Assembly: GCA_030068145.1 (NCBI GenBank)
Contig: JAPJBO010000904.1
Span: 1 to 64,000, forward strand
Reading direction: 5' to 3'
From: Diplonema papillatum
Taxonomy: Eukaryota; Euglenozoa; Diplonemea; Diplonemida; Diplonemidae
DNA: 64,000 bases
The translations under genes and the position numbers were made by a program. A model generated the notes under the pieces. The model did not search any database, was not told where the DNA came from, and was given only the letters and a program-made list of their open reading frames with translations. Shown here piece after piece: positions 1 to 64,000 of this stretch. Each line of letters opens with the position of its first letter. The stretch's first letter is position 1.

Positions 1-18
1 CTTTCTAAGCGCTCCGGT

Positions 19-2119
19 TCAGCAGACGCCTTCACTATTCCTCGTGCTGAGTTGCTGACGAAGGACGTAGTCACAGCGCCAGTCACCCGGGCAACAGGAA
101 GCAGCCTGAACAGCTTCTTTTCTGACAACAGGGCCGGACGGTCCCTTTTTTCCCGCCACTGTCTTCCCGTCATCGAGTTTGCCAGAATCGTCATAAAACC
201 ACTTCGCGCCTCCTATGGACAGCGGTCTCTCGTTCCGTCCGCTGACCATTGCCTGATTGCACCGTTCAAGCCGTACGCCCTTACGTAGTTCACGATCTTT
301 TCCTTGTCGAAAGTGCTGCATCCTTTGCCTTGTAGTAGTGTGCAGAACTCGTCTACTACGTCCACTCCCTTTTGCAGGGCGGCCTCCGACAGCCTGGACA
401 GCAGTGTGGCGTCGTCCGCGTATGACTTTGGACTCACACCCTCCGCTTCTTTCTTGACCGCTTTCATCACTACCGACAGCAGGGCATTGTGAGTATGACG
501 GATACAGGCACCCTTGAAGGATACCGTTGGTCACACTGAACTCCCTGCCCACCCCTAATGGTAGCTTGAAGCGTCTCGCGAGCAGTCTGTAGATAGCCCT
601 CAGCGGCTTGAGAACCCGATTGTGCAATCCTAGCGCAGTACTATCTCTCACGGGACCATGTCGAAGCATTTCCGGAAGTCCAGCGCCACACCGTAGAGCG
701 GCTCCCCGTCTAACAAGGCGTCCTCCATCTCGAGCCCAATTTCCATCAAGACGTCCTCGATCCGGTGACCCGGTCGAAAGCCTTTCTGTCCTTCTTCGAT
801 CCATTCCTCTTGCCCACAGAACTATGTCCGCCAGCCTGCGGCAGGCCCATAGGCGGTACACGCGGATGTGACTCTTGACTCTCATCCTTCGGCACCATCG
901 ACACCAGCGCAGTTGTCATGCTTGCCGGCCAGTCTCCAGTTGCTTCGACCAGGTTCATGACGTCTGCAAGTGCATTCAGCAGGGGGAGCGGCAACTCCCG
1001 CAGTTCAGCCATACGCCAGCCATCCACCCCTAACGCGCTTTTCTACGGCTTCTTCCTCAGCAGAATTCGCAGCTCCTCCCCGTGATTGTTCCGGCTTCCA
1101 TCATATGTGGGCCGATGTGATCCCGGAACCGATCCCGAAACGGCTCGTACTCCGGCTCTGGCCCGTCCTTGTACTTACGCAGGATAGGGTCCCACGCAGT
1201 GTTCAGCACCTCGTCCATCTCGTCAACATTTGCAGTCACTCCCGCCCCCTTTCGCAACACCCCCGACGGCTCAGCGCGTCCGGCGCAGATGGTTGTCAGA
1301 CATCGTCTGCTCGCATCGGCCCTCTCGTTCAGCTTGTCTCGGTATTTCGTAAACCTGGCCGCCGATCCTTCCTTTCCGAGCTGCTCGTCTCTTCCGCAAT
1401 GCCGTGAGAAGCTGCTTCGCCTCCTCATGATCCGGGCATCCTTCTGTCCCTTGGCCACCTTTCATGCACGCCTGTGCCAGCCGCTCTGCTGTTCTGCCAG
1501 CAACGGGATACTTCATGCGGAACTGCCTCCGGCCCGCGTCGCTGCGCAAGGTAGCTGCAGATGCGTTCCATCCGGTGGATGGCCTTCCGGAGCCGTACGC
1601 TGTCTGTTGTTCGACCCGTCGCTCGCGGTGCTTGCCGTGATACAGACTCTCTTAGGCGACGTCTTTATCCCCCGTCCGGTACTCCTTCCCCTCTTCCGCA
1701 GGGATTCCGAAGGCATCCTGCAAGTACTGCTCACTGACTCGTGACCACTCGAGCCAGGCCTCTTCCGCTCGCTGTGCTGCCAGCCGTTCCGCGAAATCGG
1801 AGTTGGCCAGTCTCTGTACGGCTTCCCTGTAAGCTTCTGTGTCCGAGAGGCCCCACTTGGGTCCCCCCTCCGTAGAGATTTCCCGCGGTACTTTAAATCG
1901 CCACACGATTTGGCGCAGCGCCGCAATGTCCAGGGTCATTGTCACGAGCCAGTGTCCCGGCACGTTCACCGCGGTGGTGACGCATTGGCGGAAAGCTCCC
2001 GTCGTTATTCGGTTGAGGAGTATGCGGTCAATCCTCGTGCCCGATGTCCGGGCGCTGGTAAAGGTCGGTGGTGGTGTGTCACCGGTACGCGCATGGTGCA
2101 GTTCCGCTGCGTCGACCAT
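19..2119 (-). pseudogene. Element I reverse transcriptase region, frameshifted
   Basis: Homology to ORF2 of element II is spread over several minus-strand frames. 2119-1652 holds the end of the endonuclease (GTRIDRILLNR, VPGHWLVT) and the linker; 1458-1057 the pre-RT region (AWDPILRKYKDGPEP); 1027-746 the start of RT (MDGWRMAEL, TALVSMVPKDE); 470-213 the catalytic box SYADD; 885-19 carries VYRLWACRRLAD and later a C-terminal portion. At least four frameshifts or small indels lie between, so no functional RT is made. Sequence downstream of YADD continues to the window edge. Confidence 0.82.
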
Positions 2120-3501
2120 CCATTCCTTAGTGCCTTCCGCAGTACAGGGGACCGGTCTTCTTCTGTGTTCAGGTCACCCATCACCATTATGGGGACGTCA
2201 CCGAGGCTATCCGCCGCTGCGAAGAGGATCTTCTCCAGCATGTCCTCACGCTCCTCGCTCTCCGCCCTCCCGTTTCCGGAAGGGCAGTAGACATTGAACA
2301 CGTGCACGAACGTGTTGCCGGCCCCTGTTGCTACTACCGTATGGCTCACTCGGTCCGGGGACCGTATTGCTGCGTGCGAGAGCGCCGTCATCGTATCGTA
2401 CGCCGGTATCGGTCTCAGTACTAGAGTGGAGAGCCCTCCGTTCGCGGCGTTCATCGTCGAGCGACTACCGGAGTTCCTACAGAGTCTTCCGGGTGGTGGC
2501 AGACCCCAGTGGCAGCACCATTTCCGCAGGTATTCCTCCGCCTGCACCCGTTTGCACGGAAGGAGTGTCACCTCCTGGCAGCAGAGAAGATCCGCTTCCA
2601 CCGCGTCGGCCGCTGGGAGATACTGTAGTAGGTTGGTTACGTTTAACGTCGCGAACCTCATCTCCGCGCGGCCGGGACCAGGGTTTTGTTCGACGTCCCC
2701 CGCGGTTATCAGCCGCTGTCTTGCTGATTCTTTGATTGATTGTAGAGTTCTTTGGTGAAGCAAAAGTGTCCGTGGCGCGGGGCTGGACTGATGTTGGGGG
2801 GGTGCAGTGGATGCCTGAGGGCTGGGCGGGGGGGGTATGGGAGTTTCTTGCGGGGTGTCCCGGCCTTGCGAACTTTGGGAGGCGGCCTCGCGCACGGCCC
2901 TGTAGGTCAGCGAGACCCGGTCGCGTGCGACATCATCGGAACGAATCCCGTGTGTCCACAGGTTCCTGGCCTCGCCTTCCATGTGGCACAGTGTGCCGAC
3001 CGGCAGAGGGGTTCTCACTCTCCGGCTCCCCCTCTCCCATTCCATGACCGTGTCGCTCAAGAGCGATATGGTCGCTACCCTCGGACCCAGTTCTCTCTGG
3101 TCTTTGTGGGGGTTGATCCCCACTCCCCTCCGGTACCAGTTGGCCAGCAACTGGTCCGGTTCCCACCCAAGGCGGTCACGTATGAGATCCGCCGCTTCTT
3201 TCAGGGGCCCCTCGGGGATACCCCGTTCCAGTCTGATCGGGGGTTCACCTAGTCGATAGGCGTGCCCCCACTGCTGGGTTTCCCTGCTGTGTCCACCCCC
3301 CAGCCTTCCCCATGGGGCTTCCGGGTTGAGCTCGGGTGCTCGGCTCAGTCTATCCAGAAGATCCCGAGGGATCGCCTGGAAACTTAGCCCCGGGATGGGT
3401 CCCTCCACCCTGGCGGGGGGGCCCTCGTTGCAAGTTGGCCGGGCACACTGGCTATTGTAGGGGGATTGTTTGTGCGCAAAACCGGGCCCTCGGGGTATCA
3501 C
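2005..3501 (-). CDS. Element I ORF2, N-terminal part: AlkB-like dioxygenase - 2A peptide - APE endonuclease
   Basis: One 498-codon open frame, counted from 3501 (GTG; the true start is uncertain). Residues about 35-205 are an AlkB-type Fe(II)/2-oxoglutarate dioxygenase: iron ligands H132-x-D134 and H184 (WTHGI), and R195-x5-R201 in RVSLTYR, matching the RxNLTFR signature of AlkB, whose arginines bind 2-oxoglutarate. AlkB proteins remove alkyl or methyl groups from nucleic acid bases. After a Pro-rich linker comes a 2A ribosome-skipping motif, GDVEQNPGP (269-276), which should separate AlkB from the following protein. Residues 280-480 are an APE-like endonuclease with CCQE and GDLNTEE motifs. 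The frame then breaks and homology continues at 2119 in another frame. All catalytic residues I would expect in AlkB are present. Confidence 0.82.
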   Translation of the reverse strand: MIPRGPGFAHKQSPYNSQCARPTCNEGPPARVEGPIPGLSFQAIPRDLLDRLSRAPELNPEAPWGRLGGGHSRETQQWGHAYRLGEPPIRLERGIPEGPLKEAADLIRDRLGWEPDQLLANWYRRGVGINPHKDQRELGPRVATISLLSDTVMEWERGSRRVRTPLPVGTLCHMEGEARNLWTHGIRSDDVARDRVSLTYRAVREAASQSSQGRDTPQETPIPPPPSPQASTAPPQHQSSPAPRTLLLHQRTLQSIKESARQRLITAGDVEQNPGPGRAEMRFATLNVTNLLQYLPAADAVEADLLCCQEVTLLPCKRVQAEEYLRKWCCHWGLPPPGRLCRNSGSRSTMNAANGGLSTLVLRPIPAYDTMTALSHAAIRSPDRVSHTVVATGAGNTFVHVFNVYCPSGNGRAESEEREDMLEKILFAAADSLGDVPIMVMGDLNTEEDRSPVLRKALRNGWSTQRNCTMRVPVTHHHRPLPAPGHRARGLTAYSSTE

Positions 3502-3937
3502 TCCCGGGCGATTGAGGCCAGGCGCGCCGTGAGAGAGAGGGAGGGGAAAAGAGAGGAGCAGGAATTCTCTTTTTCCGTCTCTGCGTGATCGAACTGCCTA
3601 GCAGGGGTGCTAGGACTCGGCAGCCCGAACGAGGGCCTCGCGCGCAGGGCAACCCGTAATGGGCTGGCGGGGCCACTGGCGCCGGGTGCGGGCTGTGGAG
3701 GTAGTCAGCTCGTGCAAGTCTTGCACGCGCTGACGTCGCAGCCCTCGCATTCCAAGCGAAGCTGACCCTTCGCCTTCTTCTTCCTACACACGCCGCAGGT
3801 GTAGCCGGCTGCGGCCTTTGTGGGGGTCCCGAAGGCGTGGACGTGCTCTGCACCGTCCATCCGGGCGTCGCTTCCCGCGGGAGCCGGCCCGTCCCCTGCC
3901 GGCTCCGGCGTCTTCCTCTTCTTCTGCGCTGCCGCGT

Positions 3938-4143
3938 CCGCTGGCGGGGCCGCTGGCGGGGCCGCTGGCGGGGCCGCTGGCGGGGCCGCTGGCGGGGCCG
4001 CTGGCGGGGCCGCTGGTGGGGCCGCTGGTGGGGCCGCTGGTGGGGCCGCTGGCGGGGCCGCTGGTGGGGCCGCTGGTGGGGCTGCTGGCGGGGCTGCTGG
4101 CGGGGCTGCTGGCGCTGCTGGCGGGGCCGCCGGCGGGGCTGCT
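3938..4143 (-). repeat. 12-bp coding minisatellite (Ala-Ala-Pro-Pro)
   Basis: About 17 copies of a 12-bp unit (GCTGGCGGGGCC on the plus strand, with T-for-C variants in blocks) encode alternating Ala-Ala and Pro-Pro in ORF1 of element I. The variants are clustered, as expected of expansion by slippage. Confidence 0.85.
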
Positions 4144-5337
4144 GGCTGCGGCTCGTCTTCCTCCGGCGCCGGCAGCCGCATCCGCCGCTTCCCGCTGGGG
4201 CTGGCAGCGAGCCGCCTGCGCCGCTCCCTCGGCATCTCCCCTCCGTCGAAGGGATTCACCCGGAGGTCGGGTGCCTCATCCCGCTGCAGCACGCGGAACG
4301 GGGGGTCGGTGGCCGACGTCACGACGCAGACCCGCACCCCACCTCGCAGGAACGACGTGACGACGTCTGCCTGCCAGCCGGCCTGCCGCAGGACGTGCTC
4401 CACGTCCGCCTCGTGCTCGCGTGGCGCCGCGCCCATGAGCAGGAAACGCGGCTTCGATTCGAGGGGGGCAGCGGCGTGTTCGCCGGCCGCCGCACGCACC
4501 TCTTCCAGCGCGGCGTCGCTGCGTGCGCGTACGAGGAGGCGTTTGCCGGCGAGCACGAGACCGGCGGCCGCCCCGCCTGCCCGCTTCGCCACTTCCAGGG
4601 CGACCGCCCTCGTGGCCCCCTTCTGCAGGGCGACCACCGGCATGCTGTCCCGGCACGCCTTCTCCGTCGACCGCCAGAAGCAGCCATCCCGACCGGAGCT
4701 GGCCAGGATCTCGTCGGCATGGGCGCGGGGCACCCGCACGACCAGCTCGCGCCGCCCCTGCTGCGACGACACGCCCCACATGGTGTCGTCGCGGACACGT
4801 ATGTCCATCTTTAGGGCCGCCCTGACGGCCCTTCGGCATAGGCGTGTCAGCGCCGTGCGGGGGTCCTTCTCCACGCAAGACCACGTCTCCTCCGACGCGT
4901 GTTTGCGGGCCACGACGAAGGCCAGCACCGTCGTGGCAGCGGTCGGCTTCACCGCGCCGACGGGCACTTTCTGCACTGTCACCTGCCCCCGCTGGCGCAC
5001 CGGTTCTCCGCCCGTCCACAGGTACATCTCTTGTACCCTTCCGCCCACCATCAGCACGGGGCCCCGTCGCGCGTCGCCGAAGGTCTCACGGCACAGCACG
5101 CCAAGGCGCACCCGCTTCCCGTCGCGCTCCGCGACGTCCACCGCATCCGCAGCGGGTCCCTTCGCTTCCTCTGCTGCGGCGGCGCTGGGGGCGACCCAGA
5201 GCCCAGCCCCGACCGCCTCGAAGTTGGGTTCTGGGAGGACCGGCGCGTCCCAGTCGGCGGCGTCGATCTCGCAGGGCGGCGGGGGCCGCCTGGTCACGTC
5301 CGCCCAGGTGGGCGCGTTCCCTTGCCGGGGGCGTTGT

Positions 5338-5433
5338 GGTTGCTGCTGCTGCGGCTGCTGTTGGTGTTGCTGCTGTTGCTGTTGGTGTTGCTGTTGGTGT
5401 TGCTGTTGCTGTTGCGGTTGCCGTTGCTGCTGC

Positions 5434-5485
<52 letters not shown>

Positions 5486-5606
5486 GCTGCTGCGGTCGCT
5501 GCTGTTGCTGCTTCGGTTGCTGCTGCTGCTGTTGCTGTTTCGGCTGCTGCTGCTGCTGCTGCTTCGGTTGCTGCTGCTGCTGTTGCTGTTGCTGCTGCCT
5601 TGGTGG
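5338..5606 (-). repeat. CAG/CAA-type repeat encoding poly-Gln
   Basis: An imperfect triplet tract that reads mostly Gln, with some Pro, His, Arg and Asn, in the ORF1 frame. The longest pure CAG stretch contains the TAG that interrupts ORF1. Confidence 0.85.
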
Positions 5607-5882
5607 TTGCTGCGCCGGCTTGCCGCTCCGCGCTTCGATCCTACGCCTGAGCAGCGTCGTTGCCACGTCGATGATGCCGTAAACGGCATCCAGCTCGTCG
5701 AGGGCGGCGTGCTCAGCCATCCCCCGCGCCTCCTGGATCAGGACGTTGATCCTGTCCATCGCTTCCGTTTGGGTGAGCAGCGGGCAGCTCGTGTTCTTTA
5801 AGCGGGTGGGTACCGCTGTTGTGTTAAGGGGGTGTTTGTCCTGGATGTTGTCCGGGCGCACTTTACCGGCCGCGTGAGCAGC

Positions 5883-5934
5883 CAATAAAGTACAGAAACT
5901 GTAGCTTTTAAATCGTTGGTTTAAATCGTTGGTT
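5883..5934 (-). other. Relict spliced leader, one full copy plus a partial tandem copy
   Basis: On the minus strand 5921-5883 reads AACCAACGATTTAAAAGC and continues through GTTTCTGTACTTTATTG, which is the 39-nt spliced leader of Diplonema as I know it. Directly before it (5934-5922) the first 13 nt of the same leader are repeated. No SL-RNA intron follows; the sequence goes straight into the ORF1 leader of element I. So this is the 5' end of a copied, trans-spliced mRNA, not an SL RNA gene. The partial repeat suggests that reverse transcription jumped or restarted at the SL. Confidence 0.85.
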
Positions 5935-5938
5935 TAAA

Positions 5939-6135
5939 CCGTTAAGCATTGAGTTCTTTTAAGTACATGAACCACATGGATTAGCACGCACGGTTAAGCA
6001 GTGTGAACTTGAAATGCAGGTACCACAGGGGTAAGCTTGCATTTGTCATAGGCTAGCGGCTGCCGGCTTAACCCGTGACACCTATATGTAGTTTATTATC
6101 ATGAATAGACTACGTTATAGAAAGAGTAGCGTTGG
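5939..6135 (-). mobile_element. Short non-autonomous derivative of the element II family
   Basis: On the minus strand it starts CCAACGCTAC, passes GGTGTCACGGG and GGCAGCCGC, then joins directly to CCTATGACAAATGC and ends AAGAACTCAATGCTTAAC. The two ends match the 5' and 3' ends of element II (34607 and 30049), with both ORFs missing. This is the relation of RIME to ingi or NARTc to L1Tc in trypanosomatids. Its 3' end touches the SL of element I. Confidence 0.65.
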
Positions 6136-6887
6136 TGGAAGAGGTAGTGACTGGTTTTGTTTGTGCGTGCCGGTTGATCGTTTTCCCACTTGTCTCTACC
6201 CTGTGTCATTTTCAGGCAAGGAATTCTGATACCAAAACACGCCTTGCCTACGTCTTTTTAGCCTGCACCAAGGGCAACCGGCAAAATTGTTACTGTCGTT
6301 GCTGTGGTGATCCACAGTAGAAAACTTAACTTCCCATGAACTTCAGAACTTCCCAAGTACAAAGTCTGAAGTGCCATCTGGGGGCCAGATTTTGGGCTAT
6401 ATCGAGTGTAGAAAAGGTGCCGATACATGCCAGGGATAGCTCTTTCCGTCCCGCAAAGTTTCTGCCAAACTTCCTCCAATGTTGACCCCCAAGTGCCTGT
6501 ACCCAGACTTTCAGCACCCAGTGTACACCCCAAATAGGGTAAAATGGCGATTTCTGGTGATTTTTGCATTTAGTACTTCTTGTGAACTTCCGAAGTACGT
6601 CGAGTACACGTCGTTGTACACCCAAGTAACGCCACCGGATCACACCACGTTCGTACCAACGCCTGATGCTGCAACCCCTTAACCCGGGCGGCGGCGCTTT
6701 GGCATGAGCCAGGAACCTCAAGGGGAGCAGCGCGAGAGGCATCATCCACGCTTCAAAGGCCCACACACCACGTTCGTCCACCTGGTCCAGACGAAAATAT
6801 CGGGGAGGTATCGGGGAGTTTCGGGGAACCTACCAGGAGCCCGGACCAGGTGGGTTCGGGCTAAAAAAAGGAGGAAAAGGGGCAGAC
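6136..6887. other. Intronic sequence, nothing recognised
   Basis: This lies just downstream (minus strand) of the SLC4 exon donor, so it is probably intron. It contains a stretch resembling the repeat at 20220-20290 (about 6145-6225, GTGCGTGCCGGTTGATCG) but no coding frame or RNA gene I can support. Confidence 0.5.
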
Positions 6888-8687
6888 CTGCTCGACGTAT
6901 TCTTCCTCGTCTGCCAGCTGGAGCACGTGCAGAGGGCTCTGGGGCAATGCGCCGTGGAGGAAGGGCAGTCCGCAGAGGCCGAGCATCACGTTGATGATCG
7001 CGACGACGAAGAGGTCCAAGTGCATGGCTTCGCCCTTGCGAAGCTTGTACTCCTTTTTGTTGGACAAGATGGACGTGATGTTCTCGTCCATGAAGAAGAG
7101 CATGAACAGCAGGGACGCGGGCCCTGCGGCGACGAAGGCCGCATAGGTGTCGATGTTGGTGATGTCCACGACGATGGTGCGGTTCGGGTCGGACAACTCG
7201 ATGAAATCTGGCACCTCCAGCGTCATCACGTGGTCAACTTCTGCCAGCTGGTAGATGATGGTCATCACGATGACCGCGATGGCGGTGCCGTAGTCGCTCG
7301 CGATGTTCCGGAGCATCTTGTTGAACCGCTGCGACGCGCGTAGGTCCATCAGCGCCGCCGCGACCAAGAAGGTCCCGACGGCAAGCACCACGCCCATGCA
7401 ACCAGCCGCCTCGTGGCCCTCCTCCGGCGTGAAAAAGTGCTTTCCAAGCGGTTCGACGGCCTCGAAGATGAAGATCCCCGCGACCAGGGCGCCGAAGATC
7501 TGGTCGACGAACGCAGTTACGTAGTGGATCTGGTTGCTGAGGTTGAATGCTACGGACATCATGAGGAAAAGCGAGTTCCACATACCGACCCAGGCGTAAA
7601 ACGTCAGGAACGGGACGTCCAACGAGTCCGACAAGTCGTGCAGGAACCCGATGAAGACGGTCAAGGGCCCCGTGGTCATGATGATCACGAATGGACATCC
7701 GCCGAAAAGGCTGAAGATCAGCCCGGAGATCGACTGCGAGATGAGGATTTCCATCGGTCCAATCAGCCCGTCCGTCTTCTCGGCCATGAGCTCGCCGAAG
7801 GCGATGGCTGGTGCGATGATGACGCAGAAGAGGTAGATCGCGGTCGAGATGACCTTCGACTTGTATTCCCACGCCTCCGTGAAGTCAGACGCGTACCAGC
7901 GCAACCTCCGCGTCACGTTTTCGACGAGCCCCGAGAACGGCCTCGTGCACCACGGTTGGTGCCCGGACGCTTGCGGGATCTCGCGGGACGCGCGCTTCAT
8001 GCCGAGGAAGGTGTGCAAGGCCGCTTTGAACTGCTCCGGCGTCGTCGCGGTCTCCGCGTCCATTCTGAACTGGACGTCGCTCAGCACCGCTGCGATGGAC
8101 CTCCCGTTCTCAAGCACTGTCCGGGTTGCCATGTGCGCGTTGATAGCCGGGGGTCCGATGACTACGGCAACGTACTTCACCAGACCCGACCCCGCCGACG
8201 ACAGCTGCAGCGGCTGGTACAACTTTCCTAAGGACATGAAGTTCTCCGTGAGCCCCGGGATGTTTCCCAGGACCACGACGAAGCTGCGGCCCTCTATCAT
8301 CTCTTGCCACACCTCCGTCCCATCGTCTCGGACGCCGCTGAATATGGTGTCGACGGCCTCCTGCTGGGTGGCGCCGGAGATGCCGTTGCTGTTCCAAACC
8401 ACGTACAGCAGCTCGTTGACGATGTCACGGTGCTTTATGCTGCGGACGTCCGGGTTCATCGAGATGTGGGACATCAGCCACCGCTCCATGTCCCGCAGGG
8501 CGCGGATCTCCTGCCGGAGGGACTTGTGGGGAAGCTCGGCTATCCGCACGTGAAGAACCTCGTCTTCGGCACCGTCTTCGTCGGCGTCGTCGTCGTGCAC
8601 TAAGTATTCCGACTCCGGGCTCTGGCTCCGGTCCGCCATCTCGATGAACGGTGCGGTCATGTTGCGCGGACTGCCTCCGTCCACCAT
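6888..8687 (-). CDS. SLC4-family (band 3-like) anion/bicarbonate transporter, first 600 codons (single exon)
   Basis: SLC4 proteins exchange chloride for bicarbonate or cotransport sodium and bicarbonate in membranes, controlling pH and carbon supply. Residues 60-250 match the cytoplasmic band 3 domain (FVVVLGNIPGL, VVIGPP, NGRSIAAVLSD). From about 275 there are repeated membrane segments, with the family hallmark GGCPFVIIMTTGPLTVF and then AWVGMW, FVDQIFGALVAGIFIFEAVEPL and FFMDENITSIL. ATG at 8687 is preceded by a possible SL acceptor (8723). The exon ends at 6888 at a GAGCAG|GTCTGC donor, phase 0; beyond it the frame meets a stop within 9 codons. The last membrane helices (those after the LPFLHGALPQSPLH segment) must be in an exon that I do not find before the window edge, so the intron exceeds 6.8 kb and holds element I. 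The exact substrate cannot be told. Confidence 0.92.
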
Positions 8688-9228
8688 CGCGTCAGATGCT
8701 ACTGATTCGTATGATTTGGCTACTGTGATTCCTCTTTTCGAGACAGATCGTGTTTTTTTTTATTCCTACCTTAGCAGGGGAAGGGGGAGTCTTGGTTTAA
8801 TTTGTTTAGACTGCCTTTTGTGCATGATTGATGTTGCATGAAGTCTTATTGGAAGAAGATGCTGTCTAGAAATGCAAAATCATCATCGGCAACGTATCGT
8901 CGTCGTCGTCGTGCACTAAGTACTCCGACTCCGGGCTCTGGCACCGGTCCGCCATCTCGATGAACGGTGCGGTCATGTTGCGCGGGCTGCCTCCGTCCAC
9001 CATCGCGTCAGATGCAACTGATTCGTATGATTTGGCTACTGTGATTCCTCTTTTCGAGACAGATCGTGTTTTTTTTTATTCCTACCTTAGCAGGGGAAGG
9101 GGGAGTCTTGGTTTAATTTGTTTAGACTGCCTTTTGTGCATGATTGATGTTGCATGAAGTCTTATTGGAAGAAGATGCTGTCTAGAAATGCAAAATCATC
9201 ATCGGCAACGTATCGTCGTCGTCGTCGC
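8597..9228 (-). repeat. Direct tandem duplication, 2 x 316 bp, of the SLC4 start region
   Basis: 8597-8912 and 8913-9228 are nearly identical. Each unit carries the first roughly 30 codons of the transporter, the start codon and about 225 bp upstream. In the outer copy the reading frame runs from its own ATG through an Asp run and stops soon after (DDDDDTLPMMILHF), so it can only make a short peptide. A third, more diverged piece of the same sequence is at 9509-9615. Confidence 0.88.
8722..8725 (-). promoter_or_regulatory. Candidate trans-splice (SL) acceptor for the SLC4 gene
   Basis: The minus strand reads AATCACAG and then 35 nt to the ATG at 8687. An AG close upstream of the start is where an SL would be added. 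The pyrimidine tract is weak and no transcript evidence is available. A duplicate lies 316 bp upstream in the tandem copy. Confidence 0.25.
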
Positions 9229-9508
9229 GCACTAAGTACGAGGCATCAGCGTCGGTAAAGCGAAGACGAAAGACGACGACCCCCCAACGGAAGAAGAAGT
9301 GCCCAGCCCGCCCGTGAAAGCGAAGGCAAAGGCCGCAGAAGCGTGCGAATCGGCAAGGACGGGAAGAGTCGCAAAGCGACCGCGAAGACGATGATTCGAA
9401 TGAGAGCAAACGCCAGAAGCACGACACAGTACGACCGAAGAGGTAGTCATCCGGTGGCTAATGCAGGCCATCGCTACCGATATTCTGCATTCTAACCTCA
9501 ACTAAATA
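9229..9508 (+). pseudogene. 3' end of an unidentified transposon ORF (basic tail)
   Basis: A plus-strand reading gives a Lys/Arg-rich tail ending KRQKHDTVRPKR and a stop at 9444-9446. The tail matches the end of another remnant at 27144-27182 (KRRKHDTSRTKR, stop), and both are followed by similar non-coding sequence (GCATTCTAAC). So these are two copies of one mobile element. I cannot name its family. Confidence 0.4.
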
Positions 9509-9835
9509 CGACGACTCTCCGGGCTTTGGCTTCGGTCCGGACTCCCTCCGTTCACCATCGCGTCCGCTGATATCCCTTCACTGATTCGTATGATTTGCCT
9601 ACTGTGATTCCTCTTGACAGAACATGGAAAAGCAAATGGAAAGGTCCCGTCTGCATGGGCAATTCCTGTCGTAGGAAAAGGGCGGAGACTACCACAATTT
9701 CGATTCGGTTTAGTTTTACTTCACTCTTTTTTTTGTTTTTTTTTTTTTTTTTTCTGCTTCTTTTTTTTTTTTCAGGACTGCAGATCTTTTTTCGTTTTTT
9801 TCTTTTTTCGGTTCGTGAATTTCTTCTCCTCTACC
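9509..9835. other. Diverged third copy of the SLC4 start repeat, then T-rich sequence
   Basis: 9509-9615 repeats part of the 316-bp unit (GATTCGTATGATTTG, GTGATTCCTCTT). 9705-9830 is a T-rich tract on the plus strand. No gene is seen. Confidence 0.6.
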
Positions 9836-10409
9836 CAGGGCTTACGTTCCACGTGTGGAACGTGTGGATTTCCACACGTTAATTCTTTTTGGATTTTGTT
9901 CCCCCACGTGTGGATCCACAGGCATGCAGGGGAAGTCTAGGCCCACTAGTGGTCAAGGCCGCACAGCCAGGTGTCGCCAAGTCCAGTAGCTACCTAGCGA
10001 CGCTATTTTTTTTTTTGCCGTCGCACACAGTGCTCCCGCTAACCTCACTTTTGGTGAGGAATTCAAACCCCTGCTTTTGGGTTTTTTATTTTTTTTTTGC
10101 GCTCCAGCCCCTGTGGCAGCCCCAGACTTCTGCCTGCCAGCCCACCATGCCCAGCAGAGAGTAGACCGTGATGCAGTGCTCTGGCTACACAGTACCACCA
10201 ACGGGAAAAAGGTGAGGAATTCCTCATGAGGAATTCCTCACCCTCTTGTTTCGAGCCTCTTTTTTTTTTGAGGAATTCCTCGCACTTTTTCGTTAGCGGG
10301 AGCACTGGTCGCACATGAGGGGAAAGGTTTTTTCCCCCCTCGAACCTTAAGCGCCCACATGTGGACCACACGTATTTTCTCTGAGACCGAAAACGGAGCG
10401 TAAGCCCTG
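9836..10409 (-). mobile_element. hAT-like MITE (outer), 574 bp including a nested insert
   Basis: Terminal inverted repeats CAGGGCTTACGYTCC / GGAGCGTAAGCCCTG, with a perfect 8-bp target duplication CCTCTACC (9828-9835 and 10410-10417). A CAGGG terminus and 8-bp duplications are typical of the hAT superfamily. A copy without the insert lies at 61403-61712 in the opposite orientation. No transposase is encoded. Confidence 0.88.
10028..10307. mobile_element. hAT-like MITE (inner), 280 bp, nested in the element above
   Basis: Inverted ends CAGTGCTCCCGCTAAC / GTTAGCGGGAGCACTG, flanked by a perfect 8-bp duplication GTCGCACA (10020-10027 and 10308-10315). The copy at 61403 has the empty site. A shorter relative (148 bp) is at 62661. 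The interior has repeated GAGGAATTCCTC palindromes. Confidence 0.88.
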
Positions 10410-10815
10410 CCTCTACCGTTCCGATCAAGCACACGCGCACGAGGGGCAAAGCGTTCCCAATGGGCTAAGGCAGAGAGGAAAAAGCACAGTACGCACATAC
10501 ACCGGTCGCGAAGAAAGAACACCTGCCCCCCCTTCAGGACAGACTGTCCTGAACTGGAAAGGACTTCACAAGGACGACAGCGTCCTTGTGAACGGCTGGC
10601 AGCTTTTCGCTGAGGGAGAACAAGAACACTTCCGGAATTAGGTTGCCCTGCAATAACATTGCTGCAAGCTGAACAGGCGAAGAAAGGTTGTCCTACAATA
10701 AAGTTAACTGAAAACAAAGAAATAGACCGGCAAACGAACATGACTAGTACTCGGACGGATCTTCACGCATTGCATGTGGCTAAAAAAGACAACGGAAGAC
10801 CCAATGGTGCTGTCC
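10410..10815. other. Non-coding; contains a short perfect hairpin
   Basis: TTCACAAGGACG (10565-10576) pairs perfectly with 10581-10592 over a 4-nt loop. From 10764 there is the end of the roughly 175-bp repeat family (GCATTGCATGTGGCTAAAAA). No gene. Confidence 0.6.
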
Positions 10816-11958
10816 GAATCGAAGCCATGTAGAACTTTTGTAGGAGTTGAGTCACAACTCTTTCTGGGGGTTTCCACATACCAAAGGGGTAGCAAAATTG
10901 GTTGTGAAAAGGAATGTAGAACTCGTCAGATTTGGGTATGGCCAACAAATATTTATACTTTACTTTTTCCTTCTATTTTCTTTTTTTTTTTGCTCGACGT
11001 CGATGTGCTTCATTTGTGGCGCGTGTGCGTTGTAACAACCATGCCAGGTTGCTAGTCATTTTCCCTCCTCTTTTTCTGTCTCTCTTCGAGACCGAGTGCA
11101 GGAAGAAAAGCGGGAATCCAAATCGAAGCCATGTAGAACTTTTGTAGGAGTTGAGTCACAACTCTTTCTGGGGGTTTCCACATACCAAAGGGGTAGCAAA
11201 ATGGTTGTGAAAAGAAATGAGAGAGAGAGAGAGAGACGAGTTAGAGTGCAGGGACCATCTCTCCGGGGAGTTTCCGGTCTCCTCACTTCTCTTCGCACTG
11301 CTACGGCGGGCGTAAGTCGCTCCGGAGGCGCGCTGCAGGTTGCGGCTCTGCTACAGTGAGTGGCGGCACCGGAGTTGGTGCTGCAGCGGGCGCTCTGGCC
11401 GGCGGGCGAGCTCGTCTCGCGGGGGATCGCCGCCAGAAATGTAGAACTCGTCAGATTTGGGTATGGCCAACCAACAAATATTTATACTTTACTTTTTCCT
11501 TCTATTTTTTTTTTTTTTTTTTTGCTCGACGTCGATGTGCTTCATTTGTGGCGCGTGTGCGTTGTAACAACCATGCCAGGTTGCTAGTCATTTTCCCTCC
11601 TCTTTTTCTGTCTCTCTTCGAGACCGAGTGCAGGAAGAAAAGCGGGAATCCAAATCGAAGCCATGTAGAACTTTTGTAGGAGTTGAGTCACAACTCTTTC
11701 TGGGGGTTTCCACATACCAAAGGGGTAGCAAAATGGTTGTGAAAAGGAATGTAGAACTCGTCAGATTTGGGTATGGCCAACCAACAAATATTTATACTTT
11801 ACTTTTGCCTTCTATTTTTTTTTTTTTTTTTTTTTTTGCTCGACGTCGATGTGCTTCATTTGTGGCGCGTGTGCGTTGTAACAACCATGCCAGGTTGCTA
11901 GTCATTTTCCCTCCTCTTTTTCTGTCTCTCTTCGAGACCGAGTGCAGGAAGAAAAGCG
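10816..11958 (+). repeat. Three tandem copies of a roughly 305-bp unit, the second with an insert
   Basis: Units start with AATCGAAGCCATGTAGAAC at about 10817, 11121 and 11653 and end with GAGTGCAGGAAGAAAAGCGGG. They contain a T run of variable length. The middle unit is 532 bp because of a roughly 220-bp insert (11219-11437). No coding frame is conserved among the copies. Confidence 0.85.
11219..11437. mobile_element. Insert of an (AG)n-headed repeat family
   Basis: Starts with (AG)n, then ACGAGTTAGAGTGCAGGGAC and CATCTCTCCGG. It interrupts one of three tandem units, and AAATG is repeated at both borders. Partial copies with the same head are at 25379-25430 and 59948-60065. This looks like a retroposon with a microsatellite end, read here from its (AG)n side. 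Confidence 0.5.
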
Positions 11959-12185
11959 GGAAACACTCGAGGGACTGCCTTGTGCTCATGTCGAAGGAGG
12001 CTAGAGGGGGAGAAAACATTACAACTACAAAATGGGTCTTTTTTGTTGAACGCTTACGCCCGCCACTAAACCCAGATTTACCTGTGTTTCGTGTGGGCTA
12101 CAGCACATTTACCTCCTTTGATCTATCGCAACTGACAGTCTCCTCAAGTATTTCCTACAAAGCGGGTGCTTATACAAAAAGAATA
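11959..12185 (+). repeat. R215 dispersed repeat copy
   Basis: A roughly 215-bp family that begins ACTCGAGGGRCTGCC, contains GAACGCTTACGCCCGCC and ends GGTGCTTATACAAAAA. The sequences AATACTCGAGGGGCTGCC and GGCAGCCTCCTCAAGTATT near its two ends are imperfect inverted repeats, so it may be a MITE. Other copies: 14847-15055, 15548-15757, 20598-20815, 53983-54180 and 62431-62632, with fragments at 13390-13530 and 19875-20200. Confidence 0.6.
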
Positions 12186-12514
12186 TGTTGGCGGTGCGCG
12201 GGTGTGCTGTCTGACCCGCAAACCGTCACGTTGTCGACCGAAGGGGTATGGATTTCTATGACGAATACTCCACTGGGCTGGCATGGCAAGGGACAAGGGG
12301 TTTCGCGTGTCGGTTTACCGCGTACTTGACTGTAACCGGGGAGGACAGTTACTCGTTTTCTCTTGGGAAGGCCTATTCGCGGTTGTACATCGACGGTATG
12401 CTGATGATATGTGCAACCGGCTGTAGTGTGTTCTCGCTGTTTGAGCAGCAATACTGGAGTGTCTCTCAGTAAAAAGGCACAACACGCAAAATTTAACTCT
12501 AGGTGGTTCACGGG

Positions 12515-12890
12515 GGAAGGTACAGGAAAGGGGTCATGCCCAATATAGGAAAGGGGGTCCTCCCCTCCTGGAAGCTCTTGAGCTCCAGGAGGACGGAAGG
12601 ATCACTACCTCTCCTGTTGGTATATGATGTCAACGCTGCTCTCTCTCCTCTCTCCCTCTCCCTACAGGCAATTTTGGGTCTGTGAGGGGGGGGGGAGGGG
12701 GGGGACGCGCGCGTCGCCGACCCCCCCAGTTCGGGAAAAGGGGTCATGCCCAATATAGGAAAGGGGGTCCTCCCCTCCTGGAAGCTCTTGAGCTCCAGGA
12801 GGACGGAAGGATCACTACCTCTCCTGTTGGTAATATGATGGTCAACCCGGAGCACGAGGGGCAAGCCTCCCATTTTTGGGAGTTATAGCT
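12515..12890 (+). repeat. Direct duplication of an unknown segment (about 110 bp)
   Basis: GGTCATGCCCAATATAGG through GGACGGAAGGATCACTACC and CTCTCCTGTTGG occurs at about 12530 and again at 12740, separated by a G-rich tract (12683-12730). A third piece is at 36003-36090. Around GGACGGAAGGATCATTA it resembles the 3' end of eukaryotic 18S rRNA, which may be chance. Confidence 0.6.
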
Positions 12891-13106
12891 CGCTTGAAAT
12901 TCCGGGGGTTTAGGGTCTCCGTGTGACTGTTCATGAATGGGTTCTCTTAGAGCAAGAAAGGGCTATATGGTTACGGGTTGTATATTTGGTGCACGCTTTC
13001 GTTATGGGTTATGGCTAGCCATGTCCGGGACTGTTTGTGACCGACACCAAGTACATTCCTTCGTGGAGTGTAGTCTTGGGCCCCCCACGTTCTACAAGTT
13101 TTTCTA
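12887..13106 (+). repeat. R200 dispersed repeat copy 1
   Basis: Contains GGGTTTAGGGTCTCCGTGTG, GGCTAGCCATGTCCGGGAC and GGGCCCCCCACGTTCTACAA. Further copies at 54735-54930 and 55018-55221, and a partial one at 51340-51425. It differs between copies by a roughly 35-bp indel. No coding capacity. Confidence 0.65.
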
Positions 13107-14370
13107 GGAGGTCGCGCCACGAGTTGTGTGGGAACTTCTCTATTGCACCGCCGTATTTGAGATCAAGAAGGTTCAGCACGCCTGGGAGAGCTCTTTTTCG
13201 GTGAAATGTGGGGTAGTGCACGTCCGCTCCTAGCTGGTATCACGAAAGGGGGGGGGGGGGGGGTCATCGACCCACTACTTTGGGTTACGTCGGTGCTCCA
13301 ACTCCAGCAATCGTGAGCGGCACAGTCGCAAAAAGCTTCTTCAACGATTCCCTGCAGGCAATTGAAAACAGAAGAAATGCCAAACGGGAGGGAAACACTC
13401 GACGGGCTGCCTTTGTGCTTATTTCGACGGAGGCGAGGAGAAACAACGCGCCCGCAGAGTGGGGCTTTTCTTTATCGAACGCTTACGCCCGCCCCTGAAC
13501 CCAGATTTTGCCTGGGGTTTCGTGTGGGCTACCTCAAGATACACCACCTTCGAGACGTTCGGAATGTTGTTGCGATAGTGGTATGGTCCTTTGACAGAGT
13601 GAGCCGATATGCCTCTCATCTCACCTTTAAAACACGGCTGAGTCACGCATGCTCTTGACAGACGCTAGCGTCCGACATTTCGCACGCGCGTCGCAGTCGT
13701 TGGGTGGTATTGACAAGGGGTTTCATCGGACACTCGGATGAGCTTCGTTACTTCACCGCCGCAGGTTCCCCCCTGCCCTGGGAGGTCTGCTTGGCTGCCT
13801 TCGGTTTGCGTCTCCGTGTTGGTGTTGTTGCTTCGCTTTTGGACTCCTTCTTCGACTTCGCACGGTCCCAACGTCCTGATCTGCTCTTGGAATGTTGTTG
13901 CCATAGTGGGGAGTCATCGGCATTCCGATGAGTACCACACTATCGCAACAATAGTGATAAAGATTTCGCAGCTGGCAGCCTTCTCAGGTGGTTCCTACAA
14001 GGCAGGTAATACAAAAAAAAAGAGATCCGCGTCGATGGCTACGGCACCCGCCCCGTACTTGTGTGTTTTTTTATACGACGAGTAAACTTGATTTGAATTG
14101 CTTGAGTTGAAGGCACAGCCGAATAACCGGTCTGCTCCTTTGATGTGGGCGGGGGGAATGAGTCTCTTTTGATTGTGCCTGATAGCCATGTGTATTTACC
14201 CTGTTTTGACACGTTTTACACAACCCGTACTGCTCGCACCTACTGACGTCTCGGGGCCGTTTCTTGTATTGAAACCCCGGTGTTTAGAAGTCTCCGGTAG
14301 ACAGTTGAGGCGGGGGGGAGAGGGGTGTTCTCGAGCGTTGTGGACCAACAATGCTCTGCGTTTCATTTTT
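13107..14370. other. Degenerate repeats, no gene
   Basis: Includes a G run (13248-13263), a diverged R215 fragment (13390-13530) and AT-rich patches. I find no coding frame with recognisable homology and no structural RNA. Confidence 0.5.
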
Positions 14371-16660
14371 TCCCCCTGTTGACAACTTGTGTCGGACTGG
14401 CCCACCCAGGGGTAGTCAATTCCTGCCGGCAGGGTTTCCGTCCGGTAATATAGGTTTCCAGTTCCGAGGGGCAGCAGCTAGACGGCCGAGGCCACTACAG
14501 GACGACAGAATCGGGCGGGTGAGTAGCAACACCTCGCCTTTTTTTTTTTTTTCGCGAGCACGAGTGTACCGAGGAACCCTTGCTGCACGGGAGCTAAGCT
14601 TTACGTGTTCGGCGGTACTGCAGAGCCACGGGCATGGGTCAAGTGGCTACCGACTTCCCAAACTAAAGCATCAAGGCGTGGCGCACCTTGGGGCTTGGCG
14701 CTTGCGCTGAACACAAGCTCGTCGAGACGGTCAGCCACAGGGCAGAGCGGACGGGGTTGTGGCACTGTGCTGCCTCCGACTCAAGCTTTGCAAGCTGTGG
14801 TTGACCGTCACGTTCCTGGACCAGGAGCGGCCTTTTTTCTTTTTGTATAAGCACCTGCTTTGTAGGAAATACTTGAGGAGGCTGCCAGTTGCAAAAGATC
14901 AAAGGAGGTAAATGTGCTGTAGCCCACACGAAACACAGGTAAATCTGGGTTTAGTGGCGGGCGTAAGCGTTCAACAAAAAAGACCCATTTTGTAGTTGTA
15001 TTGTTTCTCCCCCTCTAGCCTCCTTCGAAGTAAGCACAAGGCAGCCCCTCGAGTATTTCTCCTCTTCTTCTTCCCCCTGTTGACAACTTGTGTCGGACTG
15101 GCCCACCCAGGGGTAGTCGATTCCTGCCGGCAGGGTTTCCGTCCGGTAATATAGGTTTCCAGTTCCGAGGGGCAGCAGCTAGACGGCCGAGGCCACTACA
15201 GGACGACAGAATCGGGCGGGTGAGTAGCAACACCTCGCCTTTTTTTTTTTTTTCGCGAGCACGAGTGTGCCGAGGAACCCTTGCTGCACGGGAGCTAAGC
15301 TTTACGTGTTCGGCGGTACTGCAGAGCCACGGGCATGGGTCAAGTGGCTACCGACTTCCCAAACTAAAGCATCAAGGCGTGGCGCACCTTGGGGCTTGGC
15401 GCTTGCGCTGAACACAAGCTCGTCGAGACGGTCAGCCACAGGGCAGAGCGGACGGGGTTGTGGCACTGTGCTGCCTCCGACTCAAGCTTTGCAAGCTGTG
15501 GTTGACCGTCACGTTCCTGGACCAGGAGCGGCCTTTTTTCTTTTTGTATAAGCACCTGCTTTGTAGGAAATACTTGAGGAGGCTGCCAGTTGCAAAAGAT
15601 CAAAGGAGGTAAATGTGCTGTAGCCCACACGAAACACAGGTAAATCTGGGTTTAGTGGCGGGCGTAAGCGTTCAACAAAAAAGACCCATTTTGTAGTTGT
15701 ATTGTTTCTCCCCCTCTAGCCTCCTTCGAAGTAAGCACAAGGCAGCCCCTCGAGTATTTCTCCTCTTCTTCTTCCCCCTGTTGACAACTTGTGTCGGACT
15801 GGCCCACCCAGGGGTAGTCGATTCCTGCCGGCAGGGTTTCCGTCCGGTAATATAGGTTTCCAGTTCCGAGGGGCAGCAGCTAGACGGCCGAGGCCACTAC
15901 AGGACGACAGAATCGGGCGGGTGAGTAGCAACACCTCGCCTTTTTTTTTTTTTTCGCGAGCACGAGTGTGCCGAGGAACCCTTGCTGCACGGGAGCTAAG
16001 CTTTACGTGTTCGGCGGTACTGCAGAGCCACGGGCATGGGTCAAGTGGCTACCGACTTCCCAAACTAAAGCATCAAGGCGTGGCGCACCTTGGGGCTTGG
16101 CGCTTGCGCTGAACACAAGCTCGTCGAGACGGTCAGCCACAGGGCAGAGCGGACGGGGTTGTGGCACTGTGCTGCCTCCGACTCAAGCTGTGGTTGACCG
16201 TCACGTTCCTGGACCAGGAGCGGCCTTTTTTTTTTTTTCTTCTTCTTCTTCCCCCTGTTGACAACTTGTGTCGGACTGGCCCACCCAGGGGTAGATGATT
16301 CCTGCCGGCAGGGTTTCCGTCCGAAATGTAGGTTTCCAGTTCCGAGGGGCAGCAGCTAGACGGCCGAGGCCACTACAGGACGACAGAATCGGGCGGGTGA
16401 GTAGCAACACCTCACCTTTTTTTTTCGCGAGCACGAGTGTACCGAGGAACCCTTGCTGCACGGGAGCTAAGCTTCACGTGTTCGGCGGTACTGCAGAGCC
16501 ACGGGCATAGGTCAAGTGGCTACCGACTTCCCAAACTAAAGCATCAAGGCGTGGCGCACCTTGGGGCCTGGCGCTTGCGCTGAACACAAGCTCGTCGAGA
16601 CGGTCAGCCACAGGGCAGAGCGGACGGGGACTCAAGCTCCGCAGGCTACCTTCTTGACCC
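14371..16660 (+). repeat. Tandem array of a 701-bp composite unit
   Basis: Unit starts CCCCTGTTGACAACTTGTG at about 14371, 15072, 15773 and 16252. The first two units are 701 bp: a roughly 190-bp head, a SINE-like R260 copy (for example 14567-14830) and an R215 copy in reverse (14847-15055). The third lacks R215, and the fourth is truncated and diverged. The first units are almost identical, so the array expanded recently. No protein frame is conserved. Confidence 0.88.
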
Positions 16661-17290
16661 GGTGCGGTTTTTTCCTTCTTCGGAGTTCTCGCCAATCACC
16701 CCTGACGGGGCCCTTGGAGGGTGATTCGGGGTCTCGTGCTGTGCATGATTGTGACAAACACACCGAATCACTGCCTGACCTTTCTACTTTCGATTTATGC
16801 ATCATCCGCGACGGTGAAGACGAAGCAGCAGACGGAGCCAGTATACGCAGTAGGAGGAGGATGTATTAGTCAGAGTAAAACAAAGGCCAGGGAGCTTGTG
16901 AGCGACAATACAAGCAGAGCAGACGGGGTTGTGGCTCTGTGCTGCCTCCGACTCAAGCTCCGCAGGCTGTGGTTGACCGCCACCTTCTTGACCCGGTACG
17001 GCTTTTTCCCTCTTCGGAGTTCTCGCCAATCACCCCTGACGGGGCCCTTGGAGGGTGGTGATTCGGGGTCTCGTGCTGGCCACAGTAAATCAGCCAGGGG
17101 TGCTTGTTAGCGACAATACAAGAGCCCCGTGCCTCATTTATCTGTTTCTAGTTTACCTGTTTCTAGGGCGTGTCCAAGTCGCAGAGATTCGTTCTGCATG
17201 GCATTTTGGCCGTGAATCACACCCCGCGAGCCTTGGTTCCTCTGAAGTTCGGCCGACGACCGCGGCGCTGCGCTAACTCCGACTCAAGCC
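16661..17290. other. Degenerate repeats, no gene
   Basis: Two diverged partial duplicates (about 16640-16740 and 16930-17080, sharing TTCGGAGTTCTCGCCAATCA and GGGGCCCTTGGAGGG) flank unique sequence. No coding frame is supported. Confidence 0.5.
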
Positions 17291-17291
17291 T

Positions 17292-17408
17292 ACACGGTGA
17301 GTCCAGCCTCAGAAGCTGGAGGTGAAGAACGAGCCACACCCGCTTTTCGGGTGTGACTCGGACGCACACTTCTTTAACTCCAGCTTCTGCGGCTGGACCT
17401 CACCGTGT
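17292..17408. repeat. Long two-tier hairpin (117 bp)
   Basis: Outer arms 17292-17321 and 17378-17408 pair with few mismatches (ACACGGTGAGTCCAGCC against GGCTGGACCTCACCGTGT). An inner stem 17331-17342 pairs with 17348-17359 (GAGCCACACCCG, one mismatch) over a 5-nt loop. It could be a MITE remnant or a hairpin RNA precursor; expression is unknown. Confidence 0.7.
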
Positions 17409-18139
17409 ATGTATGATGTCGTTGACCGTTGATAGCTCTTGGTCCAGAGTGAACTTCTTCTTCGGGAGAAACTGGGAAATACTCGACGTAGCTGCTTTGA
17501 CTCCGAAAGGAAGGGAGGAAATATAGAGGCAGAGGGGAAAATACAATACAAACACAATCTGGTTTGTTCCTCGCTTACACCACCGTGTGTTGTTTTCTCA
17601 CTCAGGACTTTTGACCTGTTGTGTTTGTGTGATTTGTCGTGTTGGGGTAGACCCGCATGACCTCACGTCCGTTCAACACGTGGATCGGTAGTCACAGCAC
17701 TTGGGATCCCTTCGGTTCTTTGTCTGGCAGCTATTGTCGAGCATTTCCTTCCAAGCTGGCGCTTATGTAAAAAAGAAATGACCCGGTTTCGCTGCAGGTT
17801 GTGAATGGCCACTACCCCAGGTGGAGGGCCGCCGTAGTCGATGGATTGCGTGGTGGCGGCTGGCAGAGCGGTTTCGCCGGTTTGATTCCGATAACGGCGA
17901 GACCCCGGCGCTACCCCGACCGAGAAGTTTCTCGACCTCCTCTCGAACTCTTTTTTAAAGTACCAACAATTTTGCGGGTGTTGTCCTCCAATGTATTGCG
18001 CGCGTTAAAAAGACGTGGGCAGCGTGGTTTCGTGATTGATCAGAATTCCTTACCTGACAATGGCACAGGGTAAATACAAGTGGGAAAACGATCAACCGGC
18101 ACGCACAAGCAGAGAATCCCAAAAAAATGGCTGAGCTGC
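17409..18139. repeat. R300 repeat copy and unassigned sequence
   Basis: 17470-17780 (GCTTACACCACCGTGTGTTG, CCCGCATGACCTCACGTC, CTGGCGCTTATGTAAAAA) matches 20366-20600, a roughly 235-310 bp family whose end resembles that of R215. The rest to 18139 shows no gene. Confidence 0.5.
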
Positions 18140-19030
18140 ATATCTCGCACACCGTCCAGCTTAGCCAAGATGGTGCTGATGTTGTCGAGGTCTACGATGC
18201 CTATGCCCATGAAAGCATGCGAGTCGGCAGCCAGAAGCGCTGATGCCTAGCAAACTGGACGACTACGTTGACTGCACGTCTCGCACACCGTCCAGCTTAG
18301 CCAAGATGGTGCTGATGTTGTCGAGGTCTTCGATGCCTATGCCCATGAAAGCATGCGAGTTGCATGCGAGTCGGCAGCCAGAAGCGCTGATGCCTAGCAA
18401 ACTGGACGACTACGTTGACTGCATGTCCCGCACACCGTCCACACGCTGGACACCTGGCCCCCGTAGCACGGCTATCGCCGGGCCGTCGCAAGACACGTTT
18501 TGCTGCAGCGCTAGCTGCCAAACAAGATTTTCGGGGTTGAGTGAAGTTGCATTATTCGGACATGGAATGACAATGGGGTTATCATTGTCATCCGAAAAAA
18601 CAGTTTGTTGTGTGGGTGAAGAGCCTCCGGTCACTCCAGCTCGGCCAGGATGGTGTTGATGATGTCGAGATCCATGATGCCTATGCCCATGAAGGCATGC
18701 GAGTCGCATGCGAGTCGGCAACCAGAAGCGCTGATGCCTAGCAAACTGGACGACTACGTTGACTGCATGTCCCGCACACCGTCCAGCTCGGCCAAGATGG
18801 TGTTGCTGATGTCGAGATCCATGATGCCTATGCCCATGAAAGCATGCGAATCGGCAGCCAGAAGCGCTGATGCCTAGCAAACTGGACGACTGCATGTCCC
18901 GCACATCGTCCAGCTCGGCCAGGATGGTGTTGATGATGTCGAGATCCATGATGCCTATGCCTATGAAGGCATGCGAGTCGCATGCGAGTCGGCAGCCAGA
19001 AGCGTTGATGCCTAGCAAACTGGACGACTA
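18140..19030 (-). repeat. Tandem array of SAM-exon 3' ends
   Basis: About six units of 110-150 bp, each a copy of the last part of the SAM-domain exon (19498-19028) with its stop. On the minus strand each unit reads LLAADSHAFMGIGIMDLDI, TILAELDGVRDMQS and then a stop. One unit (about 18745-18631) ends instead LAELE-stop (TGA at 18633-18631), and the unit next to it carries an unrelated 200-bp piece (18440-18635). Units stay largely readable and have an AG just before ALLAADS. Confidence 0.82.
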
Positions 19031-19498
19031 CCTTGACTGCATGTCCCGCACACCGTCCAGCTCGGCCAAGATGGTATGGATGATGTCGAGATCCATGATG
19101 CCTATGCCCATGAAAGCATGCGAATCGGCAGCCAGCAGCGCCTGCCCGCCGAACCCCGCCTCTTCGCAGTACCGGTCGTACTGCGGGAAGCCCAGCGACG
19201 CCAGCCACGCGCACACGTCCGCGACGGTCCACAGCGCCACCGGTATCCCGGCCAGCTCCTCCTGCGCGTCCCGCAGCTTTTTCCGCCGGGCCGCCGTCGA
19301 GCGGATGGGCGCCGTCGTACGCGGGATCATCGCCGTGATCGGAAACCCCACTCGGCCCTTCCTGCTCCCGGGCCTGCTGCTCTGCAGGGACAGCTGCTTG
19401 CTGAGGTACTTCTGCACCTCTCCCACGGCCGCCTGGTCGAGCCAGTCGGCCCAGCTGTTGATCGACGAGTACAGGCTCATGTCGCTGTTCTTCAGCGC
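19028..19498 (-). CDS. Giant beta-helix/TIR/SAM protein, exon F (end of TIR-2, SAM domain, stop)
   Basis: Acceptor CCGCACAG|GCGCTGAAG at 19498, phase 0. The first 35 residues (SLYSSINSWADWLDQ, KYLSKQLS) fit the last helix of the TIR domain begun upstream. After a basic linker, residues 90-150 of the exon are a SAM domain: WTVADVCAWLASLGF, YDRYCEEAGFGGQALLAADS, MGIGIMDLDIIHTILAEL. SAM domains polymerise or dock with other SAM domains, and TIR plus SAM is also the pairing in SARM1 (there SAM precedes TIR). The frame ends QSR-TAG at 19028. A GT donor at 19031-19030 overlaps this end, so splicing into the repeat array is possible but not needed. Confidence 0.78.
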   Translation of the reverse strand, partial: ALKNSDMSLYSSINSWADWLDQAAVGEVQKYLSKQLSLQSSRPGSRKGRVGFPITAMIPRTTAPIRSTAARRKKLRDAQEELAGIPVALWTVADVCAWLASLGFPQYDRYCEEAGFGGQALLAADSHAFMGIGIMDLDIIHTILAELDGVRDMQSR

Positions 19499-20807
19499 CT
19501 GTGCGGAAATGAGGGTGCAACTACGTTATATTATACATACAGACGATAAGTGCTGGAGCAGAGCGCACCCGAGCCTTCAACGGAATAATTCGGGTGGGTT
19601 GAGGCGGGTCTTGTAAGACCGAAATGTGATCTTGCCTGGTTGGCCCATTGACAGGGTCAACAGGCACACTCTATCCCATTCGCTGGCCTTGGGAGGTCTT
19701 GAAGTGAGCTAGCTTCCGCGAAAGGACGGGCCTTAAGAGGCCACGAGGTGTGGCAACCTGTCTGAAGGAAAACTTGTTTGTGCGCACTGGCGGAACTCAC
19801 CTGCTTTGGTAAGTTTCATGTACGCTGCCAACTACTAATTTTTAGTACCAACAATGCATTGTTGTTTGTTAACACAAAAATACTCGAGGGACTGCCTTGT
19901 GCTCATTTCGAAGGAGGCTGGAGGGGGGGGAAACAATACAACTACAAAGTGGGTCTTTTTTTGTTGAACGCTTACGCCCGCCTCCAAACCCAGATTTACC
20001 TGTGTTTCTAGCGTTATTTGTGGATTAGAAGGTCGGTATTTTAAAGTCTCCGGTTGACCGTAGAGGCTTGAGTATGGCGGGGGATTGAGAAAAGTGAGAG
20101 GGTGCAGCTCGTTTCGTGTGGGCTACAGCACATTTACCTCCTTAGATCTTTTGCCCAGACACATGGGAGCCTCCTCAAGTATTTCCTACAAAGCAGGTGG
20201 TTATACAAAAAAGACAGGCGCTTCGTTTTGTTTGTGCGTGCCGGTTGATCGTTTTCCCACTTGTACTTACCCTGTGTGTATTCAGGTAAGGAATTCTGAT
20301 CAACCACCAACACACGCTGCCTACGTTTTTTTAGCCTGCATAACATTGAAGGGCAACCCGCAAGATTGTTGACAAAAGAAAAGACAGGCGCTTCGTTTTG
20401 TTTTTCGCTTACACCACCGTGTGTTGCTTTCTCACTGAGGACTTTGACCTGTTGTGTTTGTGTGATTTGTCGTGTCGGGGTAGACCCGCATGACCTCACG
20501 TCAACACGTGGTTCGGTAGTTACAGCACTTGGGAGGACCCTTCTGTTCTTTGTCGGGCAGCATCGTCGAGCATTTCCTTTCAAGCTGGCGCTTATGTAAA
20601 AATACTCGAGGGGCTGCCTTGTGCTTACTTCGAAGGAGGCTAGAGGGGGAGAAACAATACAACTACAAAATGGGTCTTTTTTGTTGAACGCTTACGCCCG
20701 CCACTAAACCCAGATTCACCTGTGTTTCGTGTGGGCTACAGCACACGATCTTTTGCAACTGGCAGCCTCCTCAAGTATTTCCTACAAAGCAGGTGCTTAT
20801 ACAAAAA
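19499..20807. repeat. Intron: R215, R300 and related repeat fragments
   Basis: Part of the intron between exons E and F. Contains R215 pieces at 19875-20010 and 20110-20205, an R300 copy at 20366-20600 and an R215 copy at 20598-20815. 20009-20095 belongs to a scattered family with AGTCTCCGGTTGACCG (also 36624, 51249, 53451). No gene. Confidence 0.6.
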
Positions 20808-20991
20808 CCGTACACCGCGAGAGTAGGAGAAAGTAGAAAGGGAAACTAGAGTTTTCGTTGACCGCACTACCCTGAGCCCAAATCCTGGACGTGGATTCAG
20901 GTGGCAAATTTGGCAAATGATCATGATCAGAAGGTCCTACTTGGGCGGTTCAGTTTCCTCACACATTGCATGTGGCTAAAAAAAAAAACGT
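20808..20991 (+). mobile_element. R175 SINE-like element, copy 1
   Basis: About 175 bp starting ACCGTACACCGCGAGAGTAG and ending GCATGTGGCT followed by an A run. Other copies: 58894-59080 (plus) and 50933-51105 (minus). The A-rich end and dispersed copies suggest a SINE; no target duplication or clear Pol III box was found. Confidence 0.55.
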
Positions 20992-21049
20992 GAGCAGACT
21001 GCTTTCGAATAAATTAGCAGCATACCAGAAGAACCTGGCGCGCGGTCAC

Positions 21050-21282
21050 CTGGGACTGCAAAGCCGGGGAAGAGATCGTGTGGCCGACGTCGATGACGTA
21101 CATGGAGGCACGGCGCTGCTTCGACTTGGTGTGCGCCTTCTCCAGCTCGATGATGGCTTGCTTTGACTTGAGGAACGTCTCCGAGATGAACCAGAGGGCC
21201 AGCGGGCAATCCCCAACAGCCTGCTTCACAAATTGATCGTACGCCGGGCCTCTTTTCAGGCCGTCCCACATTACAAACGAGC
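21050..21282 (-). CDS. Giant protein, exon E (core of TIR-2)
   Basis: Acceptor AAACAG|GCTCG at 21282. It needs two bases to complete a codon and exon D supplies one (ACA G|GC), so the phases fit. It encodes FVMWDGLKRGPAYDQFV, then DCPLALWFISETFLKS and ELEKA, then YVIDVG: helix B, strand C, helix C and strand D of a TIR fold. The Glu of AIIELEKA sits where TIR NADases such as SARM1 have their catalytic Glu. Donor: CCCAG|GTGACC at 21049, or CGCCAG|GTTCTT at 21034 with five more codons; both keep phase 0 into exon F. Confidence 0.68.
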
Positions 21283-21664
21283 CTGTTTCATGGAGTGGAA
21301 GTTCGCTTTATACTCCGGCAGGTCAGAGTCTCGGGGTGGGAGTTCACAATTTTACGGTTTCATTATCATTCGCGTCCGTCCTTCGTCTATTAACCCAACT
21401 CCGACCAACCGGACATATATGTCCGGTTTAATCTGGATTTTTCTGTAGGGGTGCTCAGGAGGCGCCAAAAAATTCCCAAAAATATGGAATTCACCCATTT
21501 CGAGCAAATCTTTTCATTGCCGCCCTCGAATGTCAAAAATTCGTCAGCAATGACGATTGAAACCAAGTGGCGAGATTGGGGAAACCCCCGGAAAACCGGC
21601 TTTTTCAATGCCTTGTCATCAACAGTCGAAACAATCCAGGAACTTGGGCAGTGAAAAGTACAAA

Positions 21665-22861
21665 ATGTCTGGAAGGAAGCGGGCGGCCACGGATATGGAG
21701 AGTGTGGGGTCGACAGAAGAAGAGGACAACGAGGAAGCAGAAGAGGTGGAAGAGGAAGAGGACGAGGAAGAAGAAGAGGATGAAGAAGAGGAAGAGGATG
21801 ACGATGACGACAACAACAGGTCGGGAAGGACAGTGCGCGAACAAGTGCATCATCTCGACGCCACCGCGCTTGGGCGGGTGACAGTGGTCGACTCTTGCGG
21901 GAACTGGGACAGGCAACGGTCGCGACGTGAGTTCGGCGGTATCCGGGGTGTGACACTGCAGCTGCGTGACGAGCAGAGCGGGGTGGAGTGCGGGTACATC
22001 GCACTCATGCGAGCGATGGAGGGAAGTTTTGCGATGCCATCGGCATTGAACATTCTCAGCTTCGCCCGCGAACATTTCGACGTGCGTTGCAGGAGTGTGG
22101 CACGCTTACCGGAGCTGGACACTTATCAGGTATCGAGCTTCTGCCTCCAACACGGTATCGGATTCCAGCCCAATCCGGAGACAGTGTACACAGCGCTGTA
22201 CAACTGGGCCGTGCTGAGAGGAACCGGCTCAGTCGAGCGAGGCGAAGACCGACCCCACCCGGCCAACGTCGTGTTCCTGGCCAACCCGCGGGTTCAGAGC
22301 GGTGATCTCGGCCACTTTATGAACATTTTTTTTGGCGAGCCACCAAAAGAACAGGCGCCGAAGTCCTCCGCAAAGCCTGCACCGAAGCGCCCCGGCCGGC
22401 CACCAAAAGAACAGGCGCCGAAGCCCTCCGCAAAGCCTGCACCGAAGCGCCCCGGCCGACCACGAAAAGGACCGGCACAGAAGCCCCCCGCAAACCCAGC
22501 ACCGCGAGGCCGCCCACCGAATACTGAGAGCGCTGCGGTCAAGGCAGCAGGTGCAGCGATCAAGTCCTTGTCGTGGAGCAGCAAAGTCGAGCCCAACCTC
22601 GAATTCCCTTTCAACGCCAAGAAGACCGGACCGAATCCGTCCTACGACCTTGATGAGGATTCCTCCCCCACTGACATCTTCAGATGCATGTTCACCGACC
22701 TGGTGGTCACCCAGATCATTGGGCACATGAGTGTGTATGCTGCAGGGAAAGAGGGTATCTCGTACGAAGCACCCGATATTGCGGAATTTCTTCGCTGGTG
22801 TGCTGTCACATACGCCCTTCAAGGACTTCAGAAAAGAGCTCATCCGCGGGTTACTTGCTGA
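21665..22861 (+). pseudogene. piggyBac transposase, N-terminal part (acidic region, AT-hooks, start of DDE domain)
   Basis: ATG at 21665 (MSGRKRAATD). An acidic Glu/Asp run (residues about 20-55) is followed by a domain of about 160 residues I do not recognise and then three AT-hook repeats (KRPGRPPKEQ, KRPGRPRKG, RGRPPN; nt 22339-22520, a 60-bp unit). Next comes the start of the piggyBac DDE domain (SPTDIFRCMFTDLVVTQIIG, then IAEFLRWC). There the frame shifts after an internal deletion and ends at 22861. No catalytic Asp is retained. The product could still bind DNA. Full piggyBac transposases are about 550-650 residues. Confidence 0.82.
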
Positions 22862-23231
22862 CAACCGCAGTACTGAGGACTTCAGCCCCGGAACGCGCAC
22901 ACCTCGGGCTAGCGACCACCCGTCGCGCCTGGATGGCAAGTTCCATGCCATTCTGGAAACAGACACCCGCGTTGCGTGCAAATGCCATGTTCGTTTGGTC
23001 AAGACGAAATATGTCTGCAAAACATGTGGCGTGGCTCTGTGTCCCGCTCCGTGTTTTACCCGGTTTCACACCCTCAAGAACCACCATTACTACGAGCCGG
23101 AAACTCCTGGGACCCAGCGCTTGAAGAAACGAGGCGGCCGCCCTTGCAAGCAGGGGCGCCCTCCCACACTCAAAGGAGTGCGTCTGACGTATACCGAGTC
23201 TACTGATGAAAGTGACTGCAGTGGCCAGTAG
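22810..23231 (+). pseudogene. piggyBac transposase, C-terminal Cys-rich finger (other frame)
   Basis: In the frame that ends at 23231, TPFKDFRKELIRGLL leads into RLDGKFHAIL, then CKCHVRLVKTKYVCKTCGV, then CPAPCFTRFHTLKNH. This is the CxC/CxxC/C/CF..yH finger found at the end of piggyBac transposases, where it binds transposon DNA. A basic tail with an AT-hook-like GGRPCKQGRPP follows. It overlaps the end of the N-terminal frame, so the two halves met by a deletion that also shifted the frame. Confidence 0.8.
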
Positions 23232-23652
23232 TTGCGTGAACTGCCCACCTGCCCCGTACCTCAATTTCCTGCGTCTTGCCCGTTATCTCGCCATCACTCC
23301 AACCCCCTACCCCCGGAACGCACGCAAAATGACGTCTGCCGCCTTTCTTCTTCTCTTTTGCTCAAGCCCAACCTAGGAAGGAAATCTAAACCACGCGAGA
23401 AAACAAAAGATTGTCAAGGTTGCGGTGAAACGTTGTCGACGAATTAGAGACGGTCATAAGCGAGAAGACGATGACAGACTAGTGCAACATCATGTCAAAA
23501 TTTCGCCTTCCAAGGGCGGCAATGGAAAGATATGCTTCGAAATCGCAAAATTCCAGCCCCAGAATGCCCAAAAGAGCGAAGGCACTCTATAAAAATGAAA
23601 AATAGGAAAAAGTGGAAATTAACCTGTAGGTGCTTGGTCGGAGTTGGGTTAA

Positions 23653-23985
23653 ACAAGGAGACAAGCTTAGCTTAATGTTCTCGTGCATGATTGATGCTGG
23701 CAGCAAGGCTTTTCGAAAAGAAGGTGTTGGTGGGAGAGTGGGTGTACCTAGCAGCGCCTTGTTTTGCGAGCAATGTTACGTTTGTAGTGTTCCTTCCTTC
23801 GTCTATTAAACAAGGTGGGAAAAACTTAGTTCAATGTTTAGGCAGAACACTGCCTCACATGGTTGTTGCTAGCATAAAGTCTTCTTCGAGGAAGATGATG
23901 CCTGAAAAGGGATGCAAAAAGAGAGGGGGGAAATCTTAGTTTCGTGTTCGGGGACGAAATCTTAGTGTCTAGGCAGAGCGAATAG
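23653..23985. repeat. Two copies of a dispersed intronic repeat
   Basis: 23655-23740 and 23815-23935 share CTTAGTTCAATGTTTAGGCA, then GATGCTGGCA or a variant and TCTTCGAGGAAGATG. Related copies: 8800-8890 (and its duplicate at 9116-9206), 35290-35370, 37495-37580 and 52990-53080. piggyBac inserted into the left one. Confidence 0.55.
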
Positions 23986-24339
23986 GGTACCAGGGAAGGC
24001 CTGCTACACGGGAGCCAAGCTTCACGTGTTCGGCGGTACTGCAGAGCCACGGGCCTATGTGTCAAGTGGCCACCGATTTCCCAAAGTAAAGCATCAAGGC
24101 GTGGCGCACCTTGGGGCTTGGCGCTTGCGCTGAACACAAGCTCATCGAGACGGTCAGTCACAGGGCAGAGCCCTGCGGCTGACCGTCTCGACGAGCGCGA
24201 GCGCCAAGCCCCAAGGTGCGCCACGCCTTGATGCTTTAGTTTGGGAAATCGGTAGCCACTTGACCCGTAGGCCCGTGGCTCTGCAGTACCGCCGAACACG
24301 TGAAGCTTGGCTCCCGTGTAGCAGGCTTTCCCTGGTACC
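23986..24339. repeat. Near-perfect palindrome made of two R260 SINE-like copies head to head
   Basis: Arms 23986-24166 and 24170-24339 are inverted copies with only a few mismatches, meeting at CAGGGC-AGA-GCCCTG. Each arm is the first roughly 175 bp of the R260 family, starting GGTACCAGGG. A transcript through it would fold into a hairpin of about 170 bp. It lies in the intron between exons D and E. Confidence 0.88.
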
Positions 24340-24576
24340 TAACCAGGGGGTCCCCGAAAAAACGCATATTTCTTTTGGATTTTTCCGTTTTCCAAGGTGG
24401 ACTAGAGGATGTGACACCAGTTTCCTCCCCAGATTTCTTTTTTTGTCAACAACAGCAGCTCGTGCTGGGCTCCTTTTTTTTTTTTTTCAAAATGTGAGGA
24501 TTTGCCTCACATTTGAAACTGACGCTGACCCTATGAAAGAGATAAAAAGGGGGGGAGAGGGAAAGTGTAGGTGTAC
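24340..24576. other. Intron start next to exon D
   Basis: Contains a T run (24474-24487) and pyrimidine/purine tracts. No coding signal. Confidence 0.6.
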
Positions 24577-25351
24577 CTGTCAGCGCGGTGTTCTGCGAGA
24601 CGACCGCGCGGAGGAAGCTGCTGACGTTGGGGACCTCCGACGACCCGCAGCAGACGAACACCTGCGGCGAGACCACCGTGCCGCTGGGGCGGCGCGACTT
24701 CAACTGCACCGGGCTGTTCTGCACCGGCGACGCGTCTGCCGCAGGTCCGACGTCCATCGGCGACATCTTCGACGGCAGCTCGACACCGGATTCGAAGGCG
24801 AACGGCGACGCCGTCGTGCTCCGAAGCAGGTCGCGGATGGGCGAGGTGGGATGGGCGGAGGAACTGTCAAAGGGGCCACACGGCACGACGAGCTGCGGGA
24901 GTTCGAGCGTTCGCCCCTTCGGAGACGCGCCCGCCGTCCTTCCAAAAAATCGGCCGGGGGACCTCTCCTTCGGCTGCCGCGTGGCGGCCGACGCCGACAG
25001 CGACGGGAACGCCGCCCGCGTCATCGTCGGGCTGCCGTTGATGCCGGCGCCCAGCGGGATGTCGGTCTTCGGGGCCGGCTCGATGCTCTTCGCTTTTTCC
25101 CAGTAGGCCTTCGCGCTGGCGAGGTGGTCCGCCGAGAGCGTCGCTTTGACGACGTCCGAGTTGAAGTTCTCGCGCGCGGTCGCACCCCGCGGGACGTAGA
25201 GGAGGTCCAGCTGCGAAGAGACCTTGTGCAGCCACCCGGACTTCTGCTGCTTCAGGAACCGCAGGTCCTCGGTGACGATGATCACCCGAGGCGACCCCTT
25301 CTGCGCACGGAAGGCTACCGCGAAGGCCAGCGCATTCGCGAGTCGATCATC
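24577..25351 (-). CDS. Giant protein, exon D (end of TIR-1, linker, start of TIR-2)
   Basis: Acceptor GGAACAG|GATGAT at 25351, phase 0; donor CTGACAG|GTACACC after 24577, phase 1. Its 258 codons begin DDRLANALAFAVAF, PRVIIVTED and WLHKVSSQLDLLYVP, which suits helix C, strand D and helix D of the first TIR-like domain. A 150-residue Ser/Pro/Arg-rich linker follows. The exon ends with SPQVFVCCGSSEVPNVSSFL, strand A and helix A of the second TIR. Alone the first part could be mistaken for a PIN domain (DD, VTED), but the joined exons suit TIR better. Confidence 0.65.
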
Positions 25352-26129
25352 CTGTTCCATTTGTGACGAATATAGATTTAGAGAGAGAGAGAGACGAGTT
25401 AGAGTGCAGGGACCATTCTCTCCGGCACTACTGTCCTGTAATAAAATTACTTATTTCCTTCGTTTCTGCCCTTTTTTGGGGTCTAAATGACTGGGTTTTT
25501 TGAAGTCTCTAGTTGACCCTTGGGCTGGATGGTGGGCTATGGAGGGTGTGGACACATTCGCACATTTTCACTTTTTGGCTAGCCTAAGTTGTGACTGCCC
25601 GTCGAAAGGGTCACACGGCACGACGAGCTGCGGGAGGGTGTCGTTTTTTTTTTTCGTTTCTTGTTTTTTTGCTGAGTGCTTCAGGGATGCAGCCTTGGGT
25701 CCTGGAGAGCATTTCTAAGCTACCTTGCACTTTTTCGTCACAAAATAAGGACAATTTTGGGTAATTCGAGCGTCTTAAGATCGGAAACCCCAGGAGACAA
25801 GCCACCTGGTCCAGGCCAGAATCGGTGAATTTCGGGGGGGAATTCCGTTGTGGTGACCACTTCCCTGCAGTCAGCCCTGGCGGAGGTGGGACGGAAGAGC
25901 TACAAAGGTGCAGCACTAGCTCCGAAGAGGAACGAATAGGATGAGAAGGAAGGACAGACTGGGAGTCACGGTTTGACAGTTTTGAGTGACCAGCAAAAAG
26001 GAGAGCAGGAACGGCTCTATCAGAGGCCCCGCGCCGGCCGGGTCGAAGTGATCGCGGGACCGGAGACCTTCGCGGCGGTCGGAGGAGAGAGGTAGTTCCG
26101 GGCGCTGCAGTATTGGCTGGATGGGAAGT
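25352..26129. other. Intron; (AG)n repeat fragment and unassigned sequence
   Basis: 25379-25430 is a fragment of the (AG)n family (GACGAGTTAGAGTGCAGGGA). 25605-25640 repeats GTCACACGGCACGACGAGCT, also present in exon D (24875-24905), so a piece of exon was copied here. The rest is unassigned. Confidence 0.5.
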
Positions 26130-27240
26130 GCTGATCGGTCGCCGTCGACTTTGAAGTGTGCACCGGACTGGATCTTCCGGGCAGTGTCGTAGCGACGACG
26201 GACCGGACACTGTTGAGCATGCGCGCGAGGGTACTCGCAAAACTTTTAAAAACCGTCAGTGATGCGCTGGTGCGAAACGGCGACGGACCGCTTCTGCCAG
26301 GCAGGAAACTGGAGAAGATAGGGTCGCTGAGAACGGTGGAAGCCTCACGGGGTACGAGATGAGGCCGATCTTCCGTGGTGGTACGGAGACGATGGAAGTG
26401 CTCGAGACACAGCTGACGACGGCACGAGTTCAGCGGCGAGGCGCGGGGGATGGATCTTTTCCCGACGTACGGAGATGGAAGGGCGAAGCGTGCGGCGAGA
26501 TGGACGGTGTTCAACGACGCTACGGAACACGAAAGGTGGAGTGAGCGGGTGTGCCACGAGCACCAGAAAGTGAAGTGCGGCGTGTGAAAGCGTCGGGGCA
26601 AGTCGGTGGCGTGGTGCTGTGAGGCCCACCACAAGGATGACGACGGCCTAGCGGTGATTCTGCCGGCAACACCGCATGACGCAATGCGCGACGTGTAAGA
26701 CGATAGCATAGTGCTGCCGCAACGAACACCTGACCATGGCATGCCGACGTGCGCACTGCAGCCGGCTCGCGGACTTGCGAAGTCGAAGGCCCAAACTGTG
26801 CTGTCGGAAGGGGCTGGTGCTCCCGGAAGCAGCGGGAGAAGTTGGGACCGAAGAGCGGGAAACCTCATCGCCACCGAGAGCGAAGGTCGAGAAGACGGTG
26901 CCAACGCGAGCGAAGAAGCGGCAATCGGACTCCGGCGGAGCCGGTATCAAAAGGCGCAAAGGACGCATCAAAGCGCAAGCGAAGAAGTCGAGCGGGCAGA
27001 CGACCCCACAGAAGGCAACGCGGTCATCGCCCTAGCGCCTTGAAGAAGCAGAAATCGACGCGCAAGCGATGAACCTGGACGAGCAAACGAAGAAGAAGCG
27101 AGGCACCAAACGCGCGCCTGAGCGCGACGATCAAGACGAGCTAAAGAGGCGAAAGCATGACACATCACGTACGAAGAGATAACCGCGACACCTGCGATGC
27201 AAATTATCGCCCCAGATTGTTTGCATTCTAACCCAAACTA
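26130..27240 (+). pseudogene. Unidentified transposon coding remnant
   Basis: Plus-strand reading in several frames gives short linked segments: about 26156-26362, 26359-26544, then CGVCKRRGKSVAWCCEAHH broken by a stop, then a long Lys/Arg-rich tail ending KRRKHDTSRTKR-stop at 27180-27182. The tail recurs at 9400-9446. Cys pairs followed by a basic tail are common at transposase C-termini. The family is unknown and the ORF is dead. Confidence 0.4.
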
Positions 27241-27430
27241 TCAGAGGCGGTCGCGGTCGAAGACGGCAACCCGAGCGAGGAGTAAGGTTGGTAATCAGAA
27301 TGACAGTCAGAATGGCCATGCTGAAGACAAGGTTGCGTTGCAGGAGGAGAAACTGGTGCTTGGCCGAGGATAAGATGGCTATGGCGGCAGGGACAGAACA
27401 GAGACAGCGAGTCCTTCTTGTGTGGGGTAG

Positions 27431-28160
27431 TCACGCCTTCGCAGTCCCACTTGCTTTCCGGAGAGGGACGAGTTGGAATGCAGGTACCGTGTCCAAAGTC
27501 TCCCTCTCGCCAGCGAAAGAAGCAAACAAGCCAAGAGCCTCTCCTTGCGCGTCATTCCGACACTCCAATCCCTCTTGGGCAAGAAGGTGATCCGCAATCA
27601 CGTTCAGAGGCCCAGGTGGCGTTTGCTTCAGCTCCTCTACTCTGGGAGAAACCGGAAGCTCTCCGGACTGCATCCTTCTGTTCCAGAGATCGTAGAGCAG
27701 TTTGCCCACAACAACATTGGCCTTGAATCGCATGCTTCGGGTGAGGGCATGCAGTTTATCAAGAAGTAACTTCTTATCAGCTTCCCTTCCATGCAGACAC
27801 AAGTTGGACTCAGCTTGCTGAGCAAACACATCCTTTCGTCTATGACTGTCCACATCAAATCACCATGGGACTCTTGATTGCGTGCTGCCGGCCAATTTTA
27901 CCTGTGGGCTGTCCAAGATATCCTGCAGATCTTGATCGGCCTCTGCCATCCGTCACGATAACGCGATTATTTTCAAGGATCTGTACAAGCACGCAATGGT
28001 CGTAGCTGAGCTTTTCCTTCAGTCCTCTTGGCGAACGTTGAAGGGCCGGTAGCGAGCTTTGCTTAGGTTCTTGCAAACGTGAGCCAACCGACTTTTGCGA
28101 GTCCTACGATAGCGTTCGAGTCTACTTTTCAACAAATCCTTCATGCGCATTCCACGGCGG
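27431..28160 (-). pseudogene. Unidentified ORF fragments, minus strand
   Basis: From about 28150 down, a frame reads MKDLLKSRLERYRRTRKSRL and ARYRPFNVRQE, shifts to LKEKLSYDHCVLVQILENN and RVIVTDGRGRSRSAGY, then (27853-27431) DKLHALTRSMRFKANVVVG and LWNRRMQSGELP. The pieces follow one another, so they may be one decayed gene of about 230 codons. I do not recognise it. It lies in a host intron, so transposon origin is likely but unproven. Confidence 0.3.
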
Positions 28161-28590
28161 CACGAAAGCACCACCCCCGACACCCCCTGTCCACCGACAC
28201 CCCGAAGGCTCCATTTTTCAAAAGGCTTGGGCCTTTTGTGGAAGGCCCAAGCAAGAAGAACCGTTTTGGTCACTCCAAATCTCCGGGTTTTGCGCCGGTG
28301 CGTGGCGTTTGAAAAAATTCCCCTACAAAAAAAAAAAGGACACCCCAAGGTCAGTTCCCCGTAGTTCCCCCGTAGTTCCCCTTGGCTATACCGACCACAC
28401 CAATAGTTATAGCCAGCGGCCGGTGGTGTCGTGGGGGGGCGGCGGCAGTGGGTGGTCATGTGGTGGGAGGTCGTGGAGGTAGTGCAGTGGGTGGGTGGTG
28501 CGGTGGGCAGTGGTGGTGGTGGGTGTGTTGTAGGCAGTGCAGTGGGTGGGGATGATGCTACAGTACGACCTCTGGATCATGGGTCTAGCA
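28161..28590. other. Intron; G-rich strand-asymmetric tract
   Basis: 28430-28550 is a G/T-rich run on the plus strand (repeated GTGGGTGG-type words) that could form G-quadruplexes. No gene. Confidence 0.5.
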
Positions 28591-29245
28591 ACGTACACCC
28601 TCAATTTTGGGCAATACTGGCCCAATAGCTTGGCAAATTTTCCGCGCCTGCGGCGCTGGCATTTTTGGCTTGTGCAATACACATGTTTCGTGTCGTGTTG
28701 CCAAGAAGACTGCTGCTCTCTGTGGTGGGCAGTAGTGACAACCACAAAGAGGAGCACCCTGCAGAGTGCATAAGTGCGCACTTGACTCGCATCAACTTTG
28801 CCGCAGTCCCTGTGGACTACAAAGCGGCAATATCAATTTTTCCGCGCCTGCGGCGCTGGTCTTGACGTGTGTAGTGTTAGCCGCCCTGCTGTCGCAGAAA
28901 ACCGCTAAGCGGCACTCGCCTTCTTCGCATGGTTCTTTTGCTTCCCGAAGGACAGCCTCTGTGGTGGACAGTAGCGACAACTATAAGTTAGCTCACATCA
29001 AAGTTGCCACAGTCTCTGTGGGCTACAAAGCGGTTAGCAATTCTTGCTGTGTTGCTACCTTCCATGAGCAAAACCCACCTGCACGCGCCGCATTTTGTCC
29101 GAACACCCCCCAACACAGTGTCAGTCTGAGCTCCACACACACAAAGTGCCCCGAGGACCCTGAAAAGCGCTCTGTACAACATTTGGTAGGATTTTACGTG
29201 GGGCCCAGAGCCCAAGCTACTTCCCTGCTTAGGCGGGGTTGAAAA
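28591..29245 (+). repeat. Diverged direct repeat of about 200 bp
   Basis: TTTTCCGCGCCTGCGGCGCTGG recurs at about 28638 and 28841 (the 20-base core is exact), and the TTGCCRCAGTCYCTGTGG / CTACAAAGCGG segment recurs at about 28797 and 28999. Two ancient tandem units, no coding frame. Confidence 0.6.
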
Positions 29246-29291
29246 AAAAAAATCCATGTCAAACGGTCCGGAGGACGACAGGTAAGCACAG

Positions 29292-29600
29292 ATGGAAGAA
29301 TCCGGGCGCTTCATTCGGCGCTGTGCCGAGCGTTTACGCGACCACGAGGTGCGGAAACGTCTATCAGAAGTAACGCCACCGAGCTGTATGCGCGCACAGA
29401 CTTTCACAAAACTACGAAAGTTACATGGCACAACTGACTTGTTGCAGGCCATCGTACGCCGAGGCATCATGCCCTACGGTACGAAGGTCAAATGTAGAGT
29501 GCCCGGGTGTGACGAAACAGCTACATCAGACCACGTCCTGACGATAAACGACGACACCCACCTCCGCCACTATCCTGACTCAGCCGACCTACGCAACATA
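29292..29600 (+). pseudogene. Possible C-terminal zinc-knuckle fragment of a non-LTR element
   Basis: An open frame with SGRFIRRCAERLRDHEVRKR, RAQTFTKLRKLHGT and RRGIMPYGTKVKCRVPGC followed by DETATSDHVL. The spacing C-x4-C and then H-x-L resembles the CCHC-like knuckle at the end of several non-LTR reverse transcriptases. No RT motif is adjacent, so this would be a 5'-truncated stub, in the opposite orientation to elements I and II. An unrelated origin is possible. Confidence 0.3.
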
Positions 29601-29841
29601 AGCAGCTCCACCCTTCAGTGTCAGCCAACCTCGATCCACTTAGTTTTCACTCTACATTTTTGCGTTTGCACTCTACCAAAGCAAAGGGGCAGACGGATGG
29701 GACACTGCGGGTTGTGCCGCGCAGTGTTCTAGAACTCCTGGCGGCGGGCTCATGCGCGACTTGCAAACTAAGGAAGTGAAGCCAGTGTTGGTCAGTGGTC
29801 AGCCGCGAAATTTCACTAAGTGCACAGGACCCCCCGAAAAT

Positions 29842-29913
29842 AGTTGGACCGGACAAAAGTTGGACCGCGAGAGCCCGAAATAGGTGAGTTGGACCATTTT
29901 GTCCGGTCCAACT
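29842..29913. repeat. Perfect 17-bp inverted repeat
   Basis: AGTTGGACCGGACAAAA at 29842-29858 pairs exactly with 29897-29913 across 38 nt, and GTTGGACC is repeated inside. Possibly the ends of a tiny MITE or a footprint. Confidence 0.75.
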
Positions 29914-30181
29914 TATTTCCGTTTACGGTAATACATCTGTACTGACGGAACATTTCCGGAACAACGGTTGCACATGAAAGAGAGTTGAAGTATGGCTAAA
30001 GATAAAGTGGTGTCACCTGAGGGGGTACTCTCAGGGCCGCCCACGTGATAAGCCGTTAAGCATTGAGTTCTTTTAAGTACATGAACCACATGGATTAGCA
30101 TGCACTGGTTACCACCGTAAGCAGTGTGAACTTGAAATGCAGGTACCACAGGGGTAAGCTTGCATTTGTCATAGGCTAGGG

Positions 30182-33055
30182 TTATTTGAATGAGGACGAT
30201 CTCAAAGCGGGCGAGGACGGTGATAATAGGCTGGTGATATCCAGCTCCATTCTTCGTTTGTTGCGCTTTCGCGCCGGCTGTCCTGCCGAAGCAGTCGCTC
30301 GAGGGGGCGATCCTGACATGGATGAGGATGAAGTCGAGGTGGCAGGGCCCGTGCTGCTGCGGAAGATCTTCGTCCTACGGCCCAGCCCCGTCGCGAACGT
30401 TACCGTCTTCTCCATGTTCAGCGACATGCCGGTCAGCGCGCAGAACTCATCGACTAAGTCCGCGCCCCGTTGCAGATCTGCCTCGGAGTGCTTCGCCAAC
30501 AAATTCGCATCGTCTGCGTACGACTGCGTCGACACGCCTGGTGCCTCGACATTTACCGCCTTCATCAACACTGACAGCAGCGCGTTGATGAGGATGACCG
30601 AGATAGGGCACCCTTGCAGAATGCCGTTCGCCACCTGAAACTCCTTTCCGACCCCGAGGGGGAGCTTGAACCGCCTGACGAGGGTGTCGTAGATGGACTT
30701 CAGCGGTTTCAGAATCCGGGAGTGGAGCCCGAGGTCCTGCATGAGGCGGAGTGCGATTTCCCGCGGGACGCGGTCAAAGCACTTCGAGAAATCCAGAGAT
30801 AGCCCGCACAGTGGCTCGCCGCTCAGCAAGGCGCGTTCGATCTCGAGCGTCATTGTAAACAACGGGTCCTCTCCCCGGTGGCCAGGTCGGAAACCGTGTT
30901 GACCCTCCTCGACCCAACTCTCCTGCCACACCGCAACATCCTTCAGACGCCGGCAGGCCCAGAGGCGGTACACGCAGGATGTCACCGTTATCGGTCGCAT
31001 GTTGAGCGGTTGCCCGTCGTCGCCCTTCGGAATCATACTCACGAGAGCTGTTCGCATTGCCTGCGGCCAGATCCCCGTTCTCTCGACCAGGTTCAACAGC
31101 GTGGCCAGGGATTCAAGGTACAGGTCGGGGAGTGCCTTCAGCTCAGCCATCCTCCAGCCGTCGATCCCGCAAGCACCCTTGACGCCTTTCTTCGTTAGCA
31201 GCGCGCGTAGCTCTGTCCCCGTGATCTCGCCTACTTCCTGAGGGTGTCCATCGATGTAGCGCTGGTACCGGCCAGCAAAAGGTGTGTAGGGCGGCTCGGG
31301 ACCGTCCTTGTAGGCGCGGAAGACCGGATCCCATGCGTCCTGAAGCACTGCGTCCATTTCCTCTGCGTTTGCCGTGGTCCGCTCACCTTCCAGCGTGGTC
31401 GCTTCCTGCCTGTGTTGCCGTCGGCACCACGCTACGACACTCCGCCTGTTTTCGTCCGCTCGCTTTGTCGCTCCGGTGAAGTATTTTGCACGTCGAGCCT
31501 CCATGCTGGCCTTTCCGATCGCTCCGTTCCTCTCCCGGACTGCCTGCAACAGACTGCTGCACTCCTGGAGACTGGGCAATTCGTCCCATGCCGTCATCGG
31601 CTTTCCGCGTAGTGCTGCGCACTCACTCGCGAGCTTCCTACAGTTCTTCCAGCAGTTCTGCATCTGACTCGGCGTCGACTGTGGTCCCCCTCGGTTCGTA
31701 AGGTGCCGGTGTAGCTGCTCTAGGCGATGGATGGTGTTGCGCAGTCGGAGTTGAACACCCGAGGCTGCTCCTGTGCCGTCACTGGAACTTCTCGCTGTCG
31801 CCCTCGCACGCGTTGGTGCCAGCAGACGACCTCGTCCTGTGAAACGCCGACGTTCTGACGTCTGAACTTGGCACAAGTCCAGCAGGTGCCTTTCCGCCGT
31901 TGCAGACCATTCTCGCCACGCCTCGTCGACGTCGCTGTTCCCCACTGCCTGGGCAAACCTCGACTGCTCTAGGAGTTGACGTGCCCGCGCTGAGTCTTCT
32001 TCCACCGTGGCCAATTGCTGTTGGAGCGGTCTGACCTGAATCGGCCGCGGCAACCGGTACCGCCAAACCGTCTGGTCGAACGCCTCGAGATCGAAAGTGG
32101 CAGTCACGAGTCGGTGTCCAGGTACGTCCACGATCGTCGTAGTGCAGCTCGAGAACGCTTGCGCCGCGACCCGATTCATCATCAGGCGGTCGATGCGCGT
32201 GCCCGGGGTGCTACAGGTGGCGAAGGTGGCGTCGGGGGCCTGCCCTGTGCTGACTTCTTGTAGTCGCGCTGCGTCGGACCACCCGTTCCGCAGAGCCTTC
32301 CGGAGTGTCGGGGATCTCGCCTCGTCGGTGTTAAGATCCCCGGCGACTATGATTGGAACGTCGCCGAGGCTGTCCGCTGCGGCGAAGAGGACCCTCTCCA
32401 ACAATGCTTCCCTGTCGTCGACTACCGACCTGTCGTTTCCTGACGGGCAGTACAGGTTGATCACGTGCACGAACGTGCTGCCCGTTCCCGTGGCGACCGC
32501 CGTGTGCAGAAAGCGGGCATCAGTGTACGCACTGCCAATCATCTGGTGCAGCGCCGTGGGAGAGAACGCCGGCACGGGCTTCTGGACCAAGGTGCAAACT
32601 CCCCCGTTCCTCGCGCTCGTCTCGGACCTGACTCCGGACGATCGACAGCTCCTCCCCATCGGTTCACTCCCCCAGTGACACTTCCAGTCTTCGAGATGCA
32701 TCTCCGCTTCCGGCCTTCTCGTCTCTAGGAGTGTCACCTCCTGACAGCAGAGGACGTCGGTACACACCCCTTTCACTGCCGGGATGTACCGCAAGAGCGA
32801 GGACACGTTGAGTGTGGCGACGCTCCAGCATCGGGGGCCGGGATTCTCTTCGATGTCCCCTCCTAGCAGCAGGTGCTTTCGGCGTGCCTCCGCAACTGAT
32901 AACTTCGTCCGTCTGACCTGCTCCGGCGGGCTTCGACAGAAGGGCGTGGGTCGGCGGTGGTATCGTCCTCCGGATCGTCTGTGTCGGCTCGTCGTGCGCG
33001 TTGTCGGTCGGGAGAACTGGCGGACCTGCCGAGTACGGCAATAGGCCCAGGGCAT
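30182..33055 (-). CDS. Element II ORF2: 2A peptide, APE endonuclease, reverse transcriptase (957 codons)
   Basis: Open from 33055 to a TAA at 30182. Residues 61-74 hold a 2A motif, LLLGGDIEENPGP, so the endonuclease-RT would be released with an N-terminal Pro. Endonuclease, about 77-330: SVATLNVSSLLRY, CCQEVTLL, VINLYCPSGN, VAGDLNTDEA and GTRIDRL. RT, about 620-870: GIDGWRMAEL, TALVSMIPK, GFRPGH, SLDFSKCFDRV, NGILQGCPIS and YADD at 846-849. All catalytic Asp and Glu residues are present. The protein ends about 95 residues after YADD in a Ser/Arg-rich tail that may be a late frameshift, so thumb and knuckle regions could be lost. Unlike element I there is no AlkB domain before 2A; only about 105 nt separate it from ORF1. 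Confidence 0.88.
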   Translation of the reverse strand: MPWAYCRTRQVRQFSRPTTRTTSRHRRSGGRYHRRPTPFCRSPPEQVRRTKLSVAEARRKHLLLGGDIEENPGPRCWSVATLNVSSLLRYIPAVKGVCTDVLCCQEVTLLETRRPEAEMHLEDWKCHWGSEPMGRSCRSSGVRSETSARNGGVCTLVQKPVPAFSPTALHQMIGSAYTDARFLHTAVATGTGSTFVHVINLYCPSGNDRSVVDDREALLERVLFAAADSLGDVPIIVAGDLNTDEARSPTLRKALRNGWSDAARLQEVSTGQAPDATFATCSTPGTRIDRLMMNRVAAQAFSSCTTTIVDVPGHRLVTATFDLEAFDQTVWRYRLPRPIQVRPLQQQLATVEEDSARARQLLEQSRFAQAVGNSDVDEAWREWSATAERHLLDLCQVQTSERRRFTGRGRLLAPTRARATARSSSDGTGAASGVQLRLRNTIHRLEQLHRHLTNRGGPQSTPSQMQNCWKNCRKLASECAALRGKPMTAWDELPSLQECSSLLQAVRERNGAIGKASMEARRAKYFTGATKRADENRRSVVAWCRRQHRQEATTLEGERTTANAEEMDAVLQDAWDPVFRAYKDGPEPPYTPFAGRYQRYIDGHPQEVGEITGTELRALLTKKGVKGACGIDGWRMAELKALPDLYLESLATLLNLVERTGIWPQAMRTALVSMIPKGDDGQPLNMRPITVTSCVYRLWACRRLKDVAVWQESWVEEGQHGFRPGHRGEDPLFTMTLEIERALLSGEPLCGLSLDFSKCFDRVPREIALRLMQDLGLHSRILKPLKSIYDTLVRRFKLPLGVGKEFQVANGILQGCPISVILINALLSVLMKAVNVEAPGVSTQSYADDANLLAKHSEADLQRGADLVDEFCALTGMSLNMEKTVTFATGLGRRTKIFRSSTGPATSTSSSSMSGSPPRATASAGQPARKRNKRRMELDITSLLSPSSPALRSSSFK

Positions 33056-33160
33056 CGATTGTCGTGGTCGTACGAGGCTCGCCGACAGGGCGCGTTCGGG
33101 TTGATGGGAGGAGGCCTCTGCCGGTGCCGCCTTCGTCGTCTCACCGTGGTGGCGTCGTAG

Positions 33161-34544
33161 TCAGACCGCCTCGTCCTGCTTCGCCTTCTTCCTCGCCGCG
33201 AAGCAAGGGGCGCAGATCTTCGACTCGCATGCGCACGCCCTCATCATCGTTCCCTTCTGGCGGGTGGTGTCGCATACCGAGCATACAGTTTCGCTCTTGT
33301 TGCGCGCTGCTTCCTGCCATTCGTGGCAGTGCTCTTCTTTTACCGCTTCGTCGGCCTGTGGTTCTCCAGGTACGGTTACTCTGGGGACCTTCCCGTGCCA
33401 GATTTTGGCTTCCGCCCTTCTCTCGTCACCGTGGGCGAGCTCGCGGATGTGCAGTGGGTCCCGTCCGGCGCGCCTGAGCACCTCCGCTGGGGGCGGGCTT
33501 TGCGCCGTCACGACCATCCGCGTCCTCCCTTTCTTCGAGAACGTCTTCCGCGTCCTGCCGACCCAGCCCGCGCGCACGAGCGCCTGCACGATGTCTTCGG
33601 CGTGCTCGTTCCGGCCGCCCGTGACAAAGTACGCAACTCCTTCGTCCGGCAGCTCCGGAGCGAGCAGCATGCCTGCCGCCTCTCGCAACGCCTCGAGCTG
33701 CTCCCCTTCCGCGCTGTAACGTACACCCAATCGTGCTCTCGCCGGCACCAGACCGTGTGTCCCCGGTAAGGCTGTAAGAGCCAGGGCCTCTTCCAAGGTC
33801 GCGTCCTCTGCAAGCCAATGAGCTTTGTGGGCCTTCTACGAACCTCGGAGCCGACCAGAACAGCCCTTCGTGTCCGCTTGCCCCGAGGAGGCTGGCTGCG
33901 TGTGCTTGCGGCACCCGGACCATGCACGTGCTACGATCGGACATCCTAGCGTGGCGCCAACGGTGTCGCCTCTTGATGGTGACGGCTGCCCTCTTTGCCG
34001 ATCTTGCGCACAGCGTGTCGGTGGCCCCGGCCCCCTTCGTCTCACTCCGCAGAATCTCGACCTTCTCGTCTGTCAGTTCGCGATGGAGTGCCGTGAACAC
34101 GAGCACGCGTGTTGCCGAGGCGTCCCCATCCAGCGTCACCTGTCCTCCAGATGGCTTCGCCGTTTTGGCTCCGCGCAGTGTCACGTGCGCGTACTCCACT
34201 GACCCGTCTTCCCGGAACACTAGCTCGCGCGTCGAGTCTTCGGCTATGGATCGCGGGGTGACGATCACCAAACGTACCCCTTCCGTCTCCAGTTGCGTCA
34301 GCTCGTCGGCGTACTGGAGCACGCGCCTCCCTTCGCCAATCGTTGGTTCGATTACGCCTTCTGGCTTCGCCTTCTTCTCGGATTCGTCAAGGAGCAGCTT
34401 CGCATCGATCAGCGGTAGCTCCCAATCCTTCGCTCTGAGAGCAGGTTTTCCTCTGCTAACGGGCTTCTTCTCGCCATCGGGCTTCTTACCACAATCTGCA
34501 GTCGTCGTTCGCCGCGCTTCCTTCCCGGCGGTCGCGACGTTAAG
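33161..34544 (-). pseudogene. Element II ORF1 (frameshifted)
   Basis: Homologous to ORF1 of element I. RAKDWELPLIDAKLL corresponds to DAADWDAPVLPEP; VRVPQAHAASLLGASGHEGL to VRVPRAHADEILASSGRDGC. The frame shifts near 33850 (FWSAPRFVE to KAHWLAEDATLEEAL) and continues to a stop at 33161. The C-terminal finger is CSVCDTTRQKGTMMRACACE followed by CAPC, equivalent to that of element I. The poly-Gln segment and the Ala/Pro repeats are absent. Probably an RNA-binding protein when intact. Confidence 0.72.
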
Positions 34545-34607
34545 CAGCGGCTGCCGGCTTATCCCGTGACACCTTTTAGATGTACGTTATAGAAAGGGTA
34601 GCGTTGG

Positions 34608-35465
34608 CACTCTTTCAGGTTCGTTCCCTCGTAGCTCGCCGGGAACGGGCACTGGGTATGTTACCGTTTCAGGTTTGGATTTTGGGAGCATTGCCTCATG
34701 TGAATTCTGAGACCTATTTCTCCCACGAATGGTGAAACAGCTTTGGTGACCGCTGTTCCGCAGTGGATACATCGATATGTTTCCCGACTTGCGGATCGTG
34801 CTCGGTCATTTGAAGGGGCGCGGACAGTCGACGAGTGGTCTGGTTGAGACGAAGAAGCTCCTCGTTCGGCCGTGGATGTGGTACGATTGGTCGTGGTTGT
34901 GGTTGCGGATGCGGTTGAAGACGAGTCGGTGAGGTCGCTGTGCTGGCGCTGAGGTTCGGAGGAAGCCAACGAAAAATACACGCGAAGAACAAGAAATGTG
35001 AAAACGGGTTTTTGCGGTTTCGTGTTATTCTGCAGATGCTTTGAGCTATCTTTGTGTCTATGCTTTCAGTCGTCTTCTTAACCATGGTTAAGTGCGCAAA
35101 TGGTGTCAGCCGAAGCTGGTAAAGCTTCGGCGCCGCCCACGAAAAAATTGCCTTATCATTTTCATCACCTTTGGTCGGTTGATGCTGATCGTCCGTTGCT
35201 TCGTTTGCCAGTGCAAGCCCCAACTCCGGAGATGTTCTCGCCGCTGTGTTATGTGCACCTCGTTCTGTGTCGCGGGTTTCGCTCTTGAACTGGGGGGAAT
35301 CTTAGTTTAACGGTTAGGCAGAAGCTTTGCTGCGTGCATGCTTGCTGCTGGCATCAAACTATCTCTCATGGAAAGGCTAACAAAAGAAAAGAATCGTCTT
35401 CTTCTTCTTCTTTTTGGCACCGGGGTGAGTTGGACACTTGACGTAGTTTAACACAGTCGGCATAC
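34608..35465. other. Intron between exon C and element II; repeat fragments
   Basis: 35140-35265 (CCTTATCATTTTCATCACC, CCCAACTCCGGAGATGTTCT) occurs inverted at about 59790-59895. 35290-35370 is a copy of the CTTAGTTTAAYGKTTAGGCA family. No gene. Confidence 0.5.
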
Positions 35466-35603
35466 CTGGCTGTTGGGTCCGATGAAGCACACGAACGCGG
35501 CTGCTGAAAAAACGGCGTCCTTGATTTCGCGCAAGTTGTCCGATTGGGTCAGGGTTTCCATCCTCTGTGTGAAGAAATGCCGTTCGGTCCAGGTTTCCTC
35601 TCC
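35466..35603 (-). CDS. Giant protein, exon C (middle of TIR-1)
   Basis: A 138-nt exon, 46 codons, phase 0 at both ends. Acceptor CTTGCAAG|GGAGAGG, donor AACAGCCAG|GTATGCC. It encodes ETWTERHFFTQRMETL, NLREIKDAVFSAAAFVCFIG and PNSQ: helix B and strand C of a TIR-like domain. The following intron is about 10.1 kb and contains element II. Acceptor choice is the least certain point; other AGs upstream are in the wrong phase. Confidence 0.58.
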
Positions 35604-36249
35604 CTTGCAAGCTACTTCGTGCCGAAGGGTATTTTTGTCCACACCCCTCGATTTCAAGAATCCCGGAAAGCCAACGGATGTGCTGAATGGAAACAAGACT
35701 GTTGTCCCCTCTCAGCTATTCTGTATCTCCGAGAGGTTTTCAACAAAAAATACGCATATATTTTCCTGTGGTCGATTCTCCTGGGTATCACAATCCCGAG
35801 GGAATCTGCTAGGCTTGACGAACCTACGTACAGGGTGTCTGTTCTTCGGGGGGTCGTTGTTATTGGTGCTGGTTTTGAGGGATCGGGAAAAGTCCCGTGC
35901 CTTGCACCTAGTCAGGCGCCCAAGGGCACACTGGCTAGCCGATGAAGGTCTTCAGCAGGCCGACAAACAGGAAAACAGACCCAACCGACCCTGGATTTAT
36001 AGTACCCTTCCCCTCCTGGAAGCCTTAGCGCTCCAGGAGGACGGAAGGATCATTACCTCTCCTGTTGGTAATATGATGGTCAACCACGCATGAAATGAAA
36101 AATCAAAGACTGGCAAATGAAAGAGACTGGTATTCATAAGGCAAGAACGCTAATCACTAGAGTGTAGTCAATCACATTCTGAATCGGAGCAGCAGCACTC
36201 CGCTCTAGTGACATAGCTAACTAATCTGGCACGGATCGAGAACACACAC
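35604..36249. other. Intron between exons B and C; repeat fragment
   Basis: 36003-36090 matches the duplicated segment at 12530-12840 (CTCCAGGAGGACGGAAGGAT, GTTGGTAATATGATGGTCAA). Otherwise nothing recognised. Confidence 0.5.
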
Positions 36250-36573
36250 CTCGAGACTGATAGAGGACGATGCTTCGAGTGTGCGGACGAGGGAAGCCAC
36301 CACGAACTCGGAGAGCGGCCCTGCGAAGAGGACCTTCGGAGGCGACCGCAAGGTAGACGGCACGCCGGCGTCCCCGAGGGACTTTTTCCGGAACGACGCC
36401 CACTGTGTCCGGAGCCGCGGGCTCTGCGGCTGCGGCTGCTGCTGCTGCTGCAGCTGCGGGCTTTTGTGTGCGATGGACAGGCGCGCGAGGCTGAGGAGCT
36501 TCACTTTGCTGGTGGTGCCCCTATGCTTCTGGTCGTTGTCCAGCGCGGCTGTCTTCAAGACAAGGTTCGCAGC
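36250..36573 (-). CDS. Giant protein, exon B (linker and start of TIR-1)
   Basis: Acceptor AAACACAG|GCTGCGAAC, donor CTCGAG|GTGTGTG, 108 codons, phase 0 at both ends. A Lys/Gln-rich linker with a short Gln run leads to PPKVLFAGPLSEFVVASL and VRTLEAS, which matches strand A and helix A of a TIR domain. The layout, with the exon ending after TIR helix A, is the same as in exon D, so the two TIR units probably arose by duplication. Confidence 0.62.
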
Positions 36574-37002
36574 CTGTGTTTTTGTGCGGTTCGACGTTTT
36601 CTAGCGTTTCTCGAGGCTTAAAGGTTTTCGGTGTTTTACGGTTTCCAGTTGAACATCGAGGCTAGGAGTCGGTCGTGGAAGGGATGTAGACATATTTGCA
36701 CAACACTTTACTATAGCTAGCAAAGTTTGCGGCTAATGAGACCGACACAGATAGAGTAGTAGCATTCATGTGGCGGCTTCGGAGAACAGTGCCGGGTGGC
36801 ATTCTTCCTCCAGAACTTCACAGGCACGGAACCTCTCCAACGAGCACAAAACGCTCGCGTTGGGCACCAAGCAGAAAAGCCTGCTGTGGCCGTGGTGAAC
36901 CAAAGAAATGCAAAGCTTTGTTTCATTCTCATACTTGTTCTTTGTCGACAACATCTTGTGTCCAGGTGATGTAGATCTAAAGCCGTACTGGGATATTTTG
37001 CG
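36574..37002. other. Intron between exons A and B, nothing recognised
   Basis: A diverged copy of the GTCTCCGGTTGACC family lies at 36620-36665. No coding frame is supported. Confidence 0.5.
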
Positions 37003-37190
37003 TGCATGAGCCGCATGGAGTAGCTTGCACTGTCATACGTTTGCATGAGCCGCATTGCACTGTCATACGTTTACATGAGCCGCATGGAGTAGCTTGCACT
37101 GTCATACGTCTGCATGAGCCGCATGGAGTAGCTTGCACTGTCATACGTTTTATGCAGCGGCTGCCAAGGCCTGCCGTGACACCTAAAAGA
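37003..37190 (-). mobile_element. Short element II-family derivative with internal 40-bp tandem repeats
   Basis: On the minus strand it begins with GGTGTCACGGCAGG and GGCAGCCGCTGC, as element II does. It then has four copies (one 14 bp short) of a roughly 40-bp unit containing GCAAGCTACTCCATGCGGCT, the segment found once in the 3'UTR of its relatives. The usual CTCAATGCTTAAC end is missing. Confidence 0.6.
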
Positions 37191-37319
37191 TGCAACATAA
37201 GTATAGGGAAAAGTAGGGCAAAAAATCGCAGATTAATATTTTTTTTTTTTTTTGGCTTCACCCGGACTTTACCACCCTGGTCGAACTTCGCTTCGTGCCC
37301 GAACTTTTTCTTAGTACCA

Positions 37320-37450
37320 GCGCAGCCTGAGCGCTTAGCACCAGAACTTAGCAACGCCCGAACTTAGCATCACTCGAACTTAGCTTCACCAAACTTAGCA
37401 ACGCCCGGACTTAGCTTCGCCCGAACTTTACTGTTCCCCGAACTTTAACT
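37320..37450. repeat. Short imperfect tandem repeat
   Basis: About seven imperfect copies of a 15-19 bp unit of the type CCGAACTTAGCAACGC in the intron downstream of exon A. Confidence 0.6.
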
Positions 37451-37608
37451 GCTGCCTCCAGTCTCGCCAGGCGCCGGCCTTAGCCGAGCGCACGTACTTT
37501 AGACGGAAACACTGCCTCGCATGCATGTTTGATGCTATGAAGAAGGAGATGTTGCACAACATCAACTAGAAAATCGGGGGTATAAGGAGGGGAAAAGGCG
37601 AAACAGAC

Positions 37609-40600
37609 CTTCGTGTCCTCAAGGGAGAGGTTCAGGAGCGCGATCCACGCCTCGACGTCGTGGGTGGCCTCCGAGATTTTCCCGGCGAGCCGCGCGAAGA
37701 GGTCGCCCGCGTGCTTGTGCAGGTTGCCGGCCTCCCGCTTCGCCTTCTTCATCGCTTCGAGGACCTGCTGCTGCCGCTTGCTCTCCGCGTCCCAGGCGGT
37801 GTTCCGGGTCGCGGCGGTGTGCACTCCCGCTTTGCTGCCGCCGAAGAGCGGGTGGTGGAGGGTGTGCCACGGGCCGGGGTAGCGCAAGTCGTTCCGGACG
37901 ATGTTCGCGTCGGCCTGCCCTTGGGAGAGGTCGTTCGGGGTCAGCTTCGCCTGCGAGTCGACGGATATCGCGGAGGAGAACCCGACGGGCGAAGGGTAGT
38001 ACAGGTTGCACCCGCGCATCGACAGCTTGCACGGCGGCGCAAGCTGCGCGTGGCCAGACTGCGCGACAGACGGCGAGAACCCCACGAACACCCCGCACCG
38101 CCCGTTTTCGACCACGTTCACGTACTCCAGCAGCCCGGCGGCGCCGTCGATCAGCTCGACGCCTTTCCCGTCGTTGTCGAAGACGTCGCATTTCTCGAAC
38201 AGCACGCACGGCCCGACGGCACGCCGAGCGTCTGGCTGCTCGAGGGCGAATACACTCTTCCGCTTCGCGGGGCCCAGCCGCGGGGAAAACGCGGGCGACG
38301 CGTTTGGCTTCGCGTCTTTGCGGAACCGAGACGACGGCATCCCGCTTCCAGACGCTGGGGTGAAGAGGCTCGACCCGTCGACAGGTTGTGACGGGCGGAG
38401 ACGGGGCGATCCCGCGGAGGCAGAGCGCGGACTGCCTGGATCGTGCTGCCGGAGGGACTGCTTCCTCGTGAGAGCGGACCGAAAGCTGTGGTGCGAGCCC
38501 AGCCCAAGAGAGGGCTCGCCGGCGTCGCTGCGGCGGCGCAGCGCGGTCCCGGACGGCCGCCGCCGCCCGAGCTTCTGGTTCGATGCGCGGCGCCGCAGCT
38601 TGCCGACCGTCGCCTTCGGCGCCAGCGCCGCGGGTTCCGACCCATCGACGCTGCACGTCTCGTCGACTTCGCTCTGCCGCCGCGACGAGGCCTGCATGAT
38701 CCCCGGCGCGAACGACGCTCGCCTCGAGTACATCGAACTGCCCGCCGCTTTTTCACCCCCCCCGGCCTCCTCACCCGGCTTCCCTTCTCCGGCGTACCGC
38801 GGGGGTTTACCGGGGTCGTCGGGCTTGGGGTCCTCCTGGAACGCGACGAACGAGGAGTCCGCCGGTTCGTGGGCGGCGTGCTGGGTGGCGGGCGGTTGAA
38901 GGAACTCGGTGGAACTGGCGTTGCTCGCGGCGCGGGAGCGGCCGCCGGGGGTGATGGGCGACATCGGGACGTTCGAGTCGCGCGAGTTGACCCGCGCGCT
39001 CCGCGCGGCGGGCGACGAGGGGCCGGGGAACGTGGCGCCGCCGCCGTCATCGCCGCCGTCGACGGACAGCGAAAACGACGGCTTCCGCCGCCTCTCGTCG
39101 TCATCGTCGTCGGCGGCCGCGCTCACGTCGTCACTGCCGACCCGTGCCTTCCTCGCCGGGCTCTTCGACCCCCTCACCCGCTTTCCCTTCGGCTCCAGCG
39201 AGAGCAGCAGGGGACCCCCACCCTGCTCGCCGGCCTGCGACCGAGTGCCGCCGGACCCGGGCGACACGTCGCCCGATGGCGCCGGGGTGTGGGCCTTGAG
39301 CCGCTTCGCGGCCGTCGGGACAGGCGGCGAGCGCCGCCCCATCTGCAGCGGGCTGAGCACCGCCGCCGGCGGCGCCGCGCGGGCCTCGCTCTCGGCCGGG
39401 GACAGCACCGACGGCGGGCTGCCGACGCCGGAGGCGGCGTCGCCCGACAGCCTCTTCCGGCGGTGGACCCCCGCGCGGATCGGCAGGCGGGGCGCGCTCT
39501 CGGCGGGGGACAGCAGCGCCCTGCCGCTGTCCGGCGTAGGGTCACCCCCCGGGGGCTGCTTGCTCGCGGGGGACAGCCCGAGGCTGTCTTGCGACGCGTC
39601 GTCGCGGCGGGAGCGGCCGCCGGGGGACAGCGGCAGGAGGTGGGCCTTCTTGCCGCGGGGGTCCGGGCTTCGCGCGCGCCCAAGGCGCGCCTGCGACTTG
39701 CTCGCTGGGGAGAGCAGGAAGCTGGTGCTGGATCCCGCGCTGTCGTCGTCGTCGTCTTCGACCGACGGGGAGAACGACGTCCGTTTGGGGTCGTCCATCC
39801 CCCCGAAGCAGGACTGCTTCCGGGCTTTCCCCTTTCCCCCAGCCGGCGATTCGACCCCGCTTTCGTCGAGGAACTTCCCGAAGTCGATCCCGTTGGTGAA
39901 AAGGCTGCTTCTGGTGTCGGGTTTCGGGTTCTGCGGCGACTTAAACGACTTGTCCGGCTTGGAGAGGGCGAGGCCGCTGCCGTTGAGCTTCTTGGCCTTC
40001 GCGAGCGACGCGTTCGGGTTCGCGGACGCGGCGGAGTGCATCGACTGCCGCCGGGACCCCGCGACCTTGAGGAGCGTCGACGTCGTTTTGACGAAGGTGG
40101 ACAGCCGCTTGTTCTGCGCGCCGGCGGCGCCCAGCTCATGCGGCCGCGGCTGCTTCTTCGCCGGCGCGCTGACCGGCGACTGGTGACCGCCCAGGGTGCG
40201 CCTGGTGGAGTGCCGCCGGAAGCTGGCCTCACGCACCCGAACGCCCCTCGTCGCAGCCGCGTTGTGCTCGGAAGTGCTGGTCGGGCCAGCGCGGGGCGAC
40301 CCGGCGAGATTCGACATCATCGAACCTCTCCGGGAGTTCGCCTTCGCCTCCGCCAGCTCCGCCGCCTCTTCGGCGAGTCCGGCGCTGGTCGTGCCGCCGC
40401 ACAGTCGGACGCCGACTTCGGTGTTCTTGAACACCGCGGTGTGCATCACTTTCACGCCGCCCGCCGCGCGCACGCAGAACCCCACCTTTTGCCCCGAAAC
40501 GTGCCCTTCAAGGAACACCATGGTCTTCGCCGCCTCGCCCGGCGGCTTCCCGGGGCTCGCGGCGTCGAGCAGCGCGTAGCCGCTGCCGCCGCGGGTGGAG

Positions 40601-43600
40601 CGGCGCCTGGCGTTCGCGGCGCTCGGCTTGGCCGGCGGGTTGTCGTCGGCCGACAGGCTGGAGCCGGCCTCGTCGCCGCTCGCGTCGCGGGACCCCGCGT
40701 CGGCGTCGCTTCCGCTCGCGCTCGCATCGCCGTCGCCGCCCGGTCGTTCCCCGTCGAGGAGCACGCCGCACGCGTCTTTTTCCTTCGACGACGCGCCGTT
40801 GCCGAACACGTTGTTGTACGGGCCGACCGTACCCGCCGCCCCCGGGGCCACCCGGACCCCCACCCAGTCGCTCCCCGCGATGTCGTTGTGCGCGACCACC
40901 AACGCGTGGGACGCGCCCGCCTTCAAGCGCACCCCTTCGTAGTTGAGCCCGATGACCCCATGCTCGAACGTCCCGGCGCCATCCCTTTCGAAGACGACGC
41001 CTGAGTGGCAGTCGACAACGGTGGTCCGTAGGCAGACCGTCCCGCTGCGTTCCTGGAACAGGACCCCGACGCCGCCGCAGCCGACTGTGTTCTCAGTGAA
41101 GAACAGGCACGACGCTGCGCGGCTGACGACGCCCACCTCGTTGCCGACGATGTCGTTCTCGGAGAACGCGGTGAGCACGTCGCGGCGGCCGTGCGGCTCG
41201 AGGTTCAACGGGAGCGGACAGCAGTGCGCCGCCAGCACCGCCACCTCCGGATCCAGGTCCGAGATCCTGACCCCGCAGGGCGTGTCCACGATGCGGTTCT
41301 TCGCCACCTTCCCCTCCGCCCCCGGCAGCGCGGACACCGCCGCCGCCTTGTTCGCGAAGAAGAAGTTGTCCACCACAGCGCACGCGGACGTCGACGCCAG
41401 CACGACGCCGGAAACAGTGCACTCCTGCCACAAGTTGCGCTCCACGTTCCCCTTGGCCCGATCGGACGCGAGGAGGCCGATGGCCGGCCCCGTTACCAAG
41501 TTTTCGAGCACGTCGGGCATGGTGCCTTCCCCGGTGAGGACGAACGCGATCGACCGCTCAACCGGGTTTTTGATCACGTTCGACGTGTACATGCCGCGGG
41601 CTCCCGAGTACGCCAAAATGGCGATGGGCGCCTTGTGCATGACGTTGTGCGCGATGATCGGGTTCGCGTGCGCGCACACCACGATGTGGGCCGCCGCGTT
41701 GTCGGCGAAGAAGTTCTTCTTGACCATCGTCGCGTCGGTGTCCTCGCACAGGATCCCGCCGGACAAAATGGGTGCTCGCGTGGGCTTCGGGGCGGCGAAG
41801 TACGGAAACGACGCGTCGAGGTCCAGAGGAGGGGCCGGGGCCGCTGCGAGCAGCTTTCCGTTGCCGGCAATCGCATTGTACGTGACCAGGGCGCAGCCTT
41901 GCGCGGCGTGGATCCCGTAGTGTCGGTTGTTGTTGATTACGTTTTTCAGCACAGACGGGCAAGACTTTGACCTCAGCAGCAGCCCGACTGCGTTGTCGGT
42001 CACATGGTTCCCCCTCACCTCCGGTTCGGAGCTGGACAGCACGGACACGCCGGTTTCGTGGCGCATGATGGTGTTCCGGAAAAGGCAGCCGCCCGCTTTG
42101 TTCGAGAACTTCACCCCGGTCCCGCAGTCCGAAACCAGGCACTTCTCAACCCGCGGCCGCGCCGCGGCGCCCGAGACCCCGATACCGATCCCGTGGTGGT
42201 TCACGGTGCACTCCAAAAAGAGCCCCTTGCCGCCCGCCTCGACGACGACGCCCACCTTACCCTCCTTCACCTCGCACCGGGCCAGCTTCGGGTCGCCCGC
42301 GGTGCCGACCACGACGGCGGCGCGCTCGAACTTTTGGAACACGCACTTTTCGAAGGTCCCGCCGCCGGTGGTTTCGGCGACGAGGCCGACCCCGCAGCGC
42401 ATGGCGGGCTTCTTCCCTTGGCGGCTGTCCGGGCGGACGTTGCTGGAGTCCGGGGACGACGGGCGGGACGTGTCCAGTCCGGTGTCGAGGGGGAGCGAGA
42501 GAGACGAGTCCGCGGCGTATGGAAGCTCCGCGTTGCTGAGGAGCAGAAGCAGACGCGTGGATTCGTCTTTGAGCCCGGATTCCCGCTCGCGCGACAGGAG
42601 GACGTCTGGGAGGATCGACAGCTGCTTCGCCGTCGGCGCCGCGAGCACGAACGGCTCGCCCGAAAACACGCAGTCCGCCACGTCGGGGCACGCCCCGCGG
42701 GACACGTGCATCGCCGTGTCGTTGTCGACGAAGTAGTTGGCCCGCCACTCCGGGGACGACCCCCCCCGCACGGACGAGGCCAGCAGGTTGTGGAACAAGT
42801 TGTTCTCCTCGAAAACCCCCGACGACCCGGCCCCGCACGTCTCGACGGCGATGACGCACCGCGAGAGATCGCACCCGCGGAGCGTCCCGGTGCCCTGGCT
42901 GATGGACACCGCCACTTCGTTGTAACTCCACGAGCACCGGTCGAACACCGGCTCAGCGAGGTCCCCGTCGATCTTCACGGCGACCGAGCCGGGGCCATTG
43001 TGGTGGATGAAGTTGTTCCCTTTTCCAAAAAAACCCTTCCCCTTCGCCCCCACGAACACCGCGATCCGGCTCCTCGGCGTCCCTTCGAACAAATTGTCGA
43101 AGCACTGGGGGTCGCCCCCGGACTCCACGCGCACCGCGACCTCGTTGCCTTTGAAGGCGTTGTCCTTCAGAAGCCCCCGCCCGCCCTCCGACACGACGAC
43201 GCCCACGGCGTTGTCCCGCTCCGCCGACGACGATCCGAACACGTTTTTTTCGAGCGTCGGGTTCGCTCCGTGGGATATGGCGACCGCAGTCTTCAGCGAC
43301 TCGAACGTGTTGCCCGAGAATACGCCGTCCGCGCCCTCCTCGGAGAAGGTCAGCCCGGTGGGTGCCTTCAGGACCGAGTTGCCGGTCATCGTGATGCACG
43401 CCCCTGCGGCGACCTTGACGGCGCAGCCGCGGCAGTCGGAGATCTCGTTCGCGTCGAACGACGCGCTCGCCCCGCGTTCCGCCAGCACGCCGACCTGCTC
43501 GTTGCGCACGGCGTTGAACGCGAAAGACGCGGGGGCGCGCCGCCCGACGGCGATCCCCGCGAACGCATTGCCCGACACGTCGTTCCGCACGACCACACCG

Positions 43601-46600
43601 CACCCGTCGTCCACCGCCTGCACCCCGTACCGATTCCCGGTCAGCACATTCCCCGCCACCAACACGTTCCCTCCCGAGCCCGACAGCAGCACCCCCGCGT
43701 CCCCGCAGTTCTTCATCGCGTTCCCCACAACCCTGCCGGCCCCTCTGTCCCCGCACGCAACCCCGCAACTCAGGTCCTTCAACCGCAAAAACGCCGAAAA
43801 CACCGCCAAACGGGTCCGCGCCCTTCGCTTCGACCTGTCCGGTACGCTGTCCGCCAACGGTGCTCCCCCATAGTCTTCAGCCGCTGCTGGGACGAGGGTG
43901 ACCCGCTTGTCGCCGAGGCGCTCCGGTGTCTTGTGTCTTTCGGTGTCGCTGCCCGTAGGGGGTTTGGCGGGTGGGGCGATGCCCGGCAGCTGCTTTGCCG
44001 CTGCGTTCGTGATCGCGTTGCCGACGACCATCGCGTTGCCCCCCGACTCGAAGAAGACCGCGGCCGCCAGGAACGACCCGGAAAACGCGTTGTCGTAGAA
44101 CAGCCCGCCGCTGCCCTCCGCGCTGACGACCGCCGGCCCGCACGACGAGCCGCGGAACTCGTTCCGCTCGAAGAGGAACCCGGTCACGCCGCCGCCGCAC
44201 CAAACCATCGGGGTCGGCACGCGCGCGTCGAACCCGTGGAAAAACCGGTTTTGCCGGAAAACGACGACCCCCCGCCCGCTTCCGTGCAGCCACGCACACA
44301 CGCCGCCGTACCCTCCGCACGGCAAATCCGCGGTGGTCACGTCGTCGATCACCGGGCACTCGAGTGTGTTGCGCACGATCAGCACCCCTTTAACGACCGG
44401 CTCCGAGCCCAGCCGCAATGCTGAACGGCGGATTGTGTCGGACACCTTTATCGCGGCACCCTTCCAAGCGCCCGTGAACGTGGAGCCCATGCGCAAGGCG
44501 GGAGGCACCAACGGCGTCGCCAGCGCGCTGCTCGCGTGATCCGCGGCCTGTGCGATGCAGGCCACGTATTCCTGCGGGATCCGGGCGTAGAACGCCGCCG
44601 GGACCCCCGGGATTCTGACCGACGACTCGGGCTGCCGCTGGGCGCGCGCGGAGTCGCCGGGGGACGAATCGGCGGGGGTCGACGGGTGCGGAGAGAGCTT
44701 CTTGGAGGGTGTCAGCCCGCTCGCGGTGTCGAACAGTCGGCTCGCTGGGGAGGAAGGGAGGCTGAGGTTGATGTTGGTCGGGGAGATGACGGAGGCCGCG
44801 GCGTCGGGAGGGTCGGAAGAATTGAGCAAGTCGGTCTCAGACAGTTCGGCGACGACTTCGATGTGCACCGCGTTGTGGGTCAGCACGTTCTTGGCGACCA
44901 GGCTCGCGCCGCCCGGCGTCGCGATGACGACACCCTTCAACTGGTGCTGGATCGTGTTCGCGACCACGACCGCCCGGGAATCAGCCTCCAGCCGCACCCC
45001 CCCGGCGGTGTTCTCCCGAACGGTGTTTTTCCGGAAAGTCCCGAAACCGTCGCCGATGCGGAAGCCGAACCCGCCCGCTCCGGAGACGTGGTTCTCCTCG
45101 AACAGCGGGTCGGCGCCGCGCGTGACGAGCACGTTGTCGAACGTGTTGGCCACGAAGTGGTTGCGCCGGAAGACGCCCGTGCTCTCCGAAGAGCAGTGCA
45201 CCCCCGCCCCGGACCCCTTCATGATCTTGTTCCCTTCGAACACCGGGTGCGACCCTTCCCGCACGGCCACCTGCGGCGCGTGGAGCGAGTCGCCTTCGGT
45301 GATGTGGTTGTCCAAAAACACGCCCTTCCCGTACTGCGCGACCAAAATGGACCCCCCGCCGGGTTTCGACGACTCCAACAGCCCCAGAGGCGGAAACCGA
45401 AATTCGTTCGAAGCCCTCCCGTTCGTGCCGGTCATCGACTGCGACGCAGTCCCGCAGGTTTCCCTGCTCGGACCGTTCCGGAAAAAGTAGTTTTGGTTGG
45501 AGAACACGGGGTCCCCACCGGCCCGGACGACGACCGCGTACTGGCCGTTCCAACCGCACCGGGAGATCGTGCAGGCCTCGAATCTGCCTAGCCCGCGGTG
45601 CGCGATCTCGATGCCGATCGTGTTCGAGTAGAAGTGGCACTTAAAGAACGTGGGGCGGCCCCCCGTTTCGACGAGGAGGCCCTTCGAGTTCTGCCGGATC
45701 TGGTTCGTCCGGAAGGTGCCCCGGGCCCCGTCGACCACCGCGATCGCCGGGGCCTTCACGGGGTCCTGGTGCTCCCGCACGTCGTTGCCCACGACGACCG
45801 CATTCGCGCCGGTCCCCACGAGGAGGATGCCGGGCCCGCCGCTGTTTTCGATCACGTTCTTGTAGAGGTACACGAAAACGGCGCCCGCCGGCGGGGAGAA
45901 CGGGTGGGCCGCCGCGCCCTGGCTCGCGACGACGACGCCGCCCTTCGCGTTGTCCTCGATTCGGCAGTCCTCGAACACCGGCCCGTGCTGGCAGCAGCAG
46001 TCCGAGCACGCGCAGCAGCCCATCCTCCGCTCGCTGGTCGACTCGCTCGACACGACGTTGTCCTGCTCCGCGCCGGTCCCGACCGGGAGCCCGGGTTTGC
46101 CGCCCTTCGGCAGCAGCGCCGTCCGCGACGGGTTGCGCTTCACGGCAGGCGAGTCGCCGGCCGCCGGCGCGCTCGCCGCCGCCCCCTCGCAGTCCTCGCC
46201 GAGCCACTCCGCTGTCTGGCTGGTCAGCGGCGCGCTGCCGTTGCGCGGATACGCGGGGGAAAGGTCCACGTCCGGGTTGCAACAGCAGGGGCACGGGCTG
46301 GGACTTTGCTCTTGAGTGCCCGGGAGGGAAGCCGGCGAGGCTGAAGGTGAAGCTGTGCATGCCGGCGGTTGCGCCTGCGGGCAGCAGAACGGGGTAGCCG
46401 TGTTCGCGGGGTTCGACACGACAACGCCGTACACCCCGCAGGAGGATATCACGCAACTCGACCGGAAGCACGGCGCAGCGGACCGAATGGCGACACCGCT
46501 GCCGTGCTGGCACGTGATCGTCGTCCGTTCGAACAGCGGCCGGGCACCGCACGTCACCTCGACGGCCGCCACGTTCTCCAGCTGCTGCCACGACACTTGG

Positions 46601-47682
46601 TGTCGTGACGCATGCACGCCCGCCCCCTTCCCGCCCCACTGCCGCGCGGGGTCCTTCCCTTCCTCCCCCGGGGCCGCCGCGGACTTCTTGCCCCCCCCGG
46701 AAACGGACGCGGAAAATTGGAGCCTCGCCGGCTTCTCGTCGACGACCGCGCGGCGGGCCGACGAGTCGTCGATTTTGCACGAAAAAAACTTCGGCGCGAC
46801 GTGGAACTTTTTAAATGCCGTTCGGCGAGGCGGGGGAGGGGAATCGGCGGCAGCGCCGCGAGGGGACACCAGGGCCGGGGCGCGCGTGGGTTTGGGGGTG
46901 GGGGAGAGGACGCCGAAGGCGTCGAAGACGCCGGATTGGCGGCGGGTCTCGAAGTCCCGGGAGTTGCGGGAGAGAAGCGCGCTCCGCTCGCCGTCGGTCC
47001 CGCCGCTGTGCACGTCGCCTTGGATGTACAGCGTGTGCAGCGGGGACGCGTTGATGGTGCAGCCGGTGAATTCCACCTGGCCGGTGGAGGATATCACAAC
47101 GGATGATTCCCCGTTCCTGCGGATGACGCACGCATCGACCAACGCAGAGCCAGCTCCCCTCACGGCCACGCCGCACTGCGGCGCGTTGAGGATCGTGCAC
47201 TTGCGGAGGTGGGCCTTCCCCGGGGTGTGCTCCTGCCCCTGGACGACAACTCCGAAAATGAAGCAGTCGTTGAACGACGCCTCACCTTCGACCACCGCGA
47301 CCGCCGTTCCGAACGTGCTCTTGTTTTTGATCGTCAGCCCGCGCACGGAGCAGCAGCCGGTCTTCGCTTTGCAAATCACCGTGGCATCCGCTCGGTGCTC
47401 CACTATAACGTCGCCCCCGTCACCATGGAGCTCCACCCTCCTATTCATGGTGATCTGCTCGAAGTATATACCCGGGTGCACAATGATGCGGTCGCCTTCG
47501 GCGACGTAGTCCAGCGCGCGTTGGATGGATTCGAAGCACCCCACATTCTTCCCCGCCTTCACTTGGAACTCGCGCGTGCGCCGGTGCCCCCTGGCATCCC
47601 TCTGGTACGCGGACGAGATCCACGTGAACAAGTGGCCCTCCGGGGTCGTCTCCTGCCCAAGACTGCTCTCGGACAGGGACAT
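37609..47682 (-). CDS. Giant protein, exon A: 3,358-residue right-handed parallel beta-helix
   Basis: One uninterrupted GC-rich 10,074-nt frame from ATG 47682 to donor GACACGAAG|GTCTGT at 37608, phase 0. Residues 40-110 are a pectate-lyase-like opening (CFESIQRALDYVAEGDRIIV, HPGIYFEQITM, VELHGDGG). Then dozens of 22-24 residue coils run to about 2310, with Asn/Gly turns of the type VVxNxIxxNxxxGVxV (PbH1/NosD/FBXO11-like repeats), broken by Ser/Pro loops (about 235-365, 470-545). Residues 2440-3145 are a low-complexity Ser/Pro/Arg linker, 3150-3260 a final set of coils, and 3280-3358 a charged helical segment. Such helices bind glycans or proteins or act as scaffolds; there is no signal peptide or clear membrane segment, so it is probably cytosolic. 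Possible SL acceptors lie at 47760 and 47741. Confidence 0.9.
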
Positions 47683-48400
47683 TCACGTCGACGGGGGAGA
47701 GAGGGCGATGTGCCCAGACACGGCGGGGGGGGACCTTCTTCTGTCCGTGACGGATTTGCCTGTGCTCTGGTGGTGCGCACGGGGGTGGTCCTGGCAGTGA
47801 CGTGCTACCAGCAGCCGGGGCGCTTTAAACTTGCGAGCGGACGGCTGCACTTTGCAGCTCGCTCGGCACACGCAAGTGTGCGCGCCAGACTATCCAGGTT
47901 TGCGGGTTCTCAATCAACCGAGGTTGATGTGCAGTCTCGTGTCCTTCGACTTCTCTCGGTATCTTTTCTTGCTTTGTGTGTGTTTGTGTTTCCGACGTGT
48001 CAGACTGTATATCGTTTTCTTTTCCGCAGGCCGAGACGCACTGACGCACTCCCAGAGCCCAGAGAGATCCTGGCTAAACAGTCTGGGGCGGTGCAGGGCG
48101 GGTTTTTCTTCGAAGGAGCTCACGCACTCAGAATTCTACTTGCACGACGCACAATGCCACGCGGCTGCAGGGATGAGGGGGGGGTGGTCACGGCGCGTTG
48201 CCACGGTTCGCGAAATCGCTTCCTTTCTCGAAAGGAAGGAAGCCGGGCGGGCGCTTCGTTTGTGTTGCCGACAATCAACCGAGTGTGCACGGTCTGGTGG
48301 CCGTTCGAATTTTCTTTTGCTTTGTACGTCCTGGCTGATCGACTTCTCCTTTGATCCCCACTTGGTATATTGATCGGTTTCGGAATTTCTGACGCCGCCT
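47683..48400. other. Upstream region of the giant gene
   Basis: This should hold the 5'UTR and trans-splice site of the giant gene. AGs preceding 47759 and 47740 on the minus strand are candidates. I see no promoter motif. No other gene. Confidence 0.4.
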
Positions 48401-49690
48401 GAGACGAGATATGTGTAACTCTAATAGAGTTTCCAGTGTGTGAGAGTGGGTGAGTGTGTTTTTTTCGTCTCTTCTTGTTTTTTTTTTTTCCTTCTTTTTT
48501 CCTATCGCGATTCTTCTTTCTCTACAATGTTTGGGTTGATTGGCTTACCGTTCCTTTCTCGCAATAGAACCTTGGTGTTTTGAGTCCTCTTAAGGGCCAG
48601 TCTTGGGTTTCTTTTCAAAGCGGGGGTACGCTCTTCTTCACTAGTCTTCCCCCTCCTGTGAAAGTGGGTGAGTGTGTGTTAAGGTTCCTGGACTCAAGTG
48701 GGTAACGTCAGAAGCAAAGTATGTGTCCACTCGTCACGATCACCAGTCGGTTTTGAGTTTCCGACAAGACTTCTGTGTTCCATCTTGCGGCGCGCGGGCA
48801 CGGGATCTTCGGCCAGGGCGCAGCAGCTAATGGATTTTGGAGAGGCAAGGTCTCTCTGTGCGATGAGCTTGGCCTGACGTGCTGTTTCAAAAGTTTCAAA
48901 TCTGGTGCAACATGATCGGTACCCCCCCACCTGAATGTCGGTGTGCCCCGCACTCTTCCATTGAGCCCAGTACCACGTCGCGAGACAGGTTAATTATACC
49001 CTTCTACATGAAGAAAAGAGCCCACCGGGCCAGCGCCTTCCGACAGCAATACGGGGTGGTACGAGGGGAACTCCCGTTTCTAGTCCCTAGTATCGACGGT
49101 TGTTCGATGGACAGTGCCGTGATGGATTATGGCCGAACGCTTCTAAGCCAGACCCCAGTCTAGAGGAATACGTGAGGTACCCGGCTTGAAGCCGGTCACG
49201 TCAAACTGGTCACACCACAGGGTCTCCTTTTGTTTGCTGGCTTACTGGGCCACATCTTTTGGACGCGATTCGGCCTCGAGTGGAGTCTTGCCCAGCTTTG
49301 CGGCTGCGGTAGGCCTGGATTCTTTACGGAATTGTCAAACGCAGGAGGACAAGCAAGGGGCGGGGAAAGATCGAAATTCCGACCGCAGTCGGTAGCGAGG
49401 GAGATGCAAGAACGTGCTTGGAGTCGGATGTGTAACCGTGTCCTGTATCCGCCGTGATTTGGTCGTGGTAAGCCTTTCGGGAATCAGGATTCTCGTGTGA
49501 AAAGCGGAGAACCCCACTGCATGAATCCGTCTGCAGACAAACCAGCGATGTGAGTCTGGTTTGTATGGCGGCTATTCGTAGCTTATCACGGCAGGACCTC
49601 GTGTTACAAGGAGAGGGGGAGTGCAGAAAGGGTACACGGTGCACAAGGCATGTCAGTCACTTGTCAATTACTAGCCATAAATCTTCCTAG
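48401..49690. other. Non-coding, nothing recognised
   Basis: T-rich tract at 48460-48500 and two copies of GTGTGAGAGTGGGTGAGTGT-like sequence (48436, 48657). Short open frames have no recognisable similarity. Confidence 0.5.
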
Positions 49691-49708
49691 ACCTATGGCT
49701 ACTGTCAG

Positions 49709-49744
49709 TTGTAAGAATGACTACTGCGGTAGTCATTCTTACAA
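49709..49744. repeat. Perfect 16-bp hairpin in an ACTAGT-rich region
   Basis: TTGTAAGAATGACTAC pairs exactly with 49729-49744 over loop TGCG. Pieces of the arm (GTAAGAATGACTA) and ACTAGT-type words recur to 49970, suggesting decayed MITEs. Confidence 0.75.
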
Positions 49745-50330
49745 GCGAATGAGTCCACTCTCGTGGGAAGAAAAAGTACGCCTTATAAAGGGATTCCTTC
49801 ACAAAATGCAGTAGTGACTAGTAGTAAGAAACATGCTAAGGTAAAAGTATTGACCACTAGTAAGAATGACTAGTCATATTACTACTGAAAAGTAAGCACT
49901 TTTCAGCAGTAGTGTGCAGTGACTAGTCACGTCAAATCAATGGTAAGCAGTAGTAATACGACCAGTGTTTTTCCAATGACTAGCGCACCGTGTAGCGGGG
50001 AGTGTGATGTTACTTGCTGGCATGCCCAGCACGCGGAAGGCCGATGGCCATTCAAAAACACGAAACAATACATCACAAAAACCCAAATACACAAACACCA
50101 TAACACGAACAAAAGACGCCACAAAGAGAGGCACGCAACAAAACAAAGAAAGCGGACTTGCAAAAAGTAAGAAGGATAATTTCCTCCTCACTTCGCGTTG
50201 TCATGGCCCACCCCCCCAGAAGAAATGCATCGAAATTGTTCTTTTTTTTTTTTTTTAGCTTTGTGAGCGTTGTCGACAGCTTGCTTATTCGTCGCAGCAA
50301 CTTTTGCTCGAGCTAAAGTCCGGCCTCAAG
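49745..50330. other. Non-coding, nothing recognised
   Basis: A/T-rich, with an A/C-rich run at 50050-50150 and a T run at 50239-50256. No gene. Confidence 0.5.
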
Positions 50331-50473
50331 TGCGGAAATAGGGAACGGGTGTGCACACCCGGAAATAGGGTGTGGAATAGGCTGTGCACACCCGGAAATA
50401 GGGTGTGGAACAGGGTGTGCACACCCGGAAATAGGGTGTGGAATAGGGTGTGCACCCGGAAATAGGGTGTGTA
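50331..50473 (+). repeat. 33-bp minisatellite, about four copies
   Basis: Unit CCCGGAAATAGGGTGTGGAA plus TAGGSTGTGCACA, with single-base variants and a shortened last copy. Non-coding. Confidence 0.85.
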
Positions 50474-50515
50474 ACGAGGTGTCGTTTAGATGTAAATCTA
50501 AAGCCCGCGTCAAAC

Positions 50516-50612
50516 CTTGTTAAGCTTTGAGTCTTGGGAAGTGCTTGAATCTACGCGAAGTAGCATGCACTTGCCAAGCAGCGGCTGCCAAGACTTGTCG
50601 CGACACCCGACG
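50516..50612 (-). mobile_element. Shortest element II-family derivative (about 97 bp)
   Basis: On the minus strand: GGTGTCGCGACAAGTCTTGG, GCAGCCGCTGC, then GTGCATGCTACTTCGCG and a CTCAAAGCTTAAC end. It keeps only the conserved 5' and 3' blocks seen in element II and the element at 5939. Confidence 0.5.
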
Positions 50613-50828
50613 AAATGTGAAGTGAAGGGTGAAAAAATGGAAGAAGCGGTAGGAACTGTGCAGTTTGGCTTCAGAAAAAAAGGGGGAATTCTGAAGTTCC
50701 CGACGGAGAGACGGCGAATGTTTTTTGTGGTGCTGCTGTCGATCCCGAGGAACGAACAATTTTGTGTTTCTGATGGCATCGGGGAACCTCCGAGTCAGAG
50801 ATTCTCCTCGGTCTGGTTTGAGTGACAA

Positions 50829-50880
50829 GAAACCTGGTTGATCCTGTCAGTAGTCCATATGCTTCAAGGATTAAGCACCC
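50829..50880 (+). pseudogene. 18S rRNA 5'-end fragment
   Basis: AACCTGGTTGATCCTGTCAG, then TAGTCCATATGCTTCAAGG and ATTAAGCACCC, matches the universal start of nuclear 18S rRNA (AACCTGGTTGATCCTGCCAG, TAGTCATATGCTT). It has one substitution, one inserted C and a 4-nt gap in the first 47 nt. Similarity ends there, so it is a fragment, not a gene. Confidence 0.7.
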
Positions 50881-50932
50881 AGGCAAGTCTCAGAGGAAAT
50901 GGATTAATGGGCGTACAGATCTTCTTTTTAGC

Positions 50933-51105
50933 CACATGCAATGTGTGAGGAAACTGAACTGCCCAAGTAGGACCTTCTGATCACGATCATTTGCCAAATT
51001 TGCCACCTGAAACCACGTCCAGGATTTGGGCTCAGGGTAGTGCGGTCAACGAAAACTCTAGTTTCCCTTTTTCTACTTTCTCCTACTCTCGCGGCGTGCG
51101 GTTTT
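50933..51105 (-). mobile_element. R175 SINE-like element, copy 2
   Basis: Reverse of the copy at 20808: AGCCACATGCAATGTGTGAG at the left and CTACTCTCGCGGCGTGCGGT at the right. No A tail is kept beyond a few T. Confidence 0.55.
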
Positions 51106-51429
51106 GAATAAGCCCTGCTCCAACAGCACAAAGGAAACCCCCCCTTTCCCCCCCGCCTCACAAGTCAAACGGAGACTTCAAAAAACCGACCGCTTACTGC
51201 GGCTCCACAAGACCGTCTAATAAATTCGCGCGGTCTGCACTACACTTTCTAGCGTTTATTGTGATTTAGAGGTTCGGTGTTTTAGGGTCTCCGGTTGACC
51301 ATTGAGGCTGTGAGGCGGGTAGTTGGTATGCTTATACACTTTAACTACGGCTAGCCATGTTTGTAAGTGTTGCGACCGACACCAAGAAGAAATTCGCTTT
51401 GAATTTAGTCTTGGGCCCCCCACGCGCAT

Positions 51430-52101
51430 GCATGTTGAGCATTGAGTTCTTTAAGGTGCAAGTGCCATCAAGGCAGGCGAGCACTGTTCACGGGCTAGCG
51501 TTACTTTATGACGTCGTCCGTCGGGAGAGTCAACGATGATGAGGATGTGGTCAAACTAGCCATTTCCAAGTCAAGTTCAATTCCCGCTCGCTTTCGCGGT
51601 GCGGACTGGTTTGGCTGTTTCCGGGTCGACGATGGGGAAGAAGTTAGGCATTCCATTTCGTGATCGAGCGTAGAGTTGTTCACGGCCTGCCGCGATCGCT
51701 TCGATCTTCGTGGCTTCCCTGTCGGGGATGCGAGCTTCGAGGACTCCTGCAGGGGTCGCTTCCGCCTCCTTCTGGGAGGCGCGTCTTTGGGCTCGCCGGT
51801 TGGCGTGCGCGGAAGGGTTGAGCAGGGGTTGCCATGCAGCTCGTATCGGTCTGTAATATGCGTTCTTACTTCCTTTGGGTTGAGGAGGACGTGCAGTGGG
51901 GCTTTCATAGAACCCGGAAAGCGGCCGGGCACGAACCTGGGAAAAACCCGGCACGAAGCCGGCGAACCCCGAAATTGACCGCACTGGTATACTAGGCACC
52001 TCCTTCAGAATTTGAAGATCTCTGGCCTGAGGGGTGAAAAATCTCAGTTTTGAAGACTTTGGCGGACCGGGGGGGGGCAGAAAGAATTTTTGGAGAATCA
52101 C
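51430..52101 (-). mobile_element. 5'-truncated non-LTR retrotransposon stub (element II-related)
   Basis: On the minus strand a frame ends ELDLEMASLTTSSSS, then PTDDVIK and a stop at 51501. The end of element II ORF2 (RMELDITSLLSPSS) is similar. After the stop comes a 3'UTR with CTTAAAGAACTCAATGCTCA. Upstream, 52101-51577 in another frame is Arg/Pro-rich. The RT core is absent, so only the 3' end was inserted. Confidence 0.55.
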
Positions 52102-53700
52102 CTCGGAAACCCCGACAGCTTTATGGCTTTACAAGACTTTTCCACCTTTCTTACCGTCTTGTTGCGTTTGGCGGGGAAGGCATTTGCATGCCGATGAGTA
52201 CCACACTACGTACAGAAGCGCCGCGCTTCCGTCGTGGTGCAACCCTTGTCGGTTGCAACTGTTCGTGGGTGCCATCTTTCTTTCCTCTTTTTTTTATCGT
52301 TTTTTTTTTTTTTTTCGCTTTCGTCGCCCCGCGCACGCAAACAAGGGAACGGAGGGGGGTGGTATATAGGTTTGCGGGGGCGGTGTGCACGTCTATCAAA
52401 CTACGGAGATGGTGGGTGACAAGCTTCGAGTAGCAGTGACACACCGTGATGCGCCACGTGACTGCAGTACTGTACAGTACGGGGACAGCACTGCGCGGGC
52501 CACGTGAAATCGAATTTTATAAATTATTTTTTATTGTTATGAAAAACCGAAACCGGAAACCCCGGTTTCTGAAACCGGGAAACCGGGTTTCCAAAGTCCC
52601 CGGCTTTCAGTCTTGAGACCGTAGACCAAGAAGCTTCAACCCTGGACCCATGTGAGATGTATCGACCTTGGTGGTCCCGAGTTCACTCCTTTTTGAAGAG
52701 CTTTGGAATTGTGAGACTGCTTCGAGCAAAAGAGTGCACCCCTCTCTTTTCGTGCAACTTGTGATGGATTATTGGGTTGGTGCGGGGGGGCGCTTGTAAG
52801 GACGTGTTTGGAAGTGTTCTGTGCTCAACACCGCCTGGTCCCACTGCACTGTGTTTCACCGACACGTAAGGCGGACCACCATCAGCGCGGAGCCTGAGTG
52901 TCAGCAGACAGGACAGCGGTGGAGTCATGGTTTTTCAAGCCGGCTGTTCGTAGCTCGTCGCAGCCCGCCAAGCAACTTGGATGGGGCGGGGAGAACATCT
53001 TAGTTTATTGTTTAGTAAAGTTTACAGAACATGTCTCATGCTTGACTGATGGCAAGACTCCTTCGAAGAAGATGCTGCATAAATTTAGAAAAGAAATGGA
53101 AGAGAGTGTTGGTGGTCGGTGACTGACCTGCCGAAGTGGTGTTCGTCTGTAAGCATCGGTCACAACGTCCTTCCCAACCGCCTGCTTCTGACGCGCCGCA
53201 TTTATATGGGGCGATGCCAAGTGAGAGGGGCAGAAGCATTCGAAGCGCGGTTGCTGTGAAAAAAGCGGTGAGATTCTGCAAACGGGGCGGGACAGAATTC
53301 TCACAGGAAGTCACTGCGAAGAAGCCGGGCGCTTCGTTTTGATTGTACGTGTCGTATTCAAGCGTTTTTTTGTGTTTCCGACGATCCCGAATGGACGTAC
53401 AGATTAGTGTCTTTCGACTGTTTTTTTGTTGTGGTCATAATACTTATATAAGGTTCGGTGTTTCAGGGTCTCCGGTTGAGGTTGGGAGTCGGATTTTGTT
53501 GCTGAAGCCTCTCCGGGAGGAGGCACGCTCTTGGGGGGACGGGCCCCCTATTCGAGCACGAAACCCGTTCAAATATAACTCCAAATAATGACCTGCTTTT
53601 GGTTTGAGAGAGCTGGCGGGATGGCAACACGGTCACCATTGGCGAATGGACAAAGAAGGAACTGGGCGCTGAGACCGGCGGCATTTAATACCGGCAGCAG
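52102..53700. other. Non-coding, repeat fragments
   Basis: Includes T runs, a small GGAAACCGGG-type palindromic patch (52550-52600) and a copy of the CTTAGTTTA repeat (52990-53080). The minus strand of 53120-53270 has acceptor- and donor-like ends (TTTCACAG|, CGGCAG|GTCAGT) with an open frame between. It could be a lone or dead exon, but nothing in it is recognisable. Confidence 0.35.
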
Positions 53701-53982
53701 TTTGCTTGGGGGGGGTCGTTGTGGGGGGGGGGGGATTGCAAGAACGTGCTTGGAATGGATATGTGCTCAACGCCGCACTGGTCCCGTCTGCGCCGTGTTT
53801 CGGTCCTTTAAGCCACGGACACATAAGGCGGACCATCATCAGCGTGGAACCTGAGTGTCTGCAGACAGGACTGCGGTGTGAGTCTGGTTTGTCAGGCGGC
53901 TGTTCGTAGCTCGTCACAGCCAAGACCACCCGTGCTACTAGAGCACAGGCGAATCTGGGGGGGGGGGGGCTTTCTTTTTTTT

Positions 53983-54180
53983 GTATAAGCACCTGCTTTG
54001 TAGGAAATGCTTGAGGAGACTGCGAGTTGCGAAAGATCAAAGGAGGTAAATGTGCTGTAGCCCACACGAAACACAGGTGAATCTGGGTTCAGTCAGAGTT
54101 CAACAAAAAAGACCGTGGTTGTATTGTTTCCCCCTCTAACCTCCTTCGAAGTAAGCACAAGGCACCCCCTCGAGTATTTT
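53983..54180 (-). repeat. R215 dispersed repeat copy
   Basis: Minus-strand copy with TATAAGCACCTGCTTTGTAG at its left and GCACCCCCTCGAGTATTTTC at its right. Slightly shortened in the middle. Confidence 0.6.
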
Positions 54181-54208
54181 CTTGCGTTTCCGACAATCCC
54201 GTCAGGGG

Positions 54209-54562
54209 TTAATACGATCTTAACCACTTCCGAACTACCACTGTATTGGTAGTTAAATCAAGAAAGTTCGCGGGTGTCAAGTTCGCGGGTGAGAGGCCAA
54301 AGAATGGTCGAAAGTGGTCGCCGTTTGCTTTATTGGAAATATCTGACACAAGTTTTTGAAATGCGTCCTTCATCGGGCAAAAGTCCTGCTCCGAGCTCTC
54401 AACGGATACCTGAGGTTTGCGGTGAAGCCCCCCCTTTTCCCAAAGAACCCTCCTCCCCCTCCGTCCGTAAGTGGTTATGAACTTCCTGTGTTGAGTGCCG
54501 AAGAAGTGGTTGTGTTGTGCAATGTTCATTTTTGGACAAAGCTCACATCGGTAGCCCGTCAC
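54209..54562 (-). CDS. Hypothetical 117-residue frame with a zinc-finger-like start
   Basis: An open frame beginning (GTG) with TGYRCELCPKMNIAQHNHFF and then GTQHRKF; C-x2-C followed by H-x6-H is the pattern of C2H2 or U1-type fingers. The rest (KDAFQKLVSDISNKANGDHF, FLDLTTNTVVV) has no recognised similarity. It may be a fragment of a gene or transposon. No ATG, splice signals or duplicates support it further. Confidence 0.25.
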   Translation of the reverse strand: MTGYRCELCPKMNIAQHNHFFGTQHRKFITTYGRRGRRVLWEKGGLHRKPQVSVESSEQDFCPMKDAFQKLVSDISNKANGDHFRPFFGLSPANLTPANFLDLTTNTVVVRKWLRSY

Positions 54563-54734
54563 GTCGGGTTTTAGACGGTTTTGTTTGCCGGTGCGTGAAA
54601 ATGCGCGACATCATTGGGAAACAGGCGAGCCTACTGGCCCTGGACAAACTCCTTGCTGTCTGGCGCACCCGATTGTCCCGTGAACCAGCCCGACCACCGA
54701 AGGGACAACCCTGAATCGAATCTTTTTAGAGCTA

Positions 54735-54930
54735 AAGTTCGCTTGAAATTCCGGGGGTTTAGGGCCTCCGTGTGACCGTTCATGAATGGGGTCCCTTACG
54801 GTTACGGGTTGTATCTTTGGTGCACGCTTTCGTTGTGGTTTATGGCTAGCCATGTCCGGGACTGTTTGTGACCGACACCAAATACATTCCTTCGTGGAGT
54901 GTAGTCTTGGGCCCCCCACGATCTACAAGT
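54735..54930 (+). repeat. R200 dispersed repeat copy 2
   Basis: From AGTTCGCTTGAAATTCCGGG to GGGCCCCCCACGATCTACAA, lacking the 35-bp segment of the other copies. Followed directly by TTGAGCAGGGGTTGCC. Confidence 0.65.
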
Positions 54931-55017
54931 TGAGCAGGGGTTGCCTGTGTAGCCGTACCGGTCTGTTGTCCGCGTTTTTAGCGTTATTTGTGGATTAGAA
55001 GGTCGGGTTTTAGAGTT

Positions 55018-55221
55018 AAAGTTCGCTTGAAATTCCGGGGTTTTAGGGTCTCCGTGTGACCGTTCATGAATGGGTTCTCTTAGGGCAAGAAAGGGCTATG
55101 TGGTTATGGGTTGTATATTTAGTGCACGCTTTCGTTATGGGTTATGGCTAGCCATGTCCGGGACTGTTTGTGACCGACACCAAGTACATTCCTTCGTGGA
55201 GTGTAGTCTTGGGCCCCCCAC
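55018..55221 (+). repeat. R200 dispersed repeat copy 3
   Basis: As copy 1 at 12887, including the roughly 35-bp segment. It ends CCACGTTCTACAAG, where the tail of a retrotransposon stub joins. Confidence 0.65.
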
Positions 55222-55500
55222 GTTCTACAAGTTGAGCATTGAGTTCTTTTAAGTACATGAACCACGTGGATTAGCATGCACTGCCTTGAAAGTCAGGTTA
55301 TCGGATGACGTCGTCACCTGCCATTGCGTCGTCAAGGTCGAGCATTTGTGGCGCTAGCGGGATTTGGCTTTCTTGCGATCTACAAGTTGAGCATTGAGTT
55401 CTTTAAGGTGCAAGTGCCATCAAGGCAGGCGAGCACTAGTTGAGCAGGGGTTGCCTGTGCAGCCCGTACCGGTCTGTTGTCCGCGTTTTTTTTGTGTTTC
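55222..55500 (-). mobile_element. Two very short 3' stubs of non-LTR elements
   Basis: 55365-55302 on the minus strand reads MLDLDDAMAGDDVIR and a stop, like the DDVIK-stop end at 51501. It is followed by a 3'UTR ending CTTAAAAGAACTCAATGCTC at 55222. A second tail (CTTAAAGAACTCAATGCTCA) lies at 55438-55387. Both end against CTTGTAGA (minus strand). Confidence 0.5.
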
Positions 55501-55901
55501 CGACGATCCCGTATATGGGCGGACACATTGGAGCATCGGCCCCGTCAGTCGGTGTGGTGTGGGGGACGGCGTCGATCTTGAGGAAAACGGACGGTGCGCA
55601 CTGCTTCTTCAGGCAAACCGCGTTCCATCTGCTGTAACGTAGACACGGAGTGCACAGTGCGTTGCTCAGGGTAGTCGAAGGCCTGACGAACACACGAATG
55701 CAACAAATTTACCTACTTATTCAAGCCGGTCCACCCATATTTCCTGAAACTGCATCGCGGCACGATAAAGGAGGTAGCCACGTAGTACTAATCGCAGGCC
55801 ACCGCTGCAGATACTCTGCATGCAATACTAAACAGAAGTTCCGGGTTCGACATAATGGGCCAAACACTAGGGTCAAATAGTGGTGGTGGTTTTCTATTTT
55901 T
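55501..55901. other. Non-coding, nothing firm
   Basis: About 55770-55830 resembles the 3' flank of the transposon tails at 9446 and 27182 (CGCAGGCCACCGCTGC, TACTCTGCATGCAATAC). No gene. Confidence 0.4.
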
Positions 55902-55913
55902 TTTGACGCCAGG

Positions 55914-56219
55914 AAAAATAGGTACCAGGGAAAGCCTGCTACACGGAGCCAAGCTTCACGTGTTCGGCGGTACTGCAGAGCCACGGGCCTACGGGTCAAG
56001 TGGCTACCGATTTCCCAAACTAAAGCATCAAGGCGTGGCGCACCTTGGGGCTTGGCGCTCGCGCTGAACACAAGCTCGTCGAGACGGTCAGCCACAGGGC
56101 AAAGCGGACGGGGTTGTGGCACTGTGCTGCCTCCGACTCAAGCTTCGCAAGCTGTGGTTGACCGTCACGTTCCTGGACCAGGAACGGACCTTTTCTTTTT
56201 TATTTTTCTTTTTTTCTTC
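55914..56219 (+). mobile_element. R260 SINE-like element with 12-bp target duplication
   Basis: Body from GGTACCAGGGAAAGCCTG to CCTGGACCAGGAACGGACC, with a T/C-rich end. It is flanked by TTTGACGCCAGG at 55902-55913 and 56220-56231. Target duplications of 12-15 bp indicate insertion by a retrotransposon machinery. Confidence 0.75.
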
Positions 56220-56336
56220 TTTGACGCCAGGCGCGTGTTATTGTTCGACCCCCTTCCCTTTACTCGGGCCAAGTCATCTTTCCTTCTTTTCTTTTTAGCG
56301 TTATCTTTTTTTTTTTTTTTTTTTTGGGGTTGCAGA

Positions 56337-58378
56337 CAGGGATTTATATAGCTTTTCCTCCTCTGCAGAAAAGTCTTTTTCGCCCTCGGGGTCCTGCGGT
56401 GGATCCAAAATTAATTAGAATTGGTAGTCAAGAGGCAAGCACTACCAGGGCAGCCCAGCCCAACCCAGTGTTGGAACAAGAATCAGACGAAATGGTTAAG
56501 CTAATTTGTAAGACAGGGGGGGTCTGGGGGGCAGCGCCCCCCAGCGCACGGTACGGTACAGCGAAGAATTTCCGCGCCGGTCAACTCCTAGTATTGAATC
56601 CAAATTCAGTTAGAACCGGTCGTCAACGTCTGATGCCGAACCCCAAATCTAATTAGAATCGGTACTCAACGTCCAATTTCCGATCCTGAATTTAATTAGA
56701 ATTGGTAGTCAACGTCCAATTTCCGATTCCAAATTTAAATAGAATTGGTAGTCAACGTTCAGGTTTGGCTCCAAATTTAATTAAAATTGGTAGTCAACGT
56801 CTAGGTTCGGATCCACAACCAATTAGACTTGGTAGTCAACGTCTGATGCCAAATCCAAAATTTAATTAGAATTGCTAGGCAACGTCCAGTTTCGGATCCC
56901 AAATTTAATTACAATTGGTAGTCAACGTCCAGTTTCGGATTCCAAATTTAATTACAATCCGTAGTCAACGTCTGATGTCGTATCCAAAATTTAATTAGAA
57001 GTGGTAGTCAACGTCCAAATTCGGATCCCAAATTTAATTAGAATTGGTAGTCAACGTCCAACTTCCGATTCTGAATTTAATTAGAATTGGTAGTATGTCG
57101 GATCCCAAATTTAATTAGAAGTGGTAGTCAACGTCTATTGTCGGATCCAAATTTAATTAGAATTGGTAGTCAACGTCCAATTTCCGATCTCAAATTTAAT
57201 TAGAATTGGTAGTCAACGTTCAATTTTGAATCCAAATTTAATTAGAATTGGTAGTCAACGTCCAATTTCCGATCCCAAATTTAATTAGAATTGGTAGTCA
57301 ACGTCCAATTTTGAATCCAAATTTAATTAGAATTGGTAGTCAACGTCCAATTTCCGATCTCAAATTTAATTAGAATTGGTAGTCAACGTTCAATTTTGAA
57401 TCCAAATTTAATTAGAATTGGTAGTCAACGTCCAATTTCCGATCTCAAATTTAATTAGAATTGGTAGTCAACGTCCAATTTCCGATCCCAAATTTAATTA
57501 GAATTGGTAGTCAACGTTCAATTTTGAATCCAAATTTAATTAGAATTGGTAGTCAACGTCCAATTTCCGATCCCAAATTTAATTAGAATTGGTAGTCAAC
57601 GTTCAATTTTGAATCCAAATTTAATTAGAATTGGTAGTCAACGTCCAATTTCCGATCCCACTTCAATTTTGAATCCAAATTTCATTAGAATTGGTAGTCA
57701 ACGTCCAATTTCCGATCCCAAATTTAATTAGAATTGGTAGTCAACGTTCAATTTTGAATCCAAATTTAATTAGAATTGGTAGTCAACGTCCAATTTCCGA
57801 TCCCAAATTTAATTAGAATTGGTAGTCAACGTCCAATTTCCGATCCCAAATTTAATTAGAATTGGTAGTCAACGTTCAATTTTGAATCCAAATTTAATTA
57901 GAATTGGTAGTCAACGTCCAATTTCCGATCCCAAATTTAATTAGAATTGGTAGTCAACGTTCAATTTTGAATCCAAATTTAATTAGAATTGGTAGTCAAC
58001 GTCCAATTTCCGATCCCAAATTTAATTAGAATTGGTAGTCAACGTTCGATTTTGAATCCAAATTTAATTAGAATTGGTAGTCAACGTTCAATTTCCGATC
58101 CCAAATTTAATTAGACTTGGTAGTCAACGTCTCGCCTCCCACCACCTCCGCCCCTGGCCCTCCTGCCTCCTCTTTCCCCGCCTCCGTTTTACTCTTCCTG
58201 CCCCCATGGCTTCGCCATGGTTTTCGCCATGGCTTTCGCCATGGCTTCGTCCCTCACCCCCGCTGATCCCGGTTGGTAGTGACCCGGCCTTACCCCAACC
58301 CCCAGCCCAAAATTAAGTCAATTTTTTTTTTTCGCGCTCGGGGTGGCCCCGAGCCCCAGACCCATATATAAATCACTG
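56337..58378 (+). mobile_element. hAT-like non-autonomous element with a minisatellite body, copy 1 (2,042 bp)
   Basis: Ends CAGGGATTTATATA and TATATAAATCACTG are inverted repeats with one mismatch. Perfect 8-bp duplication GTTGCAGA (56329-56336, 58379-58386). A 5' unique part (about 56340-56590) has TTTTTCGCCCTCGGGGTCC and a GGGGGGCAGCGCCCCCC hairpin. The body is about 36 copies of a 42-43 bp unit. The 3' part has a CATGGCTTCGCCATGG run and a GCTCGGGG/CCCCGAGC hairpin. No protein is encoded. Confidence 0.9.
56600..58130 (+). repeat. 42/43-bp minisatellite with alternating variants
   Basis: The monomer carries TTTAATTAGAATTGGTAGTC and then AACGTCCAATTTCCGATCCC (43 bp) or AACGTTCAATTTTGAATCC (42 bp). 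In 57180-58100 the two variants alternate, giving roughly 85-bp higher-order units; earlier monomers are more diverged. Confidence 0.9.
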
Positions 58379-59450
58379 GTTGCAGAAGGCCGCGGTGTTC
58401 CTTCTATTAGAGTGAAAGTTCGCTTGAATCCGGCCTTTTTAAGTCTCCGGTGCAGTGTGCACGCGATCGCCGGCTTGCCGGCTGATTAAACTTCGAGCGT
58501 TTTTTTTACCGGCAGACTCACCACAAAATCAACCAGTTTTTCCCACAGTGTAAATGTTTGGTACTGCCACCCTTGGGGTCTAACGAAGCCCGGCGGGTCT
58601 GCGATTTGCACTTGCATGTCAGTGGTGAATTCCTGGACAACTTGTCCTCACGACAGTGCTGGGCCCTGAGAGGCCCTCGGATTGCACACTGGCCACCTCT
58701 GCCGGGGGCCTGGGTGGTGATGCAGTGCCATTTATGTTTCTTCTTTTCCCCCGCCGGCTTTTCCAAATTTGGACTGACGGTTCAAATGTGGATACAGAAG
58801 CTGATCCCCTGATGAAAATGCTGGGGGGGGAATGAGAAGCTCATCGCCGCAAACCGCGGCGGTTTCACTTGCATCCTGAATCCAGCGTTACGTAAAACCG
58901 TACACCGCGAGAGTAGGAGAAAGTAGAAAGGGAGACTAGAGTTTTCGTTAACCGCACTACCCTGAGCCCAAATCCTGGACGTGGGTTCAGGTGGCAAATT
59001 TGGCAAATGATCATGATCAGAAGGTCCTACTTGGGCGGTTCAGTTTCCTCACACATTGCATGTGGCTAAAAAAAAAACGATCAGGCACTGCGTTCAACGA
59101 AAACCCAGCCGCGTTTTTCTCAGCGTGAACACTGCACCGGTGTGGACCGTAAAAGGTTTGGAGGTGGAGAGGGTCACATGCGTATGTACCTAGCCGAACG
59201 GGGGGGGTCCCCTACGAGGCAGTAAAAGTGGATGAACCAAACTAATACGCACGGGTGGGTTGTCCACACCCCCGGCAGAATGTTGAAGTAAAATACAGAG
59301 GAAGAGTAGAACCGGGGGCTCACTCCCGTTGGCCTACGGAAGGAGGAGATGAAGGTGCGGGATTTTTTTTTTAGAGTGAAAGTTCTTTTTGCTTGTGCGC
59401 CTGAGGAGAGTGTCCTCAAGCATTTTATTTTATTTTTTCCAACGCTTCCA
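58379..59450. other. Non-coding; contains an R175 copy
   Basis: R175 copy 3 is at 58894-59080 (ACCGTACACCGCGAGAGTAG to an A run). Sequence on both sides has short open frames without recognisable similarity. Confidence 0.55.
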
Positions 59451-59732
59451 GGTACCAGGAAAAGCCTGCTACACGGGAGACGTATTCGGCGGTACTGCAG
59501 AGCCACGGGCCTTCGGGTCAAGTGGCTACCGATTTCCCAAACTAAAGCATCAAGGCGTGGCGCACCTTGGGGCTTGGCGCTTGCGCTGAACACAAGCTCG
59601 TCGAGACGGTCAGCCACAGGGCAGAGCGGACGGGGTGATGGCACTATGCTGCCTCCGACTCAAGCTTTGCAAGCTGTGGTTGACCGTCACGCTTCTGGAC
59701 CAGGAGCGGACTTTTTGTTTTTCTTCTTTTTC
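59451..59732 (+). mobile_element. R260 SINE-like element with 15-bp target duplication
   Basis: Starts GGTACCAGGAAAAGCCTG and ends GGAGCGGACTTTTTG plus a T/C tract. Flanked by TTTCCAACGCTTCCA at 59436-59450 and 59733-59747, a perfect 15-bp duplication. Confidence 0.8.
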
Positions 59733-60603
59733 TTTCCAACGCTTCCACAACGGCGTTTTTCTGACCTGGCAGCAACTTTGTGTTTCGGGTGAAAACAAGA
59801 ACATTTTCCGGAGTTGGGGCTCGCACTGATAAACGAAGTAACGAAGAATCAGCATCAACTGACCAAAGGCGATGAAAATGATAAGGCAAAAGTTTCTTGC
59901 TCTTCGCGTGTACAGGGCATAAACCTCTCTGGGGAAAACTTAGTTTAAGAGAGAGAGAGAGAGAGAGACGAGTTAGAGTGCAGGGACCATCTCTCCGAGG
60001 AGTATCCGGTCGCCCCACTACTATCCCGTACTACTACGGCGGGCGCAAGTGTCGTTGCGCCGTGGGATAGTTTAATGTTTAGGCAGAACACTGGGGGGGT
60101 TCCAGTAATAGCACTTTTTCGTTGGCTTCGTTTTCTCTTTCATGTGCAACCGTTGTTCCGGAAATGGTCCCGTCAGTAGAGATGTACTATTAAAAAGAGA
60201 AAAGGACCTGGGGTTTGTGCCCTACCGTGTGCTTTTGTGCGCCAGGACGTAAGCTGCACGCGAGGTCTCTCCAGTCGAATTCTTTTAAAGAATATTCGCT
60301 GAAGGGACGGGCCTTTAGAGGCCTTGACATGGACGAACTTGTCTAGTGAAGGGACGGGCCTCTAGGCCTTCAAGCGAAAGAGGTTCACTCTCTTCAAGGC
60401 CTCCAAAGTCCAGTCTCCTGAGGGAAGCAGTTGTATCTCCCTCACAGGCCTCACAAGGCCATCCGAGGCCTCTGAATGGCCCAGTTTTTTTTTTTTTTTC
60501 GGAAGGCAGTTCTCCCAGTTCAAGGTCTCTAAAGGTCCACACAGATTCCCAAACGCTTCCCCCGATCTTTTTAACATTTTTTTTTTTTTTTTTTTTTTTT
60601 TAA
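59733..60603. other. Non-coding; repeat fragments
   Basis: Inverted copy of the 35140-35265 repeat (59790-59895), an (AG)n-family copy (59948-60065) and diverged short direct repeats with GAAGGGACGGGCCTYTAG (60300-60360). No gene. Confidence 0.5.
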
Positions 60604-60862
60604 GCACCAGGGAAAGCCTGCTACACGGGAGCCAAGCTTCACGTGTTCGGCGGTACGGGCCTACGGGTCAAGCGGCTACCGATTTCCCAAACTAAAGCAT
60701 CAAGGCGTGGCGCACCTTGGGGCTTGGTGCTTGCGCTGAACACAAGCTCGTCGAGACGGTCAGCCACAGGGCAGAGCGGACGGGTTGTGGCGCTGCGCTG
60801 CCTCCGACTCAAGCTTCGCAAGCTGTGGTTGACCGTCACGTTCCTGGACCAGGAGCGGCCTT
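60604..60862 (+). mobile_element. R260 SINE-like element, copy
   Basis: CCAGGGAAAGCCTGCTACAC to CCTGGACCAGGAGCGGCC, followed by a long T/C tract. Preceded by a run of about 26 T; a target duplication is not clear. Confidence 0.7.
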
Positions 60863-60924
60863 TTTCTTTTTCTTCTTCTTTTCTTCTTTCTTTTCTTCTT
60901 CTTTTTTTTATTATATACGCACCT

Positions 60925-62430
60925 CAGGGATTTATATTTTCCTCATATGCAGAAAAGTCCTTTTCGCCCTCGGGGTCCTGTGGTGGATCCAAAATTAATT
61001 AGAACTGGTAGTCAAGAGGCAAGCACTACCAGGCCAACCTAGTGTTGGAACAAGAATCAGACGAAATGGGTAAGCTAATTTGTAAGAGAGGGCAGCGCCC
61101 CCCGGCGCACGGTACGGTACAGCGAAAAATTTCCGCACCGGTCAACTTCTAGTATTGAATCCAAATTCAGTTAGAACCGGTAGTCAACGTCTGATGCCGA
61201 ACCCCAAATCTAATTAGAATCGGTACTCAACGTCCAATTTCCGATCCTGAATTTAATTAGAATTGGTAGTCAACGTCCGATTTCGAATCCAAATTCAATT
61301 AGAATTGGTAGTCAACGCTTAATGTCGGATCCAAATTTTAATAGAATCGGTAGTCAACGTCTGATGCCAAATCCCAAATCTAATTAGAATTAGTAGTCAA
61401 CGCAGGGCTTACGCTCCGTTTTCGGTCTCAGAGAAAATACGTGTGGACCACGTGTGGGCGCGCCTACATAAGGTTCGAGGGGAAAAAAAACCTTCCCCCT
61501 CATGTGCGACGGCAAAAAAAATAGTGTCGCTACTGACTTGGCGACACCTGGCTGTGCGGCCTTGACCGCTATTGGGCCTAGACTCCCCTGCATGTGGTCC
61601 AATAAATCAAAATCCACATGTGGTACCTGTGGATCCACACGTGAGGGAACAAAATCCAAAAAGAATTAACGTGTGGAAATCCACACGTTCCACACGTGGA
61701 GCGTAAGCCCTGAGGCAACGTCCAATTTCCGATTCCAAATTTAAATAGAATTGGTAGTCAACGTTCAGGTTTGGCTCCAAATTTAATTAAAATTGGTAGT
61801 CAACGTCTAGGTTCGGATCCAAAATCAATTAGACTTCGTAGTCAACGTCTGATGCCAAATCCAAAAACTAATTAGAATTGATAGGCAACGTCCAGTTTCG
61901 GATCCCAAATGTAATTACAATTGGTAGTCAACTTCCAATTTCGGATTCCAAATTTAATTACAATCGGTAGTCAACGTCTGATGTCGTATCCAAATTTAAT
62001 TAGAAGTGGTAGTCAACGTCCAAATTCGGATCCCGAATTGAATTAGAATTGGTAGTCAACGTCTAATGTCGGATCCCAAATTTAATTAGAATAGGTAGTC
62101 AACATCCAATTTCCGATCCCAAATTTAATTAGAATTAGTAGTCGACGTTCAATTTTGAATCCAAATTTAATTATAATTGGTAGTCAACGTCCAATTTCCG
62201 ATCCCAAATCTAATTAGAATTGGTAGTCAATGTTCAATTTTGGATCCAAATTTAATTAGAATTGGTAGTCAACGTTCAATTTCCGATCCCAAATTTAATT
62301 AGACTTGATAGTCAACGTCTCGCCTCCCACCAGACCCGGCCCTACCCCAACCCCAACCCAAAATGAATTCAAATTTTTTTTTTTCGCGCTCGGGGTGGCC
62401 ACGAGCCCCAGACCCATATATAAATCACTG
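60925..62430 (+). mobile_element. hAT-like minisatellite-bearing element, copy 2 (1,506 bp, with nested MITE)
   Basis: Ends CAGGGATTTATAT and ATATAAATCACTG, with perfect 8-bp duplication ACGCACCT (60917-60924, 62431-62438). Same head, minisatellite and tail as copy 1, fewer and more diverged monomers. A 310-bp MITE has inserted into a monomer at 61403. Confidence 0.9.
61403..61712 (+). mobile_element. hAT-like MITE, 310 bp (same family as 9836)
   Basis: Ends CAGGGCTTACGCTCC / GGAGCGTAAGCCCTG; target duplication AGTCAACG / AGGCAACG (61395-61402, 61713-61720), one mismatch. Reverse orientation relative to 9836 and without the nested 280-bp insert. Confidence 0.88.
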
Positions 62431-62632
62431 ACGCACCTGCTTTGTAGGAAATACTTGAGGAGGCTGCCAGCTGCAAAAACCCAAAGGAGGTAAATGTGCT
62501 GTAGCCCACACGAAACACAGTTGAATCTGGGTTCAGTGGCGGGCGTAAGCGTTCAACAAAAAAGACCCACTTTGAAGTTGTATTGTTTCTAGCCTCCTTC
62601 GGTAAGTAAGCACAAGGCAGCCCCTCGAATAC
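62431..62632 (-). repeat. R215 dispersed repeat copy
   Basis: Minus-strand copy (GCACCTGCTTTGTAGGAAAT to GGCAGCCCCTCGAATACTTT). hAT-like copy 2 inserted close to its end. Confidence 0.65.
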
Positions 62633-62660
62633 TTTTTTTTTTTTTTTCCCGCCCCGACAG

Positions 62661-62808
62661 CAGTGCTCCCGCTAACCACACTTTTAGAACCTTTTAGTGA
62701 GGAAACCCAAAAACCTGGGTTGGGCTTTTTTTGTGTTACCGTCGATCCCGAAGGACTTTTTTTTTTTTTTGAGGAATTCCTCGCACTTTTTCGTTAGCGG
62801 GAGCACTG
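62661..62808. mobile_element. hAT-like MITE, 148 bp (same family as 10028)
   Basis: Ends CAGTGCTCCCGCTAAC / GTTAGCGGGAGCACTG, with perfect 8-bp duplication CCCGACAG (62653-62660, 62809-62816). Confidence 0.9.
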
Positions 62809-63117
62809 CCCGACAGCAAGGGTGTTATGGTAAGAAACGCACGTACGCAGGCACCCCCCGGACATTGACTGAATTCGAAGGTGCGACGCTGGCATCCCTC
62901 GACAGTTGAAGGCGGGTACCGCATGGGCAGGGGATAGGAGAAACAGAGCACACGGGGGGTGGTAGCACGCCCAGTTGATAGCAGAGAACCGAGCAACGCG
63001 TTCACCTGGAGTAGGCATATTCATGCAAGCACTCTGCAGCAGTTCTGCAAGGTTTGGCAAAAGGTTGTGGAATGCATTCGGTTCTTGTCATTTTTTTTTT
63101 TTTTCGGACAATACCAG
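62809..63117. other. Non-coding, nothing recognised
   Basis: Unique sequence and a T run (63091-63104). No gene. Confidence 0.5.
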
Positions 63118-64000
63118 CAGGGGTTTATATAGCTTTTCCTCCTCTGTAGAAAAGTCCTTTTCGCCCTCGGGGTCCTGTGTGGGATCCAAAATTAATTAGA
63201 ATTGGTAGTCAAGCACTACCATGCCAGCCCAGCCCAACACAACTCAACCTCAGTGTTGGTAATAAGAATCAGACAAAATGGTTAAGCTAATTTGTAAGAG
63301 AGGGGGGGTCTGGGGGGCAGCGCCCCCCAGCGCACGGTACGATACAGCGAAGAATTTCCGCACCAGTATTGATTCCAAATTCAATTAGAACCGGTAGTCA
63401 ACGTCTGATGCCAAACCCCAAATCTAATTAGAACTGGTAGTCAACGTCCAATTTCGAATTCCAAATTTAATTAGAATAGGTAGTCAACGTTCAATTTTGG
63501 ATCCAGATTTAATTAGAATAGGTAGTCAACGTTCAATTTTGGATCCAGATTTAATTAGAATTGGTAGTCAACGTCCAATTTCCGATCCCAAATTTAATTA
63601 GAATTGGTAGTCAACGTCCAATTTTGAATCCAAATTTAATTAGAATTGGTAGTCAACGGTCAATTTTGAATCTAATTTAATTAGAATTGGTAGTCAACGT
63701 TCAATTTTGGATCCAGATTTAAATAGAATTGGTAGTCAACGTCCAATTTTGAATCCAAATTTGATTAGAATTGGTAGTCACCAATTTTGAATCCAAGTTT
63801 AATTAGAATTGGTAGTCAACGTTCAATTTTGGATCCAAATTTAGTTAGACTTGGTAGTCAACGTCTCGCCTCCCACCACCCCCTTTGGCCCTCCCCTCCT
63901 GCCTCCTCTTTCCCCGCCTCCTTTTTACTCTTCCTGCCCCCATGGCTTCGCCATGGCTCCGTCATGGCTTTCGCCATGGCTTCGTCCCTCCCCTGTGGCT
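63118..64000 (+). mobile_element. hAT-like minisatellite-bearing element, copy 3 (runs off the window)
   Basis: Starts CAGGGGTTTATATAGC, with the same head, GGGGGGCAGCGCCCCCC hairpin, minisatellite (63380-63870) and CATGGCTTCGCCATGG tail as copy 1. The right end is beyond the window, so the duplication cannot be checked. Confidence 0.82.

Follow-up and report, generated by a model that had tools for sequence, protein, structure and literature searches.

A predicted six-exon gene of Diplonema papillatum that combines a giant beta-helix with TIR-like and SAM domains

Introduction

TIR and SAM domains are signaling domains known chiefly from proteins of immunity and cell death. Proteins with TIR domains pair an output domain with varied recognition modules (ARM repeats, LRRs and others); in the plant TIR-NB-LRR receptors, it is the repeat domain that serves recognition. 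Right-handed beta-helix proteins of eukaryotes include FBXO11 and SHCBP1. Liprins are scaffold proteins that are not known to possess TIR domains or a beta-helix. Among the closest described systems, SARM1 is presented as an ARM-SAM-SAM-TIR protein in which the SAM domains are used for multimerization together with the TIR NADase (PMC8494770). In plant TIRs, mutation of the conserved Glu leads to the loss of NADase activity and signaling, and fusion to the SAM domains of SARM1 results in cell death (PMC8813719). Here we analyze a locus of the diplonemid Diplonema papillatum that probably encodes, in a single gene, a beta-helix of unusual size followed by two TIR-like domains and a SAM domain.

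Gene structure and genomic context

The predicted gene is located on the minus strand of contig JAPJBO010000904.1 (C904 of the assembly), in a window of 64 kb that denotes the whole stretch of DNA analyzed here. It is composed of six exons (A to F) that run from position 47682 to 19028 and are 10074, 324, 138, 775, 233 and 471 nt long. Exon A (37609..47682, residues 1-3358) encodes a pectin-lyase-like N-cap, the beta-helix, a low-complexity insert, the last coils and the start of a helical segment. The rest of this segment, a Ser/Gln/Arg-rich stretch and the start of the first TIR-like domain (TIR1) belong to exon B (36250..36573, residues 3359-3466), and the middle of TIR1 to exon C (35466..35603, residues 3467-3512). 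Exon D (24577..25351, residues 3513-3770) covers the end of TIR1 (to approximately residue 3600), a linker and the first strand of the second TIR-like domain (TIR2); exon E (21050..21282, residues 3771-3848) covers the core of TIR2 from the BB-loop to alpha-C; and exon F (19028..19498, residues 3849-4004) encodes the end of TIR2, the SAM domain (residues ~3932-3999) and the stop. The exon coordinates were all proposed by a sequence-only reading of the window, along with canonical borders, matching phases and approximately 4,004 residues, and all were reproduced when the exons were joined: the spliced frame has 4,004 codons with a single stop, at its end, and all five introns are of the GT-AG type, with matching phases 0,0,0,1,0. 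The sequence ACAG is present at four of the five acceptors, compared with 6.1% of the AG dinucleotides on the same strand (227 of 3,741; binomial probability 6e-5, uncorrected for the choice of the motif). An in-frame TGA immediately precedes the start ATG of exon A, and in the paralogues on contigs C53 and C88, a Met is found shortly upstream of the same N-cap.

For the other five exons, all six frames were scored with a codon table whose training set was limited to exon A. The expected frame was the best of the six in all five of these exons, with a score close to zero in exon C (-0.016 bits per codon); GC3 ranges from 0.72 to 0.90 across the six exons, all of which are open in the expected frame. 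The block of codon signal in exon A ends at 37606, 3 nt past the donor (exon border 37609). In exon D, the block (25342-24581) comes within 4-9 nt of both exon ends, in exon B (36549-36283) it is 24-33 nt short of them, and in exon E (21214-21035) it is 68 nt short at the upstream end; the block in exon F spans 19501-19043, compared with exon borders 19498-19028, and exon C contains no block. Because such blocks appear on the opposite strand and within introns as well (mostly in the LINE region 34415-30264), they represent support for the exons rather than proof. Exon B lacks Met codons, and in-frame stops limit its frame to 9 further codons upstream and 10 downstream; therefore, no separate gene can start in it, and if exon B is coding, it must be internal. 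The proposal of one gene that joins a beta-helix to a TIR-like tail and a SAM domain is thus backed by the exon joins, the Pfam matches described below, the codon signal and the closed exon B. On this evidence from the DNA, the six exons probably do form a gene, one with an unusual order of domains.

The intron between exons C and D is 10 kb long and contains a LINE ORF on the same strand as the gene (30182..33160, minus strand), with endonuclease and reverse transcriptase matches (Exo_endo_phos, 42 bits; RVT_1, 86 bits); given these matches, this ORF was rejected as an additional exon. Long introns of Diplonema are described as often holding transposable elements (PMC10161547). Beyond the stop, repeat comparison revealed that the end of the SAM-coding sequence and the 3' region recur as degenerate tandem copies (18132..19027, minus strand; region 18132-19160). 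For Diplonema, dozens of gene models are reported in which a terminal segment is repeated beside the gene (PMC10161547); the repeats described here are similar but not identical to these, because the published examples involve 5' regions and the ends of first exons.

Elsewhere in the window, an ORF of an SLC4-type bicarbonate transporter (6861-8759, minus strand; HCO3_cotransp, 320 bits) overlaps, at its 5' end, a tandem repeat of 316 nt (8581-9239). Another ORF (2005-3597, minus strand) matches 2OG-Fe(II) oxygenases (2OG-FeII_Oxy_2, 47 bits), with a weak endonuclease match behind it, and AT-rich satellite arrays with a unit of 42-43 bp are located towards the end of the window (56598-58131, 61157-62320 and 63369-63865).

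The beta-helix part

Exon A matches the Pfam family Beta_helix in 13 stretches, with a score of 326.6 bits (cut-off 25.9), as well as NosD (191.9 bits) and the repeat model TIGR03804 of NCBIfam. On the basis of Beta_helix, TIGR03804 and an N-cap profile, the main beta-helix, with its loops, was assigned to residues ~36-2440 (40363..47577, minus strand). A coil profile that includes this protein's own coils picked 31 stretches in the protein and none in one shuffled sequence; the last of these stretches ends at residue 2286, and a single pattern match follows at 2412. A hydropathy period of 22-23 residues is apparent at residues 1761-2300 and less clear elsewhere. When aligned with four paralogues, the N-cap matched pectinesterase chains (E 4e-5), and a beta-helix stretch alone retrieved no PDB chain by sequence. 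The composition of residues 2301-3150 indicates an insert rich in Ser, Ala, Gly, Pro and Arg (residues ~2441-3155; 38218..40362, minus strand), which is followed by what are probably the last beta-helix coils (residues ~3156-3285; 37828..38217, minus strand). The latter were recognized from the sequence pattern and alignment to the paralogue ends and were not picked by the coil profile. Accordingly, the initial notion of a giant beta-helix of at least approximately 2,300 residues stands on the Pfam matches, with the amendment that the low-complexity insert breaks the helix, which apparently continues for a few more coils thereafter.

An AlphaFold model of residues 1755-2300 built without relatives had a mean pLDDT of 32.5 and was not used. 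By crude hydropathy, the N-terminus is free of strongly hydrophobic stretches; as judged from its sequence, the protein is probably cytosolic.

The SAM and TIR-like domains

The C-terminal SAM domain was originally placed at residues ~3938-4000. Exon F alone scores above the cut-offs for SAM_2 (30.7 bits; cut-off 20.5) and SAM_1 (29.2 bits; cut-off 23), and so does the joined tail (25.6 bits for each). The best match among solved structures is the liprin 3tad, with a whole-sequence E-value of 3.6e-6 over its three SAM domains and 0.11 for the best single one; in the same search of PDB sequences, SARM1 was matched at E 0.56.

For the TIR-like domains, the evidence is uneven. The joined tail of 650 residues matches TIR_2 with 31.3 bits (cut-off 28), a score collected from two stretches, and TIR (PF01582) with only 15.1 bits, compared with a cut-off of 21.3. 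Taken alone, TIR1 (TIR_2, 18.9 bits, E 0.0022) and TIR2 (TIR_2, 19.2 bits; TIR, 18.7 bits) each reach E-values of about 0.002, below the cut-offs, and exon E alone has a TIR_2 match of 18.7 bits (E 0.0025). No TIR family in Pfam matches exon C alone or exon D alone, so the evidence for TIR1 depends on splicing, as these exons match TIR_2 only when joined. Exon C alone matches DUF6757 (E 0.006, below the cut-off of that family), and TIR1 has weak rival matches to DUF6757 (E 0.015) and DUF6586 (E 0.022). As for controls, the reversed sequences of TIR1 and TIR2 matched no Pfam family, and a scramble made by hand matched one DUF at E 0.05.

Direct comparison with plant TIRs further separates the two domains. 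With a profile built from three plant TIRs, of which two are almost the same, TIR2 ranks first with 7.7 bits, compared with 5.9 bits for the best of 1,000 shuffled sequences (500 of TIR1 and 500 of TIR2), and TIR1 is absent from the approximately 60 best matches listed. With hhalign, TIR2 aligns with plant TIRs over 49 ungapped columns at 24% identity and E 0.001, with a probability of only 21.5% (the profiles are shallow); TIR1 yields nothing in this comparison. TIR2 contains LKRG in the place of the BB-loop, and its Glu3816 (codon at 21146..21148, minus strand) aligns with the conserved Glu of plant TIR NADases, a position occupied by Glu in the RUN1 chain 6o0w and by Ala in the RUN1 chain 7s2z. 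TIR1 has Leu at this place in an alignment of TIR1 and TIR2 that was made by hand and is weak (6 identities over 49 residues); MAFFT misaligned the two. The Trp-Cys pair found shortly before the Glu in the three plant TIRs is missing from TIR2, which has SKQA where these have SRWC or STWC; this may mean that conservation does not extend to the pocket. Searches of PDB sequences returned no match for TIR1 and, for TIR2, four unrelated matches at E 0.4 or worse with no TIR chain among them; the PADLOC models contained no family matching the tail, TIR1 or TIR2 at E 1, and NCBIfam had nothing for the tail. Of the two TIR-like domains claimed at the outset, TIR2 is thus backed by both Pfam and the plant TIR comparisons, whereas TIR1 is much weaker and has one marginal Pfam match only.

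Relatives in the genome and in protein databases

Searches of the assembly (271 Mb in 2,910 contigs) with the N-cap identified 13 places at E 0.01, i.e., the gene itself and 12 others; given that those on C3 and C2056 score equally and may be one locus, there are at least 11 relatives. In three of these paralogues (on C53, C88 and C271), the downstream DNA was read, and the beta-helix, the last coils and a helical segment are followed by a Ser/Pro-rich tail. The helical segment that crosses the junction of exons A and B resembles these paralogue ends at 21-26% identity, a weak likeness. No TIR or SAM domain was detected by Pfam in the scanned DNA of these three paralogues (six ORFs, two per contig). 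Phmmer searches with TIR1, TIR2 and SAM against six-frame translations of six paralogue regions had best E-values of 4.8, 5.0 and 0.32, respectively, a weak null result because single-sequence queries would miss diverged TIRs. With nothing found in the scanned paralogue regions, the idea that TIR-SAM recurs as a module within the beta-helix family is not supported.

The tail is near single copy in the genome. As a query, it produced 12 matches, namely its five own exons, five repeat copies of its 3' end, a short fragment on C2708 and a weak SAM match on C400 (E 0.72). The C2708 fragment lies among dispersed repeats (region 5000-6400) and corresponds to exon D over approximately 130 nt, with 89-95% identity. 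A whole-genome search with the TIR_2 family gave no candidates, which is a weak negative because the gene's own exon E was missed too. A match of the plant TIR query on C411 (E 0.39) was discarded, as the sequence there appears repetitive and visual inspection revealed no TIR pattern. Among 5.8 billion proteins, none matched the tail (query residues 80-650) at E 1 among the best 7,996 candidates scored.

SAM domains are common in this genome (58 SAM_2 matches at E up to 1), and Beta_helix has at least 93 matches at E up to 0.001 (150 of the 167 candidates scored). By comparing the lists by reading, we found that SAM_2 and the listed Beta_helix matches share five contigs (C64, C67, C85, C266 and C904); among the listed matches, the two families come closer than approximately 58 kb only on C904. 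Given that the tail is near single copy and the beta-helix has relatives, an ordinary SAM domain and a diverged TIR pair would have been gained by one member of the family or lost from its relatives. Independently of this gene, one Beta_helix match on C64 (403317-403787) is enclosed by a frame that stays open for 14,039 codons and may be a single-exon gene of very large size. On C1486, the same Beta_helix match recurs every ~2.67 kb over part of the contig, in a tandem array of large repeats, and a single match on C577 scores equal to those of the array.

Proposed working and alternative explanations

The most likely reading, to which we assign a probability of about 0.42, is that of a beta-helix platform in the cytosol whose TIR output is assembled by SAM, NAD+ cleavage by TIR2 being its bold part. 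The giant right-handed beta-helix would act as a binding platform that is engaged by a ligand or partner, and the helical segment and two low-complexity linkers would connect it to the degenerate TIR1, the Glu-bearing TIR2 and the terminal SAM. The SAM domain, perhaps together with TIR1, would bring copies of the protein together, and the clustered TIR2 domains would signal, possibly by cleaving NAD+. Assembly driven by the SAM domain is favored because fusions of plant TIRs with SARM1 SAM domains trigger cell death in the reported constructs (PMC8813719). As first suggested for this locus, it can reasonably be inferred that the solenoid senses a ligand and, by way of SAM, drives the assembly of the TIR domains; the protein may have a role in defense or cell death. 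That the protein is Diplonema's own receptor of the SARM1 or TNL kind, in which a beta-helix sensor, assembly through a pseudo-TIR and SAM, and an NAD+-cleaving TIR2 would lead to regulated cell death or defense, appears rather unlikely; we know of no protein of this kind in the lineage.

Nearly as likely as a SAM-assembled TIR output is a structural scaffold, in which the beta-helix and SAM would bind partners and the TIR-like domains would be non-catalytic assembly modules, like those of animal TIR adaptors, with neither NAD+ cleavage nor an immune role. Several observations are compatible with a scaffold: the 12 other places with beta-helix relatives (the three examined showed neither TIR nor SAM), the absence of the Glu from TIR1, the departure of TIR2 from plant TIRs beside the Glu, and the proximity of the SAM domain to liprins rather than to SARM1. 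Retention of both the Glu and LKRG in TIR2 argues to the contrary. Division of the locus into a beta-helix gene ending near 37480 and an adjacent TIR-SAM gene comprising exons B-F or C-F would agree with the paralogue ends and with the lack of a codon-signal block in exon C. It would also agree with the donor of exon A, GTCTGT, which differs from the usual GTRAGT (a general consensus that may not be that of this organism). Such a division is nevertheless improbable, given that the codon signal stops 3 nt from this donor, that exon B, without Met and closed on both sides, makes a separate gene unlikely, and that a start in exon C, where the first Met is the 15th codon, removes the front of TIR1. 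Less probable still is that the tail is an unexpressed relic, decaying within a genome that is rich in repeats. The degenerate SAM-end copies after the stop, the LINE in the intron, the exon D fragment on C2708 and the near single-copy state of the tail would fit decay, but the frames of all six exons are open with GC3 values of 0.72-0.90, and Diplonema genes are reported to have repeated ends and to carry transposable elements in their long introns (PMC10161547).

If the platform with a SAM-assembled TIR output is the true reading, this would be a multidomain TIR-SAM protein from a lineage that is distant from both animals and plants. A beta-helix of approximately 2,000 residues as the recognition module of a TIR protein is, within a limited search of the literature, an apparently new pairing. 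Direct questions follow: does a TIR domain so far from those of plants and animals cleave NAD+, and what is the ligand of the beta-helix?

Comparison with known systems

With the pectin-lyase-like right-handed beta-helix proteins (Pfam Beta_helix, NosD), the Diplonema protein shares the N-cap and the coils; it differs from them in size, in showing no evident secretion signal by crude hydropathy, and in the TIR-TIR-SAM tail. Among solved structures, liprins have the SAM domains closest in sequence to that of the Diplonema protein but contain three of them each, compared with one here. Like SARM1, the predicted protein contains SAM and TIR domains behind a repeat-built regulatory part; this part is a beta-helix instead of ARM repeats, with no ARM family matched in exon A at E 1, and one SAM domain follows the two TIR-like domains, whereas in SARM1, tandem SAM domains precede the TIR. 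The parallel with SARM1 drawn in the sequence-only reading therefore holds in a functional sense only, given the reversed order, the single SAM and the lack of an ARM match. With the plant TIR-NB-LRR receptors (RUN1, RPV1 and ROQ1), the common features are a TIR domain with a BB-loop and the conserved Glu, along with a repeat domain that would serve recognition; unlike in these receptors, there is no match to NB-ARC or LRR, the TIR-like domains are near the C-terminus, and the likeness detected by hhalign is confined to the 49 aligned columns. Thus, the protein resembles SARM1 and the plant receptors in its working parts and is a member of neither group.
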